A stretch of DNA of 64,000 bases, taken from assembly GCF_014205225.1 (NCBI RefSeq), contig NZ_JACHNB010000001.1, positions 1,240,001 to 1,304,000 on the forward strand. The letters are read 5' to 3'. How positions within the stretch are numbered: the first letter of the stretch is position 1; every line of letters begins with the position of its first letter. The stretch is from Actinoplanes octamycinicus (lineage in GTDB: Bacteria > Actinomycetota > Actinomycetes > Mycobacteriales > Micromonosporaceae). The position numbers and the translations under genes are program-made. The notes beneath the pieces are model-generated. The model did not search any database. It saw only the letters and a program-made list of their open reading frames with translations, and was not told the origin of the DNA. Below are positions 1 through 64,000 of the stretch, piece after piece.

Positions 1-1677
1 GAGCGGACCGCCGCCGACCGGACCGCTACCGACCGGACCGCCGCGGACCGGGCCGCGCAGCGGGCCGCGGAGCAGCGGACCGCCGGCCAGCGCGACGCGG
101 CCCGGGAGCTTGCCGACCGGACCTCGGCGGATCGGGCCGCCGCCCGGCGCGCCGCCGCCGACCGCGCGCCGAACCGGGCCACCGCCGAGCGGAGCGTGGC
201 CGACCGGACCACGGGCGACCGCACCGAGCGGGCCGGCGGCCGGAAGGACGACGACGTCAAGGACACCGGCACCGAGCGGCCGGCGGATGCCGCGAAGGAG
301 CCGCACGGCCCGGACCGCACCGCCCACCGTGCCCGGGCCAAGGCCGCCGGCGAACCGGCCGCGACGACCCCGGAGGCCACCACCGAGGCGACCGGCACCG
401 AGAAGGCGACCGAGGGTACCGAGAAGACCGACGCGGACGGCACCGCGCAGACCACCGCGACCGCGGTCGCCGTCCCGGCGATGCCGTTGGTCACCCCGGG
501 CGTCCCGGACGCTGCCCCGGCCGCCGCCACCGCCGGGACCGCCACCGGCCCGGCCGCCGCCACCGCGGTCGCCGCCGCCACGGCACCGGAGGCCACCGCG
601 CCCGCCCCGGCGGGTCAGCCCGCCGCCCCGGCGACCACCGCGCCCACCGCCGCCACGCCGGACGCGCCGCAGCAGGCCACCGGCGCGGCCACGGCGGCGG
701 CCGGGGTCGCGCCGGCCGCCGGTCCCGCGACCGCCGGCGCCGCTCCGGCCGCCGGGCAGCCCGGTGCCACGCCGGCCGGCACCGCGCCACAGCAGCAGCC
801 CGGAGTGGGCACCGCCGTCCCGGCCTCGGCCGGGGCCACCGCGGCCCGCCCGACCTGGGCGAGCCCGGCCGCCACCGGCACCGACCCGGCCGCCACGACG
901 AACGCCGAGGCCGCCGCGACCACGCCGGCCGACCCGGCCGCCACCGCCACGACGCCGGCCGGGACGCCGGCCGCGGCCACCGCCACGACGCCGGACACCG
1001 GCACCGACGCCGGGGGTGACCCGGGTGGGTCCGGGCAGCCGGGGGCGGAGGCGTTCGGTACCCCGGAGAACAACCAGCAGACCGCGACCGGACCGGCACC
1101 GCTGCCCACCGCGGTCCCGGCGGCGGCACAGCCCGCCGACGCCGGCCTGCCGCCCGGCGCGCCGCTGCCCGGGGTGGCCGGCCCGCAGGCCGCCGCGCCC
1201 GCCGCTCCGGCCGCTCCGGCCACGCCGGTCCCGGCGCCGAGCACGCCGATGCCGGTGCCGATGGCCGAGCAGCTGGCCATGCGGATCGTGCCGTTGCGGC
1301 TGGACGCGGACGGCGTGCACCGGCTCACCGTGCAGCTGCACCCGGTCGACCTGGGCCCGGTCCAGGTGGTCGCGGAGATCCGCAACGGCGACATCAGCGT
1401 GCAGCTCACCGGCGGCACCGAGGCCGGCACCGAGGCGATCCGGGACGCGCTCGACGACCTGCGCCGGGACCTGCGCGACGCCGGGTTCGGCAACTGCTCG
1501 CTGGACCTGCGCCAGGGCGGCCAGCAGGATCAGGCCCGGCAACGGTTCGAGGCGGGCGGCGGGTTCGGCCGGCGGACCGGCGGGGACGGCCCGGGCGGCA
1601 CCGAGCCGCCGGTCGAGCCGGCCCCGGTGACGACCCGGCGGATCACCCCGGCCGGGCGGTTCGACACCCACGCCTGA
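1..1677 (+). CDS. fliK: Flagellar hook-length control protein FliK, 5' end missing
   Basis: The frame is open to the first base of the window, so the N-terminus lies outside. FliK is the secreted molecular ruler that stops hook growth and switches the flagellar export gate to filament substrates. The C-terminal part, about 1260-1560, matches the FliK C-terminal domain: RIVPLRLDADGVHRLTVQL, then HPVDLGPVQVVAEI and a conserved LR-rich helix. The first 400 residues seen are very low complexity: Ala-Asp-Arg-Thr repeats, then Ala/Thr/Pro-rich sequence, as expected for the poorly conserved ruler region. It is the only flagellar gene here on the + strand and presumably ends an operon that begins to the left. 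It converges on the - strand flagellar genes. Confidence 0.85.
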   Translation, partial: ERTAADRTATDRTAADRAAQRAAEQRTAGQRDAARELADRTSADRAAARRAAADRAPNRATAERSVADRTTGDRTERAGGRKDDDVKDTGTERPADAAKEPHGPDRTAHRARAKAAGEPAATTPEATTEATGTEKATEGTEKTDADGTAQTTATAVAVPAMPLVTPGVPDAAPAAATAGTATGPAAATAVAAATAPEATAPAPAGQPAAPATTAPTAATPDAPQQATGAATAAAGVAPAAGPATAGAAPAAGQPGATPAGTAPQQQPGVGTAVPASAGATAARPTWASPAATGTDPAATTNAEAAATTPADPAATATTPAGTPAAATATTPDTGTDAGGDPGGSGQPGAEAFGTPENNQQTATGPAPLPTAVPAAAQPADAGLPPGAPLPGVAGPQAAAPAAPAAPATPVPAPSTPMPVPMAEQLAMRIVPLRLDADGVHRLTVQLHPVDLGPVQVVAEIRNGDISVQLTGGTEAGTEAIRDALDDLRRDLRDAGFGNCSLDLRQGGQQDQARQRFEAGGGFGRRTGGDGPGGTEPPVEPAPVTTRRITPAGRFDTHA

Positions 1678-1686
1678 CAGACGCGA

Positions 1687-1716
1687 GTCGGCGCCGGCCC
1701 AGAGGCCGGCGCCGAC
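1687..1716. terminator. Bidirectional terminator between fliK and the - strand flagellar operon
   Basis: Perfect 13-bp stem (1687-1699 with 1704-1716) and a CAGA loop, 10 bases after the fliK stop and 41 bases after the stop of the convergent small membrane gene. No U-tract, which is usual in high-GC actinobacteria. Confidence 0.8.
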
Positions 1717-1757
1717 GTCGTGCGCGCACTGACAACTCTTCCCCAAGGCGCCAGCGC

Positions 1758-1973
1758 TCAGTCCACCCGCTCACCCGGCGCGGCCGGGGTCTCCTCGGTG
1801 ACGCCGTAGCCGGAGGTGACGAACCGGAACCCGGCCAGCAGCACCGCCGCGATCGGCACCGCGATCAGGAACCGGATCAGCACCTGGGTCAGCTCGAGCT
1901 GGTCGAACAGCAGCCGGTACCACGCCGGCAGGCTGATCAGCAGCGCGAACACCAGGACCGACGGTCGGATCAT
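1758..1973 (-). CDS. Small two-helix membrane protein at the end of the fliM-flhA operon
   Basis: The 71-residue product has two predicted membrane helices (about 4-22 and 31-53) and a short acidic, Pro-rich tail. Its ATG overlaps the flhF-like stop in an ATGA tetranucleotide, so it is translationally coupled to flagellar genes. I do not recognise the family. Size and hairpin topology recall FliQ, which is missing from this cluster, but the FliQ core (FQAxTQxxExTLxFxPK) is not present, so it should not be called FliQ. A flagellar export or localisation accessory is a guess from position only. Confidence 0.6.
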   Translation of the reverse strand: MIRPSVLVFALLISLPAWYRLLFDQLELTQVLIRFLIAVPIAAVLLAGFRFVTSGYGVTEETPAAPGERVD

Positions 1974-3493
1974 CGGCGGCCCGTGCGGCCGGCCCGGCGG
2001 GGCGACGCGGCGACCGGCATCACCTCGGCGGCGATCCGGGCGCAGAGCATCGCGGCCCAGGCGTGCGGGGTGGCCGGTTTACCGTCCAGCGAGAAGATCG
2101 GCACGTCCAGCCCGAGCACCGACGCGGGATCCGCGGTGAGCTCCACGCTGTGCACCACCAGCGCCTCCACCTCGCCGAGATTGCGCAGGTGGCGCGCGGT
2201 GTCGGCGGTCTTGCGGGTGGCGTCGACGACGGCCCAGAGCGCGGTGGCGCCGAGCGCGTCGCACATGTCGTTCACCCAGAACTCGTCGGTGCCGCCGACC
2301 GGCGCGTCGATCACCACGATCCACGGGTGGTCCGAGGTCTGCAGCTTGTCGGCGCGGGACTCGGCGGCGTCCCGGCTGGAGATCAGCCGCGACGAGTGCA
2401 GGCCGGTGCCGGCCGTCGAGGGCGCCGCCAGCAGCAGGTGGGTCTGGTCCACGTGGATCTGTTCCAGCAGCTGCTTGGCGATCGGCACGGCGGTGTGCAC
2501 CTCGCCGGCCAGCACCAGGATCTCGCCCGGGCCGTCCGGGATGCCGGGCGCGGCCGGCCGGGAGGCGAGCACGCTGAGCACCCCGGCGTAGGTGTCGCCG
2601 CCGGTGATCTGCCGGGCCATCTCCTCCGGCATGCCGACCGTCATCAGGTTGGTCTGCACCGGGTCGAGGTCGTCGGCGGCCCGGGACCGGACCGGCTTGG
2701 CCTTCGGCGCGGGCGGCGGCGGGGCGGCGGCCGGGACCGGCTCGTCGTCCTCGGAGAGGCCGTAGACCTCGGCCGCGGAGCGGATCGGGGCCGGCGGCGG
2801 CTGCTGCTGGAACGCGGCCCGGGGTGGCGCCGCGCTCGGCTCGGCCGGGCGGATCGGCGCCGGCGAGACGGCCGCCGGGGAGACCGGGGCGGTCCGTTCC
2901 GGGCGGCTGGGCCGGCCGGGCAGCGCGGCCGGCAGGCTGGGCCGGGCGCCGCCGTTGACCGGTGACTCGGTCGCGGTGGCCGGGGTGAACGGGCGTACCC
3001 CGCCGGCGTCCGGGTCGGCCGGCTGCCGGACCCGGTGGCCGGACCGGTGCGTCTCGCCCAGGTGACTGGCCACGTCCAGGCCGGCCATCAGCTCGGCGAA
3101 CGCGGCGCCGGTGTCGCCCAGTGCGGCGTCCCGGCCCTCCTGCCGGGCCGGTGCGCCCAGCTTCGGGATGCCGGGCCGGCCGGGCGGCGGGGCCGGCGGC
3201 ACGTCGCCGGTGAACCGGTCCCGCGACTCGGCCTGTTCGAGCAGCCGTTCCAGCGGGTTTGCGCCGTTCCCGGCGACGGTCTGTTGCGCCATGTCCTCAC
3301 TGTCCTCATGTGCGTCCGATACGTCCGGTACCTCGACGGAGACCTCGTAGTGCTGCTTCGCGAAGAAGCCTCCGATGCCACCGCTGCGTACCTTGTCGGC
3401 GGAGATGATCCGGACGCGCGAGCCGTACTCGTCGCGTACCTGAGCCAGTAACGGCTCGATGGCAGGTCCCTCAAGCAGCACCCGCGTAGGCAC
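1970..3493 (-). CDS. FlhF-like protein with degenerate SRP-type GTPase domain
   Basis: Residues 1-55 match the FlhF N-terminus: an LxxVRxxYGxxxRIISAxKVRxGGxxGFF pattern, followed by a beta strand ending EVSVEV. A Pro/Ala-rich linker follows, then from about 320 a domain with SRP-GTPase-like spacing (ILVLAGEVHTAVPIAKQLL, WIVVIDAP, ALWAVVDATRKTADT). The GxxGxGKT P-loop expected after ILVLAG is absent, so GTP binding is unlikely. FlhF normally positions flagella. The gene follows flhA with a 23-bp overlap, which is the common flhA-flhF order. GTG start; a second GTG three codons later is also possible. Length 507 aa is somewhat longer than usual FlhF. Confidence 0.7.
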   Translation of the reverse strand: MPTRVLLEGPAIEPLLAQVRDEYGSRVRIISADKVRSGGIGGFFAKQHYEVSVEVPDVSDAHEDSEDMAQQTVAGNGANPLERLLEQAESRDRFTGDVPPAPPPGRPGIPKLGAPARQEGRDAALGDTGAAFAELMAGLDVASHLGETHRSGHRVRQPADPDAGGVRPFTPATATESPVNGGARPSLPAALPGRPSRPERTAPVSPAAVSPAPIRPAEPSAAPPRAAFQQQPPPAPIRSAAEVYGLSEDDEPVPAAAPPPPAPKAKPVRSRAADDLDPVQTNLMTVGMPEEMARQITGGDTYAGVLSVLASRPAAPGIPDGPGEILVLAGEVHTAVPIAKQLLEQIHVDQTHLLLAAPSTAGTGLHSSRLISSRDAAESRADKLQTSDHPWIVVIDAPVGGTDEFWVNDMCDALGATALWAVVDATRKTADTARHLRNLGEVEALVVHSVELTADPASVLGLDVPIFSLDGKPATPHAWAAMLCARIAAEVMPVAASPRRAGRTGRR

Positions 3494-5513
3494 CGTTCAC
3501 CACCCCTATCGTTTCGATCTGTGCGGTGGAACCAGAGATTTCGCTGTACGACAGCACCTGCACCCGGCGCGAGCCGGCCCGCAGCAGTCGCATCAGCGGC
3601 AACCGCAACTGTGGCGAGCAGGCCAGGACCGGGTTCAGGCCCTGCTGCTCGGCGGCCTCGGCGAGCCGGCTGGCCTCGCTGACGATCGCCTCGGCACGCA
3701 TGCCGTCGATCGCCATGAAGGCGCCGGTCTCGCTCGGTCGCAGCGATTCGAGCAGACTCTGCTCGAGCATCGGGTCGAGTGTGATCACGGTGAGCCGGCC
3801 GCCGACCGCGTACTGGGCGGCGATCGCCGGGCCCAGCCCGCTCCGGGCGGCCTCGACCAGGCCGTCGTGATCCATCGACAGTTTGGCGCGCAGCGACAGC
3901 GCCTCGAAGATCCGGACCAGGTCGCGGATCGGCACGCCCTCGTCCAGCAGCGACTGCAGCACCTTCTGGATCTGGCCCAGGCTGAGCAGCCCCGGGGTCA
4001 GTTCCTCGACCACCACCGGGTGGGTCCGCTTGACCATCTCGGTCAGCGCCCGGACGTCCTCCCGGCCGAGCAGCCGGCTGGCGTTGCTGCGGACCACCTC
4101 GGCCAGGTGCGTGATGATCACCGAGGCCCGGTCCACGACCGTGGCCCCGGAGAGCTCGGCCTGGTAGTGCAGCTCGGCCGGGACCCACTTGCCGGCCAGC
4201 CCGAAGACCGGCTCGACACCGGCCCGGCCGGGCAGCGCCTGCAGCCCCTCGCCGATCGCCAGGACCGTCCCGGGCGGCGCCTGACCGGAGCCGGCGTCGG
4301 TGCCGGAGATCCGGATCGCGTACGACGACAGCGGCAGGTCCAGGTCGTCCCGGGTGCGCACCGGCGGCATGATCACCCCGAGCTCCAGGGCCATCTTGCG
4401 GCGCAGCGCGCGCACCCGGTCGAGCAGGTCGCCGCTGCTGGCGTCGACCAGGTCGACCAGGTCCGGGGCGAGGGCCAGCTCGAGCGGGTCGATCCGCATT
4501 TCACCGAGCAGCGACTCGGGCGAGTCGGCGGCCGGCATCTCGACCGCCTCGGCGACCGGCGCGACCTCCTCCGGGATCGGCTCCTTGATCCGCTGCGCGA
4601 TCACCAGCACCCCGATCCCGACCACCAGGAACGGGATCTTCGGCAGGCCCGGGATGACGCACAGGGCGAGGGCCGCGCCGCCGCCGATCCGCAGCGCCAG
4701 CCGGTTCTGGCTGAGCTGGGCGGTGACGCTCTGGCCCATGTCGCCGGAGGTGGCCGAGCGGGTCACGATCAGACCGGTGGCCACCGAGAGCAGCAGTGCC
4801 GGCACCTGGGAGACCAGGCCGTCGCCGATGCTCAGCATGCTGAACTGGTTCATCGCGTCGACCGGGGCCAGGCCGTGCTGGACCACGCCGACCGCGAAGC
4901 CGCCGATCAGGTTGATCAGGGTGATGATGATGGCCGCGATGGCGTCGCCCTTGACGAATTTGGAGCCACCGTCCATCGCGCCGTAGAACTCGGCCTCGGC
5001 GGCCACCTCGGCCCGGCGCTTCTTCGCCCCGGCCTCGTCGATCAGGCCGGCGTTCAGGTCGGCGTCGATCGCCATCTGCTTGCCGGGCATCGCGTCGAGG
5101 GTGAACCGGGCGCCCACCTCGGCGACCCGCTCGGCGCCCTTGGTCACCACGATCATCTGGACGATCACCAGGATCGAGAAGATCACCAGCCCGATCACCA
5201 GGTTGCCACCGACCACGAAGCTGCCGAACGCGTGGATCACCTTGCCGGCGTCGCCGTCGCGCAGCACCAGCCGGGTGGCGCTGATGTTGAGCGCCAGCCG
5301 GAAGAGCGTCATCACCAGCAGCAACGCCGGGAACACCGCGAAGTCCAGCGGCTTCTGCACGAACATGCTGGTCAGCAGGACCAGGAGGGCCACCGTGATG
5401 TTGAGCGCGATCAGCAGGTCCAACAGGAAGGTCGGCAACGGGACGACCATCATGATGATGATGCCGATGACCCCGATGGGTACGGCGAGCTTGCTGAGGC
5501 TCAGGTTCTTCAC
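3471..5513 (-). CDS. flhA: Flagellar type III export protein FlhA
   Basis: FlhA is the nonameric inner-membrane export-gate component with a large cytoplasmic substrate-docking ring. The N-terminal half has about eight membrane helices starting LAVPIGVIGIIIMMVVPLP. The FHIPEP-family signature follows, with the conserved loop RFTLDAMPGKQMAIDADL. The C-terminal 300 residues form the soluble domain. I chose the GTG at 5513 (680 aa) because GGAAGG lies just upstream and homologues begin near this point. An ATG at 5546 would add 11 unlikely residues (MASDCPCREGV). The gene follows flhB after a 148-base gap and overlaps the flhF-like gene. Confidence 0.93.
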   Translation of the reverse strand: MKNLSLSKLAVPIGVIGIIIMMVVPLPTFLLDLLIALNITVALLVLLTSMFVQKPLDFAVFPALLLVMTLFRLALNISATRLVLRDGDAGKVIHAFGSFVVGGNLVIGLVIFSILVIVQMIVVTKGAERVAEVGARFTLDAMPGKQMAIDADLNAGLIDEAGAKKRRAEVAAEAEFYGAMDGGSKFVKGDAIAAIIITLINLIGGFAVGVVQHGLAPVDAMNQFSMLSIGDGLVSQVPALLLSVATGLIVTRSATSGDMGQSVTAQLSQNRLALRIGGGAALALCVIPGLPKIPFLVVGIGVLVIAQRIKEPIPEEVAPVAEAVEMPAADSPESLLGEMRIDPLELALAPDLVDLVDASSGDLLDRVRALRRKMALELGVIMPPVRTRDDLDLPLSSYAIRISGTDAGSGQAPPGTVLAIGEGLQALPGRAGVEPVFGLAGKWVPAELHYQAELSGATVVDRASVIITHLAEVVRSNASRLLGREDVRALTEMVKRTHPVVVEELTPGLLSLGQIQKVLQSLLDEGVPIRDLVRIFEALSLRAKLSMDHDGLVEAARSGLGPAIAAQYAVGGRLTVITLDPMLEQSLLESLRPSETGAFMAIDGMRAEAIVSEASRLAEAAEQQGLNPVLACSPQLRLPLMRLLRAGSRRVQVLSYSEISGSTAQIETIGVVNGAYAGAA

Positions 5514-5661
5514 GACACCTTCCCGGCATGGACAGTCCGACGCCATCCGGGCCCCGGTGACCCGCCCTTACCGGCGTGTCACTGGGACCCCTGTGGCACC
5601 GCCACGCCCCGATCTTCCCCGGTTACTGCGCGCTACGTGAGTAAATCTCCCGAAATTTCGG

Positions 5662-6753
5662 TTACGTCATTGCCGGCGTGGGGTTGGGGTTGCGGTGCAG
5701 GCCGGCCGCCGAGCCCTTCGCCTTGAGACTCATCACGAACGCCAGCACCCGGGCCACCGCCCCGAAGAACTCGGCCGGGATCTCCTGGCCCACCTCGCAG
5801 CCGGCGTTCAGCGCCCGGGCCAGCGCGACGTCCTGCACCATCGGCACCCGGTTCTCGGTGGCCAGCTCCCGGATCTTCGCGGCCAGCGGGCCCTTTCCTT
5901 TGGCCACCACCCGCGGGGCGCCCTTCTCCGGCTCGTAGCGCAACGCCACCGCGACGTGCACCGGGTTGACCACCACGACGTCCGCGGTGGGCACGTCGGC
6001 CATCTGCCGGTTGCGCGCCATGGCGAACTGCCGGGCCCGGATCTGCGCCTTGATCAGCGGGTCGCCCTCGGCGTTCTTGTTCTCCTGCTTGACCTCTTCC
6101 TTGGTCATCCGCAGTTGCTTGTTGGTCCGCCGCCGGACCACGAAGTAGTCGGCCGCGGCCATCGCGATGCCGGCCACCGCCGCCGCCCGGATCAGTGACA
6201 GCGCCGCGTCGGTGACGATGCCGAGCAGCGCGGTCAGCGGCAACCGGCCCGCGGTCATCAGCTGCGGCACGATGTCCTTCATCGTCATCCACAGCACCCC
6301 GGCCAGCACCCCGGTCTTGACCAGCGCCTTGGTGGCCTCCCAGAGCGCGTGCGGGCCGAGCATCCGCTTCAGCCCGGGCCACGGGTTGAGCCGGTTGAAC
6401 TTCGGGATGAACAGCTTGCTCGCCACCCGGATGCCGCCCTGCGCGCCGGCCGCGGCGACGCCCACCGCCATCATGGTCAGCGCCAGCGGCAGCACCGTCC
6501 AGCCCGCGCTGAGCAGGCCGTCCTTGAACATCGCCAGGCCCTTGCCGGGGTCCGGGTCGGCGATCGTCTCGGGCACCTTGGCGATCATTTCCTCGGCGTG
6601 CTGCATCGCCTTGCCCAGGGTGCGGGGCAGCATCACGCTGGCGGCGAGCATGCCGAACCAGGCGCCCAGGTCCGGCGTACGCCCGATCTGGCCCTCTTGC
6701 TTGGCCTTCTTGAGCTTTTGGGCTGTCGGTTGTTCGGTCTTCTCCCCCGACAT
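5662..6753 (-). CDS. flhB: Flagellar type III export switch protein FlhB
   Basis: The 363-aa protein has the family N-terminus (GEKTEQPTAQKLKKAKQEGQ), four membrane helices and a cytoplasmic autocleavage domain. The cleavage site is N263-P264-V265-H266, a conservative variant of NPTH; Asn-Pro and His are kept, so self-cleavage should occur. FlhB works with FliK to switch export from rod/hook to filament proteins. Its ATG follows the fliR TAG with no gap, indicating coupled translation. Confidence 0.95.
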   Translation of the reverse strand: MSGEKTEQPTAQKLKKAKQEGQIGRTPDLGAWFGMLAASVMLPRTLGKAMQHAEEMIAKVPETIADPDPGKGLAMFKDGLLSAGWTVLPLALTMMAVGVAAAGAQGGIRVASKLFIPKFNRLNPWPGLKRMLGPHALWEATKALVKTGVLAGVLWMTMKDIVPQLMTAGRLPLTALLGIVTDAALSLIRAAAVAGIAMAAADYFVVRRRTNKQLRMTKEEVKQENKNAEGDPLIKAQIRARQFAMARNRQMADVPTADVVVVNPVHVAVALRYEPEKGAPRVVAKGKGPLAAKIRELATENRVPMVQDVALARALNAGCEVGQEIPAEFFGAVARVLAFVMSLKAKGSAAGLHRNPNPTPAMT

Positions 6754-7518
6754 CTAGCCCCCGCTCAGCCGGACCACCGCCGTCACCGACCGCTCGACCA
6801 GCGTGTGCAGCGCACCGGGCAGCATCGAGATGGCCAGCCCGGCCAGCGTCACCACCAGGAAGATCTTGATGGGGAAGCCGAGCTGGAACGCGTTCAACGC
6901 GGGCGCCACCCGGTTGAGCAGGCCGAGCGCCACGTCGGCGAGGAACAGCACGCAGATCAGCGGACCGGCGATCTGCAGCGCCGCCAGGAACATCTCGCCG
7001 ACCCCGCTGACCAGCAGCCGGCTGAACGTCTCGAAGGAGAACGTGGTGTTCAGCGGCAGCGTCCGGAAGCTCTGCAGGAAGCCGCGCAGGATCAGCTGGT
7101 GCCCGTCGCTGGCGAACAGCAGGGTGACCGCGACCAGGTTGTAGAACCGGCCGAAGATCGAGCTCTGGCTCATCCCGAGCGGGTCGTACGCGGTGGCCAG
7201 GGTGAACCCGCCGAACAGGTCGAGCAGGTCACCGGCGGCCTGCAGGGCGGCGAACAGCAGCGCGGTGAGGAACCCGAGCCCGACCCCGACGAAGATCTGC
7301 AGGGCCACCGCGGCGATCAGCGCCGGCGTCTCCAGCGACGGCAGCGTGGTGCGCAGGTACGGCGCCATCGGCAGCGCCATCCCGACCGAGAGCAGCGCCT
7401 TCACCGGCCCGGGGATGAGCCGCGAGTTGAACGGCGGGCAGATCACCATCCACGCGCCGGTCCGGCAGGCCCCCAGCATGATCGCCAGCAGCTCGGCGAT
7501 CGGCACGTTGTAGTTCAT
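6754..7518 (-). CDS. fliR: Flagellar export gate protein FliR
   Basis: 254 residues, hydrophobic throughout, with the expected five to six membrane segments and the conserved early motif ICPPFNSRLIPGPVK plus GGFTLATAYDP in the middle. FliR joins FliP and FliQ in the export-gate core, and its C-terminus contacts FlhB. Only one base separates the fliP stop from the fliR ATG, so the usual fliQ gene is not present between them. Confidence 0.94.
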   Translation of the reverse strand: MNYNVPIAELLAIMLGACRTGAWMVICPPFNSRLIPGPVKALLSVGMALPMAPYLRTTLPSLETPALIAAVALQIFVGVGLGFLTALLFAALQAAGDLLDLFGGFTLATAYDPLGMSQSSIFGRFYNLVAVTLLFASDGHQLILRGFLQSFRTLPLNTTFSFETFSRLLVSGVGEMFLAALQIAGPLICVLFLADVALGLLNRVAPALNAFQLGFPIKIFLVVTLAGLAISMLPGALHTLVERSVTAVVRLSGG

Positions 7519-7519
7519 C

Positions 7520-8401
7520 TCAGGTCCGGTACGAACCGACCAGCGCCGTGATGATCAGCCCCCAGCCGTTGACCAGCACGAACAGCAGCAGCTTGAACGG
7601 CAGCGCGACGGTCACCGGGGGCAGCATCATCATGCCCAGCGACATCAGCGACGCGGAGACCACCAGGTCGATGATCAGGAAGGGGATGAAGATGACGAAC
7701 CCGATGATGAACGCGGCGCGCAGCTCGGAGAGCACGAACGCGGGCACCAGCGTGGTCAGCGGCACCGCGTCCCGGTTCGCCGGCTTCTTCGCGTCGGACA
7801 CCTTGAGCAGCAGCGCCAGCTCGTCCTCGCGGGTGGTCCGCCACATGAACTCGCGCAGCGGCTTGATGCCGTCGTTGAACGCCTGCGACTGGGTCTTGTC
7901 ACCCTTCAGGTAGGGCTGCACGCCCACGTCGTTCATCTGCGAGACGGTCGGCCCCATGATGAAAAGGCTGAGGAACAGGGCCAGCCCGGCGATCACCTGG
8001 TTGGGCGGCAGGGTGGTCAGCCCGAGCGCGTTGCGGGTGATCCCGAGGACCATGAAGACCTTGGTGAAGCACGTGCAGAGCAGCAGCAGCGCGGGCGCCA
8101 CCGAGAGCAGCGTCAGGCCCAGCACGATCACCAGGCTGGAGGCCGGACGGCTGCCGTCCGGGTTCGTACCGTTGATGTTGAAGTTGATGCTCGGCGGCGA
8201 GGTCGCCGGCGCCTGCGGCACCCGCTTCACCACCGGTTGCCGCTCCGCCGCCGGGTGCGCCGGCGCCTGCGGCGCTCTCTGCGGTACGACCATCGGCGCC
8301 GCCACCTCGGCTCCGGGCGGGCCGGGCGCCGCGTTCACCGGCGCCGGGAACGCGAGTGCCAGTCCGGCACCCACGATGAGCAGCAGGATCACGCGTCGCA
8401 T
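7520..8401 (-). CDS. fliP: Flagellar export gate protein FliP
   Basis: 293 residues with a signal peptide (about 1-25, ending VNAAP), an Ala/Pro-rich periplasmic segment, then the FliP core: SLVIVLGLTLLSVAPALLLL, CFTKVFMVLGITRNALG, PPNQVIAGLALFLSLFIMGP and, at the end, FVIFIPFLIIDLVVSASLMSLGMMMLPPVTVALPFKL. FliP forms the pentameric export-gate platform. The extended N-terminal proline-rich region (about 27-75) is longer than in enteric FliP. It lies between fliO (stop five bases upstream of the ATG) and fliR. Confidence 0.95.
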   Translation of the reverse strand: MRRVILLLIVGAGLALAFPAPVNAAPGPPGAEVAAPMVVPQRAPQAPAHPAAERQPVVKRVPQAPATSPPSINFNINGTNPDGSRPASSLVIVLGLTLLSVAPALLLLCTCFTKVFMVLGITRNALGLTTLPPNQVIAGLALFLSLFIMGPTVSQMNDVGVQPYLKGDKTQSQAFNDGIKPLREFMWRTTREDELALLLKVSDAKKPANRDAVPLTTLVPAFVLSELRAAFIIGFVIFIPFLIIDLVVSASLMSLGMMMLPPVTVALPFKLLLFVLVNGWGLIITALVGSYRT

Positions 8402-8405
8402 CAGA

Positions 8406-8849
8406 TCATCGCCTCGTCGTTCGCTCGCGCAGGAACTCCAGGGTCGAGCTCCAGGTCTTCGGCGACAGGATCGAGCCGTGCTGCGCCGGGCCGGTGGGCG
8501 CGGCCGGGTGCCGCCCCGGCAGGGTCGTCGTGGTCCCGTCCACCTCGATCAGCTCGGTCGGCTCCAGCACCAGGTGGTCGCGGTGCTCGGCGTGCGGCGT
8601 CTCGAACATCTCCAGCTCGGCCTCGCCCAGGTAGCTGATCTGCTGGTCGGTCACGCCGAGCACCATCGCGCGGTCGGCCACCCGGACCACCGCCACCGAC
8701 GAGCCGCGGGACAACTGCTGGCGGTTGAGCACCGCCAGCTGGCCGTGACTGCTCTTGCCGAACGGGCGGCGCAGCGCCCGGGCCAGTCCCCACATCATGA
8801 ACAGCACGATGAATAGGGAGAAGCCGACCTGGAGGAGGAGCCGGAACAA
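8406..8849 (-). CDS. fliO: Flagellar biosynthesis protein FliO
   Basis: 147-residue protein: one N-terminal membrane helix (LLLQVGFSLFIVLFMMWGLARAL) and a small cytoplasmic domain containing LSRGSSVAVVRVADRAMVLGVTDQQISYL, which is typical of FliO. FliO is a chaperone-like scaffold for FliP assembly. The start chosen is TTG at 8849, because AGGAG sits eight bases upstream and the open frame further upstream is antisense-like sequence inside fliN. It begins 11 bases after the fliN stop and ends just before fliP. Confidence 0.85.
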   Translation of the reverse strand: MFRLLLQVGFSLFIVLFMMWGLARALRRPFGKSSHGQLAVLNRQQLSRGSSVAVVRVADRAMVLGVTDQQISYLGEAELEMFETPHAEHRDHLVLEPTELIEVDGTTTTLPGRHPAAPTGPAQHGSILSPKTWSSTLEFLRERTTRR

Positions 8850-8860
8850 GGTCGTGACTC

Positions 8861-9631
8861 CTATTCGGCGCCCGGCGAGACGATCTCGGTGATCCGGATG
8901 CCGAAGTTCTCGTCCACCACGACCACCTCGCCGCGGGCGATCAACCGGCCGTTGACCAGCAGGTCGGCCGGACTGCCGGCGGCCCGGTCCAGCTCGACGA
9001 TGGCGCCCGGGGTGAGCGAGAGCAGCTCGCGCACGCTCATCCGGGTGCGGCCCAGCTCGGCGGAGACCTCCATCTCCACGTCGTGCAGCATGTCCAGCCC
9101 GCCGCGCCGGCCCACCGCGGGCGCGGTCCGCTGGGCCACCCCGCCTCCACCGGCCGCCGCCGCGGCGGCGACCAGCGGATCCTCGCTGGGCCAGGGGCTG
9201 AGCGAGAGCGCCAGCACCGCCCGGACGTCCTCGTCGTCGCGCAGCGGGATGGCGACCGAGCCCTCCTTGGCGGCCAGCGCGCTCAGCGCCACCTGCGGCT
9301 CCATCAGCTGGCCGGGGTCCAGGACCACCGGCCCGAAGACCCGGGAGGCCGCCTCCAGCGCCGGCCGGACCGCCGCGGTCAGGTCCAGCTCGCCGAGCGG
9401 GCTCTCCTTGAGCGCGTCCGCCAGGTCCTGGCCGACCACCACGACGACCTCGCCGTTGGCCGCGCCGCTGAACCGCGCGGTGATCGCCTGGCCCTCGATC
9501 ACCGTCCCGGCGTCGGGGACCACCGGATCGCCGGCGACCAGGGCCCGGCTGGTGGGCAGCACGGCCAGCGCGGCGTCCGCCGCGTTCCGGGCGAGGATCA
9601 GCTGCGGCGCGGTGATGGTGGGGGCGGTCAT
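8861..9631 (-). CDS. fliN: Flagellar motor switch protein FliN (FliY-like long form)
   Basis: 256 residues, longer than classic FliN (about 100-140). The C-terminal 80 residues are the SpoA/FliN domain ([66 protein letters not shown]). The N-terminal 150 residues look like a degenerate CheC-type fold, as in FliY, though without a clear phosphatase ExxN pair. FliN forms the lower C-ring of the motor. Its ATG overlaps the fliM stop by four bases. Confidence 0.93.
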
Positions 9632-10578
9632 GAGCGGCCAGACTCCTTGGACTCGTTCTCGTTGGGGGACGGCACGACGAGACAGGCGAGCCGCGCGCCC
9701 TGATTACCGGGAACGGCATGCGCGAAGACGATGTCGTTCACGGTCACCTCAAGCGGCCGGCTGGTCAGATGCCCGAGCGGCACGACGTCACCCGGACGTA
9801 GATCCACGATGTCATCGGTACGCATCCGGATGGGCTGGAATCGCACTGCTACGTCGATCGGAGCGGCGGAAAGTCCGGCCGTCAGGTTGCGCAGCGCCCG
9901 GTCCTTGGCCTGCCGCTCGGCCGCGCTGAGCACGACCGCCTCGGTCCGGGAGAGCACCGGCAGGATGGTGTTGAACGGCAGGCAGATCGTGGAGATGCAC
10001 TCCTCGGCGCCGATCTTGGTCTCGAACGAGGCCACCACGACCGCGTCGCCGGGCGCGTGCGCGCGCAGGAACTGCGCGTTGTACTCGATCTCCTTGAGCT
10101 TCGGCGAGATGTCCACCAGGCTCTCGAAGCCGTAGCGCATCTCGCCGAGCATCCGCTCGATCAGGCCGCGCAGCAGCGGCATCTCCACCTCGGTCAGCGG
10201 CCGCTCCGGCTGGGAGCCGCCGGGGCCGCCGAGCATGTGGTCGATCGCGGTCATCACCGCGGACTGGGCGATCTCGATCAGCACCGTGCCGGGCAACGGG
10301 TCGAGGGTGACCACCCCGATGATCGTCGGGTTGGCCAGCGACGCCACGTACTCGTCGTAGTTCAGCTGCTCGATGGAGATCAGGGAGACGTTGCTGACCG
10401 CGCGGAGCCGGGTGGTGAGCAGGGTGCCGCAGCTGCGCGCGTACGTCTCGAACGCGATCTGCAGGGTGCGGACGTGCTCCCGGGAGAGCTTGATCGGGCG
10501 GCGGAAGTCGTACGCCGTCGGCCCCCCACCTTGGCCACGGCGGGAGATCTTGCCCGGGGTGCGTGCGGCGGTGGTCAC
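9628..10578 (-). CDS. fliM: Flagellar motor switch protein FliM
   Basis: 316 residues. The middle domain carries the family pattern [46 protein letters not shown] and [17 protein letters not shown]; the C-terminal SpoA domain ends the protein. FliM couples phosphorylated CheY to rotor switching. The usual N-terminal CheY-binding peptide (LSQxEIDALL) is not evident; the first 30 residues are basic and Gly-rich. The start is GTG at 10578, only eight bases from the end of a FliA-type -10 element, so the mRNA may be leaderless. Confidence 0.94.
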
Positions 10579-10585
10579 GTCGTCC

Positions 10586-10613
10586 TGATCGGCGGACTTC
10601 GCGAACCGCTGAG
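10586..10613 (-). promoter_or_regulatory. FliA (sigma-28)-type promoter for fliM-fliN-fliO-fliP-fliR-flhB-flhA
   Basis: On the - strand, CTCA, a 16-base spacer, and GCCGATCA; the sigma-28 consensus is TAAA-N15-GCCGATAA. Three more sites of the same form precede cheA, flbD and flgD. The -10 box ends eight bases before the GTG of fliM. Confidence 0.65.
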
Positions 10614-10647
10614 CGCTGGGGGCGCTTTATGCCCTTATTACACGGAT

Positions 10648-10675
10648 GGGCGGGTCTCCCGGAGGAGACCCGCCC
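10648..10675. terminator. Terminator after fliL
   Basis: Perfect 12-bp stem (10648-10659 with 10664-10675), four-base loop, 15 bases after the fliL stop and upstream of the fliM promoter. It separates the flbD-motAB-fliL unit from the fliM unit. Confidence 0.8.
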
Positions 10676-10689
10676 TGCCGTCGCCGGCC

Positions 10690-11145
10690 TTACTGCGTGA
10701 CGAACGAGGTGTAGTAGATGTCCATGACCATCTTCTTGCCGTCCTCGGTGTAAGCCTTGACCAGCTTGGCCACCAGTTCTTCCTTGAGCTTCTCGCGGCC
10801 CTCTTCGGTGGAGAGCTCGGCCACCGTCTTGCCGGTGTACTCGTCGATCGCCAGCTCGTAGGCCTCGCTCAGGTCGACCGCCTCCTCACCGGAGTCCTCG
10901 GTCTGCTGCAGGGCGAAGCCGAGCTTCAGGTAGTGCCCGTCGGCCAGGTTCACCGTGATGCTGTTCTCGGCCGCCGTGACGATGCCCTTGACCGGCGCCT
11001 TCGCCTCGGCCTTGTCGCCCTTGAGCATGAAGAACGCTCCGGCGCCGCCACCGCCCAGCACGACCAGCGCCAGGGCGATGACAACCATCATCATCTTGTT
11101 CGACTTCTTCGGCGCCTCGGCGGCCGTGTCCTTCTCGTCTGCCAT
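10690..11145 (-). CDS. fliL: Flagellar basal-body protein FliL
   Basis: 151 residues: short cytoplasmic Lys-rich start, one membrane helix (about 18-40), then the FliL domain ending DIYYTSFVTQ. FliL surrounds the stator units and supports torque generation. It is the last gene of the flbD-motA-motB-fliL unit, 15 bases after motB. Confidence 0.92.
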   Translation of the reverse strand: MADEKDTAAEAPKKSNKMMMVVIALALVVLGGGGAGAFFMLKGDKAEAKAPVKGIVTAAENSITVNLADGHYLKLGFALQQTEDSGEEAVDLSEAYELAIDEYTGKTVAELSTEEGREKLKEELVAKLVKAYTEDGKKMVMDIYYTSFVTQ

Positions 11146-11160
11146 CAGAACTCCCCCCGG

Positions 11161-12246
11161 TCAGTTACGTGTGTCAGCGGTGATCAGCGTGCTGTGGTCA
11201 GTGGTGCCGGTCGTGCCGGTCGACCCGGTGGTGCCGGTGCCGGCGGAGGCGTTGTCCGCCTCGACCTTCTTGGCCGCGGCCTCGGCGGCCGCCTTGGCCT
11301 CGGCCGTGGTCTGGCCGGCGTGCAGTTTCGCGTCGCTGCCGGCCGCCGCGGGCAGCAGCGCCGCCTGGTCGGCGGTGAGCATGGTCAGCACGACCACGTC
11401 CACCCGGCGGTTCATGGTGATCGAGCGCGGGTCCTTCGGGTCGATCAGCGGCTTGGTGTCCGAGAAGCCGACCGCGCTCAGCCGCTTCTTCGGGATCCCG
11501 TGCCCGGTGAAGTACCGGACCGTGGTGGAGGCTCGCGCCGCGGAGAGCTCCCAGCCGCTCGGGTAGTACTTGGTCTTCGCCTTGAGCTGGTTGGTGTTGC
11601 CGTCCACCTCGATGTTGTTCGGCAGCTTGGCCAGCGTCGGGGCGATCGCGCCGAGGATCTTCTCGCCGGTCGGGCGCAGGTCCGCCCGGTCGCCGGCGAA
11701 GACGACCTCGTTGGTCACCACGGTGATCACCAGACCGCGCTGGTCGATCGTGAACTTCACGTTGTTGAGCAGCTTGGCCGCGGCCAGGGCGTCCGAGATC
11801 TTGTTCTCGATCGCCTTCATGTTCTCGGCTTCCTTGACTGCCTTGTCGGCATTCGCGGAGGCCTTCTTACGGTCCTCGGCCTGGATCGCCCGCTCGACCG
11901 CTTCCTTCTGCTTCTGGTTCAGGCCCTCGGTGCCGGAGCTGCCGTCACCGGGGTTGGCGCCCGGGTCGATCTGCACGATCTGGGCGTTGTTCGAAGCGCC
12001 GTCCAGCGGGGCGTAGTTGCCGGTGAAGGCGGCGCTCTTGGAGCCGAAGCTCGCCGAGAGGCCCTGCGCCAGCTGGGCGAACTTCTTCTGGTTGATGTCA
12101 CTCATCGAGAACAGGACGACGAAGAGGACGAACAGCAGGGTGAGCATGTCGGCGTACGACACGAGCCAGCGCTCGTGGTTGACGTGCTCCTCGTGCTCTT
12201 CATGGCCCTTCTTCTTGCGCTTGGCGCCCCCGCCACCAGAGCTCAT
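11161..12246 (-). CDS. motB: Flagellar stator protein MotB
   Basis: 361 residues. The N-terminal cytoplasmic tail is basic and His/Glu-rich. The single membrane helix begins SYADMLTLLFVLFVVLFSM and carries the proton-channel Asp33. The C-terminal OmpA-like peptidoglycan-binding domain contains the loop FTGHGIPKKRLSAVGFSDTKP and NRRVDVVVL. MotB anchors the stator to the wall. The 70-residue C-terminal tail is Ala/Thr/Gly-rich. It lies five bases after motA. Confidence 0.95.
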   Translation of the reverse strand: MSSGGGGAKRKKKGHEEHEEHVNHERWLVSYADMLTLLFVLFVVLFSMSDINQKKFAQLAQGLSASFGSKSAAFTGNYAPLDGASNNAQIVQIDPGANPGDGSSGTEGLNQKQKEAVERAIQAEDRKKASANADKAVKEAENMKAIENKISDALAAAKLLNNVKFTIDQRGLVITVVTNEVVFAGDRADLRPTGEKILGAIAPTLAKLPNNIEVDGNTNQLKAKTKYYPSGWELSAARASTTVRYFTGHGIPKKRLSAVGFSDTKPLIDPKDPRSITMNRRVDVVVLTMLTADQAALLPAAAGSDAKLHAGQTTAEAKAAAEAAAKKVEADNASAGTGTTGSTGTTGTTDHSTLITADTRN

Positions 12247-12251
12247 GTAGA

Positions 12252-13043
12252 TCAGGCCGCCTTCTTCGAGGAGGCCGCAGCCTCAGCCTTCTTCATCTCG
12301 TCCGGCGGAAGCAGGCTCCGCAGCTTCTGGGCGACCAGACGCGGGTTGGAGCCGGCCTGGATCGCCAGCACACCGTCGATCACCAGCTCCATCTCCTCGG
12401 CCTCGACCGCGGAGAGCCGGGTCAACCGGGCCGCCATCGGGAGCCAGATGATGTTCGCGCTGAGCACGCCCCACAGGGTGGCGACGAACGCCGCGGAGAT
12501 CGAGTGGCCCAGGGTCTCGGGCTTGTCGAGGTTCTCCAGCACGTGCACCAGGCCCATGACCGTGCCGATGATGCCGATCGTCGGGGCGTAGCCGCCCATG
12601 TTCTCGAAGAACTTCTTGGCCGCGTTGTCGGCCTTCTTCTTGGCGGCGACCTCGGCGTGCAGGATGTCGTGCAGCTCGTCCGGGTCGGTGCCGTCGATGG
12701 CCAGCTGCAGACCCCGCTTGAGGAACGGGTGCTCGACCGTCTTGACCGCGTCCTCGAGGGCCAGCAGACCCTCGCGGCGGGCCCGCTCGGCCAGCTTCAC
12801 GACGTTGTCGAGCAGCTGGGTCGGCGGCGTCACCTTGGCGGTGAAGGCCTTCTTCAGCACCCCGACGAACCCGGTCGCGTCCTTGAGCACACCGCCGGCC
12901 ATGGCGGCGGCGAACGCGCCACCGAACACCAGCAGCATCGAGGGGATCAGGAGGATGGAGGCGGGCGAGCCGCCTTCCAGGATCTGGACGGTGAAGACGA
13001 TCACCAGTCCGGCGACCACTCCGACGATGGTTGAGATGTCCAT
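12252..13043 (-). CDS. motA: Flagellar stator protein MotA
   Basis: 263 residues with four membrane helices, a large cytoplasmic loop between helices two and three, and the conserved segment GGYAPTIGIIGTVMGLVHVLENL. MotA and MotB form the ion channel that drives rotation; the motor is probably proton-driven, given MotB Asp33. A charged, Ala/Lys-rich tail follows the last helix. The ATG sits next to the flbD stop (one base between), so the two are coupled. Confidence 0.95.
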   Translation of the reverse strand: MDISTIVGVVAGLVIVFTVQILEGGSPASILLIPSMLLVFGGAFAAAMAGGVLKDATGFVGVLKKAFTAKVTPPTQLLDNVVKLAERARREGLLALEDAVKTVEHPFLKRGLQLAIDGTDPDELHDILHAEVAAKKKADNAAKKFFENMGGYAPTIGIIGTVMGLVHVLENLDKPETLGHSISAAFVATLWGVLSANIIWLPMAARLTRLSAVEAEEMELVIDGVLAIQAGSNPRLVAQKLRSLLPPDEMKKAEAAASSKKAA

Positions 13044-13044
13044 G

Positions 13045-13326
13045 TCAGCGTTCCTTCCGGTGCAGCGGGAGCACCTTGGCGTCGAGCTCGTCGTCAGACG
13101 AGGCAGGGGCGGCAGCCACGGGCTCGGGCTCCATGCGACTTGCCTGGGCGATCAGCGAGGCGCGGTAATGACGCACCGAGTCGATGAATTCGGGCACGGA
13201 CTCGGCGATGACGTACTTGGTGCCGTCCACCAGGGTGACGACCGTGTCGGGCGTGCAGTCCACACGCTCGACCAGGTCCGGGTTCAGCGCGAACACGGCA
13301 CCGTTGATGCGAGTTACGAGGATCAA
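13045..13326 (-). CDS. flbD: Flagellar FlbD family protein
   Basis: 93 residues starting MILVTRINGAVFALNPDLVERVDCTPDTVVTLVDGTKYVIAE, the hallmark of the FlbD/SwrD family that supports stator torque in Bacillus. I chose TTG at 13326 because the family begins exactly here; an upstream frame would add 46 unrelated residues overlapping the promoter. A C-terminal extension of about 30 residues is charged. First gene of the flbD-motA-motB-fliL unit. Confidence 0.88.
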   Translation of the reverse strand: MILVTRINGAVFALNPDLVERVDCTPDTVVTLVDGTKYVIAESVPEFIDSVRHYRASLIAQASRMEPEPVAAAPASSDDELDAKVLPLHRKER

Positions 13327-13387
13327 GACTGTTCCGTCCTTGGGTCGTCCTTGGCTGGTGAAGGCCGTCCGTGGCCCTTCGCCTGTT

Positions 13388-13416
13388 ACTTCGGCCCGAC
13401 CTCGGTTGCCGATGAG
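13388..13416 (-). promoter_or_regulatory. FliA-type promoter for flbD-motA-motB-fliL
   Basis: CTCA, a 17-base spacer and GCCGAAGT on the - strand, leaving a leader of about 55 bases before the TTG of flbD. It lies just downstream of the flgE terminator. Confidence 0.6.
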
Positions 13417-13482
13417 ATCGAGCCGGTCGCTATCCGGGTGCGAGCGCCGCGACCTGCGCGGCACGTTCCCCCCACACGGAAA

Positions 13483-13518
13483 GCGGCCGGGACAGGCGTC
13501 TCCGCCCGTCCCGGCCGC
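13483..13518. terminator. Terminator after flgE
   Basis: Stem of 11 plus 4 bp with one A/C mismatch between them (13483-13498 with 13503-13518) and a TCTC loop, 20 bases after the flgE stop. Confidence 0.8.
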
Positions 13519-13537
13519 CGCCGAGAGACTGGTGCTA

Positions 13538-14863
13538 CTACCGCTTCATGCTGACGAGCTCCTGGAGCAGCTCGTCGGAGGTGGTGATGATGCGCGAGTT
13601 CGCCTGGAAGCCACGCTGGGCGATGACCAGGTTGGTGAACTCCTGGGCGAGGTCGACGTTCGACATCTCCAGGGCGCCACTGATCACCTGGCCCATGCCG
13701 GCGCTGCCGGGCTGCCCGACCTGGGCGTACCCGGAGTTGACCGTGCTGCGGTACAGCGAGTTGCCGACCTTCTCCAGGCCCTGGACGTTCTTGAAGGTGG
13801 CCATCGCGACCTGGCCGAGGACCTCCTTCAAGCCGTTGCTGTAGACACCGATGATCTGGCCGGTGTCGGAGACGGTGTAGGACAGCGAGGTGAGCGCGCC
13901 GGCGGTCTGCCCGTCGGTCTCGAACACCCGCGCGTCGGAGAGCCCCGAGTACGACGTGACATCGGTGATGTCGACGTTGTAGAGCGGTTTGGTGTTGTCG
14001 GCGGGGTCGGTGCCGATGTCGAACGAGAGCTTGAGCGTGGTGCCGTCCGCCTCGTACGCCTTGCCGTTCTTGTAGGTCAGCGTGGTGGCCGTGCCGATCG
14101 GCGTGGACGCCGGGTCCATCGGGTCGACGCCCTCCTCGTAGGTGTCCACCCGCCATTCCGAGGTGTTCGCGGCGTTGTCGTTCGCGGTCCGGGTGAACTT
14201 GGCGGTGACCGTGTGGGTGCCGCCCTGCGCGTCGTAGACCTTGACCGGGATCGTGGTGACGTAGCCCGGGTTACCCACCGGGGTGCCCTCGATGCCGTAG
14301 TTCTTCGGGTTGTTCACGTCCGGGATGTTGTCCGAGCTCAGGTTGCCCTTGAGGGTGATCTTCTTGGTCCGCTCCGGCTCGATCGTGGCGCCCAGCGGCA
14401 TCCGGATGTCGTCCGGCTTGCCCGCCGCGTTGACCACGCCGTTCTCCGCGGTCCAGCCCTGCACCGGCTCGCCGGTGGAGGTGGTCAGCAGGCCGTTGGC
14501 GTCGAAGGAGAACGAGCCGGCCCGGGTGTAGAGCATCTCGTTGCCGCTGCGGCTGATGAAGAAGCCGTCGCCCTGGATCATCATGTCCCCGGACTTGCCG
14601 GTGGTCTGCGCCGAGCCCTGGCTGAAGTTCTGGGTGATGCCGGCGACCCGGACACCGAGGCCGACCTGCGCCGGGTTGGTGCCGGCCTGGCCGTTCTGCG
14701 GCGCGCCGGCCGCGCCGATCATCTGGCTGAGGGTGTCCTGGAACTGCACCGTCGCCGCCTTGTAACCCGTCGTGTTGACGTTGGCGATGTTGTTGCCGGT
14801 GACGTCCATCATCTGCTGGTGCGCGTGCAGGCCGCTGATGCCGGAGTAAAGAGAACGCAGCAT
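13538..14863 (-). CDS. flgE: Flagellar hook protein FlgE
   Basis: 441 residues with the rod/hook N-terminal signature MLRSLYSGISGLHAHQQMMDVTGNNIANVNTTGYK, the basal-body core GDGFFISRSGNEMLYTRAGSFSFDANGLL, a variable Thr/Asn-rich middle domain and the C-terminal helix ALEMSNVDLAQEFTNLVIAQRGFQANSRIITTSDELLQELV. FlgE polymerises into the hook. It follows flgD after 39 bases; AAGGAGGAGG precedes the ATG region. Confidence 0.95.
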   Translation of the reverse strand: MLRSLYSGISGLHAHQQMMDVTGNNIANVNTTGYKAATVQFQDTLSQMIGAAGAPQNGQAGTNPAQVGLGVRVAGITQNFSQGSAQTTGKSGDMMIQGDGFFISRSGNEMLYTRAGSFSFDANGLLTTSTGEPVQGWTAENGVVNAAGKPDDIRMPLGATIEPERTKKITLKGNLSSDNIPDVNNPKNYGIEGTPVGNPGYVTTIPVKVYDAQGGTHTVTAKFTRTANDNAANTSEWRVDTYEEGVDPMDPASTPIGTATTLTYKNGKAYEADGTTLKLSFDIGTDPADNTKPLYNVDITDVTSYSGLSDARVFETDGQTAGALTSLSYTVSDTGQIIGVYSNGLKEVLGQVAMATFKNVQGLEKVGNSLYRSTVNSGYAQVGQPGSAGMGQVISGALEMSNVDLAQEFTNLVIAQRGFQANSRIITTSDELLQELVSMKR

Positions 14864-14902
14864 GGAGGTATTCCTTCGCGATAAGGAGGAGGAATGACGG
14901 AA

Positions 14903-15343
14903 TTAGGCGGTCTGCTGAATCTCCGTGACCTTGGACAGCTCTACATCCGTGTTCCCGACCTTGAGCGTCGGTTCGCTGTCTCCGTTGAGCTTCGCCGCGG
15001 ACACCACCCCGGTCTGCATCTGACCGAGCGGGTCCATGTACGTGACGGTTTTGCCGACCAGCGCGCTGGCGTTCACCATCCGCTGGCCCTTCATCATGCT
15101 GATCATGTCTTCCAGCTTCTCGACCTGCGTGAACTGCGCGGTCTGTGCCAGGAACTGGGTCGAGTCCGCCGGATTCGACGGGTCCTGGTACTTCAGCTGG
15201 GCGACCAGCAGCTTGAGGAAGGTGTCCTTGTCGCCGAGGTCCTTGCCCTTGGCCGCCTGCTTCGCGGCTTCGGCCTTCTGAGCGGCGGCTGCCTGCGCGG
15301 CTTCCGACGAGGCGCCGGAACCACCGATTCCAGAGGTCGTCAT
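14903..15343 (-). CDS. flgD: Flagellar hook-capping protein FlgD
   Basis: 146 residues. The conserved N-terminal region DTFLKLLVAQLKYQDPSNPADSTQFLAQTAQFTQVEKLEDM is FlgD; a short Tudor-like part follows. It is shorter than enteric FlgD (about 230 aa) because the FnIII-like part is absent, as in other Gram-positive FlgD proteins. It scaffolds hook assembly and is discarded afterwards. First gene of the flgD-flgE unit. Confidence 0.93.
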   Translation of the reverse strand: MTTSGIGGSGASSEAAQAAAAQKAEAAKQAAKGKDLGDKDTFLKLLVAQLKYQDPSNPADSTQFLAQTAQFTQVEKLEDMISMMKGQRMVNASALVGKTVTYMDPLGQMQTGVVSAAKLNGDSEPTLKVGNTDVELSKVTEIQQTA

Positions 15344-15377
15344 TGACTGCTCCTGTCCCTTGGCAAGCTCAACCTAA

Positions 15378-15404
15378 GCTTCGGCCCGGGCCCGGATTTG
15401 CTTA
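15378..15404 (-). promoter_or_regulatory. FliA-type promoter for flgD-flgE
   Basis: TAAG, exactly 15 bases, then GCCGAAGC on the - strand, one of the closest matches in the window to the sigma-28 consensus TAAA-N15-GCCGATAA. Read as CTAA it has the same 16-base spacing as the fliM and cheA sites. Confidence 0.65.
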
Positions 15405-15415
15405 GCCACAAATTT

Positions 15416-15443
15416 GCGGGCCCGCCGATCCCGGCGGGCCCGC
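15416..15443. terminator. Terminator at the end of the chemotaxis operon
   Basis: Perfect 12-bp GC stem (15416-15427 with 15432-15443) and a four-base loop, 40 bases after the CheX-like stop. It sits immediately upstream of the flgD promoter, so the intergenic space holds both a terminator and a promoter. Confidence 0.82.
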
Positions 15444-15482
15444 AATGAACAATCTTCGATTTTTAGCGCTCAAATCCAGCCC

Positions 15483-15971
15483 TCAGGGCGCCAGCGAGAG
15501 GCTGAGCTTGCCCTTGCCGTAGCGGTTCACCTCGACCATCAGGTCCAGCCGGCGGCCCAGGGCGAGCAGCACCGCGCGGGCGTCGCCCGGGAGCTCCATG
15601 CCCGGGTAGATCACCTGGTAGAGCTTGATGTGCGGGGCGCCCTCCTTGTTCAGCAGGCTGGTGAAGATGTTGCACAGCTCGAAGACGTTCTCCGCCAGGT
15701 TCGGGAAGAGCTGCTTCTCGTCGATGCTGTCCTCGGCGGCGCCGGCCGGCAGCAGACCGAGCGCGGCGCCGGCGTTCGCCGCCAGGCTCAGCTGCATGCC
15801 CATGGCCGCGTAGATCTTCTGACCGGCGTCGGTGAAGATCGCGACCGTGGCGGTCTTGATCTCCTCCGCGCTGAGCGGGTCGCCGGGGCTGACAGTCACC
15901 TCACGGCCGAGAAGGTCCTCGAAAAGGTTGCGTACGGCTAAAGAGCCGGGAAGAACCGAGACGTCTGACAT
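15483..15971 (-). CDS. CheC/CheX-like protein at the end of the chemotaxis operon
   Basis: 162 residues, not an obvious match to a named family. It carries E94-x3-E98-x2-N101 followed by Pro123, close to the [D/S]-x3-E-x2-N-(about 22)-P phosphatase motif of CheC, CheX and FliY. Length and alternation of strands and helices also fit a single CheX-type domain. If active it would dephosphorylate CheY-P. It lies seven bases after a cheY gene. The function is inferred from this motif and position; a non-catalytic relative is possible because the first acidic/Ser position is Glu. Confidence 0.6.
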   Translation of the reverse strand: MSDVSVLPGSLAVRNLFEDLLGREVTVSPGDPLSAEEIKTATVAIFTDAGQKIYAAMGMQLSLAANAGAALGLLPAGAAEDSIDEKQLFPNLAENVFELCNIFTSLLNKEGAPHIKLYQVIYPGMELPGDARAVLLALGRRLDLMVEVNRYGKGKLSLSLAP

Positions 15972-15978
15972 GTCGCAA

Positions 15979-16341
15979 TCATCCCAAAATAGGAGCGAAA
16001 ACTTCGTCGAATCGCTCAGCGGTGAAGGGCTTGACGATGAAAAACGCCGAGCCGGAGGCTTCGGCAGCCGTCTTCATCTCGGGCGTGCACTCCGAGGTGA
16101 CGAAACCGAACTTGACGTTGTTGCCGGCCGCCCGGAGTTGCCGCAACACCTCGATACCGGTCATTCCGGGCATATTCCAGTCGGAGATGACCAGATCCGG
16201 CTTCTCCGCCGTGGCCTTGTCGAACGCCTCCTGCCCGTCAGCGGCCTCGACCAGGTCGTGGTCGCCGAACCCGGCCTGCCGCAGGGTACGGACGACGATC
16301 TGCCGCATCACCCGGCTGTCATCGGCGATGAGGATCTTCAT
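15979..16341 (-). CDS. cheY: Response regulator CheY (second copy)
   Basis: 120-residue single receiver domain: DD at 7-8, phospho-acceptor D54 in ISDWNMPGMTG, Thr in VTSE and Lys in IVKPF. Its ATG overlaps the cheX stop by four bases, and the RBS is GGAGG. CheY-P binds FliM to switch rotation. Two CheY proteins in one operon suggest that one drives the motor and the other acts as a phosphate sink. Confidence 0.9.
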   Translation of the reverse strand: MKILIADDSRVMRQIVVRTLRQAGFGDHDLVEAADGQEAFDKATAEKPDLVISDWNMPGMTGIEVLRQLRAAGNNVKFGFVTSECTPEMKTAAEASGSAFFIVKPFTAERFDEVFAPILG

Positions 16342-16823
16342 GCACCCTCCTCCTTCGTGTCGGTGCTGCTCTGCCACATCGAAATGGACACCGGCTCGCC
16401 TTCCCAGAGTCCATAGACGCCGCTGATGCGCTCGGTGTTCGGATAACGCGCCGAGCTCTCCGGCGCGAGCACCACTTGCGGGAGCGACAGCTGCGCTCCC
16501 GGCGGGAGCATCGCCTTGACGTTGCCGCCGACGATGTTCGCCAGTTCGCCGAGCGTGTCGGAGATGTCCTCCTCGCTGACCTCCTCCAGCTCCATGGCCA
16601 GGAAGGCGGCCGCGGCGCGCTGGGCGGCGGCCCGGGAGGACGCGTACACGACGTGCCCGGTCCAGGATCCGGTGATGGAGACCGACGAATGGACCTCGGA
16701 GGGCTGGTTCTCGTCGTACGTCTGCATCAGCGGGCTGACGCCCTCCGGATCCAGGTACGACTCCCAAACCTGCTCCACCATCTCAGCGAGGTCGTTCTCG
16801 TCCACCTCGACTTCGACACTCAT
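16338..16823 (-). CDS. cheX: CheY-P phosphatase CheX
   Basis: 161 residues with D89-x3-E93-x2-N96 in ISDTLGELANIVGGNVKAMLP, the catalytic helix of CheX phosphatases (Glu/Asn orient water for attack on CheY-P). The N-terminal 20 residues are strongly acidic. It overlaps its neighbours cheY (upstream) and cheY (downstream) by four bases each, so this is a cheY-cheX-cheY coupled set. No CheZ is present in the window. Confidence 0.85.
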   Translation of the reverse strand: MSVEVEVDENDLAEMVEQVWESYLDPEGVSPLMQTYDENQPSEVHSSVSITGSWTGHVVYASSRAAAQRAAAAFLAMELEEVSEEDISDTLGELANIVGGNVKAMLPPGAQLSLPQVVLAPESSARYPNTERISGVYGLWEGEPVSISMWQSSTDTKEEGA

Positions 16824-17215
16824 GAGTTCGCTCCGGTCGGGACGAGGCCCAGCAGGGCCAGCTTTTCGATCATGGCACCTTCGGTGAAGGGTTTGATCAC
16901 ATATTCATGGGCGCCCGCGGCGAGCGCCCGGACGATCTGGCTCTGTTCGCTCTCGGTGGTGACCATCACCAGGGTCATCTCCCGCAGCCGCGGATCGGCC
17001 CGGACCTTCATCACGAACTCGAGCCCGTTCATGTTGGGCATGTTCCAGTCGATGAGCGCCAGCTCCGGCACCTCGGTCATGTCGGCCAGCAGGTCGAGCG
17101 CTTCCTTGCCGTCGCCGGCCTCGACCGCCTCGAAGCTGAGCTTCGTGACGATGCGTTTGAGGATCATGCGCATCGCGCGCGAGTCATCGATCACCATGGC
17201 GCGCATCGGCGTCAT
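16820..17215 (-). CDS. cheY: Response regulator CheY (first copy)
   Basis: 131 residues; receiver domain with D10-D11, phospho-acceptor D56 in LIDWNMPNMNG, Thr in MVTTES and Lys in VIKPF. The GTG or ATG region overlaps the cheR stop by four bases. Differences from the second copy are spread throughout, so it is not a recent duplicate. Confidence 0.92.
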   Translation of the reverse strand: MTPMRAMVIDDSRAMRMILKRIVTKLSFEAVEAGDGKEALDLLADMTEVPELALIDWNMPNMNGLEFVMKVRADPRLREMTLVMVTTESEQSQIVRALAAGAHEYVIKPFTEGAMIEKLALLGLVPTGANS

Positions 17216-18057
17216 CCCCTCCTTCCGGCGCCCGCGGGCACCGCGTTACGGATTCGGTAGGCGGATGTGCGGCCCGCGGCCACCCGCTCGTAGTTGTCGT
17301 CGATCCCGATCGTCGTCTCGGCCGCTCCGAGGAAGAGCCAGCCGTCAGGGCGCAGGATCTTGGCGGCGTTCTGCAGCACCTGCCGCTTGGTGGCGACGTC
17401 GAAATAGATCAGGACATTGCGCAGGAAGATCACGTCGAACGGCTGCATCGGCGGGAACGGCGCGGTCAGGCTCATGTGCTTGAACGAGACGCTCTTGCGC
17501 AGCGCCGGGATCACCCGCCAGTGCGCGCCGGCCCGCTCGAAGTACTGGACCAGCTGGGTGGCCGGCAGCCCGCGGTTCACCTCGACCTGGCTGTACTCGG
17601 CCTTCTGCGCCCGCTCGACCATCGCGGTGGAGATGTCGGTGCCCTGGATCTCGTAGGACCAGCCGGCCGGCAGCGCCTCCTGCAGCGTGATCGCCAGGCT
17701 GTACGCCTCCTGGCCGCTGGAGCTGGCCGCCGACCAGAAGCGCAGCTTGCGGGCACTGGCCCGGGACTTGATCAGCTCCGGCAGCACCACGTCGGTGAGC
17801 GCCGAGAACGGCTCCCGGTCCCGGAAGAACGAGGTCTCGTTGGTGGTCAGCGCGTCGATGATCTTCCGCTGGTGCTGCGGGTTCGGGCGCTTCTGCAGAT
17901 CCGCGATGAAGTCGTTGACGTTGGGCGCCCCGACCGCCCGGGCGACCGGGATCAGCCGGGCCTCGACCAGGTACTCCTTGCCGGGCGCCAGCACGATGGA
18001 CGCCTCGCGGCGGACCAGGTTGGCGACGAACGTGAACTCGGCCTGGGACAGGGTCAT
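17212..18057 (-). CDS. cheR: Chemotaxis receptor methyltransferase CheR
   Basis: 281 residues: N-terminal helical domain, then the SAM-binding domain with LRFWSAASSSGQEAYSLAITL, IQGTDIS and PFDVIFLRNVLIYFD. It methylates glutamates of chemoreceptors. The start overlaps the cheB stop by four bases. No chemoreceptor gene is present in the window, so receptors are encoded elsewhere. Confidence 0.95.
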   Translation of the reverse strand: MTLSQAEFTFVANLVRREASIVLAPGKEYLVEARLIPVARAVGAPNVNDFIADLQKRPNPQHQRKIIDALTTNETSFFRDREPFSALTDVVLPELIKSRASARKLRFWSAASSSGQEAYSLAITLQEALPAGWSYEIQGTDISTAMVERAQKAEYSQVEVNRGLPATQLVQYFERAGAHWRVIPALRKSVSFKHMSLTAPFPPMQPFDVIFLRNVLIYFDVATKRQVLQNAAKILRPDGWLFLGAAETTIGIDDNYERVAAGRTSAYRIRNAVPAGAGRRG

Positions 18058-19226
18058 CGGGCCACCGCCGCGGACCGGCCCACCCGAACCCGGCTCAGCA
18101 GCGCGCCGGCGATCCGATCCAGCGGCAGCACCTCGTCCGCCAGTCCGGCGCCGACCACGGCGCCGGGCATGCCCCAGACCACCGAGCTCGCCTCGTCCTG
18201 CGCCAGGATCTCGCAGCCCGCGTCGCGTAGCACTTTCGCACCACCTCGTCCGTCTTGTCCCATTCCAGTGAGCACCGCTGCGAAGGCGGTGCCGCCGTAC
18301 AGCGCCGCCACCGACCGGAACATCACGTCCACGGCGGGCCGGCAGGAGTTCTCTTGCGGTGCGTTGCTCAGCTGGGTCAGCGTCGAGGTGCCACGGCGGG
18401 TGAAGACCAGGTGCCGGTCGCCCGGCGCGATGTAGACGGTGCCGGCCGTGACTTCCATCCCGTCGCCGGCCTCGACCACCTTCAGCGGGGTGCTGCGGTC
18501 CAGCCGCTCGGCGAACATCTTGGTGAAGACCGGGGGCATGTGCTGGGTGATCACCACCGGAACCGGCAGGTCGGCGGGCAGGCCGAGCAGGACCTTGGTG
18601 AGCGCGTCCGGGCCGCCGGTGGACGAGCCGATCGCCAGGATGTCGACCCGGCCCTGCGGGCCCCGCCGAGCCGCGGGACCGGCCGGAGCCGGGCCGGCGG
18701 TGGCGCCCGGGCGGACCGCGCCGGGCGGCGGCAAGCCGGGCCGGCCGGGCACCGGACCGGCGCCGGGACGCGGACCGGCCGCCGGGGCCGGGCCCCTGAG
18801 CGGCGCGGCGGGCGGCGGGCGGCGGCGCCCGCCGAGCGCTTGGATCTTCGGTACGAGCTGCTCCCGCACCGCCGCGATGGACTCCTTCACCGAGCCCACG
18901 TTGCTCGGCTTGGTGACGTAGTCGGTGGCGCCCGCGGAGAGCGCCTCGAGGGTTGCCGTGGCACCCGCCGCGGACAGCGTGCTGAACATGATCACCGGCA
19001 GCTGGGTGTGCCGTTTGCGCAGCTCACGCACGGCTTCGATGCCGTCCATCTGCGGCATCTCGATGTCCATGGTGACCACGTCGGGCTTGAGCTGGTCGAT
19101 CTTGGCCTGCGCCAGCAGGCCGTTCGCCGCGGTGCCGACCACCTGGATGCCCGGCGCCTCCCCGAGAGCGTCGACGATCAGCCGACGGACCACCACGGAA
19201 TCGTCGACGACGAGGACCGAGATCAT
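18054..19226 (-). CDS. cheB: Chemotaxis receptor methylesterase CheB
   Basis: 390 residues: receiver domain (D54 in VTMDIEMPQMDG), a Pro/Gly/Ala linker of about 60 residues, then the methylesterase with Ser in IGSSTGGP, His in ITQHMPP and Asp in GMGQDG. It demethylates or deamidates receptors. ATG at 19226 follows AAGGGAG by seven bases; a start 21 bases upstream lacks an RBS. The linker is unusually long and proline-rich. Confidence 0.95.
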   Translation of the reverse strand: MISVLVVDDSVVVRRLIVDALGEAPGIQVVGTAANGLLAQAKIDQLKPDVVTMDIEMPQMDGIEAVRELRKRHTQLPVIMFSTLSAAGATATLEALSAGATDYVTKPSNVGSVKESIAAVREQLVPKIQALGGRRRPPPAAPLRGPAPAAGPRPGAGPVPGRPGLPPPGAVRPGATAGPAPAGPAARRGPQGRVDILAIGSSTGGPDALTKVLLGLPADLPVPVVITQHMPPVFTKMFAERLDRSTPLKVVEAGDGMEVTAGTVYIAPGDRHLVFTRRGTSTLTQLSNAPQENSCRPAVDVMFRSVAALYGGTAFAAVLTGMGQDGRGGAKVLRDAGCEILAQDEASSVVWGMPGAVVGAGLADEVLPLDRIAGALLSRVRVGRSAAVAR

Positions 19227-19239
19227 TCGACCACTCCCT

Positions 19240-20112
19240 TCAACCAAGCCAGGCAGGACCCAGCGCCGCCACCACCGGTGCGAGCAACCGGTGTGCCGTC
19301 GCGGTGTCCAGCAGATCGCGGACGACCAGCGCCTGAACGGCGCCGCTGAGCATGTTCCAGACCCCGCCGGCCCGGTCGGCCAGCGGGATTCCGGCCGTGT
19401 CCACCGCCTGCACCAGCAGCATCTGGGCTGCGGCCGCGGTACGGACCCGGTCCGAGAGGTACGCCGCCCAGGACGCCGAGTGCACGGCGGGCGACCATCC
19501 GGCGGTGTTGCGCCGGGCGTCGTCGGCAGCCGTCGAGACCCGCTCCCGGTCCTCCGGGCGCAGCGTGCGCAGCCGGTCGAGCAGGGCGGAGACGGTGTAG
19601 TGGTGCGGGCCCAGGTCGATCGGGGCGCCCGCGGGCAGTTTCTTCATGGCCGACACCCAGCCGGCGCCGAGACGCCGGCGGCTCTCCTCGTCCAGCACCT
19701 CCCGCAGGTAGCAGCCGACCGCCGCGTCGCAGAGCAGCGCGGTGGCGGCGGCCGCCTCCTCGGTCTGCCGGGCGTCCCGGCCGGTGCCCTCCCAGGTCCA
19801 CGACATCACGTCGTAGCGCAGGCAGGTGAGCAGCGCGTCGACCGAGCCGATCGGCGCCCGCTCGACCAGGGCCAGGTTGCCCGCCGGATCGTCCTTGGAC
19901 ATGCCCTTGAGGTTGGGCATCCGCCGCGCGGCGCTCTCCACCTCCACCCAGAGCGGGCCCCGGACACCCTCGTCCGGGAGCCGCTCGGCGAGCACGGGCA
20001 GATCGGCGCGCTGCAGGCGCAGTCCGCGCAGCAGGACGTCGGCCGCGGCCGACCCACCGGGCAGGCGGGTCAGGTCGAAGCCCAGGACGGGGGCGCTGAC
20101 CAGGCTGTACAT
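19240..20112 (-). CDS. Unrecognised protein inside the chemotaxis operon
   Basis: 290 residues, Ala/Leu/Arg-rich, soluble, with no signal peptide or membrane helix. Its ATG overlaps the cheW stop in TGATG and it ends 13 bases before cheB, so it is co-translated with chemotaxis genes. I see no family motif and no CheW, CheC, CheD or HEAT pattern. Helix-rich composition is the only structural hint. Being locked between cheW and cheB suggests a role in the signalling complex or adaptation; this is inference from position. Confidence 0.7.
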   Translation of the reverse strand: MYSLVSAPVLGFDLTRLPGGSAAADVLLRGLRLQRADLPVLAERLPDEGVRGPLWVEVESAARRMPNLKGMSKDDPAGNLALVERAPIGSVDALLTCLRYDVMSWTWEGTGRDARQTEEAAAATALLCDAAVGCYLREVLDEESRRRLGAGWVSAMKKLPAGAPIDLGPHHYTVSALLDRLRTLRPEDRERVSTAADDARRNTAGWSPAVHSASWAAYLSDRVRTAAAAQMLLVQAVDTAGIPLADRAGGVWNMLSGAVQALVVRDLLDTATAHRLLAPVVAALGPAWLG

Positions 20113-20549
20113 CAGTTCGTGGCGCGGTACGTGTCGACCGCCTGATTGACGTCGAGAGCCAGCATCAAGCGCCCGTCCAGCTTGAACGTGCCGACCACCA
20201 GCTCCCGGGTCGGTCCGCTGAGCGTGTCCGGCGGCGGCTCGAAGGTCTCGTCGTCCAGGTCGACCACCTCGCCGATCTTGTCCACCAGCAGGCTCACCGG
20301 TTCCCCGTCGCCGCGCAGGATCACGTTCATCACCGGACCCTGCAGCGCCTGCCGGGCGAGCCCGAGCTGGACCCGCAGGTCGACCGCCGCGATCACCTGG
20401 CCACGCAGGTTGAACAGGCCGCCGACGGCCGGCGGGGCGAGCGGCACCGGGGTGTACTCGTTGTACGAGAGCACCTCCTGCACCGTGTGCACCTCGACCC
20501 CGAAGAGCTGGCCGTCCACCTCGAAGGTGGCGAACTGGCGACTCGCCAT
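20112..20549 (-). CDS. cheW: Chemotaxis coupling protein CheW
   Basis: 145-residue CheW domain: FEVDGQLFGVEVHTVQEVL, GLFNLRGQVIAAVDLR and the VSLLVDKIGEVVDLDDETFEPPP stretch. It links receptors to CheA. It begins one base after the cheA stop, and its stop overlaps the next ATG. Confidence 0.94.
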   Translation of the reverse strand: MASRQFATFEVDGQLFGVEVHTVQEVLSYNEYTPVPLAPPAVGGLFNLRGQVIAAVDLRVQLGLARQALQGPVMNVILRGDGEPVSLLVDKIGEVVDLDDETFEPPPDTLSGPTRELVVGTFKLDGRLMLALDVNQAVDTYRATN

Positions 20550-20550
20550 G

Positions 20551-22911
20551 TCAGGCCTCCACCAACATCTCGTCGGACGCGTCGCTGTAGAAGTTCGGGT
20601 CGGCCGCGAGGATCGCCCGGCGTACGTCCAGCAGCTCGGTGACCCGTTGCTGGATCACCGCGGTGCCGACCAGGCCGTCCTCCTCGGCGTCCCGGCGGGC
20701 CGTCGTCGAGTTCTCGGCGATGTCCACGATCCGGTCGACCACCAGCGCCACGCTCCGTCCGCCCTCGCTGTAGACGACCACCGAGACGGTGTCGCCCTCC
20801 AGCTCCTCGCCGTACGCCCCGAGCAGGTGCGACAACCGCACCAGCGGGAGGATCTGCCCGCGGTACTGGACCACCTCGCGGGAGCCGGCGTGCTCGATCC
20901 GGTCGCGCGGGAACTCCTCGAGCCGGGTGACCGTGTCCAGCGGGATCGCCACCCGGCGCTCGCCGACCGCGGTGACCAGCAGGCGCTCGGTGCTCCCGGT
21001 GCCGGCGCCGCGCTTCTCCGCGACGTTCTCCCGTTCCGAGTCGACCGCCAGGTGCGAGCGGCGGGCCAGCGAGGAGACGTCCAGGATCAGGCCCACCTTG
21101 CCGTCGCCCAGGATGGTGGCGCCGGCGTACAGGCCGATGTCCTTGAACCGGGTGTTCAGGGCCTTGACCACGACCTCCTCGGTGTTCAGCACCCGGTCCA
21201 CGACCAGGCCGAACCGCCGGCCGTCGGCCTGCAGCACCATGATGTAGACGCCCTGGTCGCCGCCGACCTCCAGGCCCAGCGCGCGGTCCAGCCGGACCAG
21301 CGGGAGCAGCTTGCCGCGCAGCCGGTAGACCGGCGCGCCGGAGGCGTACTCCACCTTGGTGGTCTGCCCGTCCACGAAGACCAGCTCGAGCACCGCGACC
21401 TGGGGGACCACGTAGCGCTGGTCGCCGCAGTCGACGGTGAGCGCCTGGATGATCGCCAGGGTCAGCGGGATGGTCAGGCGCCAGACGGTGCCCTCGCCGG
21501 GCGTCGAGTCGACGCTGACCGCGCCGCCGATGTTCTCGATGTTGGTCTTCACCACGTCCATGCCGACGCCGCGGCCGGAGACGTTGGTGACCTTCGCGGC
21601 GGTGGAGAAGCCGGGCTGGAAGACCATCGCCATGATGTCGCGCTTGTCCATGTTCGGCACCTGCTCCGGCCGGAGCAGCCCGTTCTCCACGGCCTTCTGC
21701 GCGATCCGCTCCACGTTCAGGCCGGCGCCGTCGTCGGCGACCTCGACCGCGACGTGCCCACCCTCGTGGTACGCGCGCAGGGTGAGGGTGCCCTCCGGGC
21801 CCTTGCCGGCGGCGATCCGCCGCTCCGGGTCCTCGATGCCGTGGTCGACCGCGTTGCGGACCAGGTGGGTCAGCGGGTCCTTGACCGCTTCGAGCAGGCT
21901 CCGGTCGAGCTCGGTCTCCTTGCCCTCCATCACCAGCTGGACCTGCTTGCCGAGCGAGTTGCTCAGGTCCCGGATGACTCGGGGCAGCTTGGACCAGATG
22001 TGCTCGATGGGCTGCATCCGGGTCTTCATGATGCCCTCTTGCAGCTCACTGGTGATCATGCCGAGCCGCTGCGCGCTGCGCACCAGGCCCGAGTCGCCGA
22101 TCTCCATCACGCCGCGGACCAGCTGGTTCCGGGCCAGCACCAGCTCGCCGACCATGTTCATCAGGGTGTCCAGCAGGTCGACGTCGACCCGGATGGCGCT
22201 GTCCGCGATGCTCCGCTTCGGGGCCTGCGACTGCAGCGCCTCGCTGACCGCGGCCGGCTGCGTCTTGCCCTCCTCCAGCAGGATCGTGCCGAGCTTGCGC
22301 TCGTCGCCCTCGATCTGCTGCTGCAGCGCCGAGGTGACGTCGGCGGGCTGCGCGGCGCCGGCTTCGACCAGGATCTGGCCGATCGGCTGCCGCTGCTCGG
22401 CGACCGGCTCCGGGGCCGGGCGGGGCGCGGCCGGCGTCTCCGTCTCGACCGACACCGTGGCCTCGGCCTCCGGCGCGGGCGCGGCCGGAGCGGCCGCCGG
22501 GGCCGCGGCGGGGGCGCCGTCGGCCGGCGCGTCCATCTGCGCCTTGATCCGGACGATCATGCTGTCGATGTCGACCTCGTCCTCGGTGCCCTTCTCCTCG
22601 ATCGAGGAGAGCAGCGAGCGGACGCCGTCGATGCAGAGCAACAGAACGGTGATGGTCTCCGGGGTGACCGGCTGGACGCCGTCCCGCAACCGGGACAGCA
22701 GCGACTCACCGGCGTGGGCCAGCTTCTCCAGCCGGGAGAAGGCCAGGAACCCGCTGGTGCCCTTGATCGTGTGGATCGCCCGGAAGATTCGCGAGATCAG
22801 GTCACGCGAACCCGGTTCCTGCTCGAGGCTCACGAGGTCCCGGTCGATCTGGTCCAGGTTCTCGTGCGACTCCATGAGGAATTCGCCGACGATCTCGCCA
22901 AGGTCTTCCAC
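20551..22911 (-). CDS. cheA: Chemotaxis histidine kinase CheA
   Basis: 786 residues. Hpt domain with phospho-His47 in RAIHTIKGTSGF; Ala/Pro linker; two short repeats at about 175-230 (GQILVEAGAAQPADVTSAL and GTILLEEGKTQPAAVSEAL), similar to the GspE-N/ESPIII fold found in some CheA proteins; dimerisation and HATPase domains (HLVRNAVDHGIE, ADDGAGL, GRGVGMDVV); then two CheW-like domains, one more than the enteric protein has. Start GTG with AGGAGGAG five bases upstream. It leads the nine-gene chemotaxis unit. Confidence 0.95.
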   Translation of the reverse strand: MEDLGEIVGEFLMESHENLDQIDRDLVSLEQEPGSRDLISRIFRAIHTIKGTSGFLAFSRLEKLAHAGESLLSRLRDGVQPVTPETITVLLLCIDGVRSLLSSIEEKGTEDEVDIDSMIVRIKAQMDAPADGAPAAAPAAAPAAPAPEAEATVSVETETPAAPRPAPEPVAEQRQPIGQILVEAGAAQPADVTSALQQQIEGDERKLGTILLEEGKTQPAAVSEALQSQAPKRSIADSAIRVDVDLLDTLMNMVGELVLARNQLVRGVMEIGDSGLVRSAQRLGMITSELQEGIMKTRMQPIEHIWSKLPRVIRDLSNSLGKQVQLVMEGKETELDRSLLEAVKDPLTHLVRNAVDHGIEDPERRIAAGKGPEGTLTLRAYHEGGHVAVEVADDGAGLNVERIAQKAVENGLLRPEQVPNMDKRDIMAMVFQPGFSTAAKVTNVSGRGVGMDVVKTNIENIGGAVSVDSTPGEGTVWRLTIPLTLAIIQALTVDCGDQRYVVPQVAVLELVFVDGQTTKVEYASGAPVYRLRGKLLPLVRLDRALGLEVGGDQGVYIMVLQADGRRFGLVVDRVLNTEEVVVKALNTRFKDIGLYAGATILGDGKVGLILDVSSLARRSHLAVDSERENVAEKRGAGTGSTERLLVTAVGERRVAIPLDTVTRLEEFPRDRIEHAGSREVVQYRGQILPLVRLSHLLGAYGEELEGDTVSVVVYSEGGRSVALVVDRIVDIAENSTTARRDAEEDGLVGTAVIQQRVTELLDVRRAILAADPNFYSDASDEMLVEA

Positions 22912-22941
22912 GTCAACTCCTCCTGCTCGGCTTCACAGCCC

Positions 22942-22969
22942 TCATCGACCCCTGCGCGCGCCAACTGAG
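22942..22969 (-). promoter_or_regulatory. FliA-type promoter for the cheA operon
   Basis: CTCA, 16 bases, GTCGATGA on the - strand, with the same spacing as the fliM promoter and two mismatches to the -10 consensus. The predicted leader is about 25 bases and contains the cheA RBS. Confidence 0.55.
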
Positions 22970-23003
22970 AAGACTCGCCCGGTACGCCTTTTTCTCCTGG
23001 CCG

Positions 23004-23026
23004 CCAGCCGTTCGGGCCCCGGCTGG
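23004..23026. terminator. Possible terminator after the response regulator
   Basis: 7-bp inverted repeat CCAGCCG/CGGCTGG with a nine-base GC-rich loop, nine bases after the stop of the response regulator and upstream of the cheA promoter. Confidence 0.45.
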
Positions 23027-23034
23027 GGCGAAGG

Positions 23035-23733
23035 TCAGGCTTCTCCGCCCGGACGGCGGTAGCGGTAGCCGAACCCACGAACCGACTCGATCGGCGATTC
23101 GTCGGGATCGGACCAGCCGAGCTTGCGCCGCAGCCGCAGCACCGCGAACTTGACCCGCTCCTGGCCGATGCCGGTCGGGTCGTCCCACGCCTGGGTCAGC
23201 AGCTGGTTCGGCGAGAGCACCGCGCCGGCATGCCGCACCAGCGCGTTGAGCAGGCGGAATTCGGTCGGCGTGAGCCGCTTCTCCTCGCCCTTGACGTAGA
23301 CGCGACGCTTGGTCGGGTCCAGGTGCACCAGGCCGTCGTCGTAGATCTGGCTGGCCCAGCTGTTCTGCCCGCTGGACGAGCGGCGCAGCAGCGCCTCCAC
23401 CCGGGCCAGCAGCTCGTTGTTGGCGAACGGCTTGGTCAGGTAGTCGTCGGCGCCGCCGCGCAGGCCGCGGACCTTCTCCGCTTCCTGCCCGTGCGCGGTG
23501 AGGACCAGCACCGGCACGTCGGACACGTCCCGGAGCCGCTCCAGCACCTGCCAGCCGTCCATCTCCGGCAGGCCGACGTCGAGCACCACCAGATCGGGAT
23601 GCTCGGCGTACGCCTCCTTGAGACCGGACCGGCCGTCCGCGGCGTGGGCGACCTCGTACCCGGCCCGGCTGAACAGCAGCCGCAGAGCGAGTGCGATGTC
23701 CGGGTCGTCCTCGACCACGAGTAGGCGACTCAT
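23035..23733 (-). CDS. OmpR/PhoB-family response regulator
   Basis: 232 residues: receiver domain (D9-D10, phospho-acceptor D52 in VVLDVGLPEMDG, T in VLTAH, K in LTKPF) and a C-terminal winged helix (RLTPTEFRLLNALVRHAG, FAVLRLRRKLG, VRGFGYRY). It is a DNA-binding regulator of unknown targets. ATG at 23733 follows GGTGAG. The longer in-frame start adds 34 unsupported residues. No partner histidine kinase is adjacent. Position upstream of the chemotaxis operon suggests, but does not prove, a role in motility control. Confidence 0.9.
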   Translation of the reverse strand: MSRLLVVEDDPDIALALRLLFSRAGYEVAHAADGRSGLKEAYAEHPDLVVLDVGLPEMDGWQVLERLRDVSDVPVLVLTAHGQEAEKVRGLRGGADDYLTKPFANNELLARVEALLRRSSSGQNSWASQIYDDGLVHLDPTKRRVYVKGEEKRLTPTEFRLLNALVRHAGAVLSPNQLLTQAWDDPTGIGQERVKFAVLRLRRKLGWSDPDESPIESVRGFGYRYRRPGGEA

Positions 23734-24130
23734 CGTGTGCTCACCCTGCCCCCAACCCGTGCTCGCGCCCGTTTCCGGGCACGGTCGATCCCCTCGCGCG
23801 ATGGCGCGCCGGGAAGTCGGTGTCTTGCCTGGCACCGCCCGCGCGAATCGCGGACGGGAGAATCCAAAGGCGCAAAAACACCATAGCGTGATGTCATCGC
23901 CTATTTACGGACAGTGACAGTTTAGCGGGCAAAGGCCCGGCACACCGGCCGGTCCACCAGGATCAGTGGGCAAGATCCGCGGGACGCCGCTGGACCACCC
24001 ATCCCCCCAGCATTTCATTTCTAGTACGACATTTCCGCCGTTCCGGGAAAGATGTGACACGCAGCGAAGTAAGGGGTCCGATATCCCTGGTGGACGAATC
24101 GGCGTCCACCACGGATCCGGGAGGAAACCC
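23734..24130. other. Intergenic region between two divergent genes
   Basis: 397 bases with no gene. It must hold the - strand promoter of the response regulator and the + strand promoter and leader of the CAP-domain gene. The only structure seen is an 8-bp perfect hairpin (24089-24096 with 24103-24110) about 10 bases upstream of the GGGAGG RBS. I could not match the leader to the c-di-AMP or c-di-GMP riboswitch consensus. An AT-richer stretch lies at about 23870-23925. Confidence 0.4.
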
Positions 24131-24799
24131 GTGTTCGACAAGGTGGTACGTCGCGCCTCCGCGCTCGCGGCCGCGCCCGCACTGCTCGCCCTGCCCGCCG
24201 CGCTGTTCGCGCTCCCGCACGCGGTGCACGCTCAGGGGCCGGTGATCCCCGGCCGGCCGCCGGGCCACCCCTCGCCGGCGGTCACCGCCTCGCCGACGCC
24301 GCCGGACGGGTCACCCGGTCCGGCGACGGCCCCGCGCACCCCGGCCGCGCCGATCACGCCGAACATCGCCGCGGCGCCGGCCGGCGCGGCCACCCCGGAT
24401 CCGGAGAAGGCCCGCGCCCGCACGCTGATGCACCAGGTCATCCGGCTGACCAACCGGGAGCGGGCGCGAGCCGGCTGCCCGCGGCTCGGGGTCGACCACG
24501 AGCTGATCCTGGCGTCCGTCGCACAGTCCTACTACATGGCCCGGACCCGGCTGTTCAGCCACGTGTGGCGGGACGGCTCGACGTTCGCGATGCGCGCCGA
24601 GCGGGCCGGCTACCAGGCGCCGGCCGGGGAGAACATCGCCTGGGGCTACCCGACCGCGCGCGAGGTGATGGCCGCCTGGATGGCCAGCCCGGGGCACCGG
24701 GCCAACATCCTCAACTGCGGGGCCCGGTCGATCGGCGCGGCCATCGTCTACGCCGCGGACGGGACGCCCTACTACACCCAGGTGTTCGGCTGGCGCTGA
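24131..24799 (+). CDS. Secreted CAP/SCP-domain protein
   Basis: 222 residues. Signal peptide at 1-34 (KVVRRASALAAAPALLALPAALFALPHAVHAQ), a Pro/Ala-rich spacer to about 95, then a CAP domain (PF00188): LTNRERARAGCPRLGVDHELILASVAQSYYMA, LFSHV, AGENIAWGYPTAREVMAAWMASPGHRANILN and YYTQVFGW. The His/Glu positions of the CAP cavity are present. The bacterial CAP role is unclear; the protein is extracellular. GTG start chosen for GGGAGG upstream and a clean signal peptide; the frame further upstream is in the leader. Confidence 0.88.
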   Translation: MFDKVVRRASALAAAPALLALPAALFALPHAVHAQGPVIPGRPPGHPSPAVTASPTPPDGSPGPATAPRTPAAPITPNIAAAPAGAATPDPEKARARTLMHQVIRLTNRERARAGCPRLGVDHELILASVAQSYYMARTRLFSHVWRDGSTFAMRAERAGYQAPAGENIAWGYPTAREVMAAWMASPGHRANILNCGARSIGAAIVYAADGTPYYTQVFGWR

Positions 24800-24812
24800 A
24801 CCGGTTCGCCGG

Positions 24813-25874
24813 TCAGAGCTCGCAGTTGACCAGCACGGGCTCGGGGTGCAGCTCGACGCCGAACCGGTCGCGCACCCCGTCCCGGATGGTCCGGGCCAGA
24901 TCGAGCAGCGCCGCGGTGTTCCCGCCGCCCCGGTTGGTCAGCGCCAGCGTGTGCTTGCCGGAGATGGCCACCCCGGCGCCGGCGAATCCCTTCGGGAAGC
25001 CGGCCTGCTCGATCAGCCAGGCCGCCGGGATCTTCACCGTCCCGTCCGCGCCCGGCCAGTGCGGCATCTCGCCGCGGGCCGCGGTCAGCTCCGCGAAGAA
25101 GCCGGCCGGGACCACCGGGTTGGTGAAGAACGAGCCGACCGACCAGGTGTCCCGGTCCTCCGGGTCGAGCACCATGCCCTTGCCGGCGCGCAGCTTGAGC
25201 ACGGTCTCCCGGGCGAGCTCCAGCGGCACCCGGTCGCCCGCCTCGACACCCAGCTGGCGGGCCAGCTCGGCGTACCGGATCGGGCTCGACAGGTTTTCCG
25301 TGGTCAGCCGGAAGTCGACCGCGGTGACCAGGTAACGGTCGTTGTGCTTGAACACGCTGGAGCGGTACCCGAACCGGCACTCCGCCGGGGTCATCTCCCG
25401 CTGCACGTCGTCGATCCGGTCGTAGGCGTGCACCGCCGCGATGGTGTGCGCCACCTCCTGGCCGTAGGCGCCGACGTTCTGGATCGGGGTGGAGCCGGCC
25501 GCGCCCGGGATACCGGACAGGCACTCCACGCCGGACCAGCCGTTGCTCACCGCGTACCCGACGAACTCGTCCCAGGGCTCGCCGGAGGCGACCCTGACCA
25601 GCACCTCGCCAGCGCCCTCGGAGACCACCTCGACCCCGCGGTCGCGCAGCAGCAGCACCTCGCCGGCGAAGCCGGCGTCGCCGATCACCACGTTGCTGCC
25701 GCCGGCCAGGACCAGCAGCGGGCGTCCCTCGGCCGTGGCGCGCCGCACCGCGGCGACCGCCTCGCCGGTGTCGACCGCGACGGTCACCGTGCCGGCCGGC
25801 CCGCCGAGGCGTAGCGTCGTGTACGCCGCCAGCATTCGGTCCGCAGTCGGGGATGTGTCAGTCACGACGTTCAC
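24813..25874 (-). CDS. murB: UDP-N-acetylenolpyruvoylglucosamine reductase MurB
   Basis: 353 residues. FAD-binding PP-loop-type motif (TTLRLGGPA, LLVLAGGSNVVIGD), substrate part GIPGAAGSTPIQNVGAYGQEV, YRSSVFK, catalytic Ser in SVGSFFTNPVV, and a C-terminal LALTNRGGGNTAALLDLA. It catalyses the NADPH-dependent second step of UDP-MurNAc synthesis. It converges with the CAP gene, 13 bases apart. GTG start; another GTG lies three codons later. Confidence 0.95.
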   Translation of the reverse strand: MNVVTDTSPTADRMLAAYTTLRLGGPAGTVTVAVDTGEAVAAVRRATAEGRPLLVLAGGSNVVIGDAGFAGEVLLLRDRGVEVVSEGAGEVLVRVASGEPWDEFVGYAVSNGWSGVECLSGIPGAAGSTPIQNVGAYGQEVAHTIAAVHAYDRIDDVQREMTPAECRFGYRSSVFKHNDRYLVTAVDFRLTTENLSSPIRYAELARQLGVEAGDRVPLELARETVLKLRAGKGMVLDPEDRDTWSVGSFFTNPVVPAGFFAELTAARGEMPHWPGADGTVKIPAAWLIEQAGFPKGFAGAGVAISGKHTLALTNRGGGNTAALLDLARTIRDGVRDRFGVELHPEPVLVNCEL

Positions 25875-25930
25875 CCTAAGCTCATCGGGCAGAGTGATTC
25901 ACCGGCGGTCCGGCCGAGCGGGAGACTGCG

Positions 25931-26692
25931 ATGAACAGGTTGCACGCGACGAAGGACTTCTGGCTGGCGGCGCTGCGCGCCGACGGCCCGGCCCTGTGGG
26001 ACGCGGTCACCGAGACCGGGCCCGGCGTCCCGGTGCCCGGCATCCCCGACTGGACCACCGCCGACCTGGCCCACCACGTCACCGGCACGCTGCGCTGGGT
26101 GCGCGCCACGGTGGCCCGCGGGGTGACCGGTCACCCGGAGGTGGCGCCCGGCGCCGACCCGCCGCCGGACTGGGACGAGGCCCTCGACCAGCTGCGCCGC
26201 GAGCTGACCGGCACGATCGAGACGCTGGAGGCGCTCGATCCGGACTTCCCGGCGTGGAACTGGGCGCCGCAGCCGAAACGGGCGGCGTTCTGGGACCGCC
26301 GGATCGCCCACGAGATCTCGGTGCACCGCTGGGACGCCGAGGCGGCGGCCGGCCGGCCCACCCCGATCGAGACCAAGCTGGCCACCGACGGGGTCGGCGA
26401 GATCCTGGACACCTGGCTGCCGGCCGGCAAGCGGCAGGGCCCGACCGACCTGCACGGGGTGGTGCACCTGGTCGGCACGGACGCCGAGACCGAGTGGTTC
26501 GTCCGGCTCCGCGGCGCCGGGATCGCGCTGCTGGACACCGGCACGATCCTGGACTCCGACGACCACCACGCCCGGGCCAAGGCGATCGGCACCGCCAGCG
26601 ACCTGCAGCTGGCCCTAATGGGCCGGAAACGCACCGACCAGCTCGCGGTCAGCGGCGACCCCCGTCTGATCCAGGCCCTCCGCACCGGTTGA
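25931..26692 (+). CDS. Mycothiol-dependent maleylpyruvate isomerase-like (DinB-fold) protein
   Basis: 253 residues. N-terminal four-helix DinB/MDMPI domain with a probable metal triad: His48 or His49 in DLAHHV, and Glu128-x3-His132 in AHEISVHRWD. A C-terminal domain of the MDMPI-C/SCP2-like type follows. Members use mycothiol in isomerisations or S-transfers, but the substrate cannot be read from sequence. It is divergent from murB with a short shared promoter region. Confidence 0.82.
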   Translation: MNRLHATKDFWLAALRADGPALWDAVTETGPGVPVPGIPDWTTADLAHHVTGTLRWVRATVARGVTGHPEVAPGADPPPDWDEALDQLRRELTGTIETLEALDPDFPAWNWAPQPKRAAFWDRRIAHEISVHRWDAEAAAGRPTPIETKLATDGVGEILDTWLPAGKRQGPTDLHGVVHLVGTDAETEWFVRLRGAGIALLDTGTILDSDDHHARAKAIGTASDLQLALMGRKRTDQLAVSGDPRLIQALRTG

Positions 26693-26723
26693 CCCCGGCT
26701 CCGGCCGGTCCTCCCACCTCGAA

Positions 26724-26744
26724 GCGGAGCCGCTCAGGCTCCGC
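26724..26744. terminator. Terminator after the MDMPI-like gene
   Basis: 8-bp perfect stem GCGGAGCC/GGCTCCGC with a five-base loop, 31 bases after the stop. Confidence 0.6.
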
Positions 26745-26786
26745 CGGCGATAGATGACGCCCAGGTATCTATTCCGTCTCGTAAGA

Positions 26787-26798
26787 TGAACCGGTTAA
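26787..26798. promoter_or_regulatory. Candidate LacI-type operator upstream of the beta-glucosidase
   Basis: 12-bp near-palindrome TGAACCGGTTAA with the CG centre usual for LacI-family operators (one mismatched pair), about 50 bases before the GH1 ATG. A wider TGAAC-N7-GTTCA dyad overlaps it. Likely bound by the LacI-type regulator encoded downstream. Confidence 0.45.
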
Positions 26799-26849
26799 GT
26801 TCACGGGACTAGATCATGCGAATGATGCGGAACAGGAAGCGGTGAAGAC

Positions 26850-28253
26850 ATGACGGCAACCGTCACGTCCACGTCGGCGCAGCCGGCGCGTGCGGGGATC
26901 ACCTTTCCCGACGGCTTCGTCTGGGGTGCGGCCACGGCCTCGTACCAGATCGAGGGCGCGGCACGGGAGGACGGTCGCGGCCCGTCCATCTGGGACACCT
27001 TCAGCCGTACGCCCGGCAAGGTGTTCGCCGGGCACACCGGCGACATCGCCTGCGACCACTACCACCGGTACGTCGACGACGTGGCGCTGATGGCCGACCT
27101 CGGCCTGGCGTCGTACCGGTTCTCGGTGGCCTGGCCCCGGGTCCGCCCGGACGGCACCGGCCCGGTCAACACCAAGGGTCTGGACTTCTACGACCGGCTC
27201 ACCGACGAGCTGCTCGGCAAGGGCATCGACCCGGTCGTCACGCTCTACCACTGGGACCTCCCACAGACCCTGGAGGACCGCGGCGGCTGGGCGAACCGGG
27301 AGACCGCCGAGGCGTTCGGCGAGTACGCCGAGGTGGTCTACCGCCGGCTCGGCGACCGGGTGAACACCTGGACCACCCTGAACGAGCCGTGGTGCTCGGC
27401 CTACCTGGGCTACGGCTCCGGCATCCACGCCCCCGGCGTGCAGGACCCGGCCAAGGCGCTGGCCGCCGTCCACCACCTGAACCTCGGCCACGGCCTGGCC
27501 GTGCAGGCGCTGCGGGCGGCCGGCGCGCAGCGGGTCAGCATCACGCTGAACCCGTGCGAGGTCTACCCGGTGGACCCGGAGAGCGCGGCCGACCGGGACG
27601 CCGCCCGGCTGATCGACGGGCTGGCCAACCGGATCTTCTTCGACCCGCTGCTGCGCGGCGAGTACCCGGCCGACGTCCTCCAGCACATCGCCCGGCTGAC
27701 CGACCTGTCCTACCTCAAGGACGGCGACCTGGCGATCATCAACCAGCCGATCGACGTGCTGGGGATCAACTTCTACAACCCGGCGTACGTCTCGGCGAAG
27801 CCCGGCGCCCCCGGCGACCTGTCCTACCCGGGCAGCGAGGGCATCGCGTTCCGCCCGCCGGTCGGCCCGGTCACCGACATGAACTGGCCGATCGAGCCGG
27901 CCGCCCTGACCCGCCTGCTCACCCGCATCCACCGGGACTACCCGGGCACCCCGCTGATGATCACCGAGAACGGCGCGGCGTTCCCGGAGGGCCCCGGCCC
28001 CACGGGCGAGGTCGCGGACCACCGCCGGATCGATTACGTGGACGGTCACCTGCGCGCCTGCCACGACGCTCTGGCCGCCGGAGTGGATCTGCGGGGATAC
28101 TTCCTCTGGTCCCTGATGGACAACTTCGAATGGGCCGAGGGATACGCGAAGCGTTTCGGTATCGTGCACGTCGACTACACGACGCAGCAGCGGGTGCTCA
28201 AGGACAGCGCGAAGTGGTACCGCGAGGTGATCAAGCGCAACGGGCTTTCGTAA
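26850..28253 (+). CDS. GH1 family beta-glucosidase
   Basis: 467 residues, the normal GH1 length. N-terminal signature [19 protein letters not shown]; acid/base Glu179 in TLNEPW; nucleophile Glu373 in ITENGAA; C-terminal [24 protein letters not shown]. It hydrolyses beta-glucosides such as cello-oligosaccharides, releasing glucose; exact specificity is not readable. There is no signal peptide, so it is cytoplasmic and acts on imported disaccharides, though no transporter is adjacent. The next gene is its likely LacI-type repressor, 10 bases on. Confidence 0.95.
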
Positions 28254-28263
28254 GGAGCGATTT

Positions 28264-29274
28264 GTGACGACGCGGGAGCGGCCCACCCTGGAAGCGGTGG
28301 CCCGGCGCGCCGGGGTGTCCCGAGCCACCGTCTCCCGCGTCGTCAACGGCTCCACCACGGTGGCCGCCACCATCCGGGAGGCGGTCAACCGGGCCGTCGA
28401 CGAGCTGGGTTACGTGCCCAACCAGGCGGCCCGCAGCCTGGTCACCCAGCGGACCGACTCGGTCGCCCTGATCCTGCCGGAGACGGCGAACCGGGTCTTC
28501 TCCGACGACCTGTTCTTCCCGGCGATCATCCGCGGCGTCGGGATGGAGCTGGAGGCGGCCGACAAGCAGCTGGTGCTGATGATGACCGGCTCCGAGGCCG
28601 GCCACCACCGGGTGGAGCGCTACGCGGTCGCCGGCCACGTCGACGGGGTCGTGTTCGCCTCGATCCACGGCGCCGACCCGCTCCCCGGCGCGCTGGCCCG
28701 CCGCGGCATCCCGGTGATCTGCAGCGGCCGCCCGATGACCGCCGAGCCCCCGGTCCCCTACGTCGACGTCGACCACGCCGGCGGGGTGGCCGCCGCGGTC
28801 CGCCATCTGATCGCCGGCGGCCGCCGCCGGATCGCCACCATCGCCGGCCCGCAGGACATGGTGGCCGGCGTCGAGCGCCTGGCCGGCTACACCGCCACGC
28901 TCCGCGCCGCCGGCCTCCCCGAGCTGGTCGTCGAGGGCGACTTCACCCGCGAGTCCGGCATCACCGGGATGCGCGCGCTGCTCGCCCGGGACCCGGAGCT
29001 GGACGCGGTCTTCGTCGCCTCCGACCTGATGGCGCACGGCGCGCTGATGGCCCTGCGCGAGGCCGGCCGCCAGGTCTCCGGCGACGTCGCGGTGATCGGC
29101 TTCGACGACTTCGAGATCAGCCGCTACAGCGACCCGCCGCTCACCACGGTCCGCCAGCCGATCGGCGAGATGGGCCGCACCCTGGCCCGCCAGATGCTCC
29201 TGCTGATCAACGGCGACGAGATCCCGGAGTCGGTCGTCCTGCCCACCGAGCTGATCGTCCGCGACTCCGCCTGA
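28264..29274 (+). CDS. LacI-family transcriptional regulator
   Basis: 336 residues: N-terminal HTH and hinge helix (TLEAVARRAGVSRATVSRVVNGSTTVAATIREAVNRAVDELGYVPNQAARSL) and a periplasmic-binding-type effector domain (SVALILPE, VDGVVFASIHG, GFDDFEISRYSDPPLTTVRQP). Probably represses the GH1 gene upstream and its own operon until a sugar binds. GTG start with GGAG nine bases upstream. Confidence 0.93.
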   Translation: MTTRERPTLEAVARRAGVSRATVSRVVNGSTTVAATIREAVNRAVDELGYVPNQAARSLVTQRTDSVALILPETANRVFSDDLFFPAIIRGVGMELEAADKQLVLMMTGSEAGHHRVERYAVAGHVDGVVFASIHGADPLPGALARRGIPVICSGRPMTAEPPVPYVDVDHAGGVAAAVRHLIAGGRRRIATIAGPQDMVAGVERLAGYTATLRAAGLPELVVEGDFTRESGITGMRALLARDPELDAVFVASDLMAHGALMALREAGRQVSGDVAVIGFDDFEISRYSDPPLTTVRQPIGEMGRTLARQMLLLINGDEIPESVVLPTELIVRDSA

Positions 29275-29290
29275 CCGCGTTCGCCTCGGG

Positions 29291-29429
29291 CGCCCGCAAC
29301 CCCATCCCTTCCGCGAGGTCCGCTCGGCTCCCTCCCGCAGATTTGGGGTACGCCCACCGCGCCCGCAACCCCATCCCTTCCGCGAAGTCCGCTCGGCTCC
29401 ATCCCCGCAGATTTGGGGTACGCCCACCG
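29291..29429. repeat. Tandem duplication of a 69/70-bp unit
   Basis: Copy 1 is 29291-29359, copy 2 is 29360-29429, differing at a few bases and one inserted C. It lies between two convergent genes (LacI-type regulator and macrodomain). Unit content includes ACCCCATCCCTTCCGCG and GATTTGGGGTACGCCCACC. No coding potential is convincing in either strand. Confidence 0.85.
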
Positions 29430-29456
29430 CCCCCGCACCGGCCGGTGGCAGCGAAC

Positions 29457-29975
29457 TCACGCCGGGGAATCAGCGACGGACCGGGCCACGGCAGCGGTCT
29501 CCGTACCGAAAAGCACCAGATATGCCGTCGTCAGGCGCACCGGCTCGAACGGGCGCAGCACGCTCAACGCCTGCCGGACCGCGTCCTCCACCGGCCACCG
29601 ATAGATCCCGGCCGAGATCAGCGGAAACGCGACCGTCGCCGCGCCGAGCTCGTCCGCGACCCGCAGCGAGGAGGCGTAGCAGGACCGGAGCAGGTCCGCA
29701 CGGTCCTCGGTGGCGCTGAACACCGGCCCGACCGTGTGGATCACCCAGCGCGCCGGCAGCCGCCCCGCGGTCGTCGCGACGGCCTGGCCGACCGGCAGCC
29801 CGCGGCCGTATCGGGAGGCGCGCAACGCCCGGGTCTCGGCCAGGATCTCCGGCCCGCCCTTGCGGTGGATCGCGCCGTCCACCCCGCCGCCGCCCAGCAG
29901 CGACGAGTTGGCCGCGTTCACGATCGCGTCCACCCGCTGCGCGGTGATGTCCCCTTCGACCAGCTCGACCCGCAC
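29457..29975 (-). CDS. Macrodomain (ADP-ribose-binding) protein
   Basis: 172 residues. Core macrodomain motifs VELVEGDITAQRVDAIVNAANSSLLGGGGVDGAIHRKGG and FPLISAGIYRWPVEDA match the YmdB/MacroD type that hydrolyses O-acetyl-ADP-ribose or mono-ADP-ribose. I chose GTG at 29975 because GGGAGG lies six bases upstream and the domain starts here. The frame continues open for 180 further residues through the repeats, but that extension is repeat translation. Confidence 0.85.
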   Translation of the reverse strand: MRVELVEGDITAQRVDAIVNAANSSLLGGGGVDGAIHRKGGPEILAETRALRASRYGRGLPVGQAVATTAGRLPARWVIHTVGPVFSATEDRADLLRSCYASSLRVADELGAATVAFPLISAGIYRWPVEDAVRQALSVLRPFEPVRLTTAYLVLFGTETAAVARSVADSPA

Positions 29976-30115
29976 CACGAACCTCCCGGCGACCTCGAAA
30001 CGGCACAGTCCGGGCCGGACTCTGCCAGCCCGTCCCGGAAGCCGCACCCGAGTTCCGCGACGCCCGCAACGGCTGGCCACGGATGCTGCCTGGGCCGGCC
30101 GATCGACGTGGCAGG

Positions 30116-30200
30116 TTATCCACACCAGCACGTCATCCACAGCCCCGTCCCGGGCGATCCACTCTCCGCGCGACACTGTCTTCGGGCGGCTCCCCCTGGG
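30116..30200 (-). repeat. Dispersed element with paired DnaA-box-like sites, copy A
   Basis: On the - strand: CCCAGGGGGA (30200-30191), then GCCGCCCGAAGACAGTGT, then TGTGGATGA (30141-30133) and TGTGGATAA (30124-30116), starts 17 bases apart. Nearly identical over about 100 bases to copy D at 62841-62925. It abuts the 65-bp tandem repeats. Confidence 0.75.
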
Positions 30201-30429
30201 CGGGCGGGGACTGGGAAGTGGCCCTGCTGTCCCAACGCGTTGCAACGACCCCTTGAAACCGCCGGCGGGCGGGGACTGGGAGGTGGCCCTGCCGTCCCAA
30301 CGCGTTGCAACGACCCCCTGAAACCGCCAGCGGGCGGGGACTGGGAGGTGGCCCTGCCGTCCCAACGCGTTGCAACGACCCCTTGAAACGCCGGCGGGCG
30401 GGGACTGGGCAGTGGCCCTGCCGTCCCAC
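30201..30429. repeat. 65-bp tandem repeats, 3.5 copies
   Basis: Units at 30201-30265, 30266-30330, 30331-30394 (one base shorter) and a partial unit 30395-30429, over 90 percent identical by eye. Each full unit contains the 10-bp palindrome CAACGCGTTG. Both strands translate but to meaningless repeats. Confidence 0.85.
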
Positions 30430-30514
30430 GTCCGCACCGATTCGGACACCACGATCAGAGGCGCCCGCGAGCAGCTGGAACCGACCCACCTGTCCATCCC
30501 AGCGGTACCCATCG

Positions 30515-30567
30515 GGCTGGCCTGTGCAGGTGTCTCAAGACCGGTCAGACACCCGTGAGGGCCAGCC
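30515..30567. terminator. Nested hairpin downstream of the EI24 gene
   Basis: Outer arms GGCTGGCC (30515-30522) and GGCCAGCC (30560-30567); inner arms GGTGTCT (30529-30535) and AGACACC (30547-30553). It lies about 100 bases beyond the EI24 stop on the - strand. The rest of 30430-30670 shows no gene. Confidence 0.4.
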
Positions 30568-30670
30568 GGGAGAGGGAGCGCGTCACGGCCGGCCCCAAGC
30601 GGGCCTCGCGGAGCGTCCGGCCACGGGACCGGCCGCGCGGCGGGCGCTCCGGGCGTACCGGAAATGGGTT

Positions 30671-31471
30671 TCAGAGGGAACTTGTGGTGGTGATCTCGAT
30701 CGGCTTGCCCAGGGCTCGGCGGGCCAGCAGCGTCGCGCCGGCGATCGCGGCCGGCATCAGGAAGATCGCGCCGAGCGGGATCAGGAACGTGCAGAAGACC
30801 GCGCCGCCGAAGCCGAGCGTCAGCGGGACGTTGGCGGCCAGGACCGCGCGGCGGTGCCGGAGCCGCTGGCCGCGGCGCTGGAACGGGACGCCGGTGAGCT
30901 CCAGCGCCAGCAGCCAGCCGCCGACCGCGCCGGCCAGGACCGGGACCACCGTCTGGCCGATCACCGGGACGAAGCCGAGCGCGAAGAGCGGGACGCCGGC
31001 CAGGATGCTGAGGCCGATCAGCCGCAGCGAGTCGGCCAGGCTGCGGCGCAGCGCGCTCCAGAAGCCGACCTCGACCGCTTCCGGGACGCCGCCGTAGCGG
31101 TCCTCGACCAGCTCGGAGATCTTCTCGTAGAACGGGTCACCGATCAGCAGGGTGACCGCGGTGAAGGTGAGGACGCCGAGCAGCAGGGTCAGGCCGAGCA
31201 GCCCGGCGCCGGCCAGCACCTCGACGAAGTCGCGCCAGAAGCCGGACCAGTCGTCGGCGAACCAGGTGACCTGCTCGGAGAGGTCCGGCAGGAAGCGGAT
31301 CAGGACGACCAGGCCGATCGTGTAGAGCACGCCGGAGAGCAGTGCCGGGAGCAGGCCCAGGCCGAGCAGCCGCGGACTGCTCAGCACCAGGCCGAGGCCG
31401 CGGCCGAGCAGACCGACCCCGGTGGCGAACTGGCGAACCGCGGCCAGCGGGCGTTGCGGATCTTCCTTCAC
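30671..31471 (-). CDS. EI24/CysZ-like membrane protein
   Basis: 266 residues with about four long membrane regions and the family motif GDPFYEKISELVEDRYGG, as in CysZ sulfate permeases and EI24-domain proteins. It may move sulfate or another anion; the substrate is uncertain. The ATG is followed by a basic segment. It is separated from neighbours on both sides by hairpins or gaps. Confidence 0.82.
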   Translation of the reverse strand: MKEDPQRPLAAVRQFATGVGLLGRGLGLVLSSPRLLGLGLLPALLSGVLYTIGLVVLIRFLPDLSEQVTWFADDWSGFWRDFVEVLAGAGLLGLTLLLGVLTFTAVTLLIGDPFYEKISELVEDRYGGVPEAVEVGFWSALRRSLADSLRLIGLSILAGVPLFALGFVPVIGQTVVPVLAGAVGGWLLALELTGVPFQRRGQRLRHRRAVLAANVPLTLGFGGAVFCTFLIPLGAIFLMPAAIAGATLLARRALGKPIEITTTSSL

Positions 31472-31499
31472 GACCCGGCAGCTTAGTCGTGCCTGTCGA

Positions 31500-31982
31500 T
31501 CAGGGGGCGGGCGGCGCGCTCGGGTCGGTGGTGTCGCCGGTGCTCGGCGGGACGCTGTCCGACGGGGTCGGGGTGGGTTCCGGCGGCCCGGTGATCTGGG
31601 TCGGGGTGGGCACCGGCGGCATGCTCAGGATCGGCGGCGGCGACGAGGTGGCGGCGGTGACCGGAGGCGCCGAGGCGGGCACCGTGACGGTCTTGGTGAT
31701 CACGGTGCTGCTGACCACCACGACCGGGGGCGGCGCGTCGCCCGCCGGGCGGCCCGGGCGTCCGGCGTAGCCGTCCGGGGACTGTCTGGTGTGCGGCGGG
31801 GCCACGCCGAGGGCGTCGCTGCCACCGGTGCCGCCGGTCTCCGCGGCCGCCACGGGTCGCGCCTTCGGGGTGCCCAGCGCCCAGCCGACCACGACGGCGA
31901 AGGGCAGGCCGATCGCGAGAACCCCAATAAAAACGGATTTAGGAGACAACAGCACGTCGAGTTCACCGCTCGACAACGCCAA
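31500..31982 (-). CDS. Membrane-anchored Pro/Thr-rich protein of unknown function
   Basis: 160 residues. One membrane helix at about 17-37 (FIGVLAIGLPFAVVVGWALG) followed by an extracellular low-complexity region rich in Pro, Thr, Ser and Val. No domain is recognised. The start is uncertain: TTG at 31982 gives 160 aa, an in-frame GTG nine codons later is possible. It could be a wall-spanning linker protein. Confidence 0.55.
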   Translation of the reverse strand: MALSSGELDVLLSPKSVFIGVLAIGLPFAVVVGWALGTPKARPVAAAETGGTGGSDALGVAPPHTRQSPDGYAGRPGRPAGDAPPPVVVVSSTVITKTVTVPASAPPVTAATSSPPPILSMPPVPTPTQITGPPEPTPTPSDSVPPSTGDTTDPSAPPAP

Positions 31983-32024
31983 AAGTTACGGCTTTCGGGA
32001 CATTTCACTTTGCGTACGCGGTAA

Positions 32025-32200
32025 GCACCGCCCCGGCGACGGGCAACTCGCACCCCCGGGCACCGCCCCGGCGACCAGCGACTCGCACCTCCGGGCACCG
32101 CCCCGGCGAGCAGCAACTCGCGCCTCCGGGCACCGCCCCGGCGACCAGCGACTCGCACCTCCGGGCACCGCCCCGCCGAGCGGCTGATCGCGGGGACGGC
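32025..32200. repeat. 35-bp tandem repeats, five copies
   Basis: The word GCACCGCCCC recurs at 32025, 32060, 32095, 32130 and 32165, an exact 35-base period. Units differ at a few positions. There are no unique spacers, so it is not a CRISPR array. It fills the gap between the hydrolase stop and the unknown membrane protein start (31983-32258); no gene is seen there. Confidence 0.85.
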
Positions 32201-32258
32201 ACCGCACGCCGAGCGGCTGCTCGCGGGGACGAGCGTCGCCGCGACCGGCGCCCCGCGC

Positions 32259-33143
32259 TCAGTCGTTCAGGAACGCCGAGACCCGGTCGCGCAGCTCGTT
32301 CCGGTTCGTCCACATGACCGTCGGGCGGTCGTAGATCTCCAGCTCCGCGCCGAGCAGCTCGGCCAGCCGCTCCGCCCACCCCGCCGGATGGATCTCGTCG
32401 CCCAGGCAGCCGAGCACCAGGGCACGACCCCGGAACGCCTTGAGCAGCGACTCGTCCGGCAACGCCGGGCTGGTCCAGAGCGTGGCCAGCTCCGCGGAGA
32501 GCCCGTCGCGCTGCAACTGGTCGACGCGCTGCCGCAGATAGCTCCAGCCGGCCGGGGTGTTCCGCACCGACGGCGGCAACTCCGCCTCGACCGCGTCGGC
32601 GATCATCGCGGCCTCGCCGGACTCGACCGAGGCGAGCAGCCGGTCCAGGCGCTGCGCCGCGGCCGCCGGACGGTGCCCGTCCAGCGGGGCGGGCAGGAAG
32701 AGCACCACCCGCTCGAACCGGTCCGGGGTCTCGGCGAGCAGCCGGCACAGCGCGCCGGCGCCCATGCTGACCCCGAGCGCCCGGGTCGCGCCGGCCAGGT
32801 CGGCCACGCCGCGCAGGTCGCTCGCCAGGTCGCCGAAGGTCCACGGGCCGGGCGGCGCGTCGGAGCGGCCGTGCCCGCGGAACTGGAAGAAGACCCGGCG
32901 GCCGGCCACCGCGCTGCCCAGCGGGCGGGTCCCGGCGATGTCCCCGGCCAGGCCGTGCGCGAACACCGTCATCGGGCTGCCGGCGCCGGTGATCAGCTGC
33001 TCGACGCGTACCCCGGAGGGAAGAGTGACCAGCTCGGTGGCCGGACCCGGCAGCGTCGGGCGACCAGACCGCGGTCCGGTCCGATCGGCGCGCTGCAGGC
33101 GCGGCCCGCCGTCCGGCGGCGGCGGCCCGAAGCGCCCCCTCAC
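32259..33143 (-). CDS. Alpha/beta hydrolase-fold protein lacking the catalytic histidine
   Basis: 294 residues. Oxyanion-hole region VFAHGLAGD, nucleophile Ser in LGVSMGAGA, acid in LGCLGDEIHPAGWA. The strand that should end in the catalytic His reads EIYDRPTVMWTNRNEL, with no His. It may be inactive or use another residue (the HP after the Asp is a candidate). The first 35 residues are low complexity, so the true start may be downstream of the chosen GTG. Confidence 0.8.
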   Translation of the reverse strand: MRGRFGPPPPDGGPRLQRADRTGPRSGRPTLPGPATELVTLPSGVRVEQLITGAGSPMTVFAHGLAGDIAGTRPLGSAVAGRRVFFQFRGHGRSDAPPGPWTFGDLASDLRGVADLAGATRALGVSMGAGALCRLLAETPDRFERVVLFLPAPLDGHRPAAAAQRLDRLLASVESGEAAMIADAVEAELPPSVRNTPAGWSYLRQRVDQLQRDGLSAELATLWTSPALPDESLLKAFRGRALVLGCLGDEIHPAGWAERLAELLGAELEIYDRPTVMWTNRNELRDRVSAFLND

Positions 33144-33168
33144 CGGACCGCCACGCGAAGCGACCGGG

Positions 33169-33483
33169 TCACCAGAAGCCCTTGCCGTCCGCGATGTCCT
33201 TGAGCCCGGGCCGCACGTCCAGCAGGTAGATCAGCGCGGCCGCGATGCCGATCAGGCCGAAGATGCCCAGAGCGGACTGGCCCCAGTAGGTGAGCAGCAG
33301 GCAGACCCCGATGATCGCGGCCCAGGCGCCCTTGGGCAGGGTGCCGAGCGCCTGGAAGCCCGCGCCCCGCTGGGTCAGGCAGTGCACGAACGCCACCGTC
33401 TCCAGGATCAGGGCGACCAGCAGGATCGCGAACTGGATATAGGCCTGGACGGCGAAGGCGAAGATCGGCGCGGAGAGTGCCAT
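33169..33483 (-). CDS. DUF2516 family membrane protein
   Basis: 104 residues starting MALSAPIFAFAVQAYIQFAILLVALILETVAFVHCL, with three membrane helices and the ending YLLDVRPGL, as in DUF2516 proteins. Start ATG at 33483; upstream in-frame codons run into a terminator. In mycobacteria a similar small membrane gene follows hbhA and its XRE partner, matching the order here. Confidence 0.88.
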   Translation of the reverse strand: MALSAPIFAFAVQAYIQFAILLVALILETVAFVHCLTQRGAGFQALGTLPKGAWAAIIGVCLLLTYWGQSALGIFGLIGIAAALIYLLDVRPGLKDIADGKGFW

Positions 33484-33498
33484 GCCGGAGAGTCTATG

Positions 33499-33529
33499 CC
33501 GCGGGCCCCGGCAACGCCGGGGCCCGCGG
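33499..33529. terminator. Terminator between the HbhA-like gene and DUF2516
   Basis: Perfect 14-bp GC stem (33499-33512 with 33516-33529) and a three-base loop, 15 bases after the HbhA-like stop. Confidence 0.8.
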
Positions 33530-33544
33530 ATCATGTCGGGGTGC

Positions 33545-34051
33545 TTACTCGGCCGGCTTCGGGGCCGGGGTGGCCTTGGCCCGCTTGCGCGGCTTCGGGG
33601 TGGCGGCGGCCTCGACGGCCTTGGCCTCCTCGACGGCGGCCTCGACAGCCTTCGGCTGCTCGGTGGTCTCGATGTCCGCGTTCACCACGTCGGCCGACTC
33701 GACGATGCCGGTGCCGACCACCTTCTCGCCGCGGGCGACCAGGGCGACGTAGGCCGCGACGGCCCGCTCCTGGGCGATCTGGGCAAACGCGGTGGCGGCG
33801 GTCTGCGCGTTGCTGCGGATCGCGGCGAAGTCCGCGGTGGCGGCCTTCTCCTGCAGCGCGGTGGCCTGGGCGGCCGCCTTCTTCTGCAGGTCGCCGGCCT
33901 GCACGTTGGCGGTGCGCAGCGAGGCGACGGCGCGGTCGCTGAGCTCGGTCAGCACGGCCGGCAGCTTGCGCAGCTGCTGGTAGGCCAGGTCACCGGCGCC
34001 GGCGGCGGCGTAGAGCGGGGCCGGGATCTTGGTCTTGGTCTGCTCGGTCAT
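33545..34051 (-). CDS. HbhA-like (heparin-binding hemagglutinin-type) protein
   Basis: 168 residues: coiled-coil-rich body (about 25-110) with TKTKIPAPLYAAAGAGDLAYQQLRKLPA at the start, and a C-terminal Lys/Pro/Ala-rich tail (KPRKRAKATPAPKPAE) like the lysine-rich adhesion tail of mycobacterial HbhA. In non-pathogens it is a lipid-associated, envelope-linked protein; the role here is not known. Its ATG overlaps the XRE regulator stop by four bases. Confidence 0.8.
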   Translation of the reverse strand: MTEQTKTKIPAPLYAAAGAGDLAYQQLRKLPAVLTELSDRAVASLRTANVQAGDLQKKAAAQATALQEKAATADFAAIRSNAQTAATAFAQIAQERAVAAYVALVARGEKVVGTGIVESADVVNADIETTEQPKAVEAAVEEAKAVEAAATPKPRKRAKATPAPKPAE

Positions 34052-34476
34052 TTCGTCTCCTCGGCGATCGGGGTGGTCCGGGGCGCGTCGTCCGCGTCGG
34101 TGTCCGACGTGGTCTCTGACGGCGGTGGCGCGTTCCGAGCGTTCTCATTGCGGAACGTCTCGTAGATCTGCGACAGGGACTGCTTCTGCGCGATCGTGAG
34201 CTCCGGGTCGACCGCGATGGCCGCCAGCACGCCCTGCTGGCCCTCGCCATCGAGCAATCCGGCCCGCAGGTACATCGCGGGTGTCGACACACGCAAGGCG
34301 CTGGCGATCTGCTGCAGCACCTCGGCGCTCGGCTTGCGGAGGCCACGCTCGATCTGGCTGAGGTAGGGGTTGCTCACCCCCGCCTTGTCGGCGAGCTGCC
34401 GCAGCGAGATCTTCGCGGTCTGCCTCAGGTCGCGGATGAACGTCCCGATGTCCTGGGGCAGGTCCTTGTTGGCCAT
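34048..34476 (-). CDS. XRE-family regulator upstream of the HbhA-like gene
   Basis: 142 residues. HTH: IGTFIRDLRQTAKISLRQLADKAGVSNPYLSQIERGLRKPSAEVLQQIASAL. The C-terminal 60 residues are acidic and Thr-rich. The order XRE-hbhA-DUF2516 matches mycobacterial Rv0474-Rv0475-Rv0476 as I recall it. The dyad directly upstream is a likely autoregulatory operator. Confidence 0.9.
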   Translation of the reverse strand: MANKDLPQDIGTFIRDLRQTAKISLRQLADKAGVSNPYLSQIERGLRKPSAEVLQQIASALRVSTPAMYLRAGLLDGEGQQGVLAAIAVDPELTIAQKQSLSQIYETFRNENARNAPPPSETTSDTDADDAPRTTPIAEETK

Positions 34477-34497
34477 GTCCCCAAGTTAGCTCGCGGT

Positions 34498-34534
34498 GCT
34501 AGCTCCTGCAAGCAAAGTGCTAACAGGAGCTAGC
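34498..34534. promoter_or_regulatory. Palindromic operator upstream of the XRE-hbhA genes
   Basis: 11-bp perfect inverted repeat GCTAGCTCCTG/CAGGAGCTAGC with a 15-base centre. Together with GTTAGC (34485) and GCTAAC inside the loop it gives four GYTARC half-sites in 50 bases. Starts 22 bases upstream of the XRE ATG, so it probably overlaps the promoter and binds the encoded regulator. It could alternatively form a leader hairpin. Confidence 0.65.
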
Positions 34535-34571
34535 GTGAAGCGCGTCACCCGGAGGAAACTCAGGGTGACCC

Positions 34572-35483
34572 CTACCAGACCGCGCGGACCTCGCCGACCG
34601 GGCGGCCGCCACCCAGCACCGGCTCCTCGATCAGCGGCGGCTCCACCCCGAGCTTCCGCAGGGCCGCGAGCAGCACCGGCACCCGTGCCCGGGCGCTGCC
34701 GTCGGAGATCTTCACCGCGATCCCGCCGACGCCCGGCAGGGCGGCCGCGGACACCCCGTCCGCGCCCCGCTTCACCAGCAGGCCGGGGACCGCGCGCATC
34801 AGCACGGTGTCCTCCGACTCGGGGCCGGCCACCAGCTCCGGACGGGCCCGCATCGCGTCCGCCACCTGGCGTTCCGGGGTACCCGGCGCCGCCTCGACCA
34901 GCCGCAGGAAGGCCCGGGCCAGCGCGTCCGGCGAGATCGCCAGCACCGGCGCGCCACAGCCGTCCACCCCGGCCGCGGCGATCGGCTCGCCGGCCAGCTC
35001 GCTCACCGCGTCGGCGAGCGCCACCTGCAACGGGTGCTTGGGGTCCAGGTACGACTCCAGGTCCCACCCGTTCGCCACACAGGTGGCCAGCATCCCGGCG
35101 TGCTTGCCGGAACAGTTCATCAGGACCGGCGCCGGCTCCCCGCCGGTCCGCAGGTACGCCCGCTTCGCCGTCTCCCCGAGCGGCAGGTCGGCCGGGCAGC
35201 GCAGCGCCTCCGGCCCGAGCCCGGCAGCGGCCAGCATGGCGGTCACCCGCTCCACGTGGAACGGCTCGCCGTCGTGGCTGGCGCTGGCCATCGCCAGATC
35301 GGCGAACTCCCGCGGGACCAGGCCGCTGCGCAGCATGCCGACGGTCTGCAACGGCTTGTTCGACGAGCGCGGGAAGAACGGGCTGCCGGTGTCCCCCACG
35401 CCGGGCCGGCCGGTCAGCGCGACGATCCCGTGGTGCACGCTCTCCACGAAGCCGGAGCGGACCACCTCCGCGACGATGGTCAC
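34572..35483 (-). CDS. Asparaginase (thermolabile L-asparaginase II family)
   Basis: 303 residues; PF06089-type protein with RSGFVESVHHGIVALT, SSNKPLQTVGML, ASASHDGEP, MNCSGKHAGML and DGCGAPV. Hydrolyses L-asparagine to aspartate and ammonia. Cytoplasmic, no signal peptide. Its start overlaps the BKACE stop by four bases, so the two are co-translated. Confidence 0.9.
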   Translation of the reverse strand: MTIVAEVVRSGFVESVHHGIVALTGRPGVGDTGSPFFPRSSNKPLQTVGMLRSGLVPREFADLAMASASHDGEPFHVERVTAMLAAAGLGPEALRCPADLPLGETAKRAYLRTGGEPAPVLMNCSGKHAGMLATCVANGWDLESYLDPKHPLQVALADAVSELAGEPIAAAGVDGCGAPVLAISPDALARAFLRLVEAAPGTPERQVADAMRARPELVAGPESEDTVLMRAVPGLLVKRGADGVSAAALPGVGGIAVKISDGSARARVPVLLAALRKLGVEPPLIEEPVLGGGRPVGEVRAVW

Positions 35484-36322
35484 CGGGCCGGCACCCCGAG
35501 CAGCTCGCGCGCCTGGGCCGGGGTCAGCGGCGGACGCTGGGCCAGCTGGGCGAAGCCGACGGCGCGGGCCACCAGCTGCATGTTCGACTCGACGGGACGG
35601 CCCTTGGCGTACGTGATGGTGTCCTCCATGCCGACCCGCAGGTGGCCGCCGGCGGACAGCGAGGCCAGCATCACCGGGATGGTGCTGCGCCCGATCCCGG
35701 TCGCCGAGAACGTGGTGCCGGCCGGCAGGTCACGGATCGCCTGCTCGCAGGCGACCAGGGCGGCCGCGGTGCCGGGCATCCCGCCGGGCACCCCCATCAC
35801 CAGGTCGACGTGCACGTGCCCGCCGAACGGCAGCCCGTGCTTGCTGAGCAGCCGCTGCAGGGTGGTGAGCTGGCCCAGGTCGAAGATCTCGTACTCCGGG
35901 ACGATGCCGCGCTCCTGCATCCGGGTGTGCAGGCCGACGATGAACTCCCAGCGGTTCAGGAAGACGTCGTCGCCGAAGTTGACGGTGCCCATCGTGCAGG
36001 AGGCCATCTCCGGGGCCGCGTCCAGCACGGCCAGCCGATCGGCCTCCGGGTCGGTCACCGCGCCGCCCGACGAGAGCTGCACGATCAGCCCGGTCGACTC
36101 GCGCAGCGCGGCCACGGTGGCCCGCAGCCGGCCCTGGTCCAGGGTCGGCCGGGCGTCCGCGTCCCGGATGTGCACGTGGATGATCGAGGCGCCCAGCGCC
36201 TCACACTCTTTCGCGGTGGCGACCAGCTCGTCCAGGGTCACTGGCAGAGCCGGCACGTCCGCCTTGCTGCTCTCCGCGCCGGTCGGGGCGACGGTGATCA
36301 AGGTGCCGGTCATGCCGGTCAT
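35480..36322 (-). CDS. BKACE family (3-keto-5-aminohexanoate cleavage-type) enzyme
   Basis: 280 residues; PF05853 TIM barrel: ITVAPTG, GASIIHVHIRD (Zn-binding HxH), LSSGGAVTD, GGHVHVDLVMGVPGG (second His pair), GHLRVGMEDTI. These enzymes condense beta-keto acids with acetyl-CoA. The substrate of this member is not readable. It is coupled to an asparaginase, hinting at amino-acid catabolism. Confidence 0.88.
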   Translation of the reverse strand: MTGMTGTLITVAPTGAESSKADVPALPVTLDELVATAKECEALGASIIHVHIRDADARPTLDQGRLRATVAALRESTGLIVQLSSGGAVTDPEADRLAVLDAAPEMASCTMGTVNFGDDVFLNRWEFIVGLHTRMQERGIVPEYEIFDLGQLTTLQRLLSKHGLPFGGHVHVDLVMGVPGGMPGTAAALVACEQAIRDLPAGTTFSATGIGRSTIPVMLASLSAGGHLRVGMEDTITYAKGRPVESNMQLVARAVGFAQLAQRPPLTPAQARELLGVPAR

Positions 36323-36358
36323 CCTGCCACGCCGCGGGCCGCTCCTCCCGATGCGGAA

Positions 36359-36379
36359 AAAACCGCTTCCCGGTACGCC
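36359..36379. repeat. 21-bp dispersed word, copy 1
   Basis: An AAAACCGCTTCC - CGGTACGCC word, identical to 62422-62442, in the 100-base gap between BKACE and ygfZ. A degenerate relative lies at about 30644-30668 in reverse orientation. Confidence 0.6.
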
Positions 36380-36424
36380 GGCCGCCCGCCGACTGGTCGC
36401 CGTCGGCCGCCGGCTCCTCCGCCG

Positions 36425-37462
36425 TCAGCTGTCGATCGCCGCCGCCGACTCGCCCACCGTCAGCCGGGCGTCGTCGGCCACGTTCCGCTTCACCACCGCC
36501 AGCGCGACCATCCCCAGCTCGTGGTGCCGCACCGCGGTCCCGACGAACCCGACCGCCCGCCCGTCCAGCTCGACCGGGGTGCCGTGCGCCGGCGGGTGAT
36601 CGGTGGCCACCCCGTCCAGGTGCAGCAGCACCAGGCGGCGCGGCGGGCGGCCCAGGTGGTGCACCCGGGCGATGGTCTCCTGCCCCCGGTAGCAACCCTT
36701 GTCCAGGTGCACCGCGGTGGCCTGGAACTCCGCCTCGGCGGGGATCGTCTTGTGATCGGTCTCGTGACCCAGGCGCGGCGTCCGGGCGGCGACCCGGATC
36801 GCCTCGTACGCCCACAGGCCGGCCCGGGGCACGCCGAGCTTCTCGATCACCGAGGTCTTCGCGTGCCGGGGGACCAGCAGGTCCACCCCCAGCGGGACCC
36901 GGCGAGCCAGGCCGCCCTCGAACGGTCGTACGTCATAGCGCGCCGTGGCCTCGGGCGGCACGGACCCGGCGGCGAACTTGGGACCCGGCACCGCGCCGAT
37001 CCGGGGTGCCGCGAGCTCCGGGAAGAGGTCCGCGGCGGCCGGGCCGATCAGGGACAACACGGCGATCTCGGACGTCGCGTCGCGCGGCTCGACCCGAGTG
37101 AAGAACCGCATCATCTCCAGATACTTCAGCAGACCGGCGCCCGCACCCGGCTCGGTGTCCAGCCACGCCGTCGTCCCGTCCTCGGTGACGAACGCGTGGT
37201 GTTCCACATGCCCGTGCGGCGACAGCACCAGCAGCTCACTGCCCTGATTCGCCGAGATCGCGGAGAGATGCTGCGTGGTCAGCGTGTGCAACCAGCTCGC
37301 GCGCTCGTCGCCCGGAACGGCGAGCACCTCCCGGTTCGACCGGTCGACCAGGCCGACCGCGGTCTCCAGGAGCCGCTGCTCCTTCATCGGGTCACCGAAA
37401 TGGGCGGGCACGCCCGCGTCCGCCGAACTCGGGTCGAGATCCTCGACCATGATCACGGTCAC
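36425..37462 (-). CDS. ygfZ: Folate-binding protein YgfZ (iron-sulfur cluster repair)
   Basis: 345 residues. GcvT-like fold with the diagnostic motif KGCYRGQE, plus LHTLTTQHL, FEGGLARRVPLGVDLLVP. YgfZ-type proteins use tetrahydrofolate to maintain certain Fe-S enzymes such as MiaB. The GTG start at 37462 overlaps the Fur-family stop (GTGA) and has AAGGAG upstream. Confidence 0.9.
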   Translation of the reverse strand: MTVIMVEDLDPSSADAGVPAHFGDPMKEQRLLETAVGLVDRSNREVLAVPGDERASWLHTLTTQHLSAISANQGSELLVLSPHGHVEHHAFVTEDGTTAWLDTEPGAGAGLLKYLEMMRFFTRVEPRDATSEIAVLSLIGPAAADLFPELAAPRIGAVPGPKFAAGSVPPEATARYDVRPFEGGLARRVPLGVDLLVPRHAKTSVIEKLGVPRAGLWAYEAIRVAARTPRLGHETDHKTIPAEAEFQATAVHLDKGCYRGQETIARVHHLGRPPRRLVLLHLDGVATDHPPAHGTPVELDGRAVGFVGTAVRHHELGMVALAVVKRNVADDARLTVGESAAAIDS

Positions 37463-37881
37463 TCCGACTCCTTGCACTTGCCGCAGACCCCGAACAGGGA
37501 GACGTGCCCGACGTCGACCCGGAAGGCGCGCTCGTCGCGCAGCCGGTCACAGACCGGCAGCAGCACCGCCGGATCCATCTCCTCGATCGACCCGCAGGAC
37601 CGGCAGACCAGGTGCACATGCTGGTCCTCGCCGGCCGGATGGTAGGTCGGCGAACCGTGCGAGAGATGGGTGTGGTTGACCAGGCCGAGCTCTTCCAGCA
37701 GCTCCAACGTCCGGTAGACGGTGGTGATGTTGACGCCGGCGACCCGCTCCCGGACCGCGTTGTGCACCGTCTCGGGGGTCGCGTGACCGAGCTCGTGCAC
37801 CGCCTCCAGGATCAGCTGGCGCTGCGGGGTGAGCCGCAGGCCGCGCTCGCGGAGCATGGCGGCAAGCGAAGTGGCGGACAC
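37459..37881 (-). CDS. Fur-family metalloregulator, Nur-like
   Basis: 140 residues. Winged helix RGLRLTPQRQLILEAVHELGHATPETVHNAVRERVAGVNITTVYRTLELLEELGLVNHTHLSHGSPTYH, metal-site HVHLVCRSC and a second CxxC (CGKC). Closest to the streptomycete nickel regulator Nur, by LTPQRQL-LEAV, HATP, NI-TTVYRTLELLEELGLV and the pairing with ygfZ. Fe or Ni could be the true effector. GTG start; an upstream in-frame GTG at about 37908 would overlap the divergent gene. Confidence 0.85.
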   Translation of the reverse strand: MSATSLAAMLRERGLRLTPQRQLILEAVHELGHATPETVHNAVRERVAGVNITTVYRTLELLEELGLVNHTHLSHGSPTYHPAGEDQHVHLVCRSCGSIEEMDPAVLLPVCDRLRDERAFRVDVGHVSLFGVCGKCKESE

Positions 37882-37909
37882 CCCACGAGCATAGTTCGCT
37901 AGTTTCACG

Positions 37910-38641
37910 GTGATGAACGAGCAGATCCTGGTGTCCCCGGCCGATCTGATGGGCGACGGGGTGTTCGAGACCCTGCACCTGCGCCCGTCCGGCCCCTGGC
38001 TGCTCGACCAGCATCTCGACCGGCTGGCAAGGTCCGCCGCGCTGCTCGGCCTGCCCCCGCCGCCCCCGGTCACGCCCCCGGCCGGCCAGACCGGTGTGAT
38101 GCGGATCATCTACACCCGGAACCTGTTCCACGTCGGCGTCACCCCGATCCCGGAGCAGGTGCTGCGCGAACGCCGGGACGGGATCCGGGTGCTCAGCGCC
38201 GGCCTCGGCGTGTCCGCCGGGCGGCAGCCCCCGTGGTCGCTGTCCACCGCCAAGACGCTGTCCTACGGCACCAACTTCGCGGCCCGCCGCTGGGCGGCCC
38301 GGCACCGGGCCGACGACGTGATCTGGACCGCGATCGAGGGGCAGGTGCTGGAGGCCCCGACCGCGTCGGTGGTCTGGCTGGCCGGCGACGAGCTGGGCAC
38401 CGTCCCGTGGGAGGAGGCCGGCATCCTGCCCGGCATCACCGCCGCGCACCTGCTGTCGCTGGCGCCGTCGGTGGGCCTGCGCCCGGTCCAGCGAATGATC
38501 ACGCTGCCGGAGCTGGCCGCGGCGGACACGATCTGGCTCACGTCATCCGTCCGCGGTCTCGCCGAGGTGGTCACGCTCGACGGGGTGAACAGGAAGCGAT
38601 CGCCGTGGACGGCCCGGTTCCTGAGGCTGCTCGGCTTCTGA
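37910..38641 (+). CDS. Class IV aminotransferase-like protein (aminodeoxychorismate lyase type)
   Basis: 243 residues. PLP Lys in STAKTLSYGTNFAARRWA; DDVIWTAIEGQVLEAPTASVVWL; LPGITAAHLL, all typical of PabC/IlvE fold type IV. Aminodeoxychorismate lyase (p-aminobenzoate for folate) is likely, but D-amino-acid transaminase cannot be excluded. It sits next to a folate-dependent ygfZ gene. GTG-ATG double start; no clear RBS, so it may be leaderless. Confidence 0.82.
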   Translation: MMNEQILVSPADLMGDGVFETLHLRPSGPWLLDQHLDRLARSAALLGLPPPPPVTPPAGQTGVMRIIYTRNLFHVGVTPIPEQVLRERRDGIRVLSAGLGVSAGRQPPWSLSTAKTLSYGTNFAARRWAARHRADDVIWTAIEGQVLEAPTASVVWLAGDELGTVPWEEAGILPGITAAHLLSLAPSVGLRPVQRMITLPELAAADTIWLTSSVRGLAEVVTLDGVNRKRSPWTARFLRLLGF

Positions 38642-38659
38642 GCCCGCTCGTCAGCGCCC

Positions 38660-38840
38660 CAACTCACCCGTCGCAACCCGCATGTCCCACTCGCGGTCGC
38701 AACTCTCCAGTGGCAACTCGCCGTCGCAACCCGCAAGTCCCCCATCGCCGTCGCAACCCGCTGGTCGCAACCCGCAGGTCCCAACTCGCCGTCGCAACCG
38801 GCACGTCGCCACCCGCCAGTCGCAACTCGCCGGTCCCCAC
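38660..38840. repeat. Degenerate short tandem repeats of a GTCGCAAC word
   Basis: About ten imperfect copies of (C/A)(G)TCGCAACYCGCMRGTCC-like units, irregular spacing of 13-21 bases, directly upstream of copy B of the dispersed element. No gene in 38642-39603. Confidence 0.7.
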
Positions 38841-38857
38841 TCCTGAGTCCCCGCCCG

Positions 38858-38949
38858 CCCAGGGGGCGCCAGCCCATCGGTCATCGTGGCGGAAACGGCC
38901 AAGATCCCGCGAGCACCCTGTGGACAACCGCCGCGGGGTGTGTGGACAA
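38858..38949 (+). repeat. Dispersed element with paired DnaA-box-like sites, copy B
   Basis: CCCAGGGGG at 38858, then TGTGGACAA at 38919-38927 and 38941-38949 (starts 22 apart). The middle differs from copies A and D but the block-to-box spacing (61 bases) is kept. Confidence 0.7.
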
Positions 38950-39026
38950 CCCGCTGCGGGTGCGTTCTTGGGGAGTGCGGCGCGGTGCCCCGCGGCTGGT
39001 CGAGGTAGCGGCCACGGCGAGCGATC

Positions 39027-39085
39027 CCCGGCTGGCTCCCATGGGTGTGTCAAGCGCATTGACACACCCATGGGAGCCAGCCGGG
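39027..39085. repeat. Perfect 27-bp inverted repeat with five-base loop
   Basis: Arms 39027-39053 and 39059-39085, loop GCGCA. Fully matched, mixed composition, so it stands out from the GC background. There is no U-tract and the nearest stop is 380 bases upstream, so it is not an obvious terminator. Confidence 0.8.
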
Positions 39086-39153
39086 CCGTTCGTGGCGGCT
39101 GCGGCGGTGACCAGAGGCTTTCTCGCTGCCGCTCGGACTGTTGCGAATCATTT

Positions 39154-39480
39154 TTTGGTACGACTGGGGGTTCTGTGCGACCGGCCCGCGAGGCTGCGGC
39201 CCGGGCACGGCCGTGGCGCGTGTCGTGCGGGTCCGCCTCGGGGACACCGCGAGGCTACGGCCGGGGCGCGGTTGCGGCGCGACGCACGATTCCGGCCAGC
39301 AACGCACGGCTGCGGCGCGACGCACGGTATTGCGGACGGCGGACGCCATGACTCGCGTCGCGGCCGTGGCCAGGTGGGGCCTCGCGATGTGCCCACGGAC
39401 CCGCACGACACGCGTAGCGGTCGGGAGCGGGCCGGGCATCGCGGGCCGGCCGCCACAGGGCTGCCGGTCGTACCGGAAAA
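39154..39480. repeat. Long imperfect inverted repeat (foldback), arms about 95-100 bp
   Basis: The left arm (39154-39254) and the reverse complement of the right arm (39382-39480) share TTTT-GGTACGAC, CTGTG, CCGGCCCGCGA, a 19-bp exact block around 39218-39236, and CGCGAGGC. Estimated identity 75-80 percent by eye. The interior carries a duplicated CTGCGGCGCGACGCACG-like word. Confidence 0.65.
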
Positions 39481-39603
39481 AGATCTGTAAGGGTGCGGGC
39501 GGTGTCGCGGCAGCGGGAATGGTTTGTCAAGAGAGCCGCCGACCGGCTCCGCGGGAGTGCGACGGGGAGCCGACAACCGGCTCCCCGTCGAAAGACGCGT
39601 CCC

Positions 39604-40203
39604 TCAGCCGCCGATCCGGAGCAGCCGCGCCGACATGTGCGGCGTCAGCTTGCTGTTGTCGATCGAGATCTCGTGCGCGTAGAGCAGCGCCGCGTCCACG
39701 ATCCCGAACAGCCGGTGCCCGCCGGTGACGTGCAGCCCGGACGGCGTGTACGCCACCGCGTCCGTCCCCATCTCCAGCCGGGTGGTCGCCGCCTTGCCGA
39801 GGTACAGCTCGGCAACGCCGTCCGGCCGGATCATCGTGGCTTCCATCTCGTCGCCGGGCCGGCCGTCGACCAGCACCGGCCGCCAGAAGCCGGACTCGGT
39901 GAGCGCCTGCCCGAGCGGCTGCGACTCGTCGTCGAGCAGCCAGGCCCGCGACTCGTAGCGCAGGAAGTCCCGCCCGTCGTGGCTGATCCGGATCTCCTGG
40001 GCGAAGTTGTAGTCCTCCTCCGCCGGGAATCCGCCCTGGCCCCGCCCGCGCCACAGGCCGACGAACGGCAGCAGCCCGAGCAGCGACGGGTGCAGGTCGG
40101 GACCGACCCGCAGGTCGTGGGTGTCCTCGTAGGGATAGGCGTCGACCGGCGGGGCGTTCAGCCACGGCGGCGGCCCCAATGGGTTGTCCTGCTCGCCGCT
40201 CAC
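39604..40203 (-). CDS. FABP-like/nitrobindin family protein
   Basis: 199 residues. Beta-barrel family with the early signature LLPFVGLWRGRGQGGFP and the C-terminal H-ISIDNSKLTPHMSARLLR. Nitrobindin-type members bind heme and act on peroxynitrite. GTG start at 40203 has GAGGGGG upstream and overlaps the stop of a 34-residue membrane peptide by four bases. A longer frame upstream is not supported. Confidence 0.85.
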   Translation of the reverse strand: MSGEQDNPLGPPPWLNAPPVDAYPYEDTHDLRVGPDLHPSLLGLLPFVGLWRGRGQGGFPAEEDYNFAQEIRISHDGRDFLRYESRAWLLDDESQPLGQALTESGFWRPVLVDGRPGDEMEATMIRPDGVAELYLGKAATTRLEMGTDAVAYTPSGLHVTGGHRLFGIVDAALLYAHEISIDNSKLTPHMSARLLRIGG

Positions 40204-40304
40204 CAACGCCCCCTCGAAATACGCATCGCCAAATAGCCGAAACCGCCCGCCAGCGCGCCCATCCCGGCGACCAGCAGGCTCACGAACCCGATCTCCGTAA
40301 CCAT
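40200..40304 (-). CDS. 34-residue single-helix membrane peptide coupled to the nitrobindin-like gene
   Basis: Starts ATG at 40304 and reads MVTEIGFVSLLVAGMGAL-AGGFGYLAMRISRGRW. One membrane helix (about 5-26) and a basic C-terminus (RISRGRW), so it is probably an inner-membrane protein with a cytoplasmic tail. Stop and next start share GTGA, typical of translational coupling. Nothing is known of its function; a leader for the downstream gene is also possible. Confidence 0.6.
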   Translation of the reverse strand: MVTEIGFVSLLVAGMGALAGGFGYLAMRISRGRW

Positions 40305-40330
40305 GTCCGGCCCATCTTATGCTGGCCCGT

Positions 40331-40693
40331 ATGGCACGTTTGCTGGTCGTCAAGGCCACCGCCGGCGCCGACGCCCCGGAACGCTGCAACCAGGCGTTCA
40401 ACGTGGCGACCACGGCCGCGACCGCCGGGATCGACGTGTCGCTCTGGCTGACCGGCGAGTCCACCTGGTTCGCCCTGCCCGGCCGGGCCGCCGAGTTCGA
40501 GCTGCCGCACGCCGCGCCGCTGCCCGACCTGATCGAGGTGCTGCTCGAGGCCGGCCGGATCACCGCCTGCACGCAGTGCGCCGCCCGCCGCGACATCGGC
40601 CCGGCGGACGTGCTGCCCGGCATCCGGATCGCCGGCGCCGCGGTCTTCGTCGAGGAGATCATGTCGGACGGCGCGCAGGCCCTCGTCTACTGA
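40331..40693 (+). CDS. DsrE family protein
   Basis: 120 residues: ARLLVVKATAGADAPERCNQAFNVATTAATAGIDVSLWLTGESTWFAL, then CTQCAARRDI. DsrE/F-like fold, with Cys residues in a CTQC pair. Members relay sulfur or have unknown roles. ATG 40331 chosen because TTATGCT just upstream looks like a -10 box; an ATG at 40319 would be inside it. Confidence 0.82.
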   Translation: MARLLVVKATAGADAPERCNQAFNVATTAATAGIDVSLWLTGESTWFALPGRAAEFELPHAAPLPDLIEVLLEAGRITACTQCAARRDIGPADVLPGIRIAGAAVFVEEIMSDGAQALVY

Positions 40694-40706
40694 CGCTGCG
40701 CGTCAG
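40690..40706. terminator. Bidirectional hairpin containing both convergent stop codons
   Basis: 7-bp stem CTGACGC/GCGTCAG with a TGC loop. The DsrE stop (40691-40693) and the - strand stop (40703-40705) lie in opposite arms. Confidence 0.55.
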
Positions 40707-41566
40707 GCACGACACCCGGTGGTCACGCTGACCTGCAACCGCTCACCGGACGCGTCGACGACGACCGATTCAGGCCCTTTCCGGTACGCCCATCCGCCCG
40801 CCCCGGCCCACACCGGCGTCACCCCGCCGGGCACCCCGCGCGGCCCGTCCGCGGCGGGGCCGGCCGTCGCCCGGTAGGTGGCCGCCGTCCCGCCCGCCGG
40901 GCACCGGACCGCCTGCACCGAGACGCCCCCGCCGGCCGGCCCGCCGAGCGCCGCCACGGTCTCGGTCAGCGTGGCCGGCGCCGGCTCCCCCGGCGCCGTG
41001 CCGGCCGCACCGGCGTCGCCCGGCGTCCCGGGCCGGCACCCGGTGTCCACGGTCAGCGTCAGCACCTGATCGGCGGCCTGCGCCCGCGCCTCGATCGCGA
41101 TGAAGTCCCCGGCATCGGCGAACAGCGACAACCGGGTCCCCGCGCGGGTCGGCACCACCGCGGCCCGATAGCCGCCCGGCAGCGCCGCCGCCACCGCGTC
41201 CAGCGCGGTCCGGGCCTGCCCCTCGGGCACGTAGAGGAACACGTCCTGACCGGCGCTCGCCCCGTCCCGGACCGGGGTCAGCTCGCACGTCCCGGTCCGC
41301 GGCGCGCCGAGCCGGACCACCCACGGCCCGCTTTGCGCGGCGGCCAGCACCGTCCCGGTCGCCGCCCGCAGCGCCGGCGTCGCCGCCCGCAGGTCCTGCT
41401 GCTCCGGCACGGTCGCCGGATCGTTGCGCACCGACCACCACGAGATCCCGGTCAGCGCCACGACCCACCCGGCCACCACCGCGACCGGCCAGCGCCACCG
41501 GCGCTCCCGACGCGGCGGAGTCACCGGCGTCCCGATCGTCTCTCCCGGCGCCGTCACGGCAGCCAT
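40703..41566 (-). CDS. Membrane-anchored protein of unknown function
   Basis: 287 residues. Basic N-terminus, one membrane helix (about 26-45: WPVAVVAGWVVALTGISWW), then an extracellular Ala/Gly-rich domain with three or four Cys (CELTP, CRPGT, CPAGG, TGCRA). I recognise no domain. Two half-domains of similar Val-rich strands suggest a beta fold. Confidence 0.7.
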   Translation of the reverse strand: MAAVTAPGETIGTPVTPPRRERRWRWPVAVVAGWVVALTGISWWSVRNDPATVPEQQDLRAATPALRAATGTVLAAAQSGPWVVRLGAPRTGTCELTPVRDGASAGQDVFLYVPEGQARTALDAVAAALPGGYRAAVVPTRAGTRLSLFADAGDFIAIEARAQAADQVLTLTVDTGCRPGTPGDAGAAGTAPGEPAPATLTETVAALGGPAGGGVSVQAVRCPAGGTAATYRATAGPAADGPRGVPGGVTPVWAGAGGWAYRKGPESVVVDASGERLQVSVTTGCRA

Positions 41567-41668
41567 GGTGACACGCCCCGAACAGCCCGCCTAACCACCG
41601 CCGCCCCCGAACCACGCTCCGCGAATCGAACCCTCCGTCAGCGGAGCACCCCGGCGAGCCGGACCGCC

Positions 41669-42091
41669 TCAGGCCGCGCCGGCCACCGCCGCGCGGTACT
41701 CCTCGGAGTCGAGGAAGCGCGCGATCATCTCCGCCGTCCCCGGCGTGAACGGCCGCCCGGGCACCTCGTCCCCCGGCACGAACACCATCGCCGCGCCCTC
41801 GCCGAGCACGACGTCGGCCTGGGTGGCCGTGGTCCGCCCGAAGAAGTAGTGCTTCACCCGGCCCTCGGCCGGCAGCTCCTGCCGCGCGAACAGGGTCAGC
41901 TCGCCCTCCGCCCGGACCTGGGCCTCCTCCCACAGCTCCCGGGCCGCCGCCTCGCCGGGCGTCTCGCCGTCCTCGATCGCCCCGCCGGGCAGCCCCCAGA
42001 CGTCCGGGTAGTAGGGCGCCTTGTCGTCGCGCAGCTGGAGCAGCAGCGCCCCGCCCACCCCGACCAGGAACGTGCAGGCGATCTGTTTCAC
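41669..42091 (-). CDS. Nudix hydrolase
   Basis: 140 residues. Nudix box GGAIEDGETPGEAAARELWEEAQV: the GX5E and REUXEE parts are intact, the following Gly is Gln. Substrate unknown. It follows the DinG-like helicase by 10 bases on the same strand, so it is likely in an operon. Confidence 0.9.
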   Translation of the reverse strand: MKQIACTFLVGVGGALLLQLRDDKAPYYPDVWGLPGGAIEDGETPGEAAARELWEEAQVRAEGELTLFARQELPAEGRVKHYFFGRTTATQADVVLGEGAAMVFVPGDEVPGRPFTPGTAEMIARFLDSEEYRAAVAGAA

Positions 42092-42101
42092 CGGGGTCTC
42101 C

Positions 42102-44102
42102 TCAGCTCTTGGCGAGGCGGGCGAGGGCGCCCATGGCGACCTCGGACCGCGTCGTGTACCAGAACGGGGGCAGCGACCTGCGCAGGAACGTGCCGTAGCT
42201 GCGGGCCGTCTCCAGACGGGAGTCGAGGACCGCGACCACGCCCTTGTCGCCGGTCGAGCGGATCAGCCGGCCGACGCCCTGAGCCAGCCGGACCGCGGCG
42301 ATCGGGACGCTCACCGAGGCGAACCCGGAGCCGGGCCGGGCCGCGTCGGCGGCGGCCGCGCGGGCGGCGGCCAGCGGCTCGTCCGGCCGCGGGAACGGCA
42401 GCCGGTCGATCACCACGAGCTGGCAGGAGTCGCCGGGCACGTCCACGCCCTGCCAGAGCGACATCACCCCGAACAGGCAGCTGGCCTGCTCCTCCCGGAA
42501 CTTGCGGACCAGGATCGGCAGGGTCTCGTCGCCCTGCAGCAGGATCGGCAGGTCGGTTTTCGCCCGCAGCAGCTCGGCTGCCTGGGTGGCCGCCTTGCGT
42601 GAGGAGAACAGCCCGAGCGTCCGCCCGCCCAGCGCCTGCACGAGTTTCAGCAGCTCCTCGCCGGCGGCGTCGGACAGGCCGGAGGCCATCGGCCGGGGCA
42701 GGTGCGCCGCGACGTACAGAATCCCCTGTTTCGGATAGTCGAACGGGGAACCGACGTCGAGCGACGTCCAGCCGTCCCCGGAGGACGCCTCCGCGGTGGC
42801 GACCGGCAGCCCGAGCGAGCGGGCCACGGTGTCGAACCGGCCGCCCAGCGTCAGCGTCGCCGAGGCGGCCACCACGGTGCGGTCCGAGTAGAGCGCCTGG
42901 CCGAGCGTGCCGGCCACCGAGAGCGGGGCCACCACGAGCGCCCGCCGCCCCGAGCCGAGGTCGGATTTCTCCACCCAGGCCACGTCGAAGTCGTCCTCCT
43001 CGAGCAGCCGCTGGGCGGTCGTGGAGAGCTCGTCGAGGACCGCCTTGGCCTGCTGCTTGCGAACCGGGTCGGGATCGTCGGACTTGATGTCGCCGATCGC
43101 GGTGAGGCCGGCCCGGGTGGCCGTCTCCAGCAGGGTGACCGCCTGACGGAGCGGCTCCGGCAGCCCGTCGGTGAGCCGGCCGGCCGACACGTCGGCCAGG
43201 CCGACGGTGAGCGCGTCGGCCGCCTCGGCGAGCGCCTCGGCGGCGGCCGGCGGGACCAGCGTGCGGGCCCGGCGGCCGGCCCGCTCGATCGCGTCCGGGG
43301 TGAGCTCGGCCTGCGACGCCGACGAGACCCGCTCGGCCAGCTCGTGCGCCTCGTCGACGACCAGCAGCTTGTGCGGCGGGATGATGTGCCGCTCGGCGAG
43401 CATGTCGACGGCGAGCAGGCTGTGGTTGGTGACCACGATGTCGGCCTCGCGGGCGCGCACCCGGGACGCCTCGGCGAAGCACTCCTGCCCGTACGGACAC
43501 TTGGCGGCGCCGACGCAGTCCCGGGCCGGCATCGAGACCGCCCGCCAGGCGCTGTCGTCCACACCCGGGTCCAGCTCGTCCCGGTCGCCGGTCTGGGTCT
43601 TGTCCGCCCACTTCCGGATCCGGACCACCTGCTTGCCGATCTTGCCGGCCTCGCCCAGCCACTGCCCGGCCTTGGGCGCCGGGGCGTCGTCGAAGAGGGT
43701 GTCGGTGGGCGCCGCCTCGGAGTCGGCGTGCTCCAGCTTGGCCATGCAGAGGTAGTGGTGCCGGCCCTTCAGCACGGCGAAGCTCGGCTTGCGCCCGAGG
43801 ACCGGCTCGACCGCGGCGGCCAGCCGGGGCAGGTCGTGCTCGACCAGCTGGTTCTGCAGGGCGAGGGTGGCGGTGGAGACCACCACGGGGCCCTCCACCA
43901 GCAGCGCGGGGGTCAGGTAGCCCAGGCTCTTGCCGGTGCCCGTGCCGGCCTGGACGAGCAGGTGCGTCCGGTCCTTGACGGCCTTGTCGATCGCCTCGAC
44001 CATGGCCTGCTGACCTGGGCGGGAGGAGCCGCCGGGGACGGCGCCGACGGCGGCGGCGAGGAGCTCTCCGGCGGTCGCCTTCTTCTTGGTAGCTGCGGGC
44101 AC
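42102..44102 (-). CDS. DinG-like (XPD-type) ATP-dependent DNA helicase
   Basis: 666 residues. Walker A G53-TGTGK-S59; DEAH in LLVVDEAHELAE; four Cys (LCMAK, DCVGAAKCPYGQEC) for an Fe-S cluster; HD2 motifs SLWQGVDVPGDSC and LAQGVGRLIRS. 5'-3' helicase of the DinG/YoaA family, acting in repair of stalled forks or R-loops. GTG start. It is divergent from DUF402. Confidence 0.93.
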   Translation of the reverse strand: MPAATKKKATAGELLAAAVGAVPGGSSRPGQQAMVEAIDKAVKDRTHLLVQAGTGTGKSLGYLTPALLVEGPVVVSTATLALQNQLVEHDLPRLAAAVEPVLGRKPSFAVLKGRHHYLCMAKLEHADSEAAPTDTLFDDAPAPKAGQWLGEAGKIGKQVVRIRKWADKTQTGDRDELDPGVDDSAWRAVSMPARDCVGAAKCPYGQECFAEASRVRAREADIVVTNHSLLAVDMLAERHIIPPHKLLVVDEAHELAERVSSASQAELTPDAIERAGRRARTLVPPAAAEALAEAADALTVGLADVSAGRLTDGLPEPLRQAVTLLETATRAGLTAIGDIKSDDPDPVRKQQAKAVLDELSTTAQRLLEEDDFDVAWVEKSDLGSGRRALVVAPLSVAGTLGQALYSDRTVVAASATLTLGGRFDTVARSLGLPVATAEASSGDGWTSLDVGSPFDYPKQGILYVAAHLPRPMASGLSDAAGEELLKLVQALGGRTLGLFSSRKAATQAAELLRAKTDLPILLQGDETLPILVRKFREEQASCLFGVMSLWQGVDVPGDSCQLVVIDRLPFPRPDEPLAAARAAAADAARPGSGFASVSVPIAAVRLAQGVGRLIRSTGDKGVVAVLDSRLETARSYGTFLRRSLPPFWYTTRSEVAMGALARLAKS

Positions 44103-44157
44103 CCAGGAACCGTACCCGGGACCACCGACAGAACCGGTGCACCGTTAGGGTGCACCC

Positions 44158-44664
44158 ATGCCGAGCGAGATGGTCCGGGTCATCTACACGAAGTACGACG
44201 GTTCGGCGCATCGCGACTATCCGGCCCGCCGGCTGGCCGAGGACGACCTGGGCGTCTGGGTCGGCGTGACGCAGGGCACCGCGTCGGTCTACCACGGCCG
44301 CCCGTCCGTCGAGCAGATCCCGTTCGTCCTGCTCATCCCGCATCAGGCCTGGTGGACCGGGATGTTCAACCCGCCGCCGCGGACCAGCGAGGTCTACTGC
44401 GACATCACCACCCCGGCCCGCTGGGAGGGTGACACGGTGCACATCGTCGACCTCGACCTGGACGTGGTCCGGCGCCGCGAGACCGGGCTGGTCGAGCTGC
44501 GCGACGAGGACGAGTTCGAGGAGCACCGGACGCTGTTCGGTTACCCGGAGGACCTGGTCGGCCACGCGAACGCGGCCGCCCGGCTGCTGCTCGACCGGCT
44601 GGGCGACGGCACCGAGCCGTTCGCCTCGCACTACCGCAAGCACCTGCTAGAGGTCACCCAGTAA
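44158..44664 (+). CDS. DUF402 domain protein
   Basis: 168 residues: RVIYTKYDGSAHRDYPARRL, WTGMFNPPPRTSEVYCDITTPARWEGDTVHIVDLDLDVV, then acidic EELRDEDEFEEH. DUF402 proteins share the fold of FomD-like nucleoside-diphosphate hydrolases, with acidic metal ligands (YCDIT, DLDLDVV, DEDEFE). The 3' end overlaps the convergent sigma factor by 18 bases. Confidence 0.88.
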   Translation: MPSEMVRVIYTKYDGSAHRDYPARRLAEDDLGVWVGVTQGTASVYHGRPSVEQIPFVLLIPHQAWWTGMFNPPPRTSEVYCDITTPARWEGDTVHIVDLDLDVVRRRETGLVELRDEDEFEEHRTLFGYPEDLVGHANAAARLLLDRLGDGTEPFASHYRKHLLEVTQ

Positions 44665-45525
44665 GACCTTCTCCGGGTTCTGCTGCAGGAAGATCCCGGT
44701 GATCCGCCCGTCGTCGACGGCGACGGTGAGCACGCTGCGCACCGGGGCCCCGTCCATCCGGCCCCGCAGCAGCATCCCGGCGCCGCCCGCCACCAGCACC
44801 GGCGCCACCTCGACCTCGGTCATCGTGGCCATCCGGTGGGTGAGCAGGCCGTGGAAGAGGCGGCCCACCTTCTCGGCGCCGTGGATCGGCCGCAGCGCGC
44901 TGCGGACCACCCCGCCGCCGTCGCTGATCGCGACGACATCCGGGGCCAGGACCGCGGCCAGCGTACGGAAATCGCCGCTCTGTGCCGCCGCCAGGAAAGC
45001 GGTCAGCACCCGCCGCTGCTCGGCCGGCCCGGCGGTGTGCCGGATCCCGCCCTCGGTCACCGCCCGCCGCCCCCGGGAGGCGTGCTGCCGGGCCGCCGCG
45101 GGCGTGCTGTCCAGCACCGTGGCCACCTCCTCGAACGGCACCCCGAACGCGTCGTGCAGCACGAACGCCACCCGCTGCTCCGGGGTGAGCCGCTCCAGCA
45201 CCACCAGCAGCGCCATCCCGACCTGGTCGGCGCGCTCGGCGTGGCCGGCCGGGTCGGCGTCCGGGTCGACCGCGAAGACCGGGAGCCACTCGCCGGGGTA
45301 GGCGGTACGGCGTACCCGAGCCGAGGTGAGCTGGGTCAGGCAGATCCGTGAGGTGACCGTGGTCAGCCAGCCGCGCGGATCCCGGATGTCGCTCTGCTGC
45401 GCGAAGCGCAGCCAGGCCTCCTGCACCGCGTCCTCGGCCTCGGCCCGGTTGCCGAGGATCCGGAAGGCGACCGCCGTCAGGTAGGACCGGTGCGCCTCGA
45501 ACTCGTGCACGGCAGGCGACAGCAT
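44647..45525 (-). CDS. ECF41-type sigma factor with C-terminal SnoaL-like domain
   Basis: 292 residues. Sigma-70 region 2 (FRILGNRAEAEDAVQEAWLRF) and region 4 (LERLTPEQRVAFVLHDAFGVPFEEVATVL), then a SnoaL-like extension that regulates activity in ECF41 factors. The three ECF41 marks are present with changes: WLPVF (usually WLPEP), DGGG, and NPEKV (usually NPDKL). ATG at 45525 fits best; a GTG at 45573 lies against a CATACT -10-like box. No carboxymuconolactone or AhpD partner gene is adjacent. Confidence 0.85.
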   Translation of the reverse strand: MLSPAVHEFEAHRSYLTAVAFRILGNRAEAEDAVQEAWLRFAQQSDIRDPRGWLTTVTSRICLTQLTSARVRRTAYPGEWLPVFAVDPDADPAGHAERADQVGMALLVVLERLTPEQRVAFVLHDAFGVPFEEVATVLDSTPAAARQHASRGRRAVTEGGIRHTAGPAEQRRVLTAFLAAAQSGDFRTLAAVLAPDVVAISDGGGVVRSALRPIHGAEKVGRLFHGLLTHRMATMTEVEVAPVLVAGGAGMLLRGRMDGAPVRSVLTVAVDDGRITGIFLQQNPEKVLLGDL

Positions 45526-45617
45526 GGGCACATTCTGCGCGGCTTGCCCAGGCTGGGGTATCACCTGTGCCACAGTATGAAACGGGATTTTTACCGTAAA
45601 TGGGGTGGTGAGCGCAC

Positions 45618-46487
45618 GTGCAGGACATGGCGACTCTCGCGGGCAGCCTGGCCGGACTCGCCGGCGCCGGCGGCGCCATGTCGATCGCCCTGGCCCGCCG
45701 GCCCCGGCCCTGCCTGACCGCCGGGCACGCCCTGGTGCCGGACCGGCTGACCGACCCGCTGCCGATGGTGCTGCGGCTCGGGCTCGGCGGGATGACCGTC
45801 CGGGTCACCCCCGGGCCGCACGGCGAGCTGTTCCTCGGTCCCGGCGACCCGCGGCCCGGCCGCACCCTGCGCCGGCTGGTGCTGGCCCCCCTGTTCACCC
45901 GGGCCCAGGCCAGCGCCGGCCGGCTGTGGAGCGATCAGCGGGCGCCGTTCCAGCTGGTCGTCGAGTTCGCCGGGCCGGGCCGGGACACCGAGTCGCTGCT
46001 GCGCGCCTATCGGATGCTGGACCAGCAGCTGCGGGACCACGCGCCGCTGCTGAGCCGCAGCGCCGGCGGCGAGGTGACGCCGGGCGTGGTGACCGTCACG
46101 GTGGCCGGCATCGTCAACGTCCGGGAGCTGCTCGCCGCCCAGCCGGTGCGGTACGCGTTCGCCGACGGCACGTTCGACGACCTGGACGCCGGGCCGGCCC
46201 CGCTGGACCTGGTCCCGGTGCTCAGCGAGCCGTGGACGCGCCGGTTCGGCTGGGACGGCCGGGAGCCGATCACCGCCGAGGAGCGGCATCAGCTGCACGC
46301 GCTGGTCCAGGCCGCGCACGATCAGGGCCACCTGGTCCGGGTCGGCGGGCTGCCGGACGCGTCCCGCCGGGCCCGGACGGCGATCTGGTCCGAGTTGATC
46401 CACGCCGGAGTGGACGTGATCGCCGACGCCGACATCTCCGGACTCGCAAAGCATCTCCGCCGGTTTGGGACCGTGTCGAACGGGTGA
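45618..46487 (+). CDS. Degenerate PI-PLC-like protein
   Basis: 289 residues, with a short N-terminal hydrophobic stretch. The order of segments matches the secreted phosphatidylinositol-specific phospholipase C family seen in actinobacteria: an N-terminal GHALVPDRL where active enzymes read HxHNDYEH, TLRRLVLAPLFTRAQ, LVVEFA, VTVTVAGI, and a C-terminal QAAHDQGHLVRVGGLPD-RTAIWSELIHAGVDVIADADISGL. The catalytic His-Asn-Asp and the metal acids appear lost, so it may be a pseudoenzyme. Family assignment is moderately sure. Confidence 0.6.
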   Translation: MQDMATLAGSLAGLAGAGGAMSIALARRPRPCLTAGHALVPDRLTDPLPMVLRLGLGGMTVRVTPGPHGELFLGPGDPRPGRTLRRLVLAPLFTRAQASAGRLWSDQRAPFQLVVEFAGPGRDTESLLRAYRMLDQQLRDHAPLLSRSAGGEVTPGVVTVTVAGIVNVRELLAAQPVRYAFADGTFDDLDAGPAPLDLVPVLSEPWTRRFGWDGREPITAEERHQLHALVQAAHDQGHLVRVGGLPDASRRARTAIWSELIHAGVDVIADADISGLAKHLRRFGTVSNG

Positions 46488-46556
46488 ACACCCGTGGACC
46501 GATAGCATGCCTGCGGAGATCATGCGAGAAAAACCCGTCGATCGAGGTCCTGTGCC

Positions 46557-47183
46557 GTGAAGTTCTCATTCCGCCCCGTCGAGGGCGTCTTCTACGACCT
46601 CTTCACCAAGGCCTCGTTGAACCTGGTGAAGGGCACCGAGCTGCTCAACGAGCTGGCTCTGCCCGGCGTGGACGTCCAGTCGGTCAGCGAACGGCTGAGC
46701 GATGTGGAGCACGACAGCGACGCGATCACGCACGAGCTGTACAAGAAGATCAACTCCACCTTCATCACGCCGTTCGACCGGGCCGACATCTACTCGCTCG
46801 GCTCCCAGCTGGACGACGTGATGGACCACCTGGAGGCGGTCGGCAACCTGCTCTACCTCTACGGCCTGACCGAGCTGCCGTCGCTGCCCCGGGAGATGCA
46901 CGAGCTGATCACGGTGCTCGACCAGCAGGCGAAGATCACGTCGGACGCGATGCCCCGGCTGCGCTCGATGAAGGGTCTCGAGGAGTACTGGATCGAGATC
47001 AACCGCCTGGAGAACGACGGCGACCGGGCCTACCGGATGCTGCTGGTCCGGCTCTTCTCCGGGGAGTACGACGCACTGACCGTCCTGAAGATGAAGGAGG
47101 TCGCCGACGAGCTGGAGGCGGCCTGCGACGCGTTCGAGCACGTGGCGAACACGGTCGAGACCATCGCGGTCAAGGAGTCGTAA
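46557..47183 (+). CDS. DUF47 (PhoU-like) accessory protein of the Pit transporter
   Basis: 208 residues, all-helical: FYDLFTKASLNLVKGTELL, HDSDAITHELYKKINSTFITPFDRADIYSLGSQLDDVMD (the DUF47 core), ENDGDRAYRMLL. DUF47 proteins are encoded next to pit and modulate phosphate transport. GTG start. The TTG of pit is five bases after its stop. Confidence 0.92.
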   Translation: MKFSFRPVEGVFYDLFTKASLNLVKGTELLNELALPGVDVQSVSERLSDVEHDSDAITHELYKKINSTFITPFDRADIYSLGSQLDDVMDHLEAVGNLLYLYGLTELPSLPREMHELITVLDQQAKITSDAMPRLRSMKGLEEYWIEINRLENDGDRAYRMLLVRLFSGEYDALTVLKMKEVADELEAACDAFEHVANTVETIAVKES

Positions 47184-47187
47184 AACC

Positions 47188-48195
47188 TTGTCACCCGAAC
47201 TCGTCGCCGTCCTGGCGGTGATCATCGCCGCGATGGTGTTCGACTACACCAACGGCTTCCACGACGCGGCGAACGCGATCGCGACCAGTGTCAGCACCCG
47301 CGCGCTCACCCCGCGGGTGGCCCTCGGGATGGCCGCGGTCGGCAACTTCATCGGCGCGCACCTGGGCACCGAGGTCGCCAAGACGGTCGGTGACGGCCTG
47401 GTCGACCTGCCCACCGGCATCCCCAGCCTGGGCATCGTCTTCGCCGGCGTGCTCGGGGCCGTCGCCTGGAACCTGATCACCTGGTATTTCGGGCTGCCGT
47501 CCAGCTCCTCGCACGCGCTCTTCGGCGGGCTGGTCGGCGCCACCCTGGTGGCCGGCCTGGGCAGCGTGCAGTGGATGAACATCGTGCAGAAGGTCCTGAT
47601 CCCGATGGTCCTCTCGCCGGTGGTCGGGCTGATCCTCGGCTTCGTCGCGATGATCGCGCTGATGTGGACGTTCCGGCGCGGCCACCCGGGCAAGCTGAAC
47701 CGCGGCTTCCGGATGGCGCAGACCGTCTCGGCCGCGGCGATGGCGGTCGGGCACGGCACCCAGGACGCCGCCAAGACCATGGGCATCGTGGTGCTGGCGC
47801 TCTACACCGGCGGTTTCCAGGATGACACCACGCACATCCCGCAGTGGGTCTACTGGGCGTCCGCCACGATGCTGGCGGCCGGCACCTACACCGGCGGCTG
47901 GCGGATCATCCGCACCCTGGGCCGCAAGATCATCGACCTGGGCCCGTCCGAGGGTTTCGCCGCCGAGACGGTGGCCAGCTCGGTCCTCTACTTCAACGCC
48001 TTCGTCCTGCACGCGCCGATCTCCACCACCCACACCATCACCTCAGCGATCATGGGCGTCGGCGCCACCAAACGCCTCAGCGCGGTCCGCTGGAACGTCG
48101 CCGGCAACATCGTCATCGCCTGGGTCACCACGTTCCCGGCGGCCGCCCTGCTGGCCTGCCTCCTGTACTTCGTCTGCCGCCCCCTGTTCGGCTGA
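47188..48195 (+). CDS. pit: Low-affinity inorganic phosphate transporter PiT
   Basis: 335 residues, about ten membrane helices. PiT signatures FDYTNGFHDAANAIATSVSTRALTPR and, in the second half, VLHAPISTTHTITSAIMGVG. It couples metal-phosphate uptake to the proton gradient. TTG start, with AAGGAG 10 bases upstream. The high-affinity pst system lies 5 kb away, so both phosphate routes are in the window. Confidence 0.93.
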   Translation: MSPELVAVLAVIIAAMVFDYTNGFHDAANAIATSVSTRALTPRVALGMAAVGNFIGAHLGTEVAKTVGDGLVDLPTGIPSLGIVFAGVLGAVAWNLITWYFGLPSSSSHALFGGLVGATLVAGLGSVQWMNIVQKVLIPMVLSPVVGLILGFVAMIALMWTFRRGHPGKLNRGFRMAQTVSAAAMAVGHGTQDAAKTMGIVVLALYTGGFQDDTTHIPQWVYWASATMLAAGTYTGGWRIIRTLGRKIIDLGPSEGFAAETVASSVLYFNAFVLHAPISTTHTITSAIMGVGATKRLSAVRWNVAGNIVIAWVTTFPAAALLACLLYFVCRPLFG

Positions 48196-48225
48196 TCCCG
48201 CCCGCGGGCGTCGCCTTGCGCCGGC

Positions 48226-48540
48226 GCAGGCCGTTCCGCGCCGCCCCGCGCCCCCACGCACGCCGTTCCGCGCCGCCCCGCGCCCCCACGCACGCCGTTC
48301 CGCGCCGCCCCGCGCCCGCGCACGCCGTTCCGCGCCGCCCCGCGCCCCCACGCACGCCGTTGCGCGCCGCCCGCGCACGCCGTTGCGCGCCCCACGCACG
48401 GCGTTCCGAGCCACCCCGCGCCCCACGCACGCCGCTCCCAGCCATCCGCGCCCCCGCGCCCCCACGCACGCCGTTCCGAGCACCCGCGCCCCCGCGCCCC
48501 ACGCACGCCGTTCCGGGCCGCCCCGCCGCGCTGAACCGCA
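48226..48540. repeat. About 32-bp degenerate tandem repeats, nearly pure G+C
   Basis: CCGTTCCGCG-like words at 48231, 48263, 48295, 48325 and 48357 (period 30-32), then more degraded copies to about 48540. No gene between pit and the IS110 element (48196-49652); open frames here are by-products of lack of A/T. Confidence 0.75.
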
Positions 48541-48660
48541 CGAGGCCCGCCGCGCATTCGAGGCCCGCGTCGCTCTCGAAACCCGCCGCACATCCGCAGC
48601 CCACCGCGGACTCGAAGCCGCCGGACATCCGAAACCCGCGCCACTCTCAGATCCCGCCCT

Positions 48661-48743
48661 CCCAGGGGGACCTTCCCTGGACAGTCTGGCGGATTCCGCG
48701 AATCGCGGCGGGTGGCCTGTGGACAACGCGGTGGTGTGGACAA
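48661..48743 (+). repeat. Dispersed element with paired DnaA-box-like sites, copy C
   Basis: CCCAGGGGGA at 48661, then TGTGGACAA at 48718-48726 and 48735-48743 (starts 17 apart, block-to-box spacing 57). Confidence 0.72.
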
Positions 48744-48752
48744 CGCGCCGGC

Positions 48753-48838
48753 GCGGACATGCGGTGGGGCGGACATGCGGTGGGGCGGACATGCGGTGGG
48801 GCGGACATGCGGTGGGGCGGACATGCGGTGGGGCGGAT
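48753..48838. repeat. 16-bp tandem repeats, five exact copies
   Basis: GCGGACATGCGGTGGG starts at 48753, 48769, 48785, 48801 and 48817, followed by a partial unit. Immediately downstream of copy C. Confidence 0.88.
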
Positions 48839-48959
48839 AGGCCGACCGCGCGGATACCGGGTGGTGCAGACGGCGCGGCGGTGCCGACAGCGGGTTTACG
48901 GGCAGCGCGGCGGTCGGACCACGCGACCACGCGGAAACCGCAGTCGTGCGGACCGCGCG

Positions 48960-49335
48960 ATCACCCGGACAGAGCGGCGGCGCGGACAGCGGGGTTTGCA
49001 GAGAGCGCGATGGCGCGGACCACGCGGATACCGCGACCACGCGGACAGAGCGGCAGCGCGGACAGAGCGGCTGACGCGGTGCGGCGGTGCGGGCAACACG
49101 GCGGGGCGGGCAACTCGGCGAGGCGGTGGGGCGGGCAGGGCGGCGGGGCGGGCGGGGCGGCAGCGCGGACAGAGCGGCTGACGCGGCGCGGCAGCGCGGG
49201 CAACACGGCGAGGCCGCGGGCGGGCAGGGCGGCGGGGCGGGCAGGGCGGCAGGGCGGCAGCACGGGCAGCGGGGCGGGGCGGCAATGCGGCGGGCGGGCA
49301 GCGGAGCGGGCGGTGCGGCGGGGCGGCGGGGCGGG
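48960..49335. repeat. Degenerate GC-rich short repeats
   Basis: Irregular copies of GCGGACAGAGCGGC and GGCGGGGCGGGCAG-like words. No coding potential recognised. Confidence 0.6.
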
Positions 49336-49449
49336 GTTCGGTGACCAGCCGCGGACAGTGAAGAGGGCGGCGATCGCTTTGGACGCGCAGCGGCCAGATC
49401 GCCGTCCTCGGCCCGCGCTACTTAAAGAGAATTTGGTGTACGACCGCGG

Positions 49450-49652
49450 CCCGGCCAGGCTTGGTCGAGGTGATCGGTAGGGTGCTCAGGCCCGCGCTGC
49501 CCACTCATATGGCGGGGTGTGGCTCTCTCCCGGCTTGGACCCTGCCGGTCACCGTGGCGCGGAGTGGCTGAAGAGGGGTTTGCCCAGCTGTAAGTAGCGT
49601 TGCCCTCCCGCTGGTGTGGTTCTGCCGCGACGACGGGAAGGTCAACGGGTAC
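49450..49652 (+). ncRNA. Candidate IS110 bridge-RNA region (5' non-coding end)
   Basis: About 200 non-coding bases precede the transposase start inside the presumed left end. In IS110-group elements this end is transcribed into a bridge RNA that specifies donor and target DNA. Sequence here has several GC-rich arms but I cannot fold it, so the call rests on family knowledge and position. Confidence 0.3.
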
Positions 49653-50845
49653 ATGGGTCAGCTGATCATTGGAGTCGATCCGCACAAGCGGTCCGCGACG
49701 ATCGAGATCATCAACGAGCGTGAACAGGTGCTGGCCCGTGGCAGGTACGGCACCGACACCGGTGGCTACCAGCAGATGCTCGCCGCCGGCCGCCGTCACG
49801 CCGGCCGGGTGTGGGCGGTCGAGGGCTGTAACGGCATCGGCCGGCACCTGGCCCAGCGGCTGGTCGCCGACGGCGAAACCGTGCTGGACGTCCCGGCGAA
49901 ACTCGCCGCGAAAGCCCGCAACTTTGACACCGGGCACGGCCGTAAAACCGACGGTCACGACGCGCACCACATCGCGGTGACCGCCCTGCGCACCCCGGGC
50001 CTGCGCCGCGTTCACGCCGACGGCGCCACCGTCGCGCTGCGGCTGCTGGCCGACCGCCGCGACCAGCTCGGCGCCACCCGCACCGAGACCATCAACCGGC
50101 TGCACCAGCTACTGCTCGAACTGATCCCCGGCGGCGCGAAGAAGAACCTGACCACCGACCAGGCCCGCACCCTGCTCGAACGCGTCAGCGTCCCGGCCGG
50201 CGACATCGTCACCGCCACCCGCTATCAGCTGGCCGGCGACCTGGCCGACGAGCTCACCACCCTGGACACCAAGATCAAAGCAGCCAACCGGCAGCTGAAG
50301 ACCGTGCTGGCCGCCACCGGCACCCAGCTGACCAGCCTCAACGGCATCGGCCCCTCCGGCGCCGCCCGCCTGCTCGGCGACATCGGCGACATCAGCCGCT
50401 TCCCGACCCGCGGGCACTTCGCCACCTGGAACGGCACCGCCCCCATCGACGTGTCCTCCGGCGACAACCATCATCACCGGCTCAACCGGGCCGGGAACCG
50501 GCGCATCAACCGGGTCCTGCACATCATGGCCATCACCCAGCTCCGCTTCGACACCCCCGGCCGCGCCTACTACCAGCGCAAACGCGCCGAAGGCAAAACC
50601 GCGATGGAAGCCATGCGAGCGTTGAAACGACGCCTGTCCGACACCGTCTACCGCCAAATGATCAAAGACGACCACACGGCACAACAGACAGCGACGGGTC
50701 CGGGAGGACACACGGGGGCGACTCTGAACTCCAGCGCGGCCGACCCAAACCCCAAGATCGACACTTCGGAAAAGTCACAACCCGGACCCGCCAACCACCA
50801 CCCTAAAACACCCCTCACACCAACCCCTTGACAGAGGGGTGCCGG
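49480..50845 (+). mobile_element. IS110-family insertion sequence (ends approximate)
   Basis: Contains one transposase gene and a long 5' non-coding end. IS110 elements usually lack terminal inverted repeats and target duplications, so ends cannot be set from one copy. The right end is probably near the CCCCT-TGACAG-AGGGG hairpin (50824-50839) that spans the transposase stop. Confidence 0.6.
49653..50831 (+). CDS. IS110-family transposase
   Basis: 392 residues. N-terminal RuvC-like DEDD domain: D9 (GVDPHKRS), E57 (AVEGCNG), D100 and D103 (KTDGHDAHH); C-terminal Tnp_20-type domain with helix-hairpin-helix LTSLNGIGPSGAARLLGDIGDISRF, and the conserved Ser in the SSGDNHHHRLNRAGNRRINRVLH region. 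All catalytic acids are present and the frame is intact, so it may be active. I chose ATG 49653; a GTG 13 codons upstream is possible. Its codon use has slightly more A than neighbours near the 3' end. Confidence 0.92.
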   Translation: MGQLIIGVDPHKRSATIEIINEREQVLARGRYGTDTGGYQQMLAAGRRHAGRVWAVEGCNGIGRHLAQRLVADGETVLDVPAKLAAKARNFDTGHGRKTDGHDAHHIAVTALRTPGLRRVHADGATVALRLLADRRDQLGATRTETINRLHQLLLELIPGGAKKNLTTDQARTLLERVSVPAGDIVTATRYQLAGDLADELTTLDTKIKAANRQLKTVLAATGTQLTSLNGIGPSGAARLLGDIGDISRFPTRGHFATWNGTAPIDVSSGDNHHHRLNRAGNRRINRVLHIMAITQLRFDTPGRAYYQRKRAEGKTAMEAMRALKRRLSDTVYRQMIKDDHTAQQTATGPGGHTGATLNSSAADPNPKIDTSEKSQPGPANHHPKTPLTPTP

Positions 50846-50853
50846 GAGCATGC

Positions 50854-50873
50854 GGTCCGCACCACCGCGGACC
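50854..50873. terminator. Terminator after the Gfo/Idh/MocA gene
   Basis: 7-bp stem GGTCCGC/GCGGACC with a six-base loop, 60 bases past the - strand stop. Confidence 0.45.
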
Positions 50874-50933
50874 TGCGTATATGAGGCGTTTGAACGGTAT
50901 GGGGTGTCGGCTGGATCGGGCGGCGGGCGGGTC

Positions 50934-51923
50934 TCAGAGCAGGCTGGGGTAGGTCACGCCGATCTGGTCGCGGATGGAGTCGAGGAGGTTCATGACTTCG
51001 AGGGTGGTGGTCTGGGAGACGATCGGGCTCTCCAGTTCGCCGGCGGCCAGGCAGCGCTGCACCTCGGCGGCCTCGAACTGGTAGCCGTTGCCCGGGAAGT
51101 CGAAGGTGAAGGTCTCCGGCGCCTTCTCCGGGCGGCTCAGCGTGAACGAGCGGGGCACCATGAAGCCCGGCGGGATGTCGATCCGGCCGTCGGTGCCGGT
51201 GATCGACGCGGCGTTCCGGCTGGCGCCGTTGATGCTGCAGGTGAGCGCGGCGACGGCGCCGGACTGGTAGCCGAGCAGGACGCCGGTGTGCTCGTCGACC
51301 CGTTCCGGGGTGAGGTGTGCCCAGGCCTGCACCGAGATCGGCAGCCCGAGGAACAGGTGGGCCAGGTGGATCGGGTAGACCCCGAGGTCGAGCAGCGCCC
51401 CGCCGCCCAGCTCGGGGGCGCGCAGCCGGTGCTCGGCGGCGAACGGCCCCTGCAGCCCGAAGTCCGCGTGGATCGCGCTGACCCAGCCGATCGCACCCTC
51501 CTCGACCAGCTCGGCGGCCTTGCGGATGGCCGGGTTGCAGCGCATCCACATGGCTTCCATGAGGAACACGCGGTTGGCCCGGGCCGCCTCGATCAGCCGG
51601 GCCGCGGACGGCAGGTCCAGCGTGATCGGTTTCTCCACCAGCACCGCCTTGCCGGCCTCGACGCACTCCAGCGCACCGGCCAGGTGGAAGGCGTGCGGGG
51701 TGGCCACGTAGACCACGTCCACCCCGTCGTCGGCGGCCAGCGCGGTGTACGACCCGTGCGCCCGGGCGAACCCGAACCGCTCGGCGAAGGCGTCGGCGGT
51801 GGCCTGGTTGCGCGAGCCGACCGCGGCCAGCTCGGCCCCCGGCACCAGCGGAAGGTCGGCGGCGAAGGTGGCGGCGATCCCGCCGGGACCGAGAATGCCC
51901 CAGCGAACGTTCTGTCCGGTCAT
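50934..51923 (-). CDS. Gfo/Idh/MocA family oxidoreductase
   Basis: 329 residues. Rossmann GPGGIAATFA, the family EKP motif (VLVEKPITLD), MEAMWMRCNP and LGGGALLDLGVYPIHLA. It is a NAD(P)-dependent sugar or polyol dehydrogenase type; substrate unknown. ATG 51923; an ATG seven codons upstream is also in frame. Confidence 0.9.
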   Translation of the reverse strand: MTGQNVRWGILGPGGIAATFAADLPLVPGAELAAVGSRNQATADAFAERFGFARAHGSYTALAADDGVDVVYVATPHAFHLAGALECVEAGKAVLVEKPITLDLPSAARLIEAARANRVFLMEAMWMRCNPAIRKAAELVEEGAIGWVSAIHADFGLQGPFAAEHRLRAPELGGGALLDLGVYPIHLAHLFLGLPISVQAWAHLTPERVDEHTGVLLGYQSGAVAALTCSINGASRNAASITGTDGRIDIPPGFMVPRSFTLSRPEKAPETFTFDFPGNGYQFEAAEVQRCLAAGELESPIVSQTTTLEVMNLLDSIRDQIGVTYPSLL

Positions 51924-51995
51924 GATCCATACGGTATCGCTCATCCGGTGCCCGGGGAGCCGCCTGAAGGAGCCGGAAGGTGGCACGATCGACCG

Positions 51996-52778
51996 GTGAC
52001 CGAGCCGATGCCACTGCCGCCCGCGATGATGAAGAGGGCCCGGGATTTCACCGGGCCGCCCGCCCCGGCCCGCCCGGCCGCCACGGTGGTCCTGCTGCGG
52101 CCGTCCGGCGACGCCTTCCAGGTGTACGTGCTGCGCCGGATGACCTCGATGGCGTTCGGCGGCGTCTACGCCTTCCCGGGCGGCACCGTCGACCCGTCCG
52201 ACCGTCCGGAGACGCTGCGCGACGACTGGGCGGCCCGGCTCGGCGTGCCCGAGGAGCAGGCCCGGGCGGTGGTCGGCGCGGCCGCCCGGGAGCTGTTCGA
52301 GGAGGCCGGCGTGGTGCTGGCCGGCCCGGCCGCGGAGCCGGACCGGACGGTGGCCGACGCCGGCGATCCGAGCTGGGAGGCGGACCGGGCGGCGGTGCTG
52401 CGCCGCGAGCTGACCATGGCCGAGCTGCTGGCCCGGCGGGGGCTGCGGCTGCGCGACGACCTGCTGCTGCCGTGGGCCCGGTGGATCACCCCGGAGTTCG
52501 AGCCGAAACGGTTCGACACCTGGTTCTTCGCGGCGCTGCTGCCGGAGTCGCAGGAGGCCCGGGACGTCTCCGGCGAGGCCGACCGGACCGCCTGGGTGGA
52601 TCCGCGCGACTCGGCGGACCTGCCGATGCTGCCGCCCACCCGGCACACCCTGGACCAGATCGCCGCGGCCGGCACGATCCCGGGCGTGGTGGCCGCCTCC
52701 GAGCACCGGGACGCGGCCCGCCCGGTGATGCCCCGGATCGACGTCGCGCCGGACGGCACCGCCACGCTGAGTCTGTGA
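51996..52778 (+). CDS. Nudix hydrolase-like protein (large form)
   Basis: 260 residues. Nudix fold with GGVYAFPGGTVDPSD and a divergent box around ARELFEEAGVVL; a 60-residue insertion follows, then TPEFEPKRFDTWFFAALLP and a C-terminal helix. Resembles the NUDT7/8/19-like group that acts on CoA-type substrates, though that is inference. GTG start at 51996. Divergent from the oxidoreductase. Confidence 0.85.
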   Translation: MTEPMPLPPAMMKRARDFTGPPAPARPAATVVLLRPSGDAFQVYVLRRMTSMAFGGVYAFPGGTVDPSDRPETLRDDWAARLGVPEEQARAVVGAAARELFEEAGVVLAGPAAEPDRTVADAGDPSWEADRAAVLRRELTMAELLARRGLRLRDDLLLPWARWITPEFEPKRFDTWFFAALLPESQEARDVSGEADRTAWVDPRDSADLPMLPPTRHTLDQIAAAGTIPGVVAASEHRDAARPVMPRIDVAPDGTATLSL

Positions 52779-52785
52779 GACAACG

Positions 52786-52821
52786 AAGAGCGCCGATTCC
52801 CGTACGGAAATCGGCGCTCTT
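52786..52821. terminator. Bidirectional terminator between the Nudix gene and pstB
   Basis: 11 bp exact (AAGAGCGCCGA/TCGGCGCTCTT) extended by four more with one bulge; five-base loop CGTAC; followed by TTGTG. Lies seven bases after the Nudix stop and nine before the pstB stop. Confidence 0.88.
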
Positions 52822-52830
52822 GTGACAACC

Positions 52831-53607
52831 TCAACCGAAGCGGCCGGTGATGTAGTCCTCGGTCTTCTTCTGCGACGGGTTGCTGAAGATCTTCTGGGTG
52901 TCGTCGTACTCGATCAGACGCCCCGGCTCGCCGGTCTTGTCGATCGAGAAGAAGCCGGTCTTGTCGCTGACCCGGGCGGCCTGCTGCATGTTGTGCGTGA
53001 CGATGATGATCGTGAAGCGGTCCTTCAGCTTGAACATCAGGTCCTCGATCGCCAGCGTCGAGATCGGGTCGAGCGCCGAGCAGGGCTCGTCCATCAGCAC
53101 GACCTGCGGCTCGACCGCGATCGTCCGGGCGATGCAGAGCCGCTGCTGCTGACCGCCGGAGAGGCCGGCGCCGGGCCGGTCCAGCCGGTCCTTGACCTCG
53201 TCCCAGAGGTTCGCCGAGCGCAGCGACTTCTCCGCGGCGTCGTCCAGGATCGACTTCTTCTTGACCCCGTTGAGCTTGAGGCCGGCCACCGCGTTCTCGT
53301 AGATCGACATGGTCGGGAACGGGTTCGGCCGCTGGAAGACCATGCCGATCATGCGACGCACCGCGGTGATGTCCACGTCCGGGTCGTAGATGTTCTGGTC
53401 GTCGATGGTGAGCCGGCCCTCGATCCGGGCGTTCGGCAGGACCTCGTGCATGCGGTTGATCGACCGGAGGAAGGTCGACTTGCCGCAGCCGGACGGGCCG
53501 ATCAGGGCGGTGATGGTCTTCGGCTCGACGACCATCGAGACGTTGTCGATCGCCTTGAACGAGCCGTAGTAGGAGGAGACGTTGCTCGCCTCGATGCGCT
53601 TGGCCAT
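52831..53607 (-). CDS. pstB: Phosphate ABC transporter ATP-binding protein PstB
   Basis: 258 residues: Walker [11 protein letters not shown]-loop, [13 protein letters not shown] signature, Walker [15 protein letters not shown] in [13 protein letters not shown]. It drives high-affinity phosphate import. Last gene of pstS-pstC-pstA-pstB. Confidence 0.96.
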
Positions 53608-53623
53608 GGTGGGGGAACCTCTT

Positions 53624-54709
53624 TTACCGGGTCAGTTTGTTGCGGCGGGCGAGCAGCTTGGCGCCGATGGTGAAGATCAGCACGAGCGCGACCAGCGTCA
53701 GCGCGGCGGTCCAGGCCCGGGCCGGCGCGTACTTCGAGGCGTCGCCGGCCTGCTGGAACACGTAGAGCGCCAGCGACGACTGGCCACCACTGAACGGGTC
53801 GAAGTTGATCCGGGCGAGGCCACCCGCGACCAGCAGCACCGGGGCGGTCTCGCCGGCCGCGCGGGCGATGGCGAGCATGACGCCGGTGACGATGCCGGGC
53901 GCCGCGGTGGGCAGGACCACCTTGATGATCGTCTTCCACTGCGGGACGCCGAGCGCGTACGCGCCCTCCCGCAGCGGACCGGGCACCAGGCGGAGCATCT
54001 CCTCGGTGGAGCGCACGATGGTCGGCAGCATCAGCACGGTCAGCGCGAGCGCCGCGGCGAAGCCGGAGTACTGCGGGTTCCCGTCGTTGAACCACGGGCT
54101 GACGATCAGCACCCAGAAGGACAGGACGAACAGGCCGGCCACGATCGACGGGATGCCGGTCATCACGTCCACGAAGAAGCGGACCGTGCCGGCGAACCGG
54201 CCCTTGCCGTACTCGACCAGGTAGATCGCGCCGAGCACGCCGAGCGGCACGGCGAACAGGGTGGCGATGCCGACCTGCTCCAGGGTGCCGATGATGGCGT
54301 GGTAGGCGCCGCCGTTCGCGTCCCGGGCGCCGATGTTCGCCATCGAGGAGCCGAAGAAGTCGCCGTCCAGGCGCTCCACGCCCTTGGAGACCAGCGTCCA
54401 GACCACCGAGGCGAGCGGCAGCACGGCCAGCACGCAGGCGGTGTAGATGGCGGTCTGCCACATCCGGTTGCGGGCGGCCCGCTTGCCCTCCACCCGGGCC
54501 GCCGCGACGTTGAGCCCGACCAGGTAGAGCACGCCGGCCAGGACGGCCACCAGGACCCAGTTGCCGACGCCGGTGCCGAGCACCACGGCGGCCGACAGCA
54601 CGATCGCGGCGGCGGCCACCGCCAGGTTGGCGGCCAGCGGGAACTTGCGGCTGCGAATGTTGTCCGGCGTCATCACGACGCCCGGCATCTCGCGATCAAG
54701 AAGACTCAT
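53624..54709 (-). CDS. pstA: Phosphate ABC transporter permease PstA
   Basis: 361 residues. Two or three extra N-terminal membrane helices precede the standard permease domain ([58 protein letters not shown], the EAA loop). ATG at 54709 overlaps the pstC stop in ATGA. Confidence 0.94.
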
Positions 54710-55776
54710 GCGGCACTGTCCCGGAACTCGCGGCGACGGTAGATGATCGCCCGCGCGGTCATGTTGACGACCAGCGTGATGGCGAACAGCACCAGGCCGG
54801 AGGCGATCAGGGCACCGCGGCCGGTGTCGTTCGCCTCGTTGAAGGAGTTGGCGATGTTCGCGGCGATCGAGTTGCCGCCGGACTGGATCAGGTTGAACGA
54901 GATGTTCCAGGTGATACCGAGGGTGAGCGCCAGCGCGATGGTCTCGCCGAGGGCGCGGCCCAGGCCGAGCATCACGGCGGCGACCACGCCGGGCTTGCCG
55001 TACGGCAGGACCGCGGTGCGGATCATCTCCCACTTGGTCGCGCCGAGCGCCAGCGCGGCCTCCTCGTTCATCGCCGGGGTCTGCTGGAAGACCTCCCGGG
55101 AGAGCGAGGTGACGATCGGCAGCACCATGATCGCGAGGACCACGCCGCCGAGCATGATCGACTGCCCGAACGGGCCCTCGCCACCGAAGATCGGCAGCCA
55201 GCCGAAGTAGTGGTTCAGCCAGACCGAGAACTCGCGGATCGGCTCCTGGAAGACGTCGCGTCCCCAGAGGCCGAAGACCACGCTGGGCACCGCGGCGAGC
55301 AGGTCGATCGCGAAGCCCAGCGGGGTGGCCAGCCGCTTCGGCGCGTAGTGCGACAGGAACAGCGCGATCCCCAGCGCGATCGGCACCGCGACGAGCAGCG
55401 CGATGATCGACGACAGCAGGGTGCCGAAGGCCAGCACGGAGATGCCGAAGGCCGGCTCCGCCGCGTTCGGGTTCCAGCGGTTGTAGGTCAGGAAGTTCTC
55501 GGTGTCGGCCGAGAGGGCCGGCACCGCCTTGGAGATCAGGAAGACGGCGATCGCGACGATGATGACCAGCACCATCGCGCCGGCAGCCCGGGAAATCCCG
55601 CGGAAGCCGGTCTCCATGGAGAACCGGGCCTTCTTGGGGAGGGCGCCGCCGCCACCGAAGGGGGGCTCGTCGTAACTGCCCGGTGGCATGCCGGAGCCGG
55701 CGCCCCGGGCGTGACGTCCAGTCACACCCAGGTCGCCGGCGGTGGCGTTCACCGAGCGAGAGGGATAGTCACCCAT
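54706..55776 (-). CDS. pstC: Phosphate ABC transporter permease PstC
   Basis: 356 residues, six membrane helices after a Gly/Pro-rich cytoplasmic start of about 55 residues. EAA loop NEEAALALGATKWEMIRTAVLPYGKPGVVAAVMLGLGRALGETIA. Pairs with PstA. Confidence 0.94.
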   Translation of the reverse strand: MGDYPSRSVNATAGDLGVTGRHARGAGSGMPPGSYDEPPFGGGGALPKKARFSMETGFRGISRAAGAMVLVIIVAIAVFLISKAVPALSADTENFLTYNRWNPNAAEPAFGISVLAFGTLLSSIIALLVAVPIALGIALFLSHYAPKRLATPLGFAIDLLAAVPSVVFGLWGRDVFQEPIREFSVWLNHYFGWLPIFGGEGPFGQSIMLGGVVLAIMVLPIVTSLSREVFQQTPAMNEEAALALGATKWEMIRTAVLPYGKPGVVAAVMLGLGRALGETIALALTLGITWNISFNLIQSGGNSIAANIANSFNEANDTGRGALIASGLVLFAITLVVNMTARAIIYRRREFRDSAA

Positions 55777-55817
55777 CTACGCGCTCGCTGTCGTCTCGGA
55801 GGGATTGTCGAACCGGG

Positions 55818-56921
55818 TCAGGACAGCTTGTCGACCGACGCGGCAACCTTGGCGCGCACCGTCTCGGGCAGCGGCGCGTAGCCCAGGTCGGCCAGCTTCT
55901 TCTGGCCCTCGGCGGAGGCGGTGTACTTCAGGAAGCCCTGAACCGCCTTGCCCTTGGCGGCGTCCGCGTACTTGGTGCAGACGATCTCGTAGGTCGCCAG
56001 GACGATCGGGTAGGCGCCGGCCGTCTTGGTGTTGTAGTCGATGTCCAGCTTCAGGTCGTCGCCGGTGCCCTTGACCGTCGCGCCCTCGATCGCCTTGCCG
56101 GCGGCCTCGGGGGTCAGCTCGGTGTACTCACCGGCGCCGTTCTTGACCTTGGCCATCTTCAGGCTGCTGTTCTCCGCGAAGGACAGCTCGACGTAGGAGA
56201 TGGTGTTCGGGGTGCTCTTGATCTTGGCGGCCACACCGTCCGACTTCGGCGCGCCGGTGCCACCCTTGGTGGCCGGCCACACCTTGGAGTGGTCGAAGGT
56301 CCAGTCCTTCTCCGCGGTCTTGCTCAGGTACTTGGTGAAGTTGTCGGTGGTGCCGGACTCGTCCGAGCGGTGCACCGCCTCGATGGTGGCCGACGGCAGC
56401 TTGGCGTCGGCGTTCTCCGCCTTGATCGCCGGGTCGTCCCACTTGGTGATGGTGCCGGCGAAGATCTTCGCGATCGTGCTCGGCGACAGCTGCAGGCCGT
56501 CGGCGCCGTCCACGTTGTAGACCACCGCGATCGGGCCGGTGACCATCGGGAGGTTGAGCGCCGGCGAGCCGCACTTGGCGTCGGCCTGGGGCTGCTCGTC
56601 GTCCTTCAGGGCGGAGTCGGAACCGGCGAAGTCGGCCAGGCCCGAGATGAAGGCCTTGACGCCGGCGCCGGAGCCGGTGCCCTGGTAGTCGATCTTGGCG
56701 TCGGCACAGGCCGCGGTGTACGCCTTGATCCACTCGTCCATGGCGTTCTTCTGAGCGCTCGAGCCCTGAGCCGTCAGGGTGCCACCGGCACAGGTGCCGG
56801 CGGACGGAGCCGCGGCGCCGGTGTCCGAGCCCTTGTCGTTGTTGTCCGAGCCGCACGCGGTGAGCGCGATCGTCGCAGTCAAAGCAATGCCGGCAACGAG
56901 ACCGGACCGCTGGAACTTCAC
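55818..56921 (-). CDS. pstS: Phosphate-binding lipoprotein PstS
   Basis: 367 residues. Lipoprotein signal with lipobox LTAC (Cys23). Phosphate-site motifs LTAQGSSAQKNAMDEWI, GSGAGVKAFISGLADFAGSDSAL, RSDESGTTDNFTKYL. First gene of the pst operon, behind a PHO box. ATG start. Confidence 0.96.
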   Translation of the reverse strand: MKFQRSGLVAGIALTATIALTACGSDNNDKGSDTGAAAPSAGTCAGGTLTAQGSSAQKNAMDEWIKAYTAACADAKIDYQGTGSGAGVKAFISGLADFAGSDSALKDDEQPQADAKCGSPALNLPMVTGPIAVVYNVDGADGLQLSPSTIAKIFAGTITKWDDPAIKAENADAKLPSATIEAVHRSDESGTTDNFTKYLSKTAEKDWTFDHSKVWPATKGGTGAPKSDGVAAKIKSTPNTISYVELSFAENSSLKMAKVKNGAGEYTELTPEAAGKAIEGATVKGTGDDLKLDIDYNTKTAGAYPIVLATYEIVCTKYADAAKGKAVQGFLKYTASAEGQKKLADLGYAPLPETVRAKVAASVDKLS

Positions 56922-56986
56922 GGTTGTTGTCCCCTTCGGGTTCAGTGCAGCCGGTCGCTCACCGGCTCGAAGGGAAAACTAAGAGT

Positions 56987-57030
56987 GCCAAGTGACCTGC
57001 GAACCGGTCGCAAATGAACTGGGAGTGAAC
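56987..57030 (-). promoter_or_regulatory. PHO box: four 11-bp direct repeats upstream of pstS
   Basis: On the - strand GTTCACT (57030), GTTCATT (57019), CGGTTCG (shifted, in the 57008 unit) and GGTCACT (56997) are placed 11 bases apart, matching the PhoP-binding GTTCACC direct repeats of actinobacteria. The first and second units are strongest. Ends 66 bases before the pstS ATG. Confidence 0.8.
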
Positions 57031-57175
57031 ACGTTCGGCCGTCGAGATGGCCAAGCCCTGATTGCCAGTTGTCCGTTAAGTGAACCGCGCGCCCCCCATC
57101 CGAAATGTCGGATATGCTGGCGCGCTCGTGACCTCAGCGAGATATCGGCTTGTCCGGGGCGTTACCTGAAGCCGT

Positions 57176-58009
57176 TCACCGGCTGTAGTTGATGTCCGCC
57201 TGGTAGACGTCGAACCCGAGGCGCCGGTAGAGCTTCACGGCGGCGGTGTTCGACTCGTCGACATAGAGCCCGGCGACGGTCAGGCCGGCGGCGGCCAGAT
57301 GCCGCAGCCCGGCCACGCTCAGCGCGGCGCCCAGGCCGCGGCGGTGCCCGGACGGGTCCACTCCGAGCACGTAGATCTCGCCGAGCGCGGGCTCGGTGTC
57401 GGTGGCCGGGTGCACCTTGGTCCAGTGGAAGCCGAGCAGGGTGTCGGCGATGTCCACGGCGAGCAGGAAGCCGGCCGGGTCGAACCACGGCTCCGCCTCG
57501 CGCAGCCGGAGATCCTCGATCGTCCAGCGGCCCTGCTCCGGGTGCTCGGCGAAGGCTTTCGCGTTCACCTCGAGCCAGGACTGCTCGTCGGCGCCGGGCC
57601 GGAAGCCGCGCACGGTCACACCGGCCGGCAGCGGGATGTCCGGCAGCGGCTCGAGCAGCGAGCGGCGCATCTGCCAGAGCACCCGGGCCCGGGTGAAGCC
57701 GTGCCGCTCGGCGAAGGCGCGCGCGCCGGGATCGTCGCCGTGCGCCCAGATCCGCAGTGGCCCGTCGCCGGCGGCGGCGAGCAGCGCGGTGCCGTGCCCC
57801 CGGCGGCGGTGCGCCGGGTGCACGACGAGCTCACCGGACCCGTCCTCGACGAACAGGTAACCGGCGAGGCTGCCGTCCTCGGCGCGGGCCAGCAGATGCC
57901 GGCCGCCGCCGTTGCGGACGCGCAGCACCACGTCCTCGGAAAGGGGATAGTCCGCCGCCTCGGCCAGGGCCAGGACGGCATCGCTCTCGGCGGCGGACAG
58001 CCTCTCCAT
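57176..58009 (-). CDS. mshD: Mycothiol synthase MshD
   Basis: 277 residues: two GNAT domains (AGYLFVEDGSGELVVHPAHRRRGHGTALL and GEIYVLGVDPSGHRRGLGAALS, with VDESNTAAVKLYRRLGF at the end). It acetylates Cys-GlcN-Ins, the last step of mycothiol synthesis. Starts 11 bases after the glnR stop; the same glnR-mshD pair is found in mycobacteria (Rv0818-Rv0819). Confidence 0.93.
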   Translation of the reverse strand: MERLSAAESDAVLALAEAADYPLSEDVVLRVRNGGGRHLLARAEDGSLAGYLFVEDGSGELVVHPAHRRRGHGTALLAAAGDGPLRIWAHGDDPGARAFAERHGFTRARVLWQMRRSLLEPLPDIPLPAGVTVRGFRPGADEQSWLEVNAKAFAEHPEQGRWTIEDLRLREAEPWFDPAGFLLAVDIADTLLGFHWTKVHPATDTEPALGEIYVLGVDPSGHRRGLGAALSVAGLRHLAAAGLTVAGLYVDESNTAAVKLYRRLGFDVYQADINYSR

Positions 58010-58020
58010 CGACGGTGCGG

Positions 58021-58743
58021 TCAGACCGGGAGGGAGACCGGGTCGTTGTCCGGCAGCTGGCGGCCGGACGGCGGGACCACGAACTTGTAGCCCACCTGGC
58101 GCACGGTGCCGATCATCGACTCGTACTCCGAGCCGAGCTTGGCCCGCAGGCGCCGGACGTGCACGTCGACGGTGCGGGTGCCGCCGAAGTAGTCGTAGCC
58201 CCAGACCTCGCGCAGCAGCTGGTCGCGGGTGAAGACCCGGCCCGGGTGCTGGGCGAGGAACTTGAGCAGCTCGAACTCCTTGTAGGTGAGGTCGAGCGGG
58301 CGGCCCTTCAGCTTCGCGGCGTAGGTGTCCGGGTCGATGTTCAGCTCGCCGGCCCGGATCGAGCCGCCGGCCCCGGCGGTCGCGTTGTTCAGCCGGCCGA
58401 CGCTGAGCCGCAGCCGGGCCTCGACCTCGGCCGGGCCGGCGCTGGCCAGGATCACGTCGTCGACGCCCCAGTCGGCGTTCAGCGCGATCAGGCCGGCCTC
58501 GGTGACCACCGCGATCAGCGGGACCCCGATGCCGGTGGCATGCAGCATCCGGCAGGTGGCACGCGCCTCGGACAGCTCGGAACGGGCGTCGACCAGGACT
58601 GCGTCCGGGCTCGGACCGGAGACCAGCGTGCGCACGTCACGGGGGGCGGTCCGAACCGAGTGGGGCAGCAGGTCCAGGGCGGGCAGCACGGCGGAAGGCT
58701 CACCGGCACGTGCCGTCACCAACAGAAGGATCTCCACACTCAC
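58021..58743 (-). CDS. glnR: GlnR-type orphan response regulator
   Basis: 240 residues. N-terminal receiver-like domain [57 protein letters not shown], lacking the full acidic phospho-pocket as in other GlnR proteins. Winged helix with [55 protein letters not shown]. Controls nitrogen assimilation in actinobacteria. Followed by mshD. Confidence 0.88.
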
Positions 58744-58981
58744 CTCCGTCCTCGCGGCGCGAGGCCGCTCGGGTGACCCGGTCTGCGCAGCTCAGAGCTC
58801 CGCCACCGGAGAGACTGGGCCCGGCGTCACCGACGGGTGGGTTGCGGTTACCTTAACCGATCCATCGGTGGTCACCACGGCTTCGCACCCGCAAGTGACG
58901 TACTAAACCCCTGTTCGCCGGGTTCGTAACGCGCCTTTTACAAAGTTGGGTGCCAGCCGGGCTTCTGGCACGATCGCAGGC
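58744..58981. other. Divergent promoter region of glnR and the membrane protein gene
   Basis: 238 bases. A GTAAC-N6-TTTAC sequence at about 58927-58943 vaguely resembles half a GlnR box. No clear terminators or RNA genes seen. Confidence 0.35.
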
Positions 58982-59995
58982 GTGTTCCCCTCCATGCCGC
59001 AGGACGACCCCTGGGATGCCGACGCCTCCCGTGACGTCGCGCGTCTGACCCCGGGCCGCCCCAAAGCCGGGATGTACGGCGCCGTGCCGGACGACGAGCC
59101 CGAGGAGCGGCCCTCCTCCGCCGATCCGGAGACGGAGGACGAGGAGGAGTTCGAGGAGATCGAGGTCGTCCCGGTCCGGCCCAAGCTGTCGGTGGCGATC
59201 GGCGGGTTCGCGGCGCTGCTCGGCGCGGCCCTGATCGCCGGGACGCTGACCACCGGCCCGGACAACCGCACGGCGTACGCGATCATCCTGTTCGGCGTCC
59301 AGCTGCTCGGCCTGCTCGCCTGGACCATGGCACTGAACCCACCGGCCCGCTCGGCGACCGCCGCGATCAGCGGCGGCACCGGCCTGGTGGCCTGCTATCT
59401 GGCGGCCACCAGCGAGCAGCCCGGGCTGCTGCCCCTGCTCTACGTCGCGGTGGCCGGATTCCTGGTGGCGCTCGGCGGCCAGCTGGTCCGGGCCGACGAC
59501 CGGCACCGGGTCGGCGACTCGTGGCGCACCACGCTGCTGATCGTGCTCGGCGTGGTGGCCTACGCGATCCCGATCGTGCTGACCCGGCAGTCGCTCGGCT
59601 CGCAGGCGATCCTGGTCTGCTGCACCGGCGCCGGGCTGGCGCTGCTGGTCTCCCGGCTGACCGACGCGGTGCTCCCGAAACCGCGGATCGCCGCGCAGGT
59701 GCCCCGCGGCGCCGCCGGCATCGTGCTGGGCGCGATGGTCGGCACCTTCGCCACCGCCTGGCTGGGCAGTCAGCTGATCTTCCCGTTCACCCCGGCCAAG
59801 GGCGCGGTGGCCGGCCTGATCGCGGCGGTCGCGGCGATCCTGGTCGACCTGGCGGTGAACTTCGGCGAGGCGGGCCGCCGGCTGGCCGGCGAGGCGCCGA
59901 CCTTCTGGCTGGCCCGGCACATGACCGGCCCGCTCGGCGGGTTCGCGCTCACCTTCGCCGCCGCCTACGCGCTCGTGCACCTCTATCTCACCTGA
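58982..59995 (+). CDS. Membrane protein of unknown function
   Basis: 337 residues. Acidic cytoplasmic N-terminus (about 1-70, with EDEEEFEEIEVV), then eight or nine membrane helices arranged as strings of Ala/Leu/Val. I recognise no transporter motif. GTG at 58982 chosen; ATG at 58994 possible. Confidence 0.75.
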   Translation: MFPSMPQDDPWDADASRDVARLTPGRPKAGMYGAVPDDEPEERPSSADPETEDEEEFEEIEVVPVRPKLSVAIGGFAALLGAALIAGTLTTGPDNRTAYAIILFGVQLLGLLAWTMALNPPARSATAAISGGTGLVACYLAATSEQPGLLPLLYVAVAGFLVALGGQLVRADDRHRVGDSWRTTLLIVLGVVAYAIPIVLTRQSLGSQAILVCCTGAGLALLVSRLTDAVLPKPRIAAQVPRGAAGIVLGAMVGTFATAWLGSQLIFPFTPAKGAVAGLIAAVAAILVDLAVNFGEAGRRLAGEAPTFWLARHMTGPLGGFALTFAAAYALVHLYLT

Positions 59996-60065
59996 ACCCT
60001 CCGTTTCCGGGGACCGTGGACGTGGGCATGTACGGTCCTCAACAGCCCACGACCCGGGAGGCCCC

Positions 60066-60857
60066 GTGACCGAGGAGTACGCGACCGACCAGCGCCCGCG
60101 CCGCCGCCGGGGCCGGGGGCTCCTGATCGCTGTCGTGGTGCTGCTGCTCCTGCTGCTCGGCGGCCTGCTGGTGGTCGACCGGTACGGCGCGTCGTACGCC
60201 GAAGGGGTGATCGGGGACAAGGTCGCCGAGCAGGTGGCCGCGCGGAAGGCCAGCAGCGACACCCCCGAGGTGGACATCAAGGGCGTCCCGTTCCTGACCC
60301 AGGTGGCCCGCGGGGAGTACCAGGAGATCCAGATCCAGCTTCCGAACTTCACCGGCCCGACCGGCACCGGCGACAAGATCCACATGGACCTGCTGGACAT
60401 CCGCGCACGGGACGTGAAGGCGCCGCTCGACGCGCTGCGCAGCGGCCAGGGCACCGTGGTGGCCGGCACTCTGACCGGCACCGGCACCCTGGACTACCCG
60501 CAGCTGGTCGAGCTGATCGGGCAGAAGGGTCTGAAGCTCGCCGAGAAGGACGGCAAGCTGGTCGGCTCGGCTCAGGTGGCCGCGCTCGGGCAGCAGTTCG
60601 ACGTCTCCGGCACCGCCAAGCTGACCGTGGTCGACGGCGGGATCCGGGTCCGTTTCGCGGATGTGAAGGCGGCGAATCTGCCGGACCTGCCGGTGATCCA
60701 GAACCTGGTGCAGTCCTACGTCGACAAGCTCAGCCTCGACCTGCCCGCGCCGGAGCTTCCGCTGCAGCTCAAGGTACGCACGCTGACCCCCGAGCCGGAC
60801 GGGCTGAAGGTGACGTTCGGGGCCAACGACGTGAACCTCAACGCCGGCGGCCTGTGA
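60066..60857 (+). CDS. DUF2993 (LmeA-like) envelope protein
   Basis: 263 residues. Basic N-terminus (RPRRRRGRG), one membrane helix (about 19-37), then a beta-rich domain with VDIKGVPFLTQVARGEYQEIQIQLPNF. LmeA of mycobacteria matures lipomannan; its gene (Rv0817c) lies in the same neighbourhood as cysA2-sseC2 and mshD, as here. GTG start with GGGAGG upstream. Confidence 0.87.
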   Translation: MTEEYATDQRPRRRRGRGLLIAVVVLLLLLLGGLLVVDRYGASYAEGVIGDKVAEQVAARKASSDTPEVDIKGVPFLTQVARGEYQEIQIQLPNFTGPTGTGDKIHMDLLDIRARDVKAPLDALRSGQGTVVAGTLTGTGTLDYPQLVELIGQKGLKLAEKDGKLVGSAQVAALGQQFDVSGTAKLTVVDGGIRVRFADVKAANLPDLPVIQNLVQSYVDKLSLDLPAPELPLQLKVRTLTPEPDGLKVTFGANDVNLNAGGL

Positions 60858-60925
60858 TCCGCGCCTCGTCCCGGATCGTGGTCGGTACTGTTCCGCGCTC
60901 TGGAACCGCTGGTAGGGTCCGTTCT

Positions 60926-61000
60926 ATGAGCCCGTTGCTCACGAAAAGGCGCGCGATCGACCTGTGTCGCGTGGCCGCGTGCCTGTGTCGCTCCGTCTGA
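60926..61000 (+). CDS. Cysteine-rich leader peptide of the sulfur gene pair
   Basis: 24 residues, MSPLLTKRRAIDLCRVAACLCRSV. It has the LLTKRR-xDLxRV-xxxxCR pattern of actinobacterial leader peptides found ahead of sulfur genes. Three Cys in the last eleven residues would make ribosomes stall when Cys-tRNA is scarce. A TAGGGT -10-like box sits eight bases upstream. Confidence 0.8.
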   Translation: MSPLLTKRRAIDLCRVAACLCRSV

Positions 61001-61036
61001 CTGACGGAGCCGCTCGGTGCTGAGCACCCTCTTCTT
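60991..61036 (+). promoter_or_regulatory. Attenuator downstream of the leader peptide
   Basis: Hairpin 1 (60991-60997 with 61003-61009) overlaps the leader stop codon; hairpin 2 (GGTGC-TGA-GCACC, 61016-61028) is followed by the pyrimidine run CTCTTCTTCT. Arrangement suggests transcription attenuation by Cys-codon stalling; the switching structure itself is inferred. Confidence 0.5.
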
Positions 61037-61175
61037 CTAGCCCAGGGCATCTTTCTGTCCGGCAGTGGCGCCGTCGCAAACCAGCCCGTGATCCCACCTA
61101 TCCATGGGTCCGCGCGGGGTGCGACCACACCTCCGTGCGCTGACTCACCCAATCACCCACACAGGGAGTGAAACG

Positions 61176-62024
61176 ATGAGTCGCGACAACGCACTCGTAT
61201 CGGCCGACTGGGCCGAGAAGAACCTGGACACCCCCGGCATCGTCTTCGTCGAGGTCGACGAGGACACCACCGCGTACGACGGCGGCCACATCCCGGGCGC
61301 CATCAAGATCGACTGGAAGCAGGACCTGCAGGACCCGGTCCGCCGCGACTTCGTCAACCAGGAGCAGTTCTCCGCGCTGCTGTCCGAGCGCGGGATCAGC
61401 AACGACGACACCGTGATCCTGTACGGCGGCAACAACAACTGGTTCGCGGCGTACGCGTACTGGTACTTCAAGCTGTACGGCCACGAGTCGGTCAAGCTGC
61501 TCGACGGTGGCCGCAAGAAGTGGGAGCTGGACGCCCGCGTCTACACCAAGGACGTCCCGGCCCGCGCCGCGACCTCCTACCAGGCCAAGGCGCCGAACCT
61601 GGAGATCCGCGCGTTCCGCGACGAGGTGGTCCAGGCCATCGGCGTGAAGAACCTGGTCGACGTGCGCAGCCCCGACGAGTTCGCCGGTCGCCTGCTCGCC
61701 CCGGCGCACCTGCCGCAGGAGCAGTCGCAGCGCGCCGGTCACATCCCGACCGCGATCAGCGTGCCGTGGAGCAAGGCCGCCAACGAGGACGGCACGTTCA
61801 AGTCCGACGAGGAGCTCGCCAAGATCTACGGCGACGCCGGGCTGGACGGCAGCAAGGACACCATCGCGTACTGCCGGATCGGCGAGCGTTCCTCGCACAC
61901 CTGGTTCGTGCTCAAGGAGCTGCTCGGCCAGGAGAACGTCAAGAACTACGACGGTTCCTGGACCGAGTACGGCTCCCTCATCGGTGTGCCGATCGCCCTC
62001 GGCGACGAGCCCGGAAAGGCCTGA
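61176..62024 (+). CDS. Thiosulfate sulfurtransferase (CysA2-like rhodanese)
   Basis: 282 residues, two rhodanese domains. Catalytic C233 in YCRIGERSS; earlier YDGGHIPGAIKIDW and LLDGGRKKW. Transfers sulfur from thiosulfate to acceptors. ATG 61176 has AGGGAGTG upstream; a longer in-frame start lies in the leader region. Followed by DUF1416, the usual partner. Confidence 0.95.
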   Translation: MSRDNALVSADWAEKNLDTPGIVFVEVDEDTTAYDGGHIPGAIKIDWKQDLQDPVRRDFVNQEQFSALLSERGISNDDTVILYGGNNNWFAAYAYWYFKLYGHESVKLLDGGRKKWELDARVYTKDVPARAATSYQAKAPNLEIRAFRDEVVQAIGVKNLVDVRSPDEFAGRLLAPAHLPQEQSQRAGHIPTAISVPWSKAANEDGTFKSDEELAKIYGDAGLDGSKDTIAYCRIGERSSHTWFVLKELLGQENVKNYDGSWTEYGSLIGVPIALGDEPGKA

Positions 62025-62029
62025 TCGAC

Positions 62030-62362
62030 ATGACTTCTCCCGCCAACATCGCCGCCGGTTGCGCCGCTCCCGACCAGTCCGCTCCCCTCCCCGCGAGCGT
62101 CGACCTGGAGAAGGAGACCGTGATCACCGGTCTGGTCCGCACCGCCGAGGGTGAGGCCGTGGGCGGCGCCTACGTCCGCCTGCTCGACGGCTCCGGCGAG
62201 TTCACCGCCGAGGTGGTCACCTCACCCGAGGGCGTCTTCCGCTTCTTCGCCGCCCCGGGCTCGTGGACGCTGCGCGCCCTGAGCCGCTTCGGCAACGGCG
62301 AACTCGCCGTCGACGCCACCCGCGGCGTCAACGAGGTGGCCCTGAGCGTCGCCACCGCCTGA
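62030..62362 (+). CDS. DUF1416 (SseC-like) protein
   Basis: 110 residues: SVDLEKETVITGLVRTAEGEAVGGAYVRLLDGSGEFTAEVVTSPEGVFRFFAAPGSWTLRAL, a carboxypeptidase-regulatory-like beta fold. Always next to the sulfurtransferase in mycobacteria (cysA2-sseC2) and possibly modifies its activity. Starts five bases after the sulfurtransferase stop. Confidence 0.93.
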   Translation: MTSPANIAAGCAAPDQSAPLPASVDLEKETVITGLVRTAEGEAVGGAYVRLLDGSGEFTAEVVTSPEGVFRFFAAPGSWTLRALSRFGNGELAVDATRGVNEVALSVATA

Positions 62363-62376
62363 CCCACGCTCTGTTC

Positions 62377-62406
62377 AGGGCGGGACTCCTTCGGGGGTCC
62401 CGCCCT
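62377..62406. terminator. Strong terminator after DUF1416
   Basis: 13-bp stem with one G-T pair (62377-62389 with 62394-62406) closed by a TTCG tetraloop between C and G, 14 bases after the stop. Confidence 0.88.
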
Positions 62407-62421
62407 TGCGCTTTCCGGACC

Positions 62422-62442
62422 AAAACCGCTTCCCGGTACGCC
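62422..62442. repeat. 21-bp dispersed word, copy 2
   Basis: Identical to 36359-36379. Both lie just past a gene end, preceded by CGGA. Confidence 0.6.
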
Positions 62443-62780
62443 CGAAGCGTCCCGCCCCACCACACACCGCAGCCCGCCGCACATCGCAGCTTCGCGCACG
62501 CCGCACGCCGCAGCCCCGCCGCACGCGTCGGCCGCACGCGTCGGCCGCACGCCGCGGCCCCACCGCACACCGCAGCCTCGCGCATGCCGCACGCCGCACA
62601 CCGCAGCCCCGCCGCACCCCGCAGGTACGCCGCACGCCGCAGCCTCGCGCACCGCACGCCGCAGCCCCACCGCACACCGCGGCCCGCCACGCACCCCAGC
62701 CCCGCTGTGCACTGCAGCCCCGCTGTGCACAGCCCCCGGCGCGCACCGCAACCCCGGCGGCCACCGATCGCCTGTCCAGG
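62443..62780. repeat. Degenerate repeats of CGCACRCCGCAGCCCC-like words
   Basis: About 15 imperfect copies of a CGCAC(A/G)CCGCAG word, irregular spacing. Open frames on both strands are Ala/His/Arg or Cys/Gly/Ala-rich and look like translated repeat. Confidence 0.65.
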
Positions 62781-62840
62781 CTCCTCCAAAGCGATCGTGG
62801 TGCAACACCCTTGCCCCGCCCACTTCCCAGTCCCCGCCCA

Positions 62841-62925
62841 CCCAGGGGGAGCCGCCCGAAGACAGTGTGACGCGAAAGCGGGATCGCCCGGGACAGGACT
62901 GTGGACAACCGGCTGGTGTGGACAA
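62841..62925 (+). repeat. Dispersed element with paired DnaA-box-like sites, copy D
   Basis: CCCAGGGGGA at 62841, GCCGCCCGAAGACAGTGT, then TGTGGACAA at 62900-62908 and 62917-62925 (starts 17 apart). Matches copy A over about 100 bases. Confidence 0.78.
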
Positions 62926-62988
62926 CGCTCTTCGGCTTCGGCTTCGGGCTCAGGACTGAGATGGAGACCGGGACCGGGGCGGAGCCGG

Positions 62989-63168
<180 letters not shown>

Positions 63169-63185
63169 CTTCGACGCCTCCCCCC

Positions 63186-64000
63186 TTAGCCGCCGCTGCC
63201 CGCCGTGACCACCACCGCATCCGGCGGGATCTCCGGCCTTCGACGGGACAACCGCCGCACGCCGGTGTTCAGCACCGCGATCAGCGGCACCGCGACCAGC
63301 GCCCCGATGATGCCGGCCAGCACCACCCCGCAGGCGATCCCGATGATCACCGCGAGCGGGTGGATGGCCACCGCCCGGCCCATGATCAGGGGCTGCAGCA
63401 CGTGGCCTTCCAGCTGCTGCACCAGGATCACCGCGCCCAGCGTGATCAGCGCGACCACCCAGCCCTGGCCGACCAGCGCGACCAGCACCGCCACCGAGCC
63501 GGAGACGGCGGCCCCGACGATCGGGATGAACGCGCCCAGGAAGACCAGCGCGGCCAGCGGGAACGCGAACTGCACGTCCAGGATGAGCAGCGCCAGCCCG
63601 ATGCCGACCGCGTCGATGAAGGCGACCAGCACGGTGGCCCGGACGTAGGCGCCGAGCGTCGCCCAGGACGCGTCGCCGGCGTCGGCCAGCGACCAGCGCG
63701 CGTTCACCGGGAACAGCCGGACGATGAACCGCCAGATCTTGCGCCCGTCCCGGAGGAAGAAGAACGTCGCGAAGAGCACCAGCAGCAGCCCGGTGAGCAG
63801 CTCGAACAGGGTCGCCGCGGTGGAGATGCCGGTCGAGGTGAGCGACGAGGTGTTGTCGTTCACCCAGTCCTGCGCGGAGTCGATGGCCTGGTCGACCTGC
63901 TTGTCGGAGAGGTGCAGCGGGCCGGTCCGCGCCCAGTCCTGGATCTGCCGGACGCCGGCGCTGGCCTTCTCGGTCAGCTGCGGCACCCCGTCGATGAACT
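63186..64000 (-). CDS. AI-2E family transporter, 5' end missing
   Basis: Frame is open to the window edge (FIDGVPQLTEKASAG...). Seen: about 270 C-terminal residues with five or six membrane helices and the family region FFLRDGRK, ATVLVAFIDAVGIGLALLILDVQFAFPLAALVFLGAFIPIVGAAVSG and LQPLIMGRAVAIHPLAVIIGIACGVVLAGIIGALVAVP. AI-2E/PerM-family exporter or permease; substrate unknown. Confidence 0.9.
   Translation of the reverse strand, partial: FIDGVPQLTEKASAGVRQIQDWARTGPLHLSDKQVDQAIDSAQDWVNDNTSSLTSTGISTAATLFELLTGLLLVLFATFFFLRDGRKIWRFIVRLFPVNARWSLADAGDASWATLGAYVRATVLVAFIDAVGIGLALLILDVQFAFPLAALVFLGAFIPIVGAAVSGSVAVLVALVGQGWVVALITLGAVILVQQLEGHVLQPLIMGRAVAIHPLAVIIGIACGVVLAGIIGALVAVPLIAVLNTGVRRLSRRRPEIPPDAVVVTAGSGG

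What the first reader, a model, noticed from the sequence alone, without database searches (positions are those of the whole stretch)
30116..62925. Four-copy dispersed element with paired DnaA-box-like sites embedded in tandem repeats
Copies at 30116-30200 (-), 38858-38949, 48661-48743 and 62841-62925 share CCCAGGGGG, then 57-61 bases, then two 9-mers (TGTGGACAA, or TGTGGATRA in copy A). Box starts are 17, 22, 17 and 17 apart. TTGTCCACA/TTATCCACA are actinobacterial DnaA boxes. A and D are nearly identical over about 100 bases, so the family spread by copying. Each copy lies beside tandem repeats of a different unit (65, about 20, 16 and 32, 6 bp), all at gene 3' ends and none in a gene. It could titrate DnaA, organise the chromosome or be a MITE; I know of no described element with this layout.
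Basis: partly seen in the sequence, partly recalled or inferred. Interest (0 to 1): 0.78.

Follow-up and report, generated by a model that had tools for sequence, protein, structure and literature searches.

The report
Dispersed competence-type promoter repeats
The four look-alike spots in the window belong to a family of about 120 short intergenic repeats, each built like the promoter of this bacterium's DNA-uptake gene comEA, which points to a possible control site for DNA uptake in actinobacteria that can now be tested.

Summary
The four sites belong to a family of about 123 copies in the 10.28 Mb genome, seen mainly in one genus, very probably Actinoplanes. Three blocks are conserved: a GC-rich block, CAKTRTS, and two TGTGGACAA boxes, 17 bp apart in 111 of 112 copies counted. 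No RNA covariation was found.

Read on the other strand, the layout is a promoter: box pair, 29 nt, a degenerate -10 hexamer, a G-rich leader. Box pairs picked without using the middle block carry TANNNT 36-41 nt from the boxes in 14 of 25 rows; the best such band in 2000 shuffles reaches 6. In this genome the five strict pairs outside the family precede recA, comEA and three other ORFs; comEA has the family's own geometry (17 bp, 29 nt). In other genera some pairs precede comEA, cpaB and cpaE/ssd.

Copies come and go between close relatives and mostly lie between convergent genes. My reading: copied solo promoters of a competence-type regulon. TTGTCCACA is the actinobacterial DnaA box, so DnaA is the obvious binder; neither binding nor transcription was shown. 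The link to tandem repeats is weaker.

The parts
30116..30219 (-). copy A of the dispersed repeat (element strand -; the promoter-like reading runs on + towards higher coordinates)
   Evidence: R1 match, 86.3 bits; sequence
30116..30141 (+). A: box pair TTATCCACA (30116-30124) and TCATCCACA (30133-30141), starts 17 apart
30172..30177 (+). A: -10-like hexamer GACACT, 29 nt from the box-proximal CCACAG
   Evidence: counted by hand; position statistics
30190..30219 (+). A: G-rich leader block CCCCCTGGG.. after the -10-like hexamer
38840..38949 (+). copy B (22 bp between box starts); promoter-like reading on -
   Evidence: R1 match, 58.5 bits
38919..38949 (-). B: box pair (38919-38927 and 38941-38949)
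38883..38888 (-). B: -10-like hexamer CACGAT, 29 nt from the box (does not fit the NANA[AC]T pattern counted)
   Evidence: counted by hand
48646..48743 (+). copy C; promoter-like reading on -
   Evidence: R1 match, 81.3 bits
48718..48743 (-). C: box pair (48718-48726 and 48735-48743), starts 17 apart
48683..48688 (-). C: -10-like hexamer CAGACT, 28 nt from the box
   Evidence: counted by hand
62820..62925 (+). copy D (second-best R1 score in the genome); promoter-like reading on -
   Evidence: R1 match, 95.5 bits
62900..62925 (-). D: box pair TTGTCCACA (62900-62908 and 62917-62925), starts 17 apart
62864..62869 (-). D: -10-like hexamer CACACT, 29 nt from the box
   Evidence: counted by hand
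62828..62852 (-). D: G-rich leader block

Best explanation
The repeat is a dispersed, copied promoter module. It has the same box and hexamer geometry as the promoter of this genome's comEA gene, so it probably belongs to the same control circuit, which by some of its members (comEA and recA here; comEA, cpaB, cpaE/ssd in other genera) looks like the DNA-uptake (competence) regulon. The box is the actinobacterial DnaA box, so DnaA is the likeliest protein to occupy it, possibly as activator of promoters that have no good -35. Most copies have no gene to drive and point into the 3' end of a neighbour; they would give short or antisense transcripts when the circuit is on and would also hold DnaA. 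Shown: the family, the fixed geometry, its match to gene promoters, gain or loss between relatives. Inferred: that it is transcribed, that DnaA or another reader of the box binds, that competence is the circuit, how it spreads.
For: (1) In reverse reading, [TGC]ANA[AC]T followed by G lies 28-30 nt from CCACAG in 105 of 112 own copies (97 at exactly 29; 7 have none) and at 27-29 nt in 28 of 30 distinct copies of other species (24 at 29; the other 2 at 39) (which corrects: one row there was an own copy and one a duplicate). 11 of 123 own and 4 of 34 distinct foreign copies lacked the full pattern and were dropped. Copies were found partly by this block, so its presence is partly selected; its distance less so, since 18-50 nt was allowed. 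(2) Independent of that block: 25 rows of box pairs chosen by the pair alone (20 rows from 19 loci of other genera, 5 own) have TANNNT at 36-41 nt in 14 of 25 rows; letter shuffles give 0.83 +- 0.91 there. I had seen the band by eye first, so asked for the best 6-nt band anywhere in 0-54: observed 14, shuffles mean 2.6, maximum 6 in 2000. (3) Of 39 strict pairs in the own genome 34 lie in copies; the other 5 precede recA (PF00154), comEA (HHH_3 + SLBB; TIGR01259 E 1.7e-23, under that model's cut-off), a CpaB-like ORF (35% identity over 86 aa to a relative's CpaB, E 0.002; no Pfam or NCBIfam hit), a WXG100 ORF and an ORF without a family. comEA: box starts 17 apart, CAGACT at 29; CpaB-like ORF: 17 apart, TAACCT at 29. 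(4) Other genera: 20 loci fetched (8 of 11 pairs of G215, 6 of 14 of G180, 4 of 9 of G134, 2 of 2 of G037); 10 downstream ORFs scanned: ComEA, CpaB (TIGR03177 E 5e-18, just under its cut-off), CpaE/Ssd (TIGR03815, 353 bits, cut-off 154), Tex, DUF4192, two DDE transposases, a periplasmic binding protein, two without a family. (5) The CpaB-type ORF has the pair in front and, upstream of the pair, an FmdB-like ORF (my reading of the translation) in both G000 and G134. (6) In Micrococcus luteus a CpaB-type gene beside tadZ/cpaE (PMC8467076, section 24 part 1) and tad/Flp genes (PMC4322843, passages) are needed for transformation, comEA/EC activation is called necessary but not sufficient, and the upstream signal or cascade is called unidentified in 2026 (PMC12849477, passages). 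(7) One copy is kept at the same place in G000, G346 and G339: boxes (one base apart in G000's second box) and leader block (two bases apart in G339) hold, spacers change, and the -10 hexamer changes only at positions 3-5 (CAGACT, CAGGAT, CACACT).
Against: No transcript, protein binding or phenotype was seen. No conserved -35. The hexamer lacks the first T of a -10 in nearly all own copies. The distance is 29 nt in the family and in comEA of G000 but 36-41 in most other pairs; at 27-31 nt the 25 independent rows show no excess (1 of 25). The G-rich leader block is absent from the comEA promoter, so the family is more than a copied comEA promoter. 10 of the 20 other-genus loci were not scanned downstream, and several scanned genes (Tex, DUF4192, transposases, binding protein, own WXG100) are not known competence genes. 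Only 25 of 123 copies point towards a gene's 5' end, 4 of them within 150 bp. Matches per genome run from 0 to 153 within the genus, so solo copies are not needed for the circuit.
Confidence: 0.6

Rival explanations
1. DnaA sink: the copies are distributed datA-like titration sites that hold DnaA and set initiation timing; promoter likeness is secondary.
For: 99 of 103 exact boxes in 1.1 Mb sit in copies; one DnaA_C protein in the genome; copies are denser near oriC (decile counts ori to ter 15 14 23 16 17 17 10 6 4 1; KS p 1.7e-7), as a sink should be; in the terminal fifth lie 5 of 123 copies but 7 of 34 copies of an IS (Fisher p 0.004).
Against: A sink needs no fixed -10-like hexamer or leader block. 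31 of 67 genomes of the genus have no match to the pattern. Core genes of this bacterial family tend to lie near oriC (PMC3364876 passage), which may explain the gradient; over the whole arm the IS copies do not differ significantly from it (KS p 0.35).
Confidence: 0.3
2. A selfish intergenic repeat that happens to carry a promoter; copied by an unknown enzyme, tolerated at gene 3' ends, no host role.
For: 74 of 123 copies between convergent genes against 63 of 342 gaps in unbiased pieces; at truA the copy is in G000 and was not found in any of 29 relatives' loci read; of six copies in conserved gene order G346 lacks four and G339 lacks three of the four that could be judged; species-specific variants of block 2; in G215 two DDE transposase genes have the box-pair promoter.
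Against: No terminal inverted repeats at the four window copies; no longer parent unit except through IS110-type insertions and shared neighbouring repeats; one copy held at the same place in three species with mainly the blocks conserved.
Confidence: 0.45
3. The box is read not by DnaA but by a dedicated regulator of direct repeats, for example an HTH_17 (excisionase/BldC-like) protein such as the M. luteus candidate Mlut_14660.
For: Mlut_14660 lies divergent to the CpaB-type gene; one mutation in it brought back the parental mutant's altered comEA/EC reporter phenotype, and the authors propose that it represses com genes (PMC8467076, passages and section 24 part 1). That such proteins can bind direct repeats is recalled.
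Against: No HTH_17-like ORF was seen beside the pair in the two CpaB-type loci read here (translations read by eye, no family scan). The box equals the known DnaA box.
Confidence: 0.3
4. A two-way transcription terminator or 3'-end RNA element of convergent genes.
For: Place between convergent genes.
Against: No covarying structure in 25 or 58 rows; no Rfam match at its threshold in the loci tried; orientation independent of the direction of the neighbours (24 against 21 at mixed ends); boxes unexplained.
Confidence: 0.05

Closest known systems
Actinobacterial DnaA boxes (TTGTCCACA; Streptomyces, Mycobacterium, Actinoplanes oriC)
   Same: identical 9-mer, in groups
   Different: here in direct pairs 17 bp apart inside a promoter geometry, at about 120 places outside oriC
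datA / DARS / DnaA-box clusters outside oriC (E. coli, B. subtilis, Streptomyces; recalled)
   Same: non-coding DnaA-box groups away from oriC
   Different: those are single or few loci with other partners (IHF, Fis); no -10 geometry; not multiplied (recalled)
Competence promoters (ComK boxes, Cin boxes of Bacillota; recalled)
   Same: one motif in front of DNA-uptake genes
   Different: other sequence; no actinobacterial one was named in the passages seen of three M. luteus papers
Mobile promoters / promoter propagation in prokaryotes (concept recalled; the terms occur in papers of the listing)
   Same: promoter stretches repeated at many places
   Different: those sit in front of genes (recalled); here most copies have no gene to drive
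REP/REPIN and MITE families
   Same: short, intergenic, copy number differs between relatives
   Different: no palindromic unit, no terminal repeats; no link to a transposase found, RAYT genes were not searched for

Membership tests
DnaA-box pair | consensus TTGTCCACA | tested here: met
   99 exact boxes within the 123 copies; consensus from PMC4285127
DnaA-box pair | bound by DnaA | not testable with these tools
   a single DnaA_C protein in the genome only makes it likely
Competence-type promoter | same motif and geometry at comEA of the same genome | tested here: met
   box starts 17 apart, CAGACT at 29 nt; gene is ComEA-type
Competence-type promoter | -10 at a fixed distance, beyond chance, in pairs not chosen by it | tested here: met
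   14 of 25 rows at 36-41 nt; best band in 2000 shuffles 6
Competence-type promoter | the family's own 29-nt distance enriched in those independent pairs | tested here: not met
   TANNNT at 27-31 nt in 1 of 25 rows, shuffles 0.7; seen only as TAACCT and CAGACT in two own gene promoters
Competence-type promoter | drives a downstream gene | tested here: not met
   98 of 123 copies point into a 3' end
Competence-type promoter | pair enriched at uptake genes across actinobacteria | tested here: inconclusive
   comEA in G000 and G215, cpaB and cpaE/ssd in G134, among other genes; no wide scan was possible
Competence-type promoter | transcribed, induced with comEA | not testable with these tools
   no expression data
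MITE | terminal inverted repeats and target duplications | tested here: not met
   0 inverted pairs around A, B, C; one 8-nt pair around D; target duplications could not be defined
REP/REPIN | palindromic unit with paired arms | tested here: not met
   no covariation
datA/DARS | one or few loci acting on the DnaA nucleotide state | tested here: not met
   about 123 copies; action on DnaA not testable
Structured RNA | covarying stems | tested here: not met
   0 pairs with both sides changed

The most novel reading that the evidence does not exclude
Paired DnaA boxes at a fixed distance from the -10 are the control site of the DNA-uptake regulon across actinobacteria (comEA, cpaB, cpaE/ssd, recA), so the replication initiator DnaA itself switches competence; in Actinoplanes this promoter escaped its genes and multiplied into a family of solo promoters that fire antisense or short RNAs at gene ends when cells become competent.
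Probability: 0.2. Interest if true: 0.92.

Novelty: new variant of a known kind. Interest (0 to 1): 0.74.

Why it matters
What switches on DNA uptake in actinobacteria is unknown according to the passages seen of a 2026 Micrococcus luteus paper (PMC12849477). A motif that recurs, in fixed promoter geometry, before comEA, cpaB, cpaE/ssd and recA gives that question a concrete site to mutate and a protein to test (DnaA, or a dedicated reader). Separately, more than a hundred solo copies of one promoter-like module at gene 3' ends would be an unusual load on a bacterial transcriptome and a large pool of DnaA sites, present in some species of a genus and missing in close relatives, so nature offers the comparison ready-made. 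In ten literature searches no listed title or abstract start describes the repeat or the motif; several lists were capped (for example 25 of 365 papers, 12 of 137, 8 of 2,038) and the library holds open-licence papers only.

Tried and rejected
RNA element: no covariation in 25 own rows or 58 rows (27 own, 31 foreign, one foreign pair identical); no Rfam match at gathering score in L081, L359, L370, L355; in L064, L065, L066, L130 four matches far below their thresholds. Chance: reversed-pattern control 0. Recurrent neighbour gene: 116 + 112 flanking proteins scanned (of up to 246; those of 240-2400 bp), no family stands out except an IS110-type transposase (6 neighbours); this IS has 34 full copies and sits in a different, palindromic repeat, 5 of 34 lie within 2 kb of a copy against 1.6 expected, so it is hardly the carrier. 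Plasmids and phages: no match to copy D. Replication-strand bias: none (66 to 57). A longer parent unit: none beyond IS110-linked and neighbouring-repeat pieces. TANNNT at 27-31 nt in the 25 independent rows is not enriched, so the 29-nt geometry rests on the family, comEA and the CpaB-like ORF. Idea that tandem repeats are made by the element: kept only as an association. A G-quadruplex role of the G-rich block was noticed and not tested.
Full report
What was checked. The four sites of the finding are at the stated coordinates. A pattern scan of the window's own genome (10,277,926 bases, one contig; the window is 1,240,001-1,304,000) gave 31 + 55 matches and none for the reversed control. From 25 copies I made a sequence-only model, R1, which finds 134 places at E<=1 and 123 at E<=1.2e-5. 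Only 150 of 17,270 first-look candidates were scored, so I scanned 400 kb of evenly spaced pieces without that cap: 4 strong matches, all known. The family is therefore about 123 copies, one per 84 kb.

Anatomy. Spacers are free. Alignments of 25 own rows and of 58 rows (27 own, 31 foreign) show no covarying pairs, so this looks like a DNA site. Information content along the copies, in the reverse reading, peaks at the boxes, at positions 27-36 after the box, and at the G-rich block 42-67; nothing is conserved after that. 11 of 123 own copies fell out of this count because they lacked the full pattern.

Where copies lie. With a simple codon-based gene caller, 74 of 123 copies lie between convergent genes; in the unbiased pieces 63 of 342 gaps are convergent. 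In the reverse reading 98 of 123 point into the 3' end of a neighbour and 25 towards a 5' end. The single DnaA_C protein puts dnaA at 1.766 Mb; copies thin out towards the terminus. Core genes of this bacterial family also tend to lie near oriC (PMC3364876, passage), but an IS with 34 copies is not thinned in the terminal fifth (7 of 34 against 5 of 123 copies, p 0.004), so a selective or titration reason for the gradient is not excluded. There is no strand bias against replication (66 to 57).

Who has it. By pattern, 36 of 67 genomes of the genus have a match (own genome included), from one match to 153 per genome, some places counted twice, controls near zero; single matches such as G324's look like chance. 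Outside the genus a pattern tuned to the own genome matched 1 of 297 genomes of the order, looking like chance, but that pattern misses real relatives: R1 found 7 places in G037 of another family, and R2 scored copies with all blocks in G134 and G037 (45.5, 31.5 and 36.8 bits). In named genomes an exact pattern found 19 stretches: 18 in Actinoplanes or Paractinoplanes and one, weaker, in Actinoallomurus. The genus name of the window is inferred from this and from genome sizes.

Turnover. TruA is core; the gap behind it carries a copy in G000, and none was found in the 29 other loci read (of 66 other genomes; one locus has a run of N), the nearest with 95% identical TruA. Over about 400 kb of conserved gene order, G000 has six copies. 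G346 shares one place in the same direction, one in the opposite direction and lacks four; G339 could be judged at four places and shares one. At the place shared by all three, boxes and leader block are nearly unchanged while spacers differ. So copies come and go, and at least one seems under constraint.

The promoter reading. An order-wide scan for box pairs alone found them in 59 of 200 genomes (own included), with spacings of their own. I fetched 20 such places from four genomes of other genera. Read towards the box-proximal side, they carry TANNNT in a narrow band 36-41 nt from the boxes: 14 of 25 rows, counting also five own pairs outside the family (one locus gave two rows, one was too short). 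Letter shuffles give 0.83 in that band; because I had seen the band by eye first, I repeated the test for the best 6-nt band anywhere, and 2000 shuffles reach at most 6. The family's CAKTRTS block is, on that strand, [GC]ANA[AC]TG, a -10 hexamer without its first T, at 29 nt. In the own genome 34 of 39 strict pairs are in copies; the remaining five precede recA, comEA, a CpaB-like ORF, a WXG100 ORF and an ORF without family. comEA and the CpaB-like ORF have their hexamers at 29 nt like the family; recA and WXG100 at 39. In other genera the pair precedes comEA (L337), cpaB (L351), cpaE/ssd (L350), tex, a DUF4192 gene, two DDE transposases, a binding-protein gene and two genes without a family. 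The weakest of the 123 own copies (28.6 bits) precedes a DUF559 gene.

What it most likely does. TTGTCCACA is listed as the high-affinity DnaA box of Streptomyces coelicolor and Mycobacterium tuberculosis (PMC4285127, passage) and TT(G/A)TCCACa as the Actinoplanes oriC box (PMC3364876, passage). A protein bound at the pair would sit upstream of RNA polymerase on the same face at 29 and 39 nt, one helical turn apart (inference). Genes found behind such pairs overlap the set tied to transformation in M. luteus: comEA/EC, a CpaB-type gene next to tadZ/cpaE, and Flp pili (PMC8467076 section 24 part 1; PMC4322843 and PMC12849477 passages). I therefore read the repeat as solo copies of a competence-type promoter. 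Binding, transcription and induction are not shown. DnaA as sink, a selfish repeat, and a dedicated regulator such as an HTH_17 protein remain open and are not exclusive.

Limits. Gene calls are home-made. The 20 foreign loci were my pick (8 of 11, 6 of 14, 4 of 9, 2 of 2 pairs), and only 10 of their downstream ORFs were scanned. Copies were found with models that include block 2, so its presence in copies is partly selected.

Noticed in passing
window 49317-50887 and 33 other full copies in G000: An IS110-type insertion sequence (about 1.55 kb, 93-100% identical to the window copy) sits in a second dispersed repeat with a long inverted repeat whose arms differ together between copies (for example GGGTGCGGCGATC..GATCGCCGCACCC). 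Six further places match its left flank without the IS, four of them with the right flank directly following. Resembles IS110-family targeting of REP-like repeats (recalled).
   Followed up: partly
window 39030-39084: Long palindrome GGCTGGCTCCCATGGGTGTGTCA..TGACACACCCATGGGAGCCAGCC; similar GGCTGG..CCAGCC palindromes with other cores lie in the truA gap and other gaps of some relatives.
   Followed up: no
L355 (G000:417539): recA has a box pair in front (second box CCATCCACA), starts 18 apart, TACCGT 39 nt on.
   Followed up: partly
L342, L343 (similar in L345, L347; G180): In G180 the pair is followed by TAGGATCAAAAATAGGGGAGGAGGTTGGTGGCCCCCG without a clear long ORF: perhaps another solo version with its own leader.
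   Followed up: no
L335, L340 (G215): Two DDE-type transposase ORFs have the box pair in front, which would tie transposition to the same circuit.
   Followed up: no
G000 about 2669480-2669640, also in G346 and G339 (gap 6): A stretch of about 110 bases (GTGGTGCGGGTGGTGGGCTTGGGTACGCC..CCCCCGCTGGTCCC) is nearly identical in the three species between otherwise unlike sequence; no Rfam match at gathering score. Possibly an undescribed small RNA.
   Followed up: partly
L078 gap at G000:2331045 and G346:448813: An orthologous gap holds a copy in both genomes but in opposite directions: independent gains or inversion.
   Followed up: no
G000:2469752, G346 about 604966, G339 about 5327297: A weak, box-pair-only place is kept in all three species in front of the same ORF: an old gene-linked pair.
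   Followed up: partly
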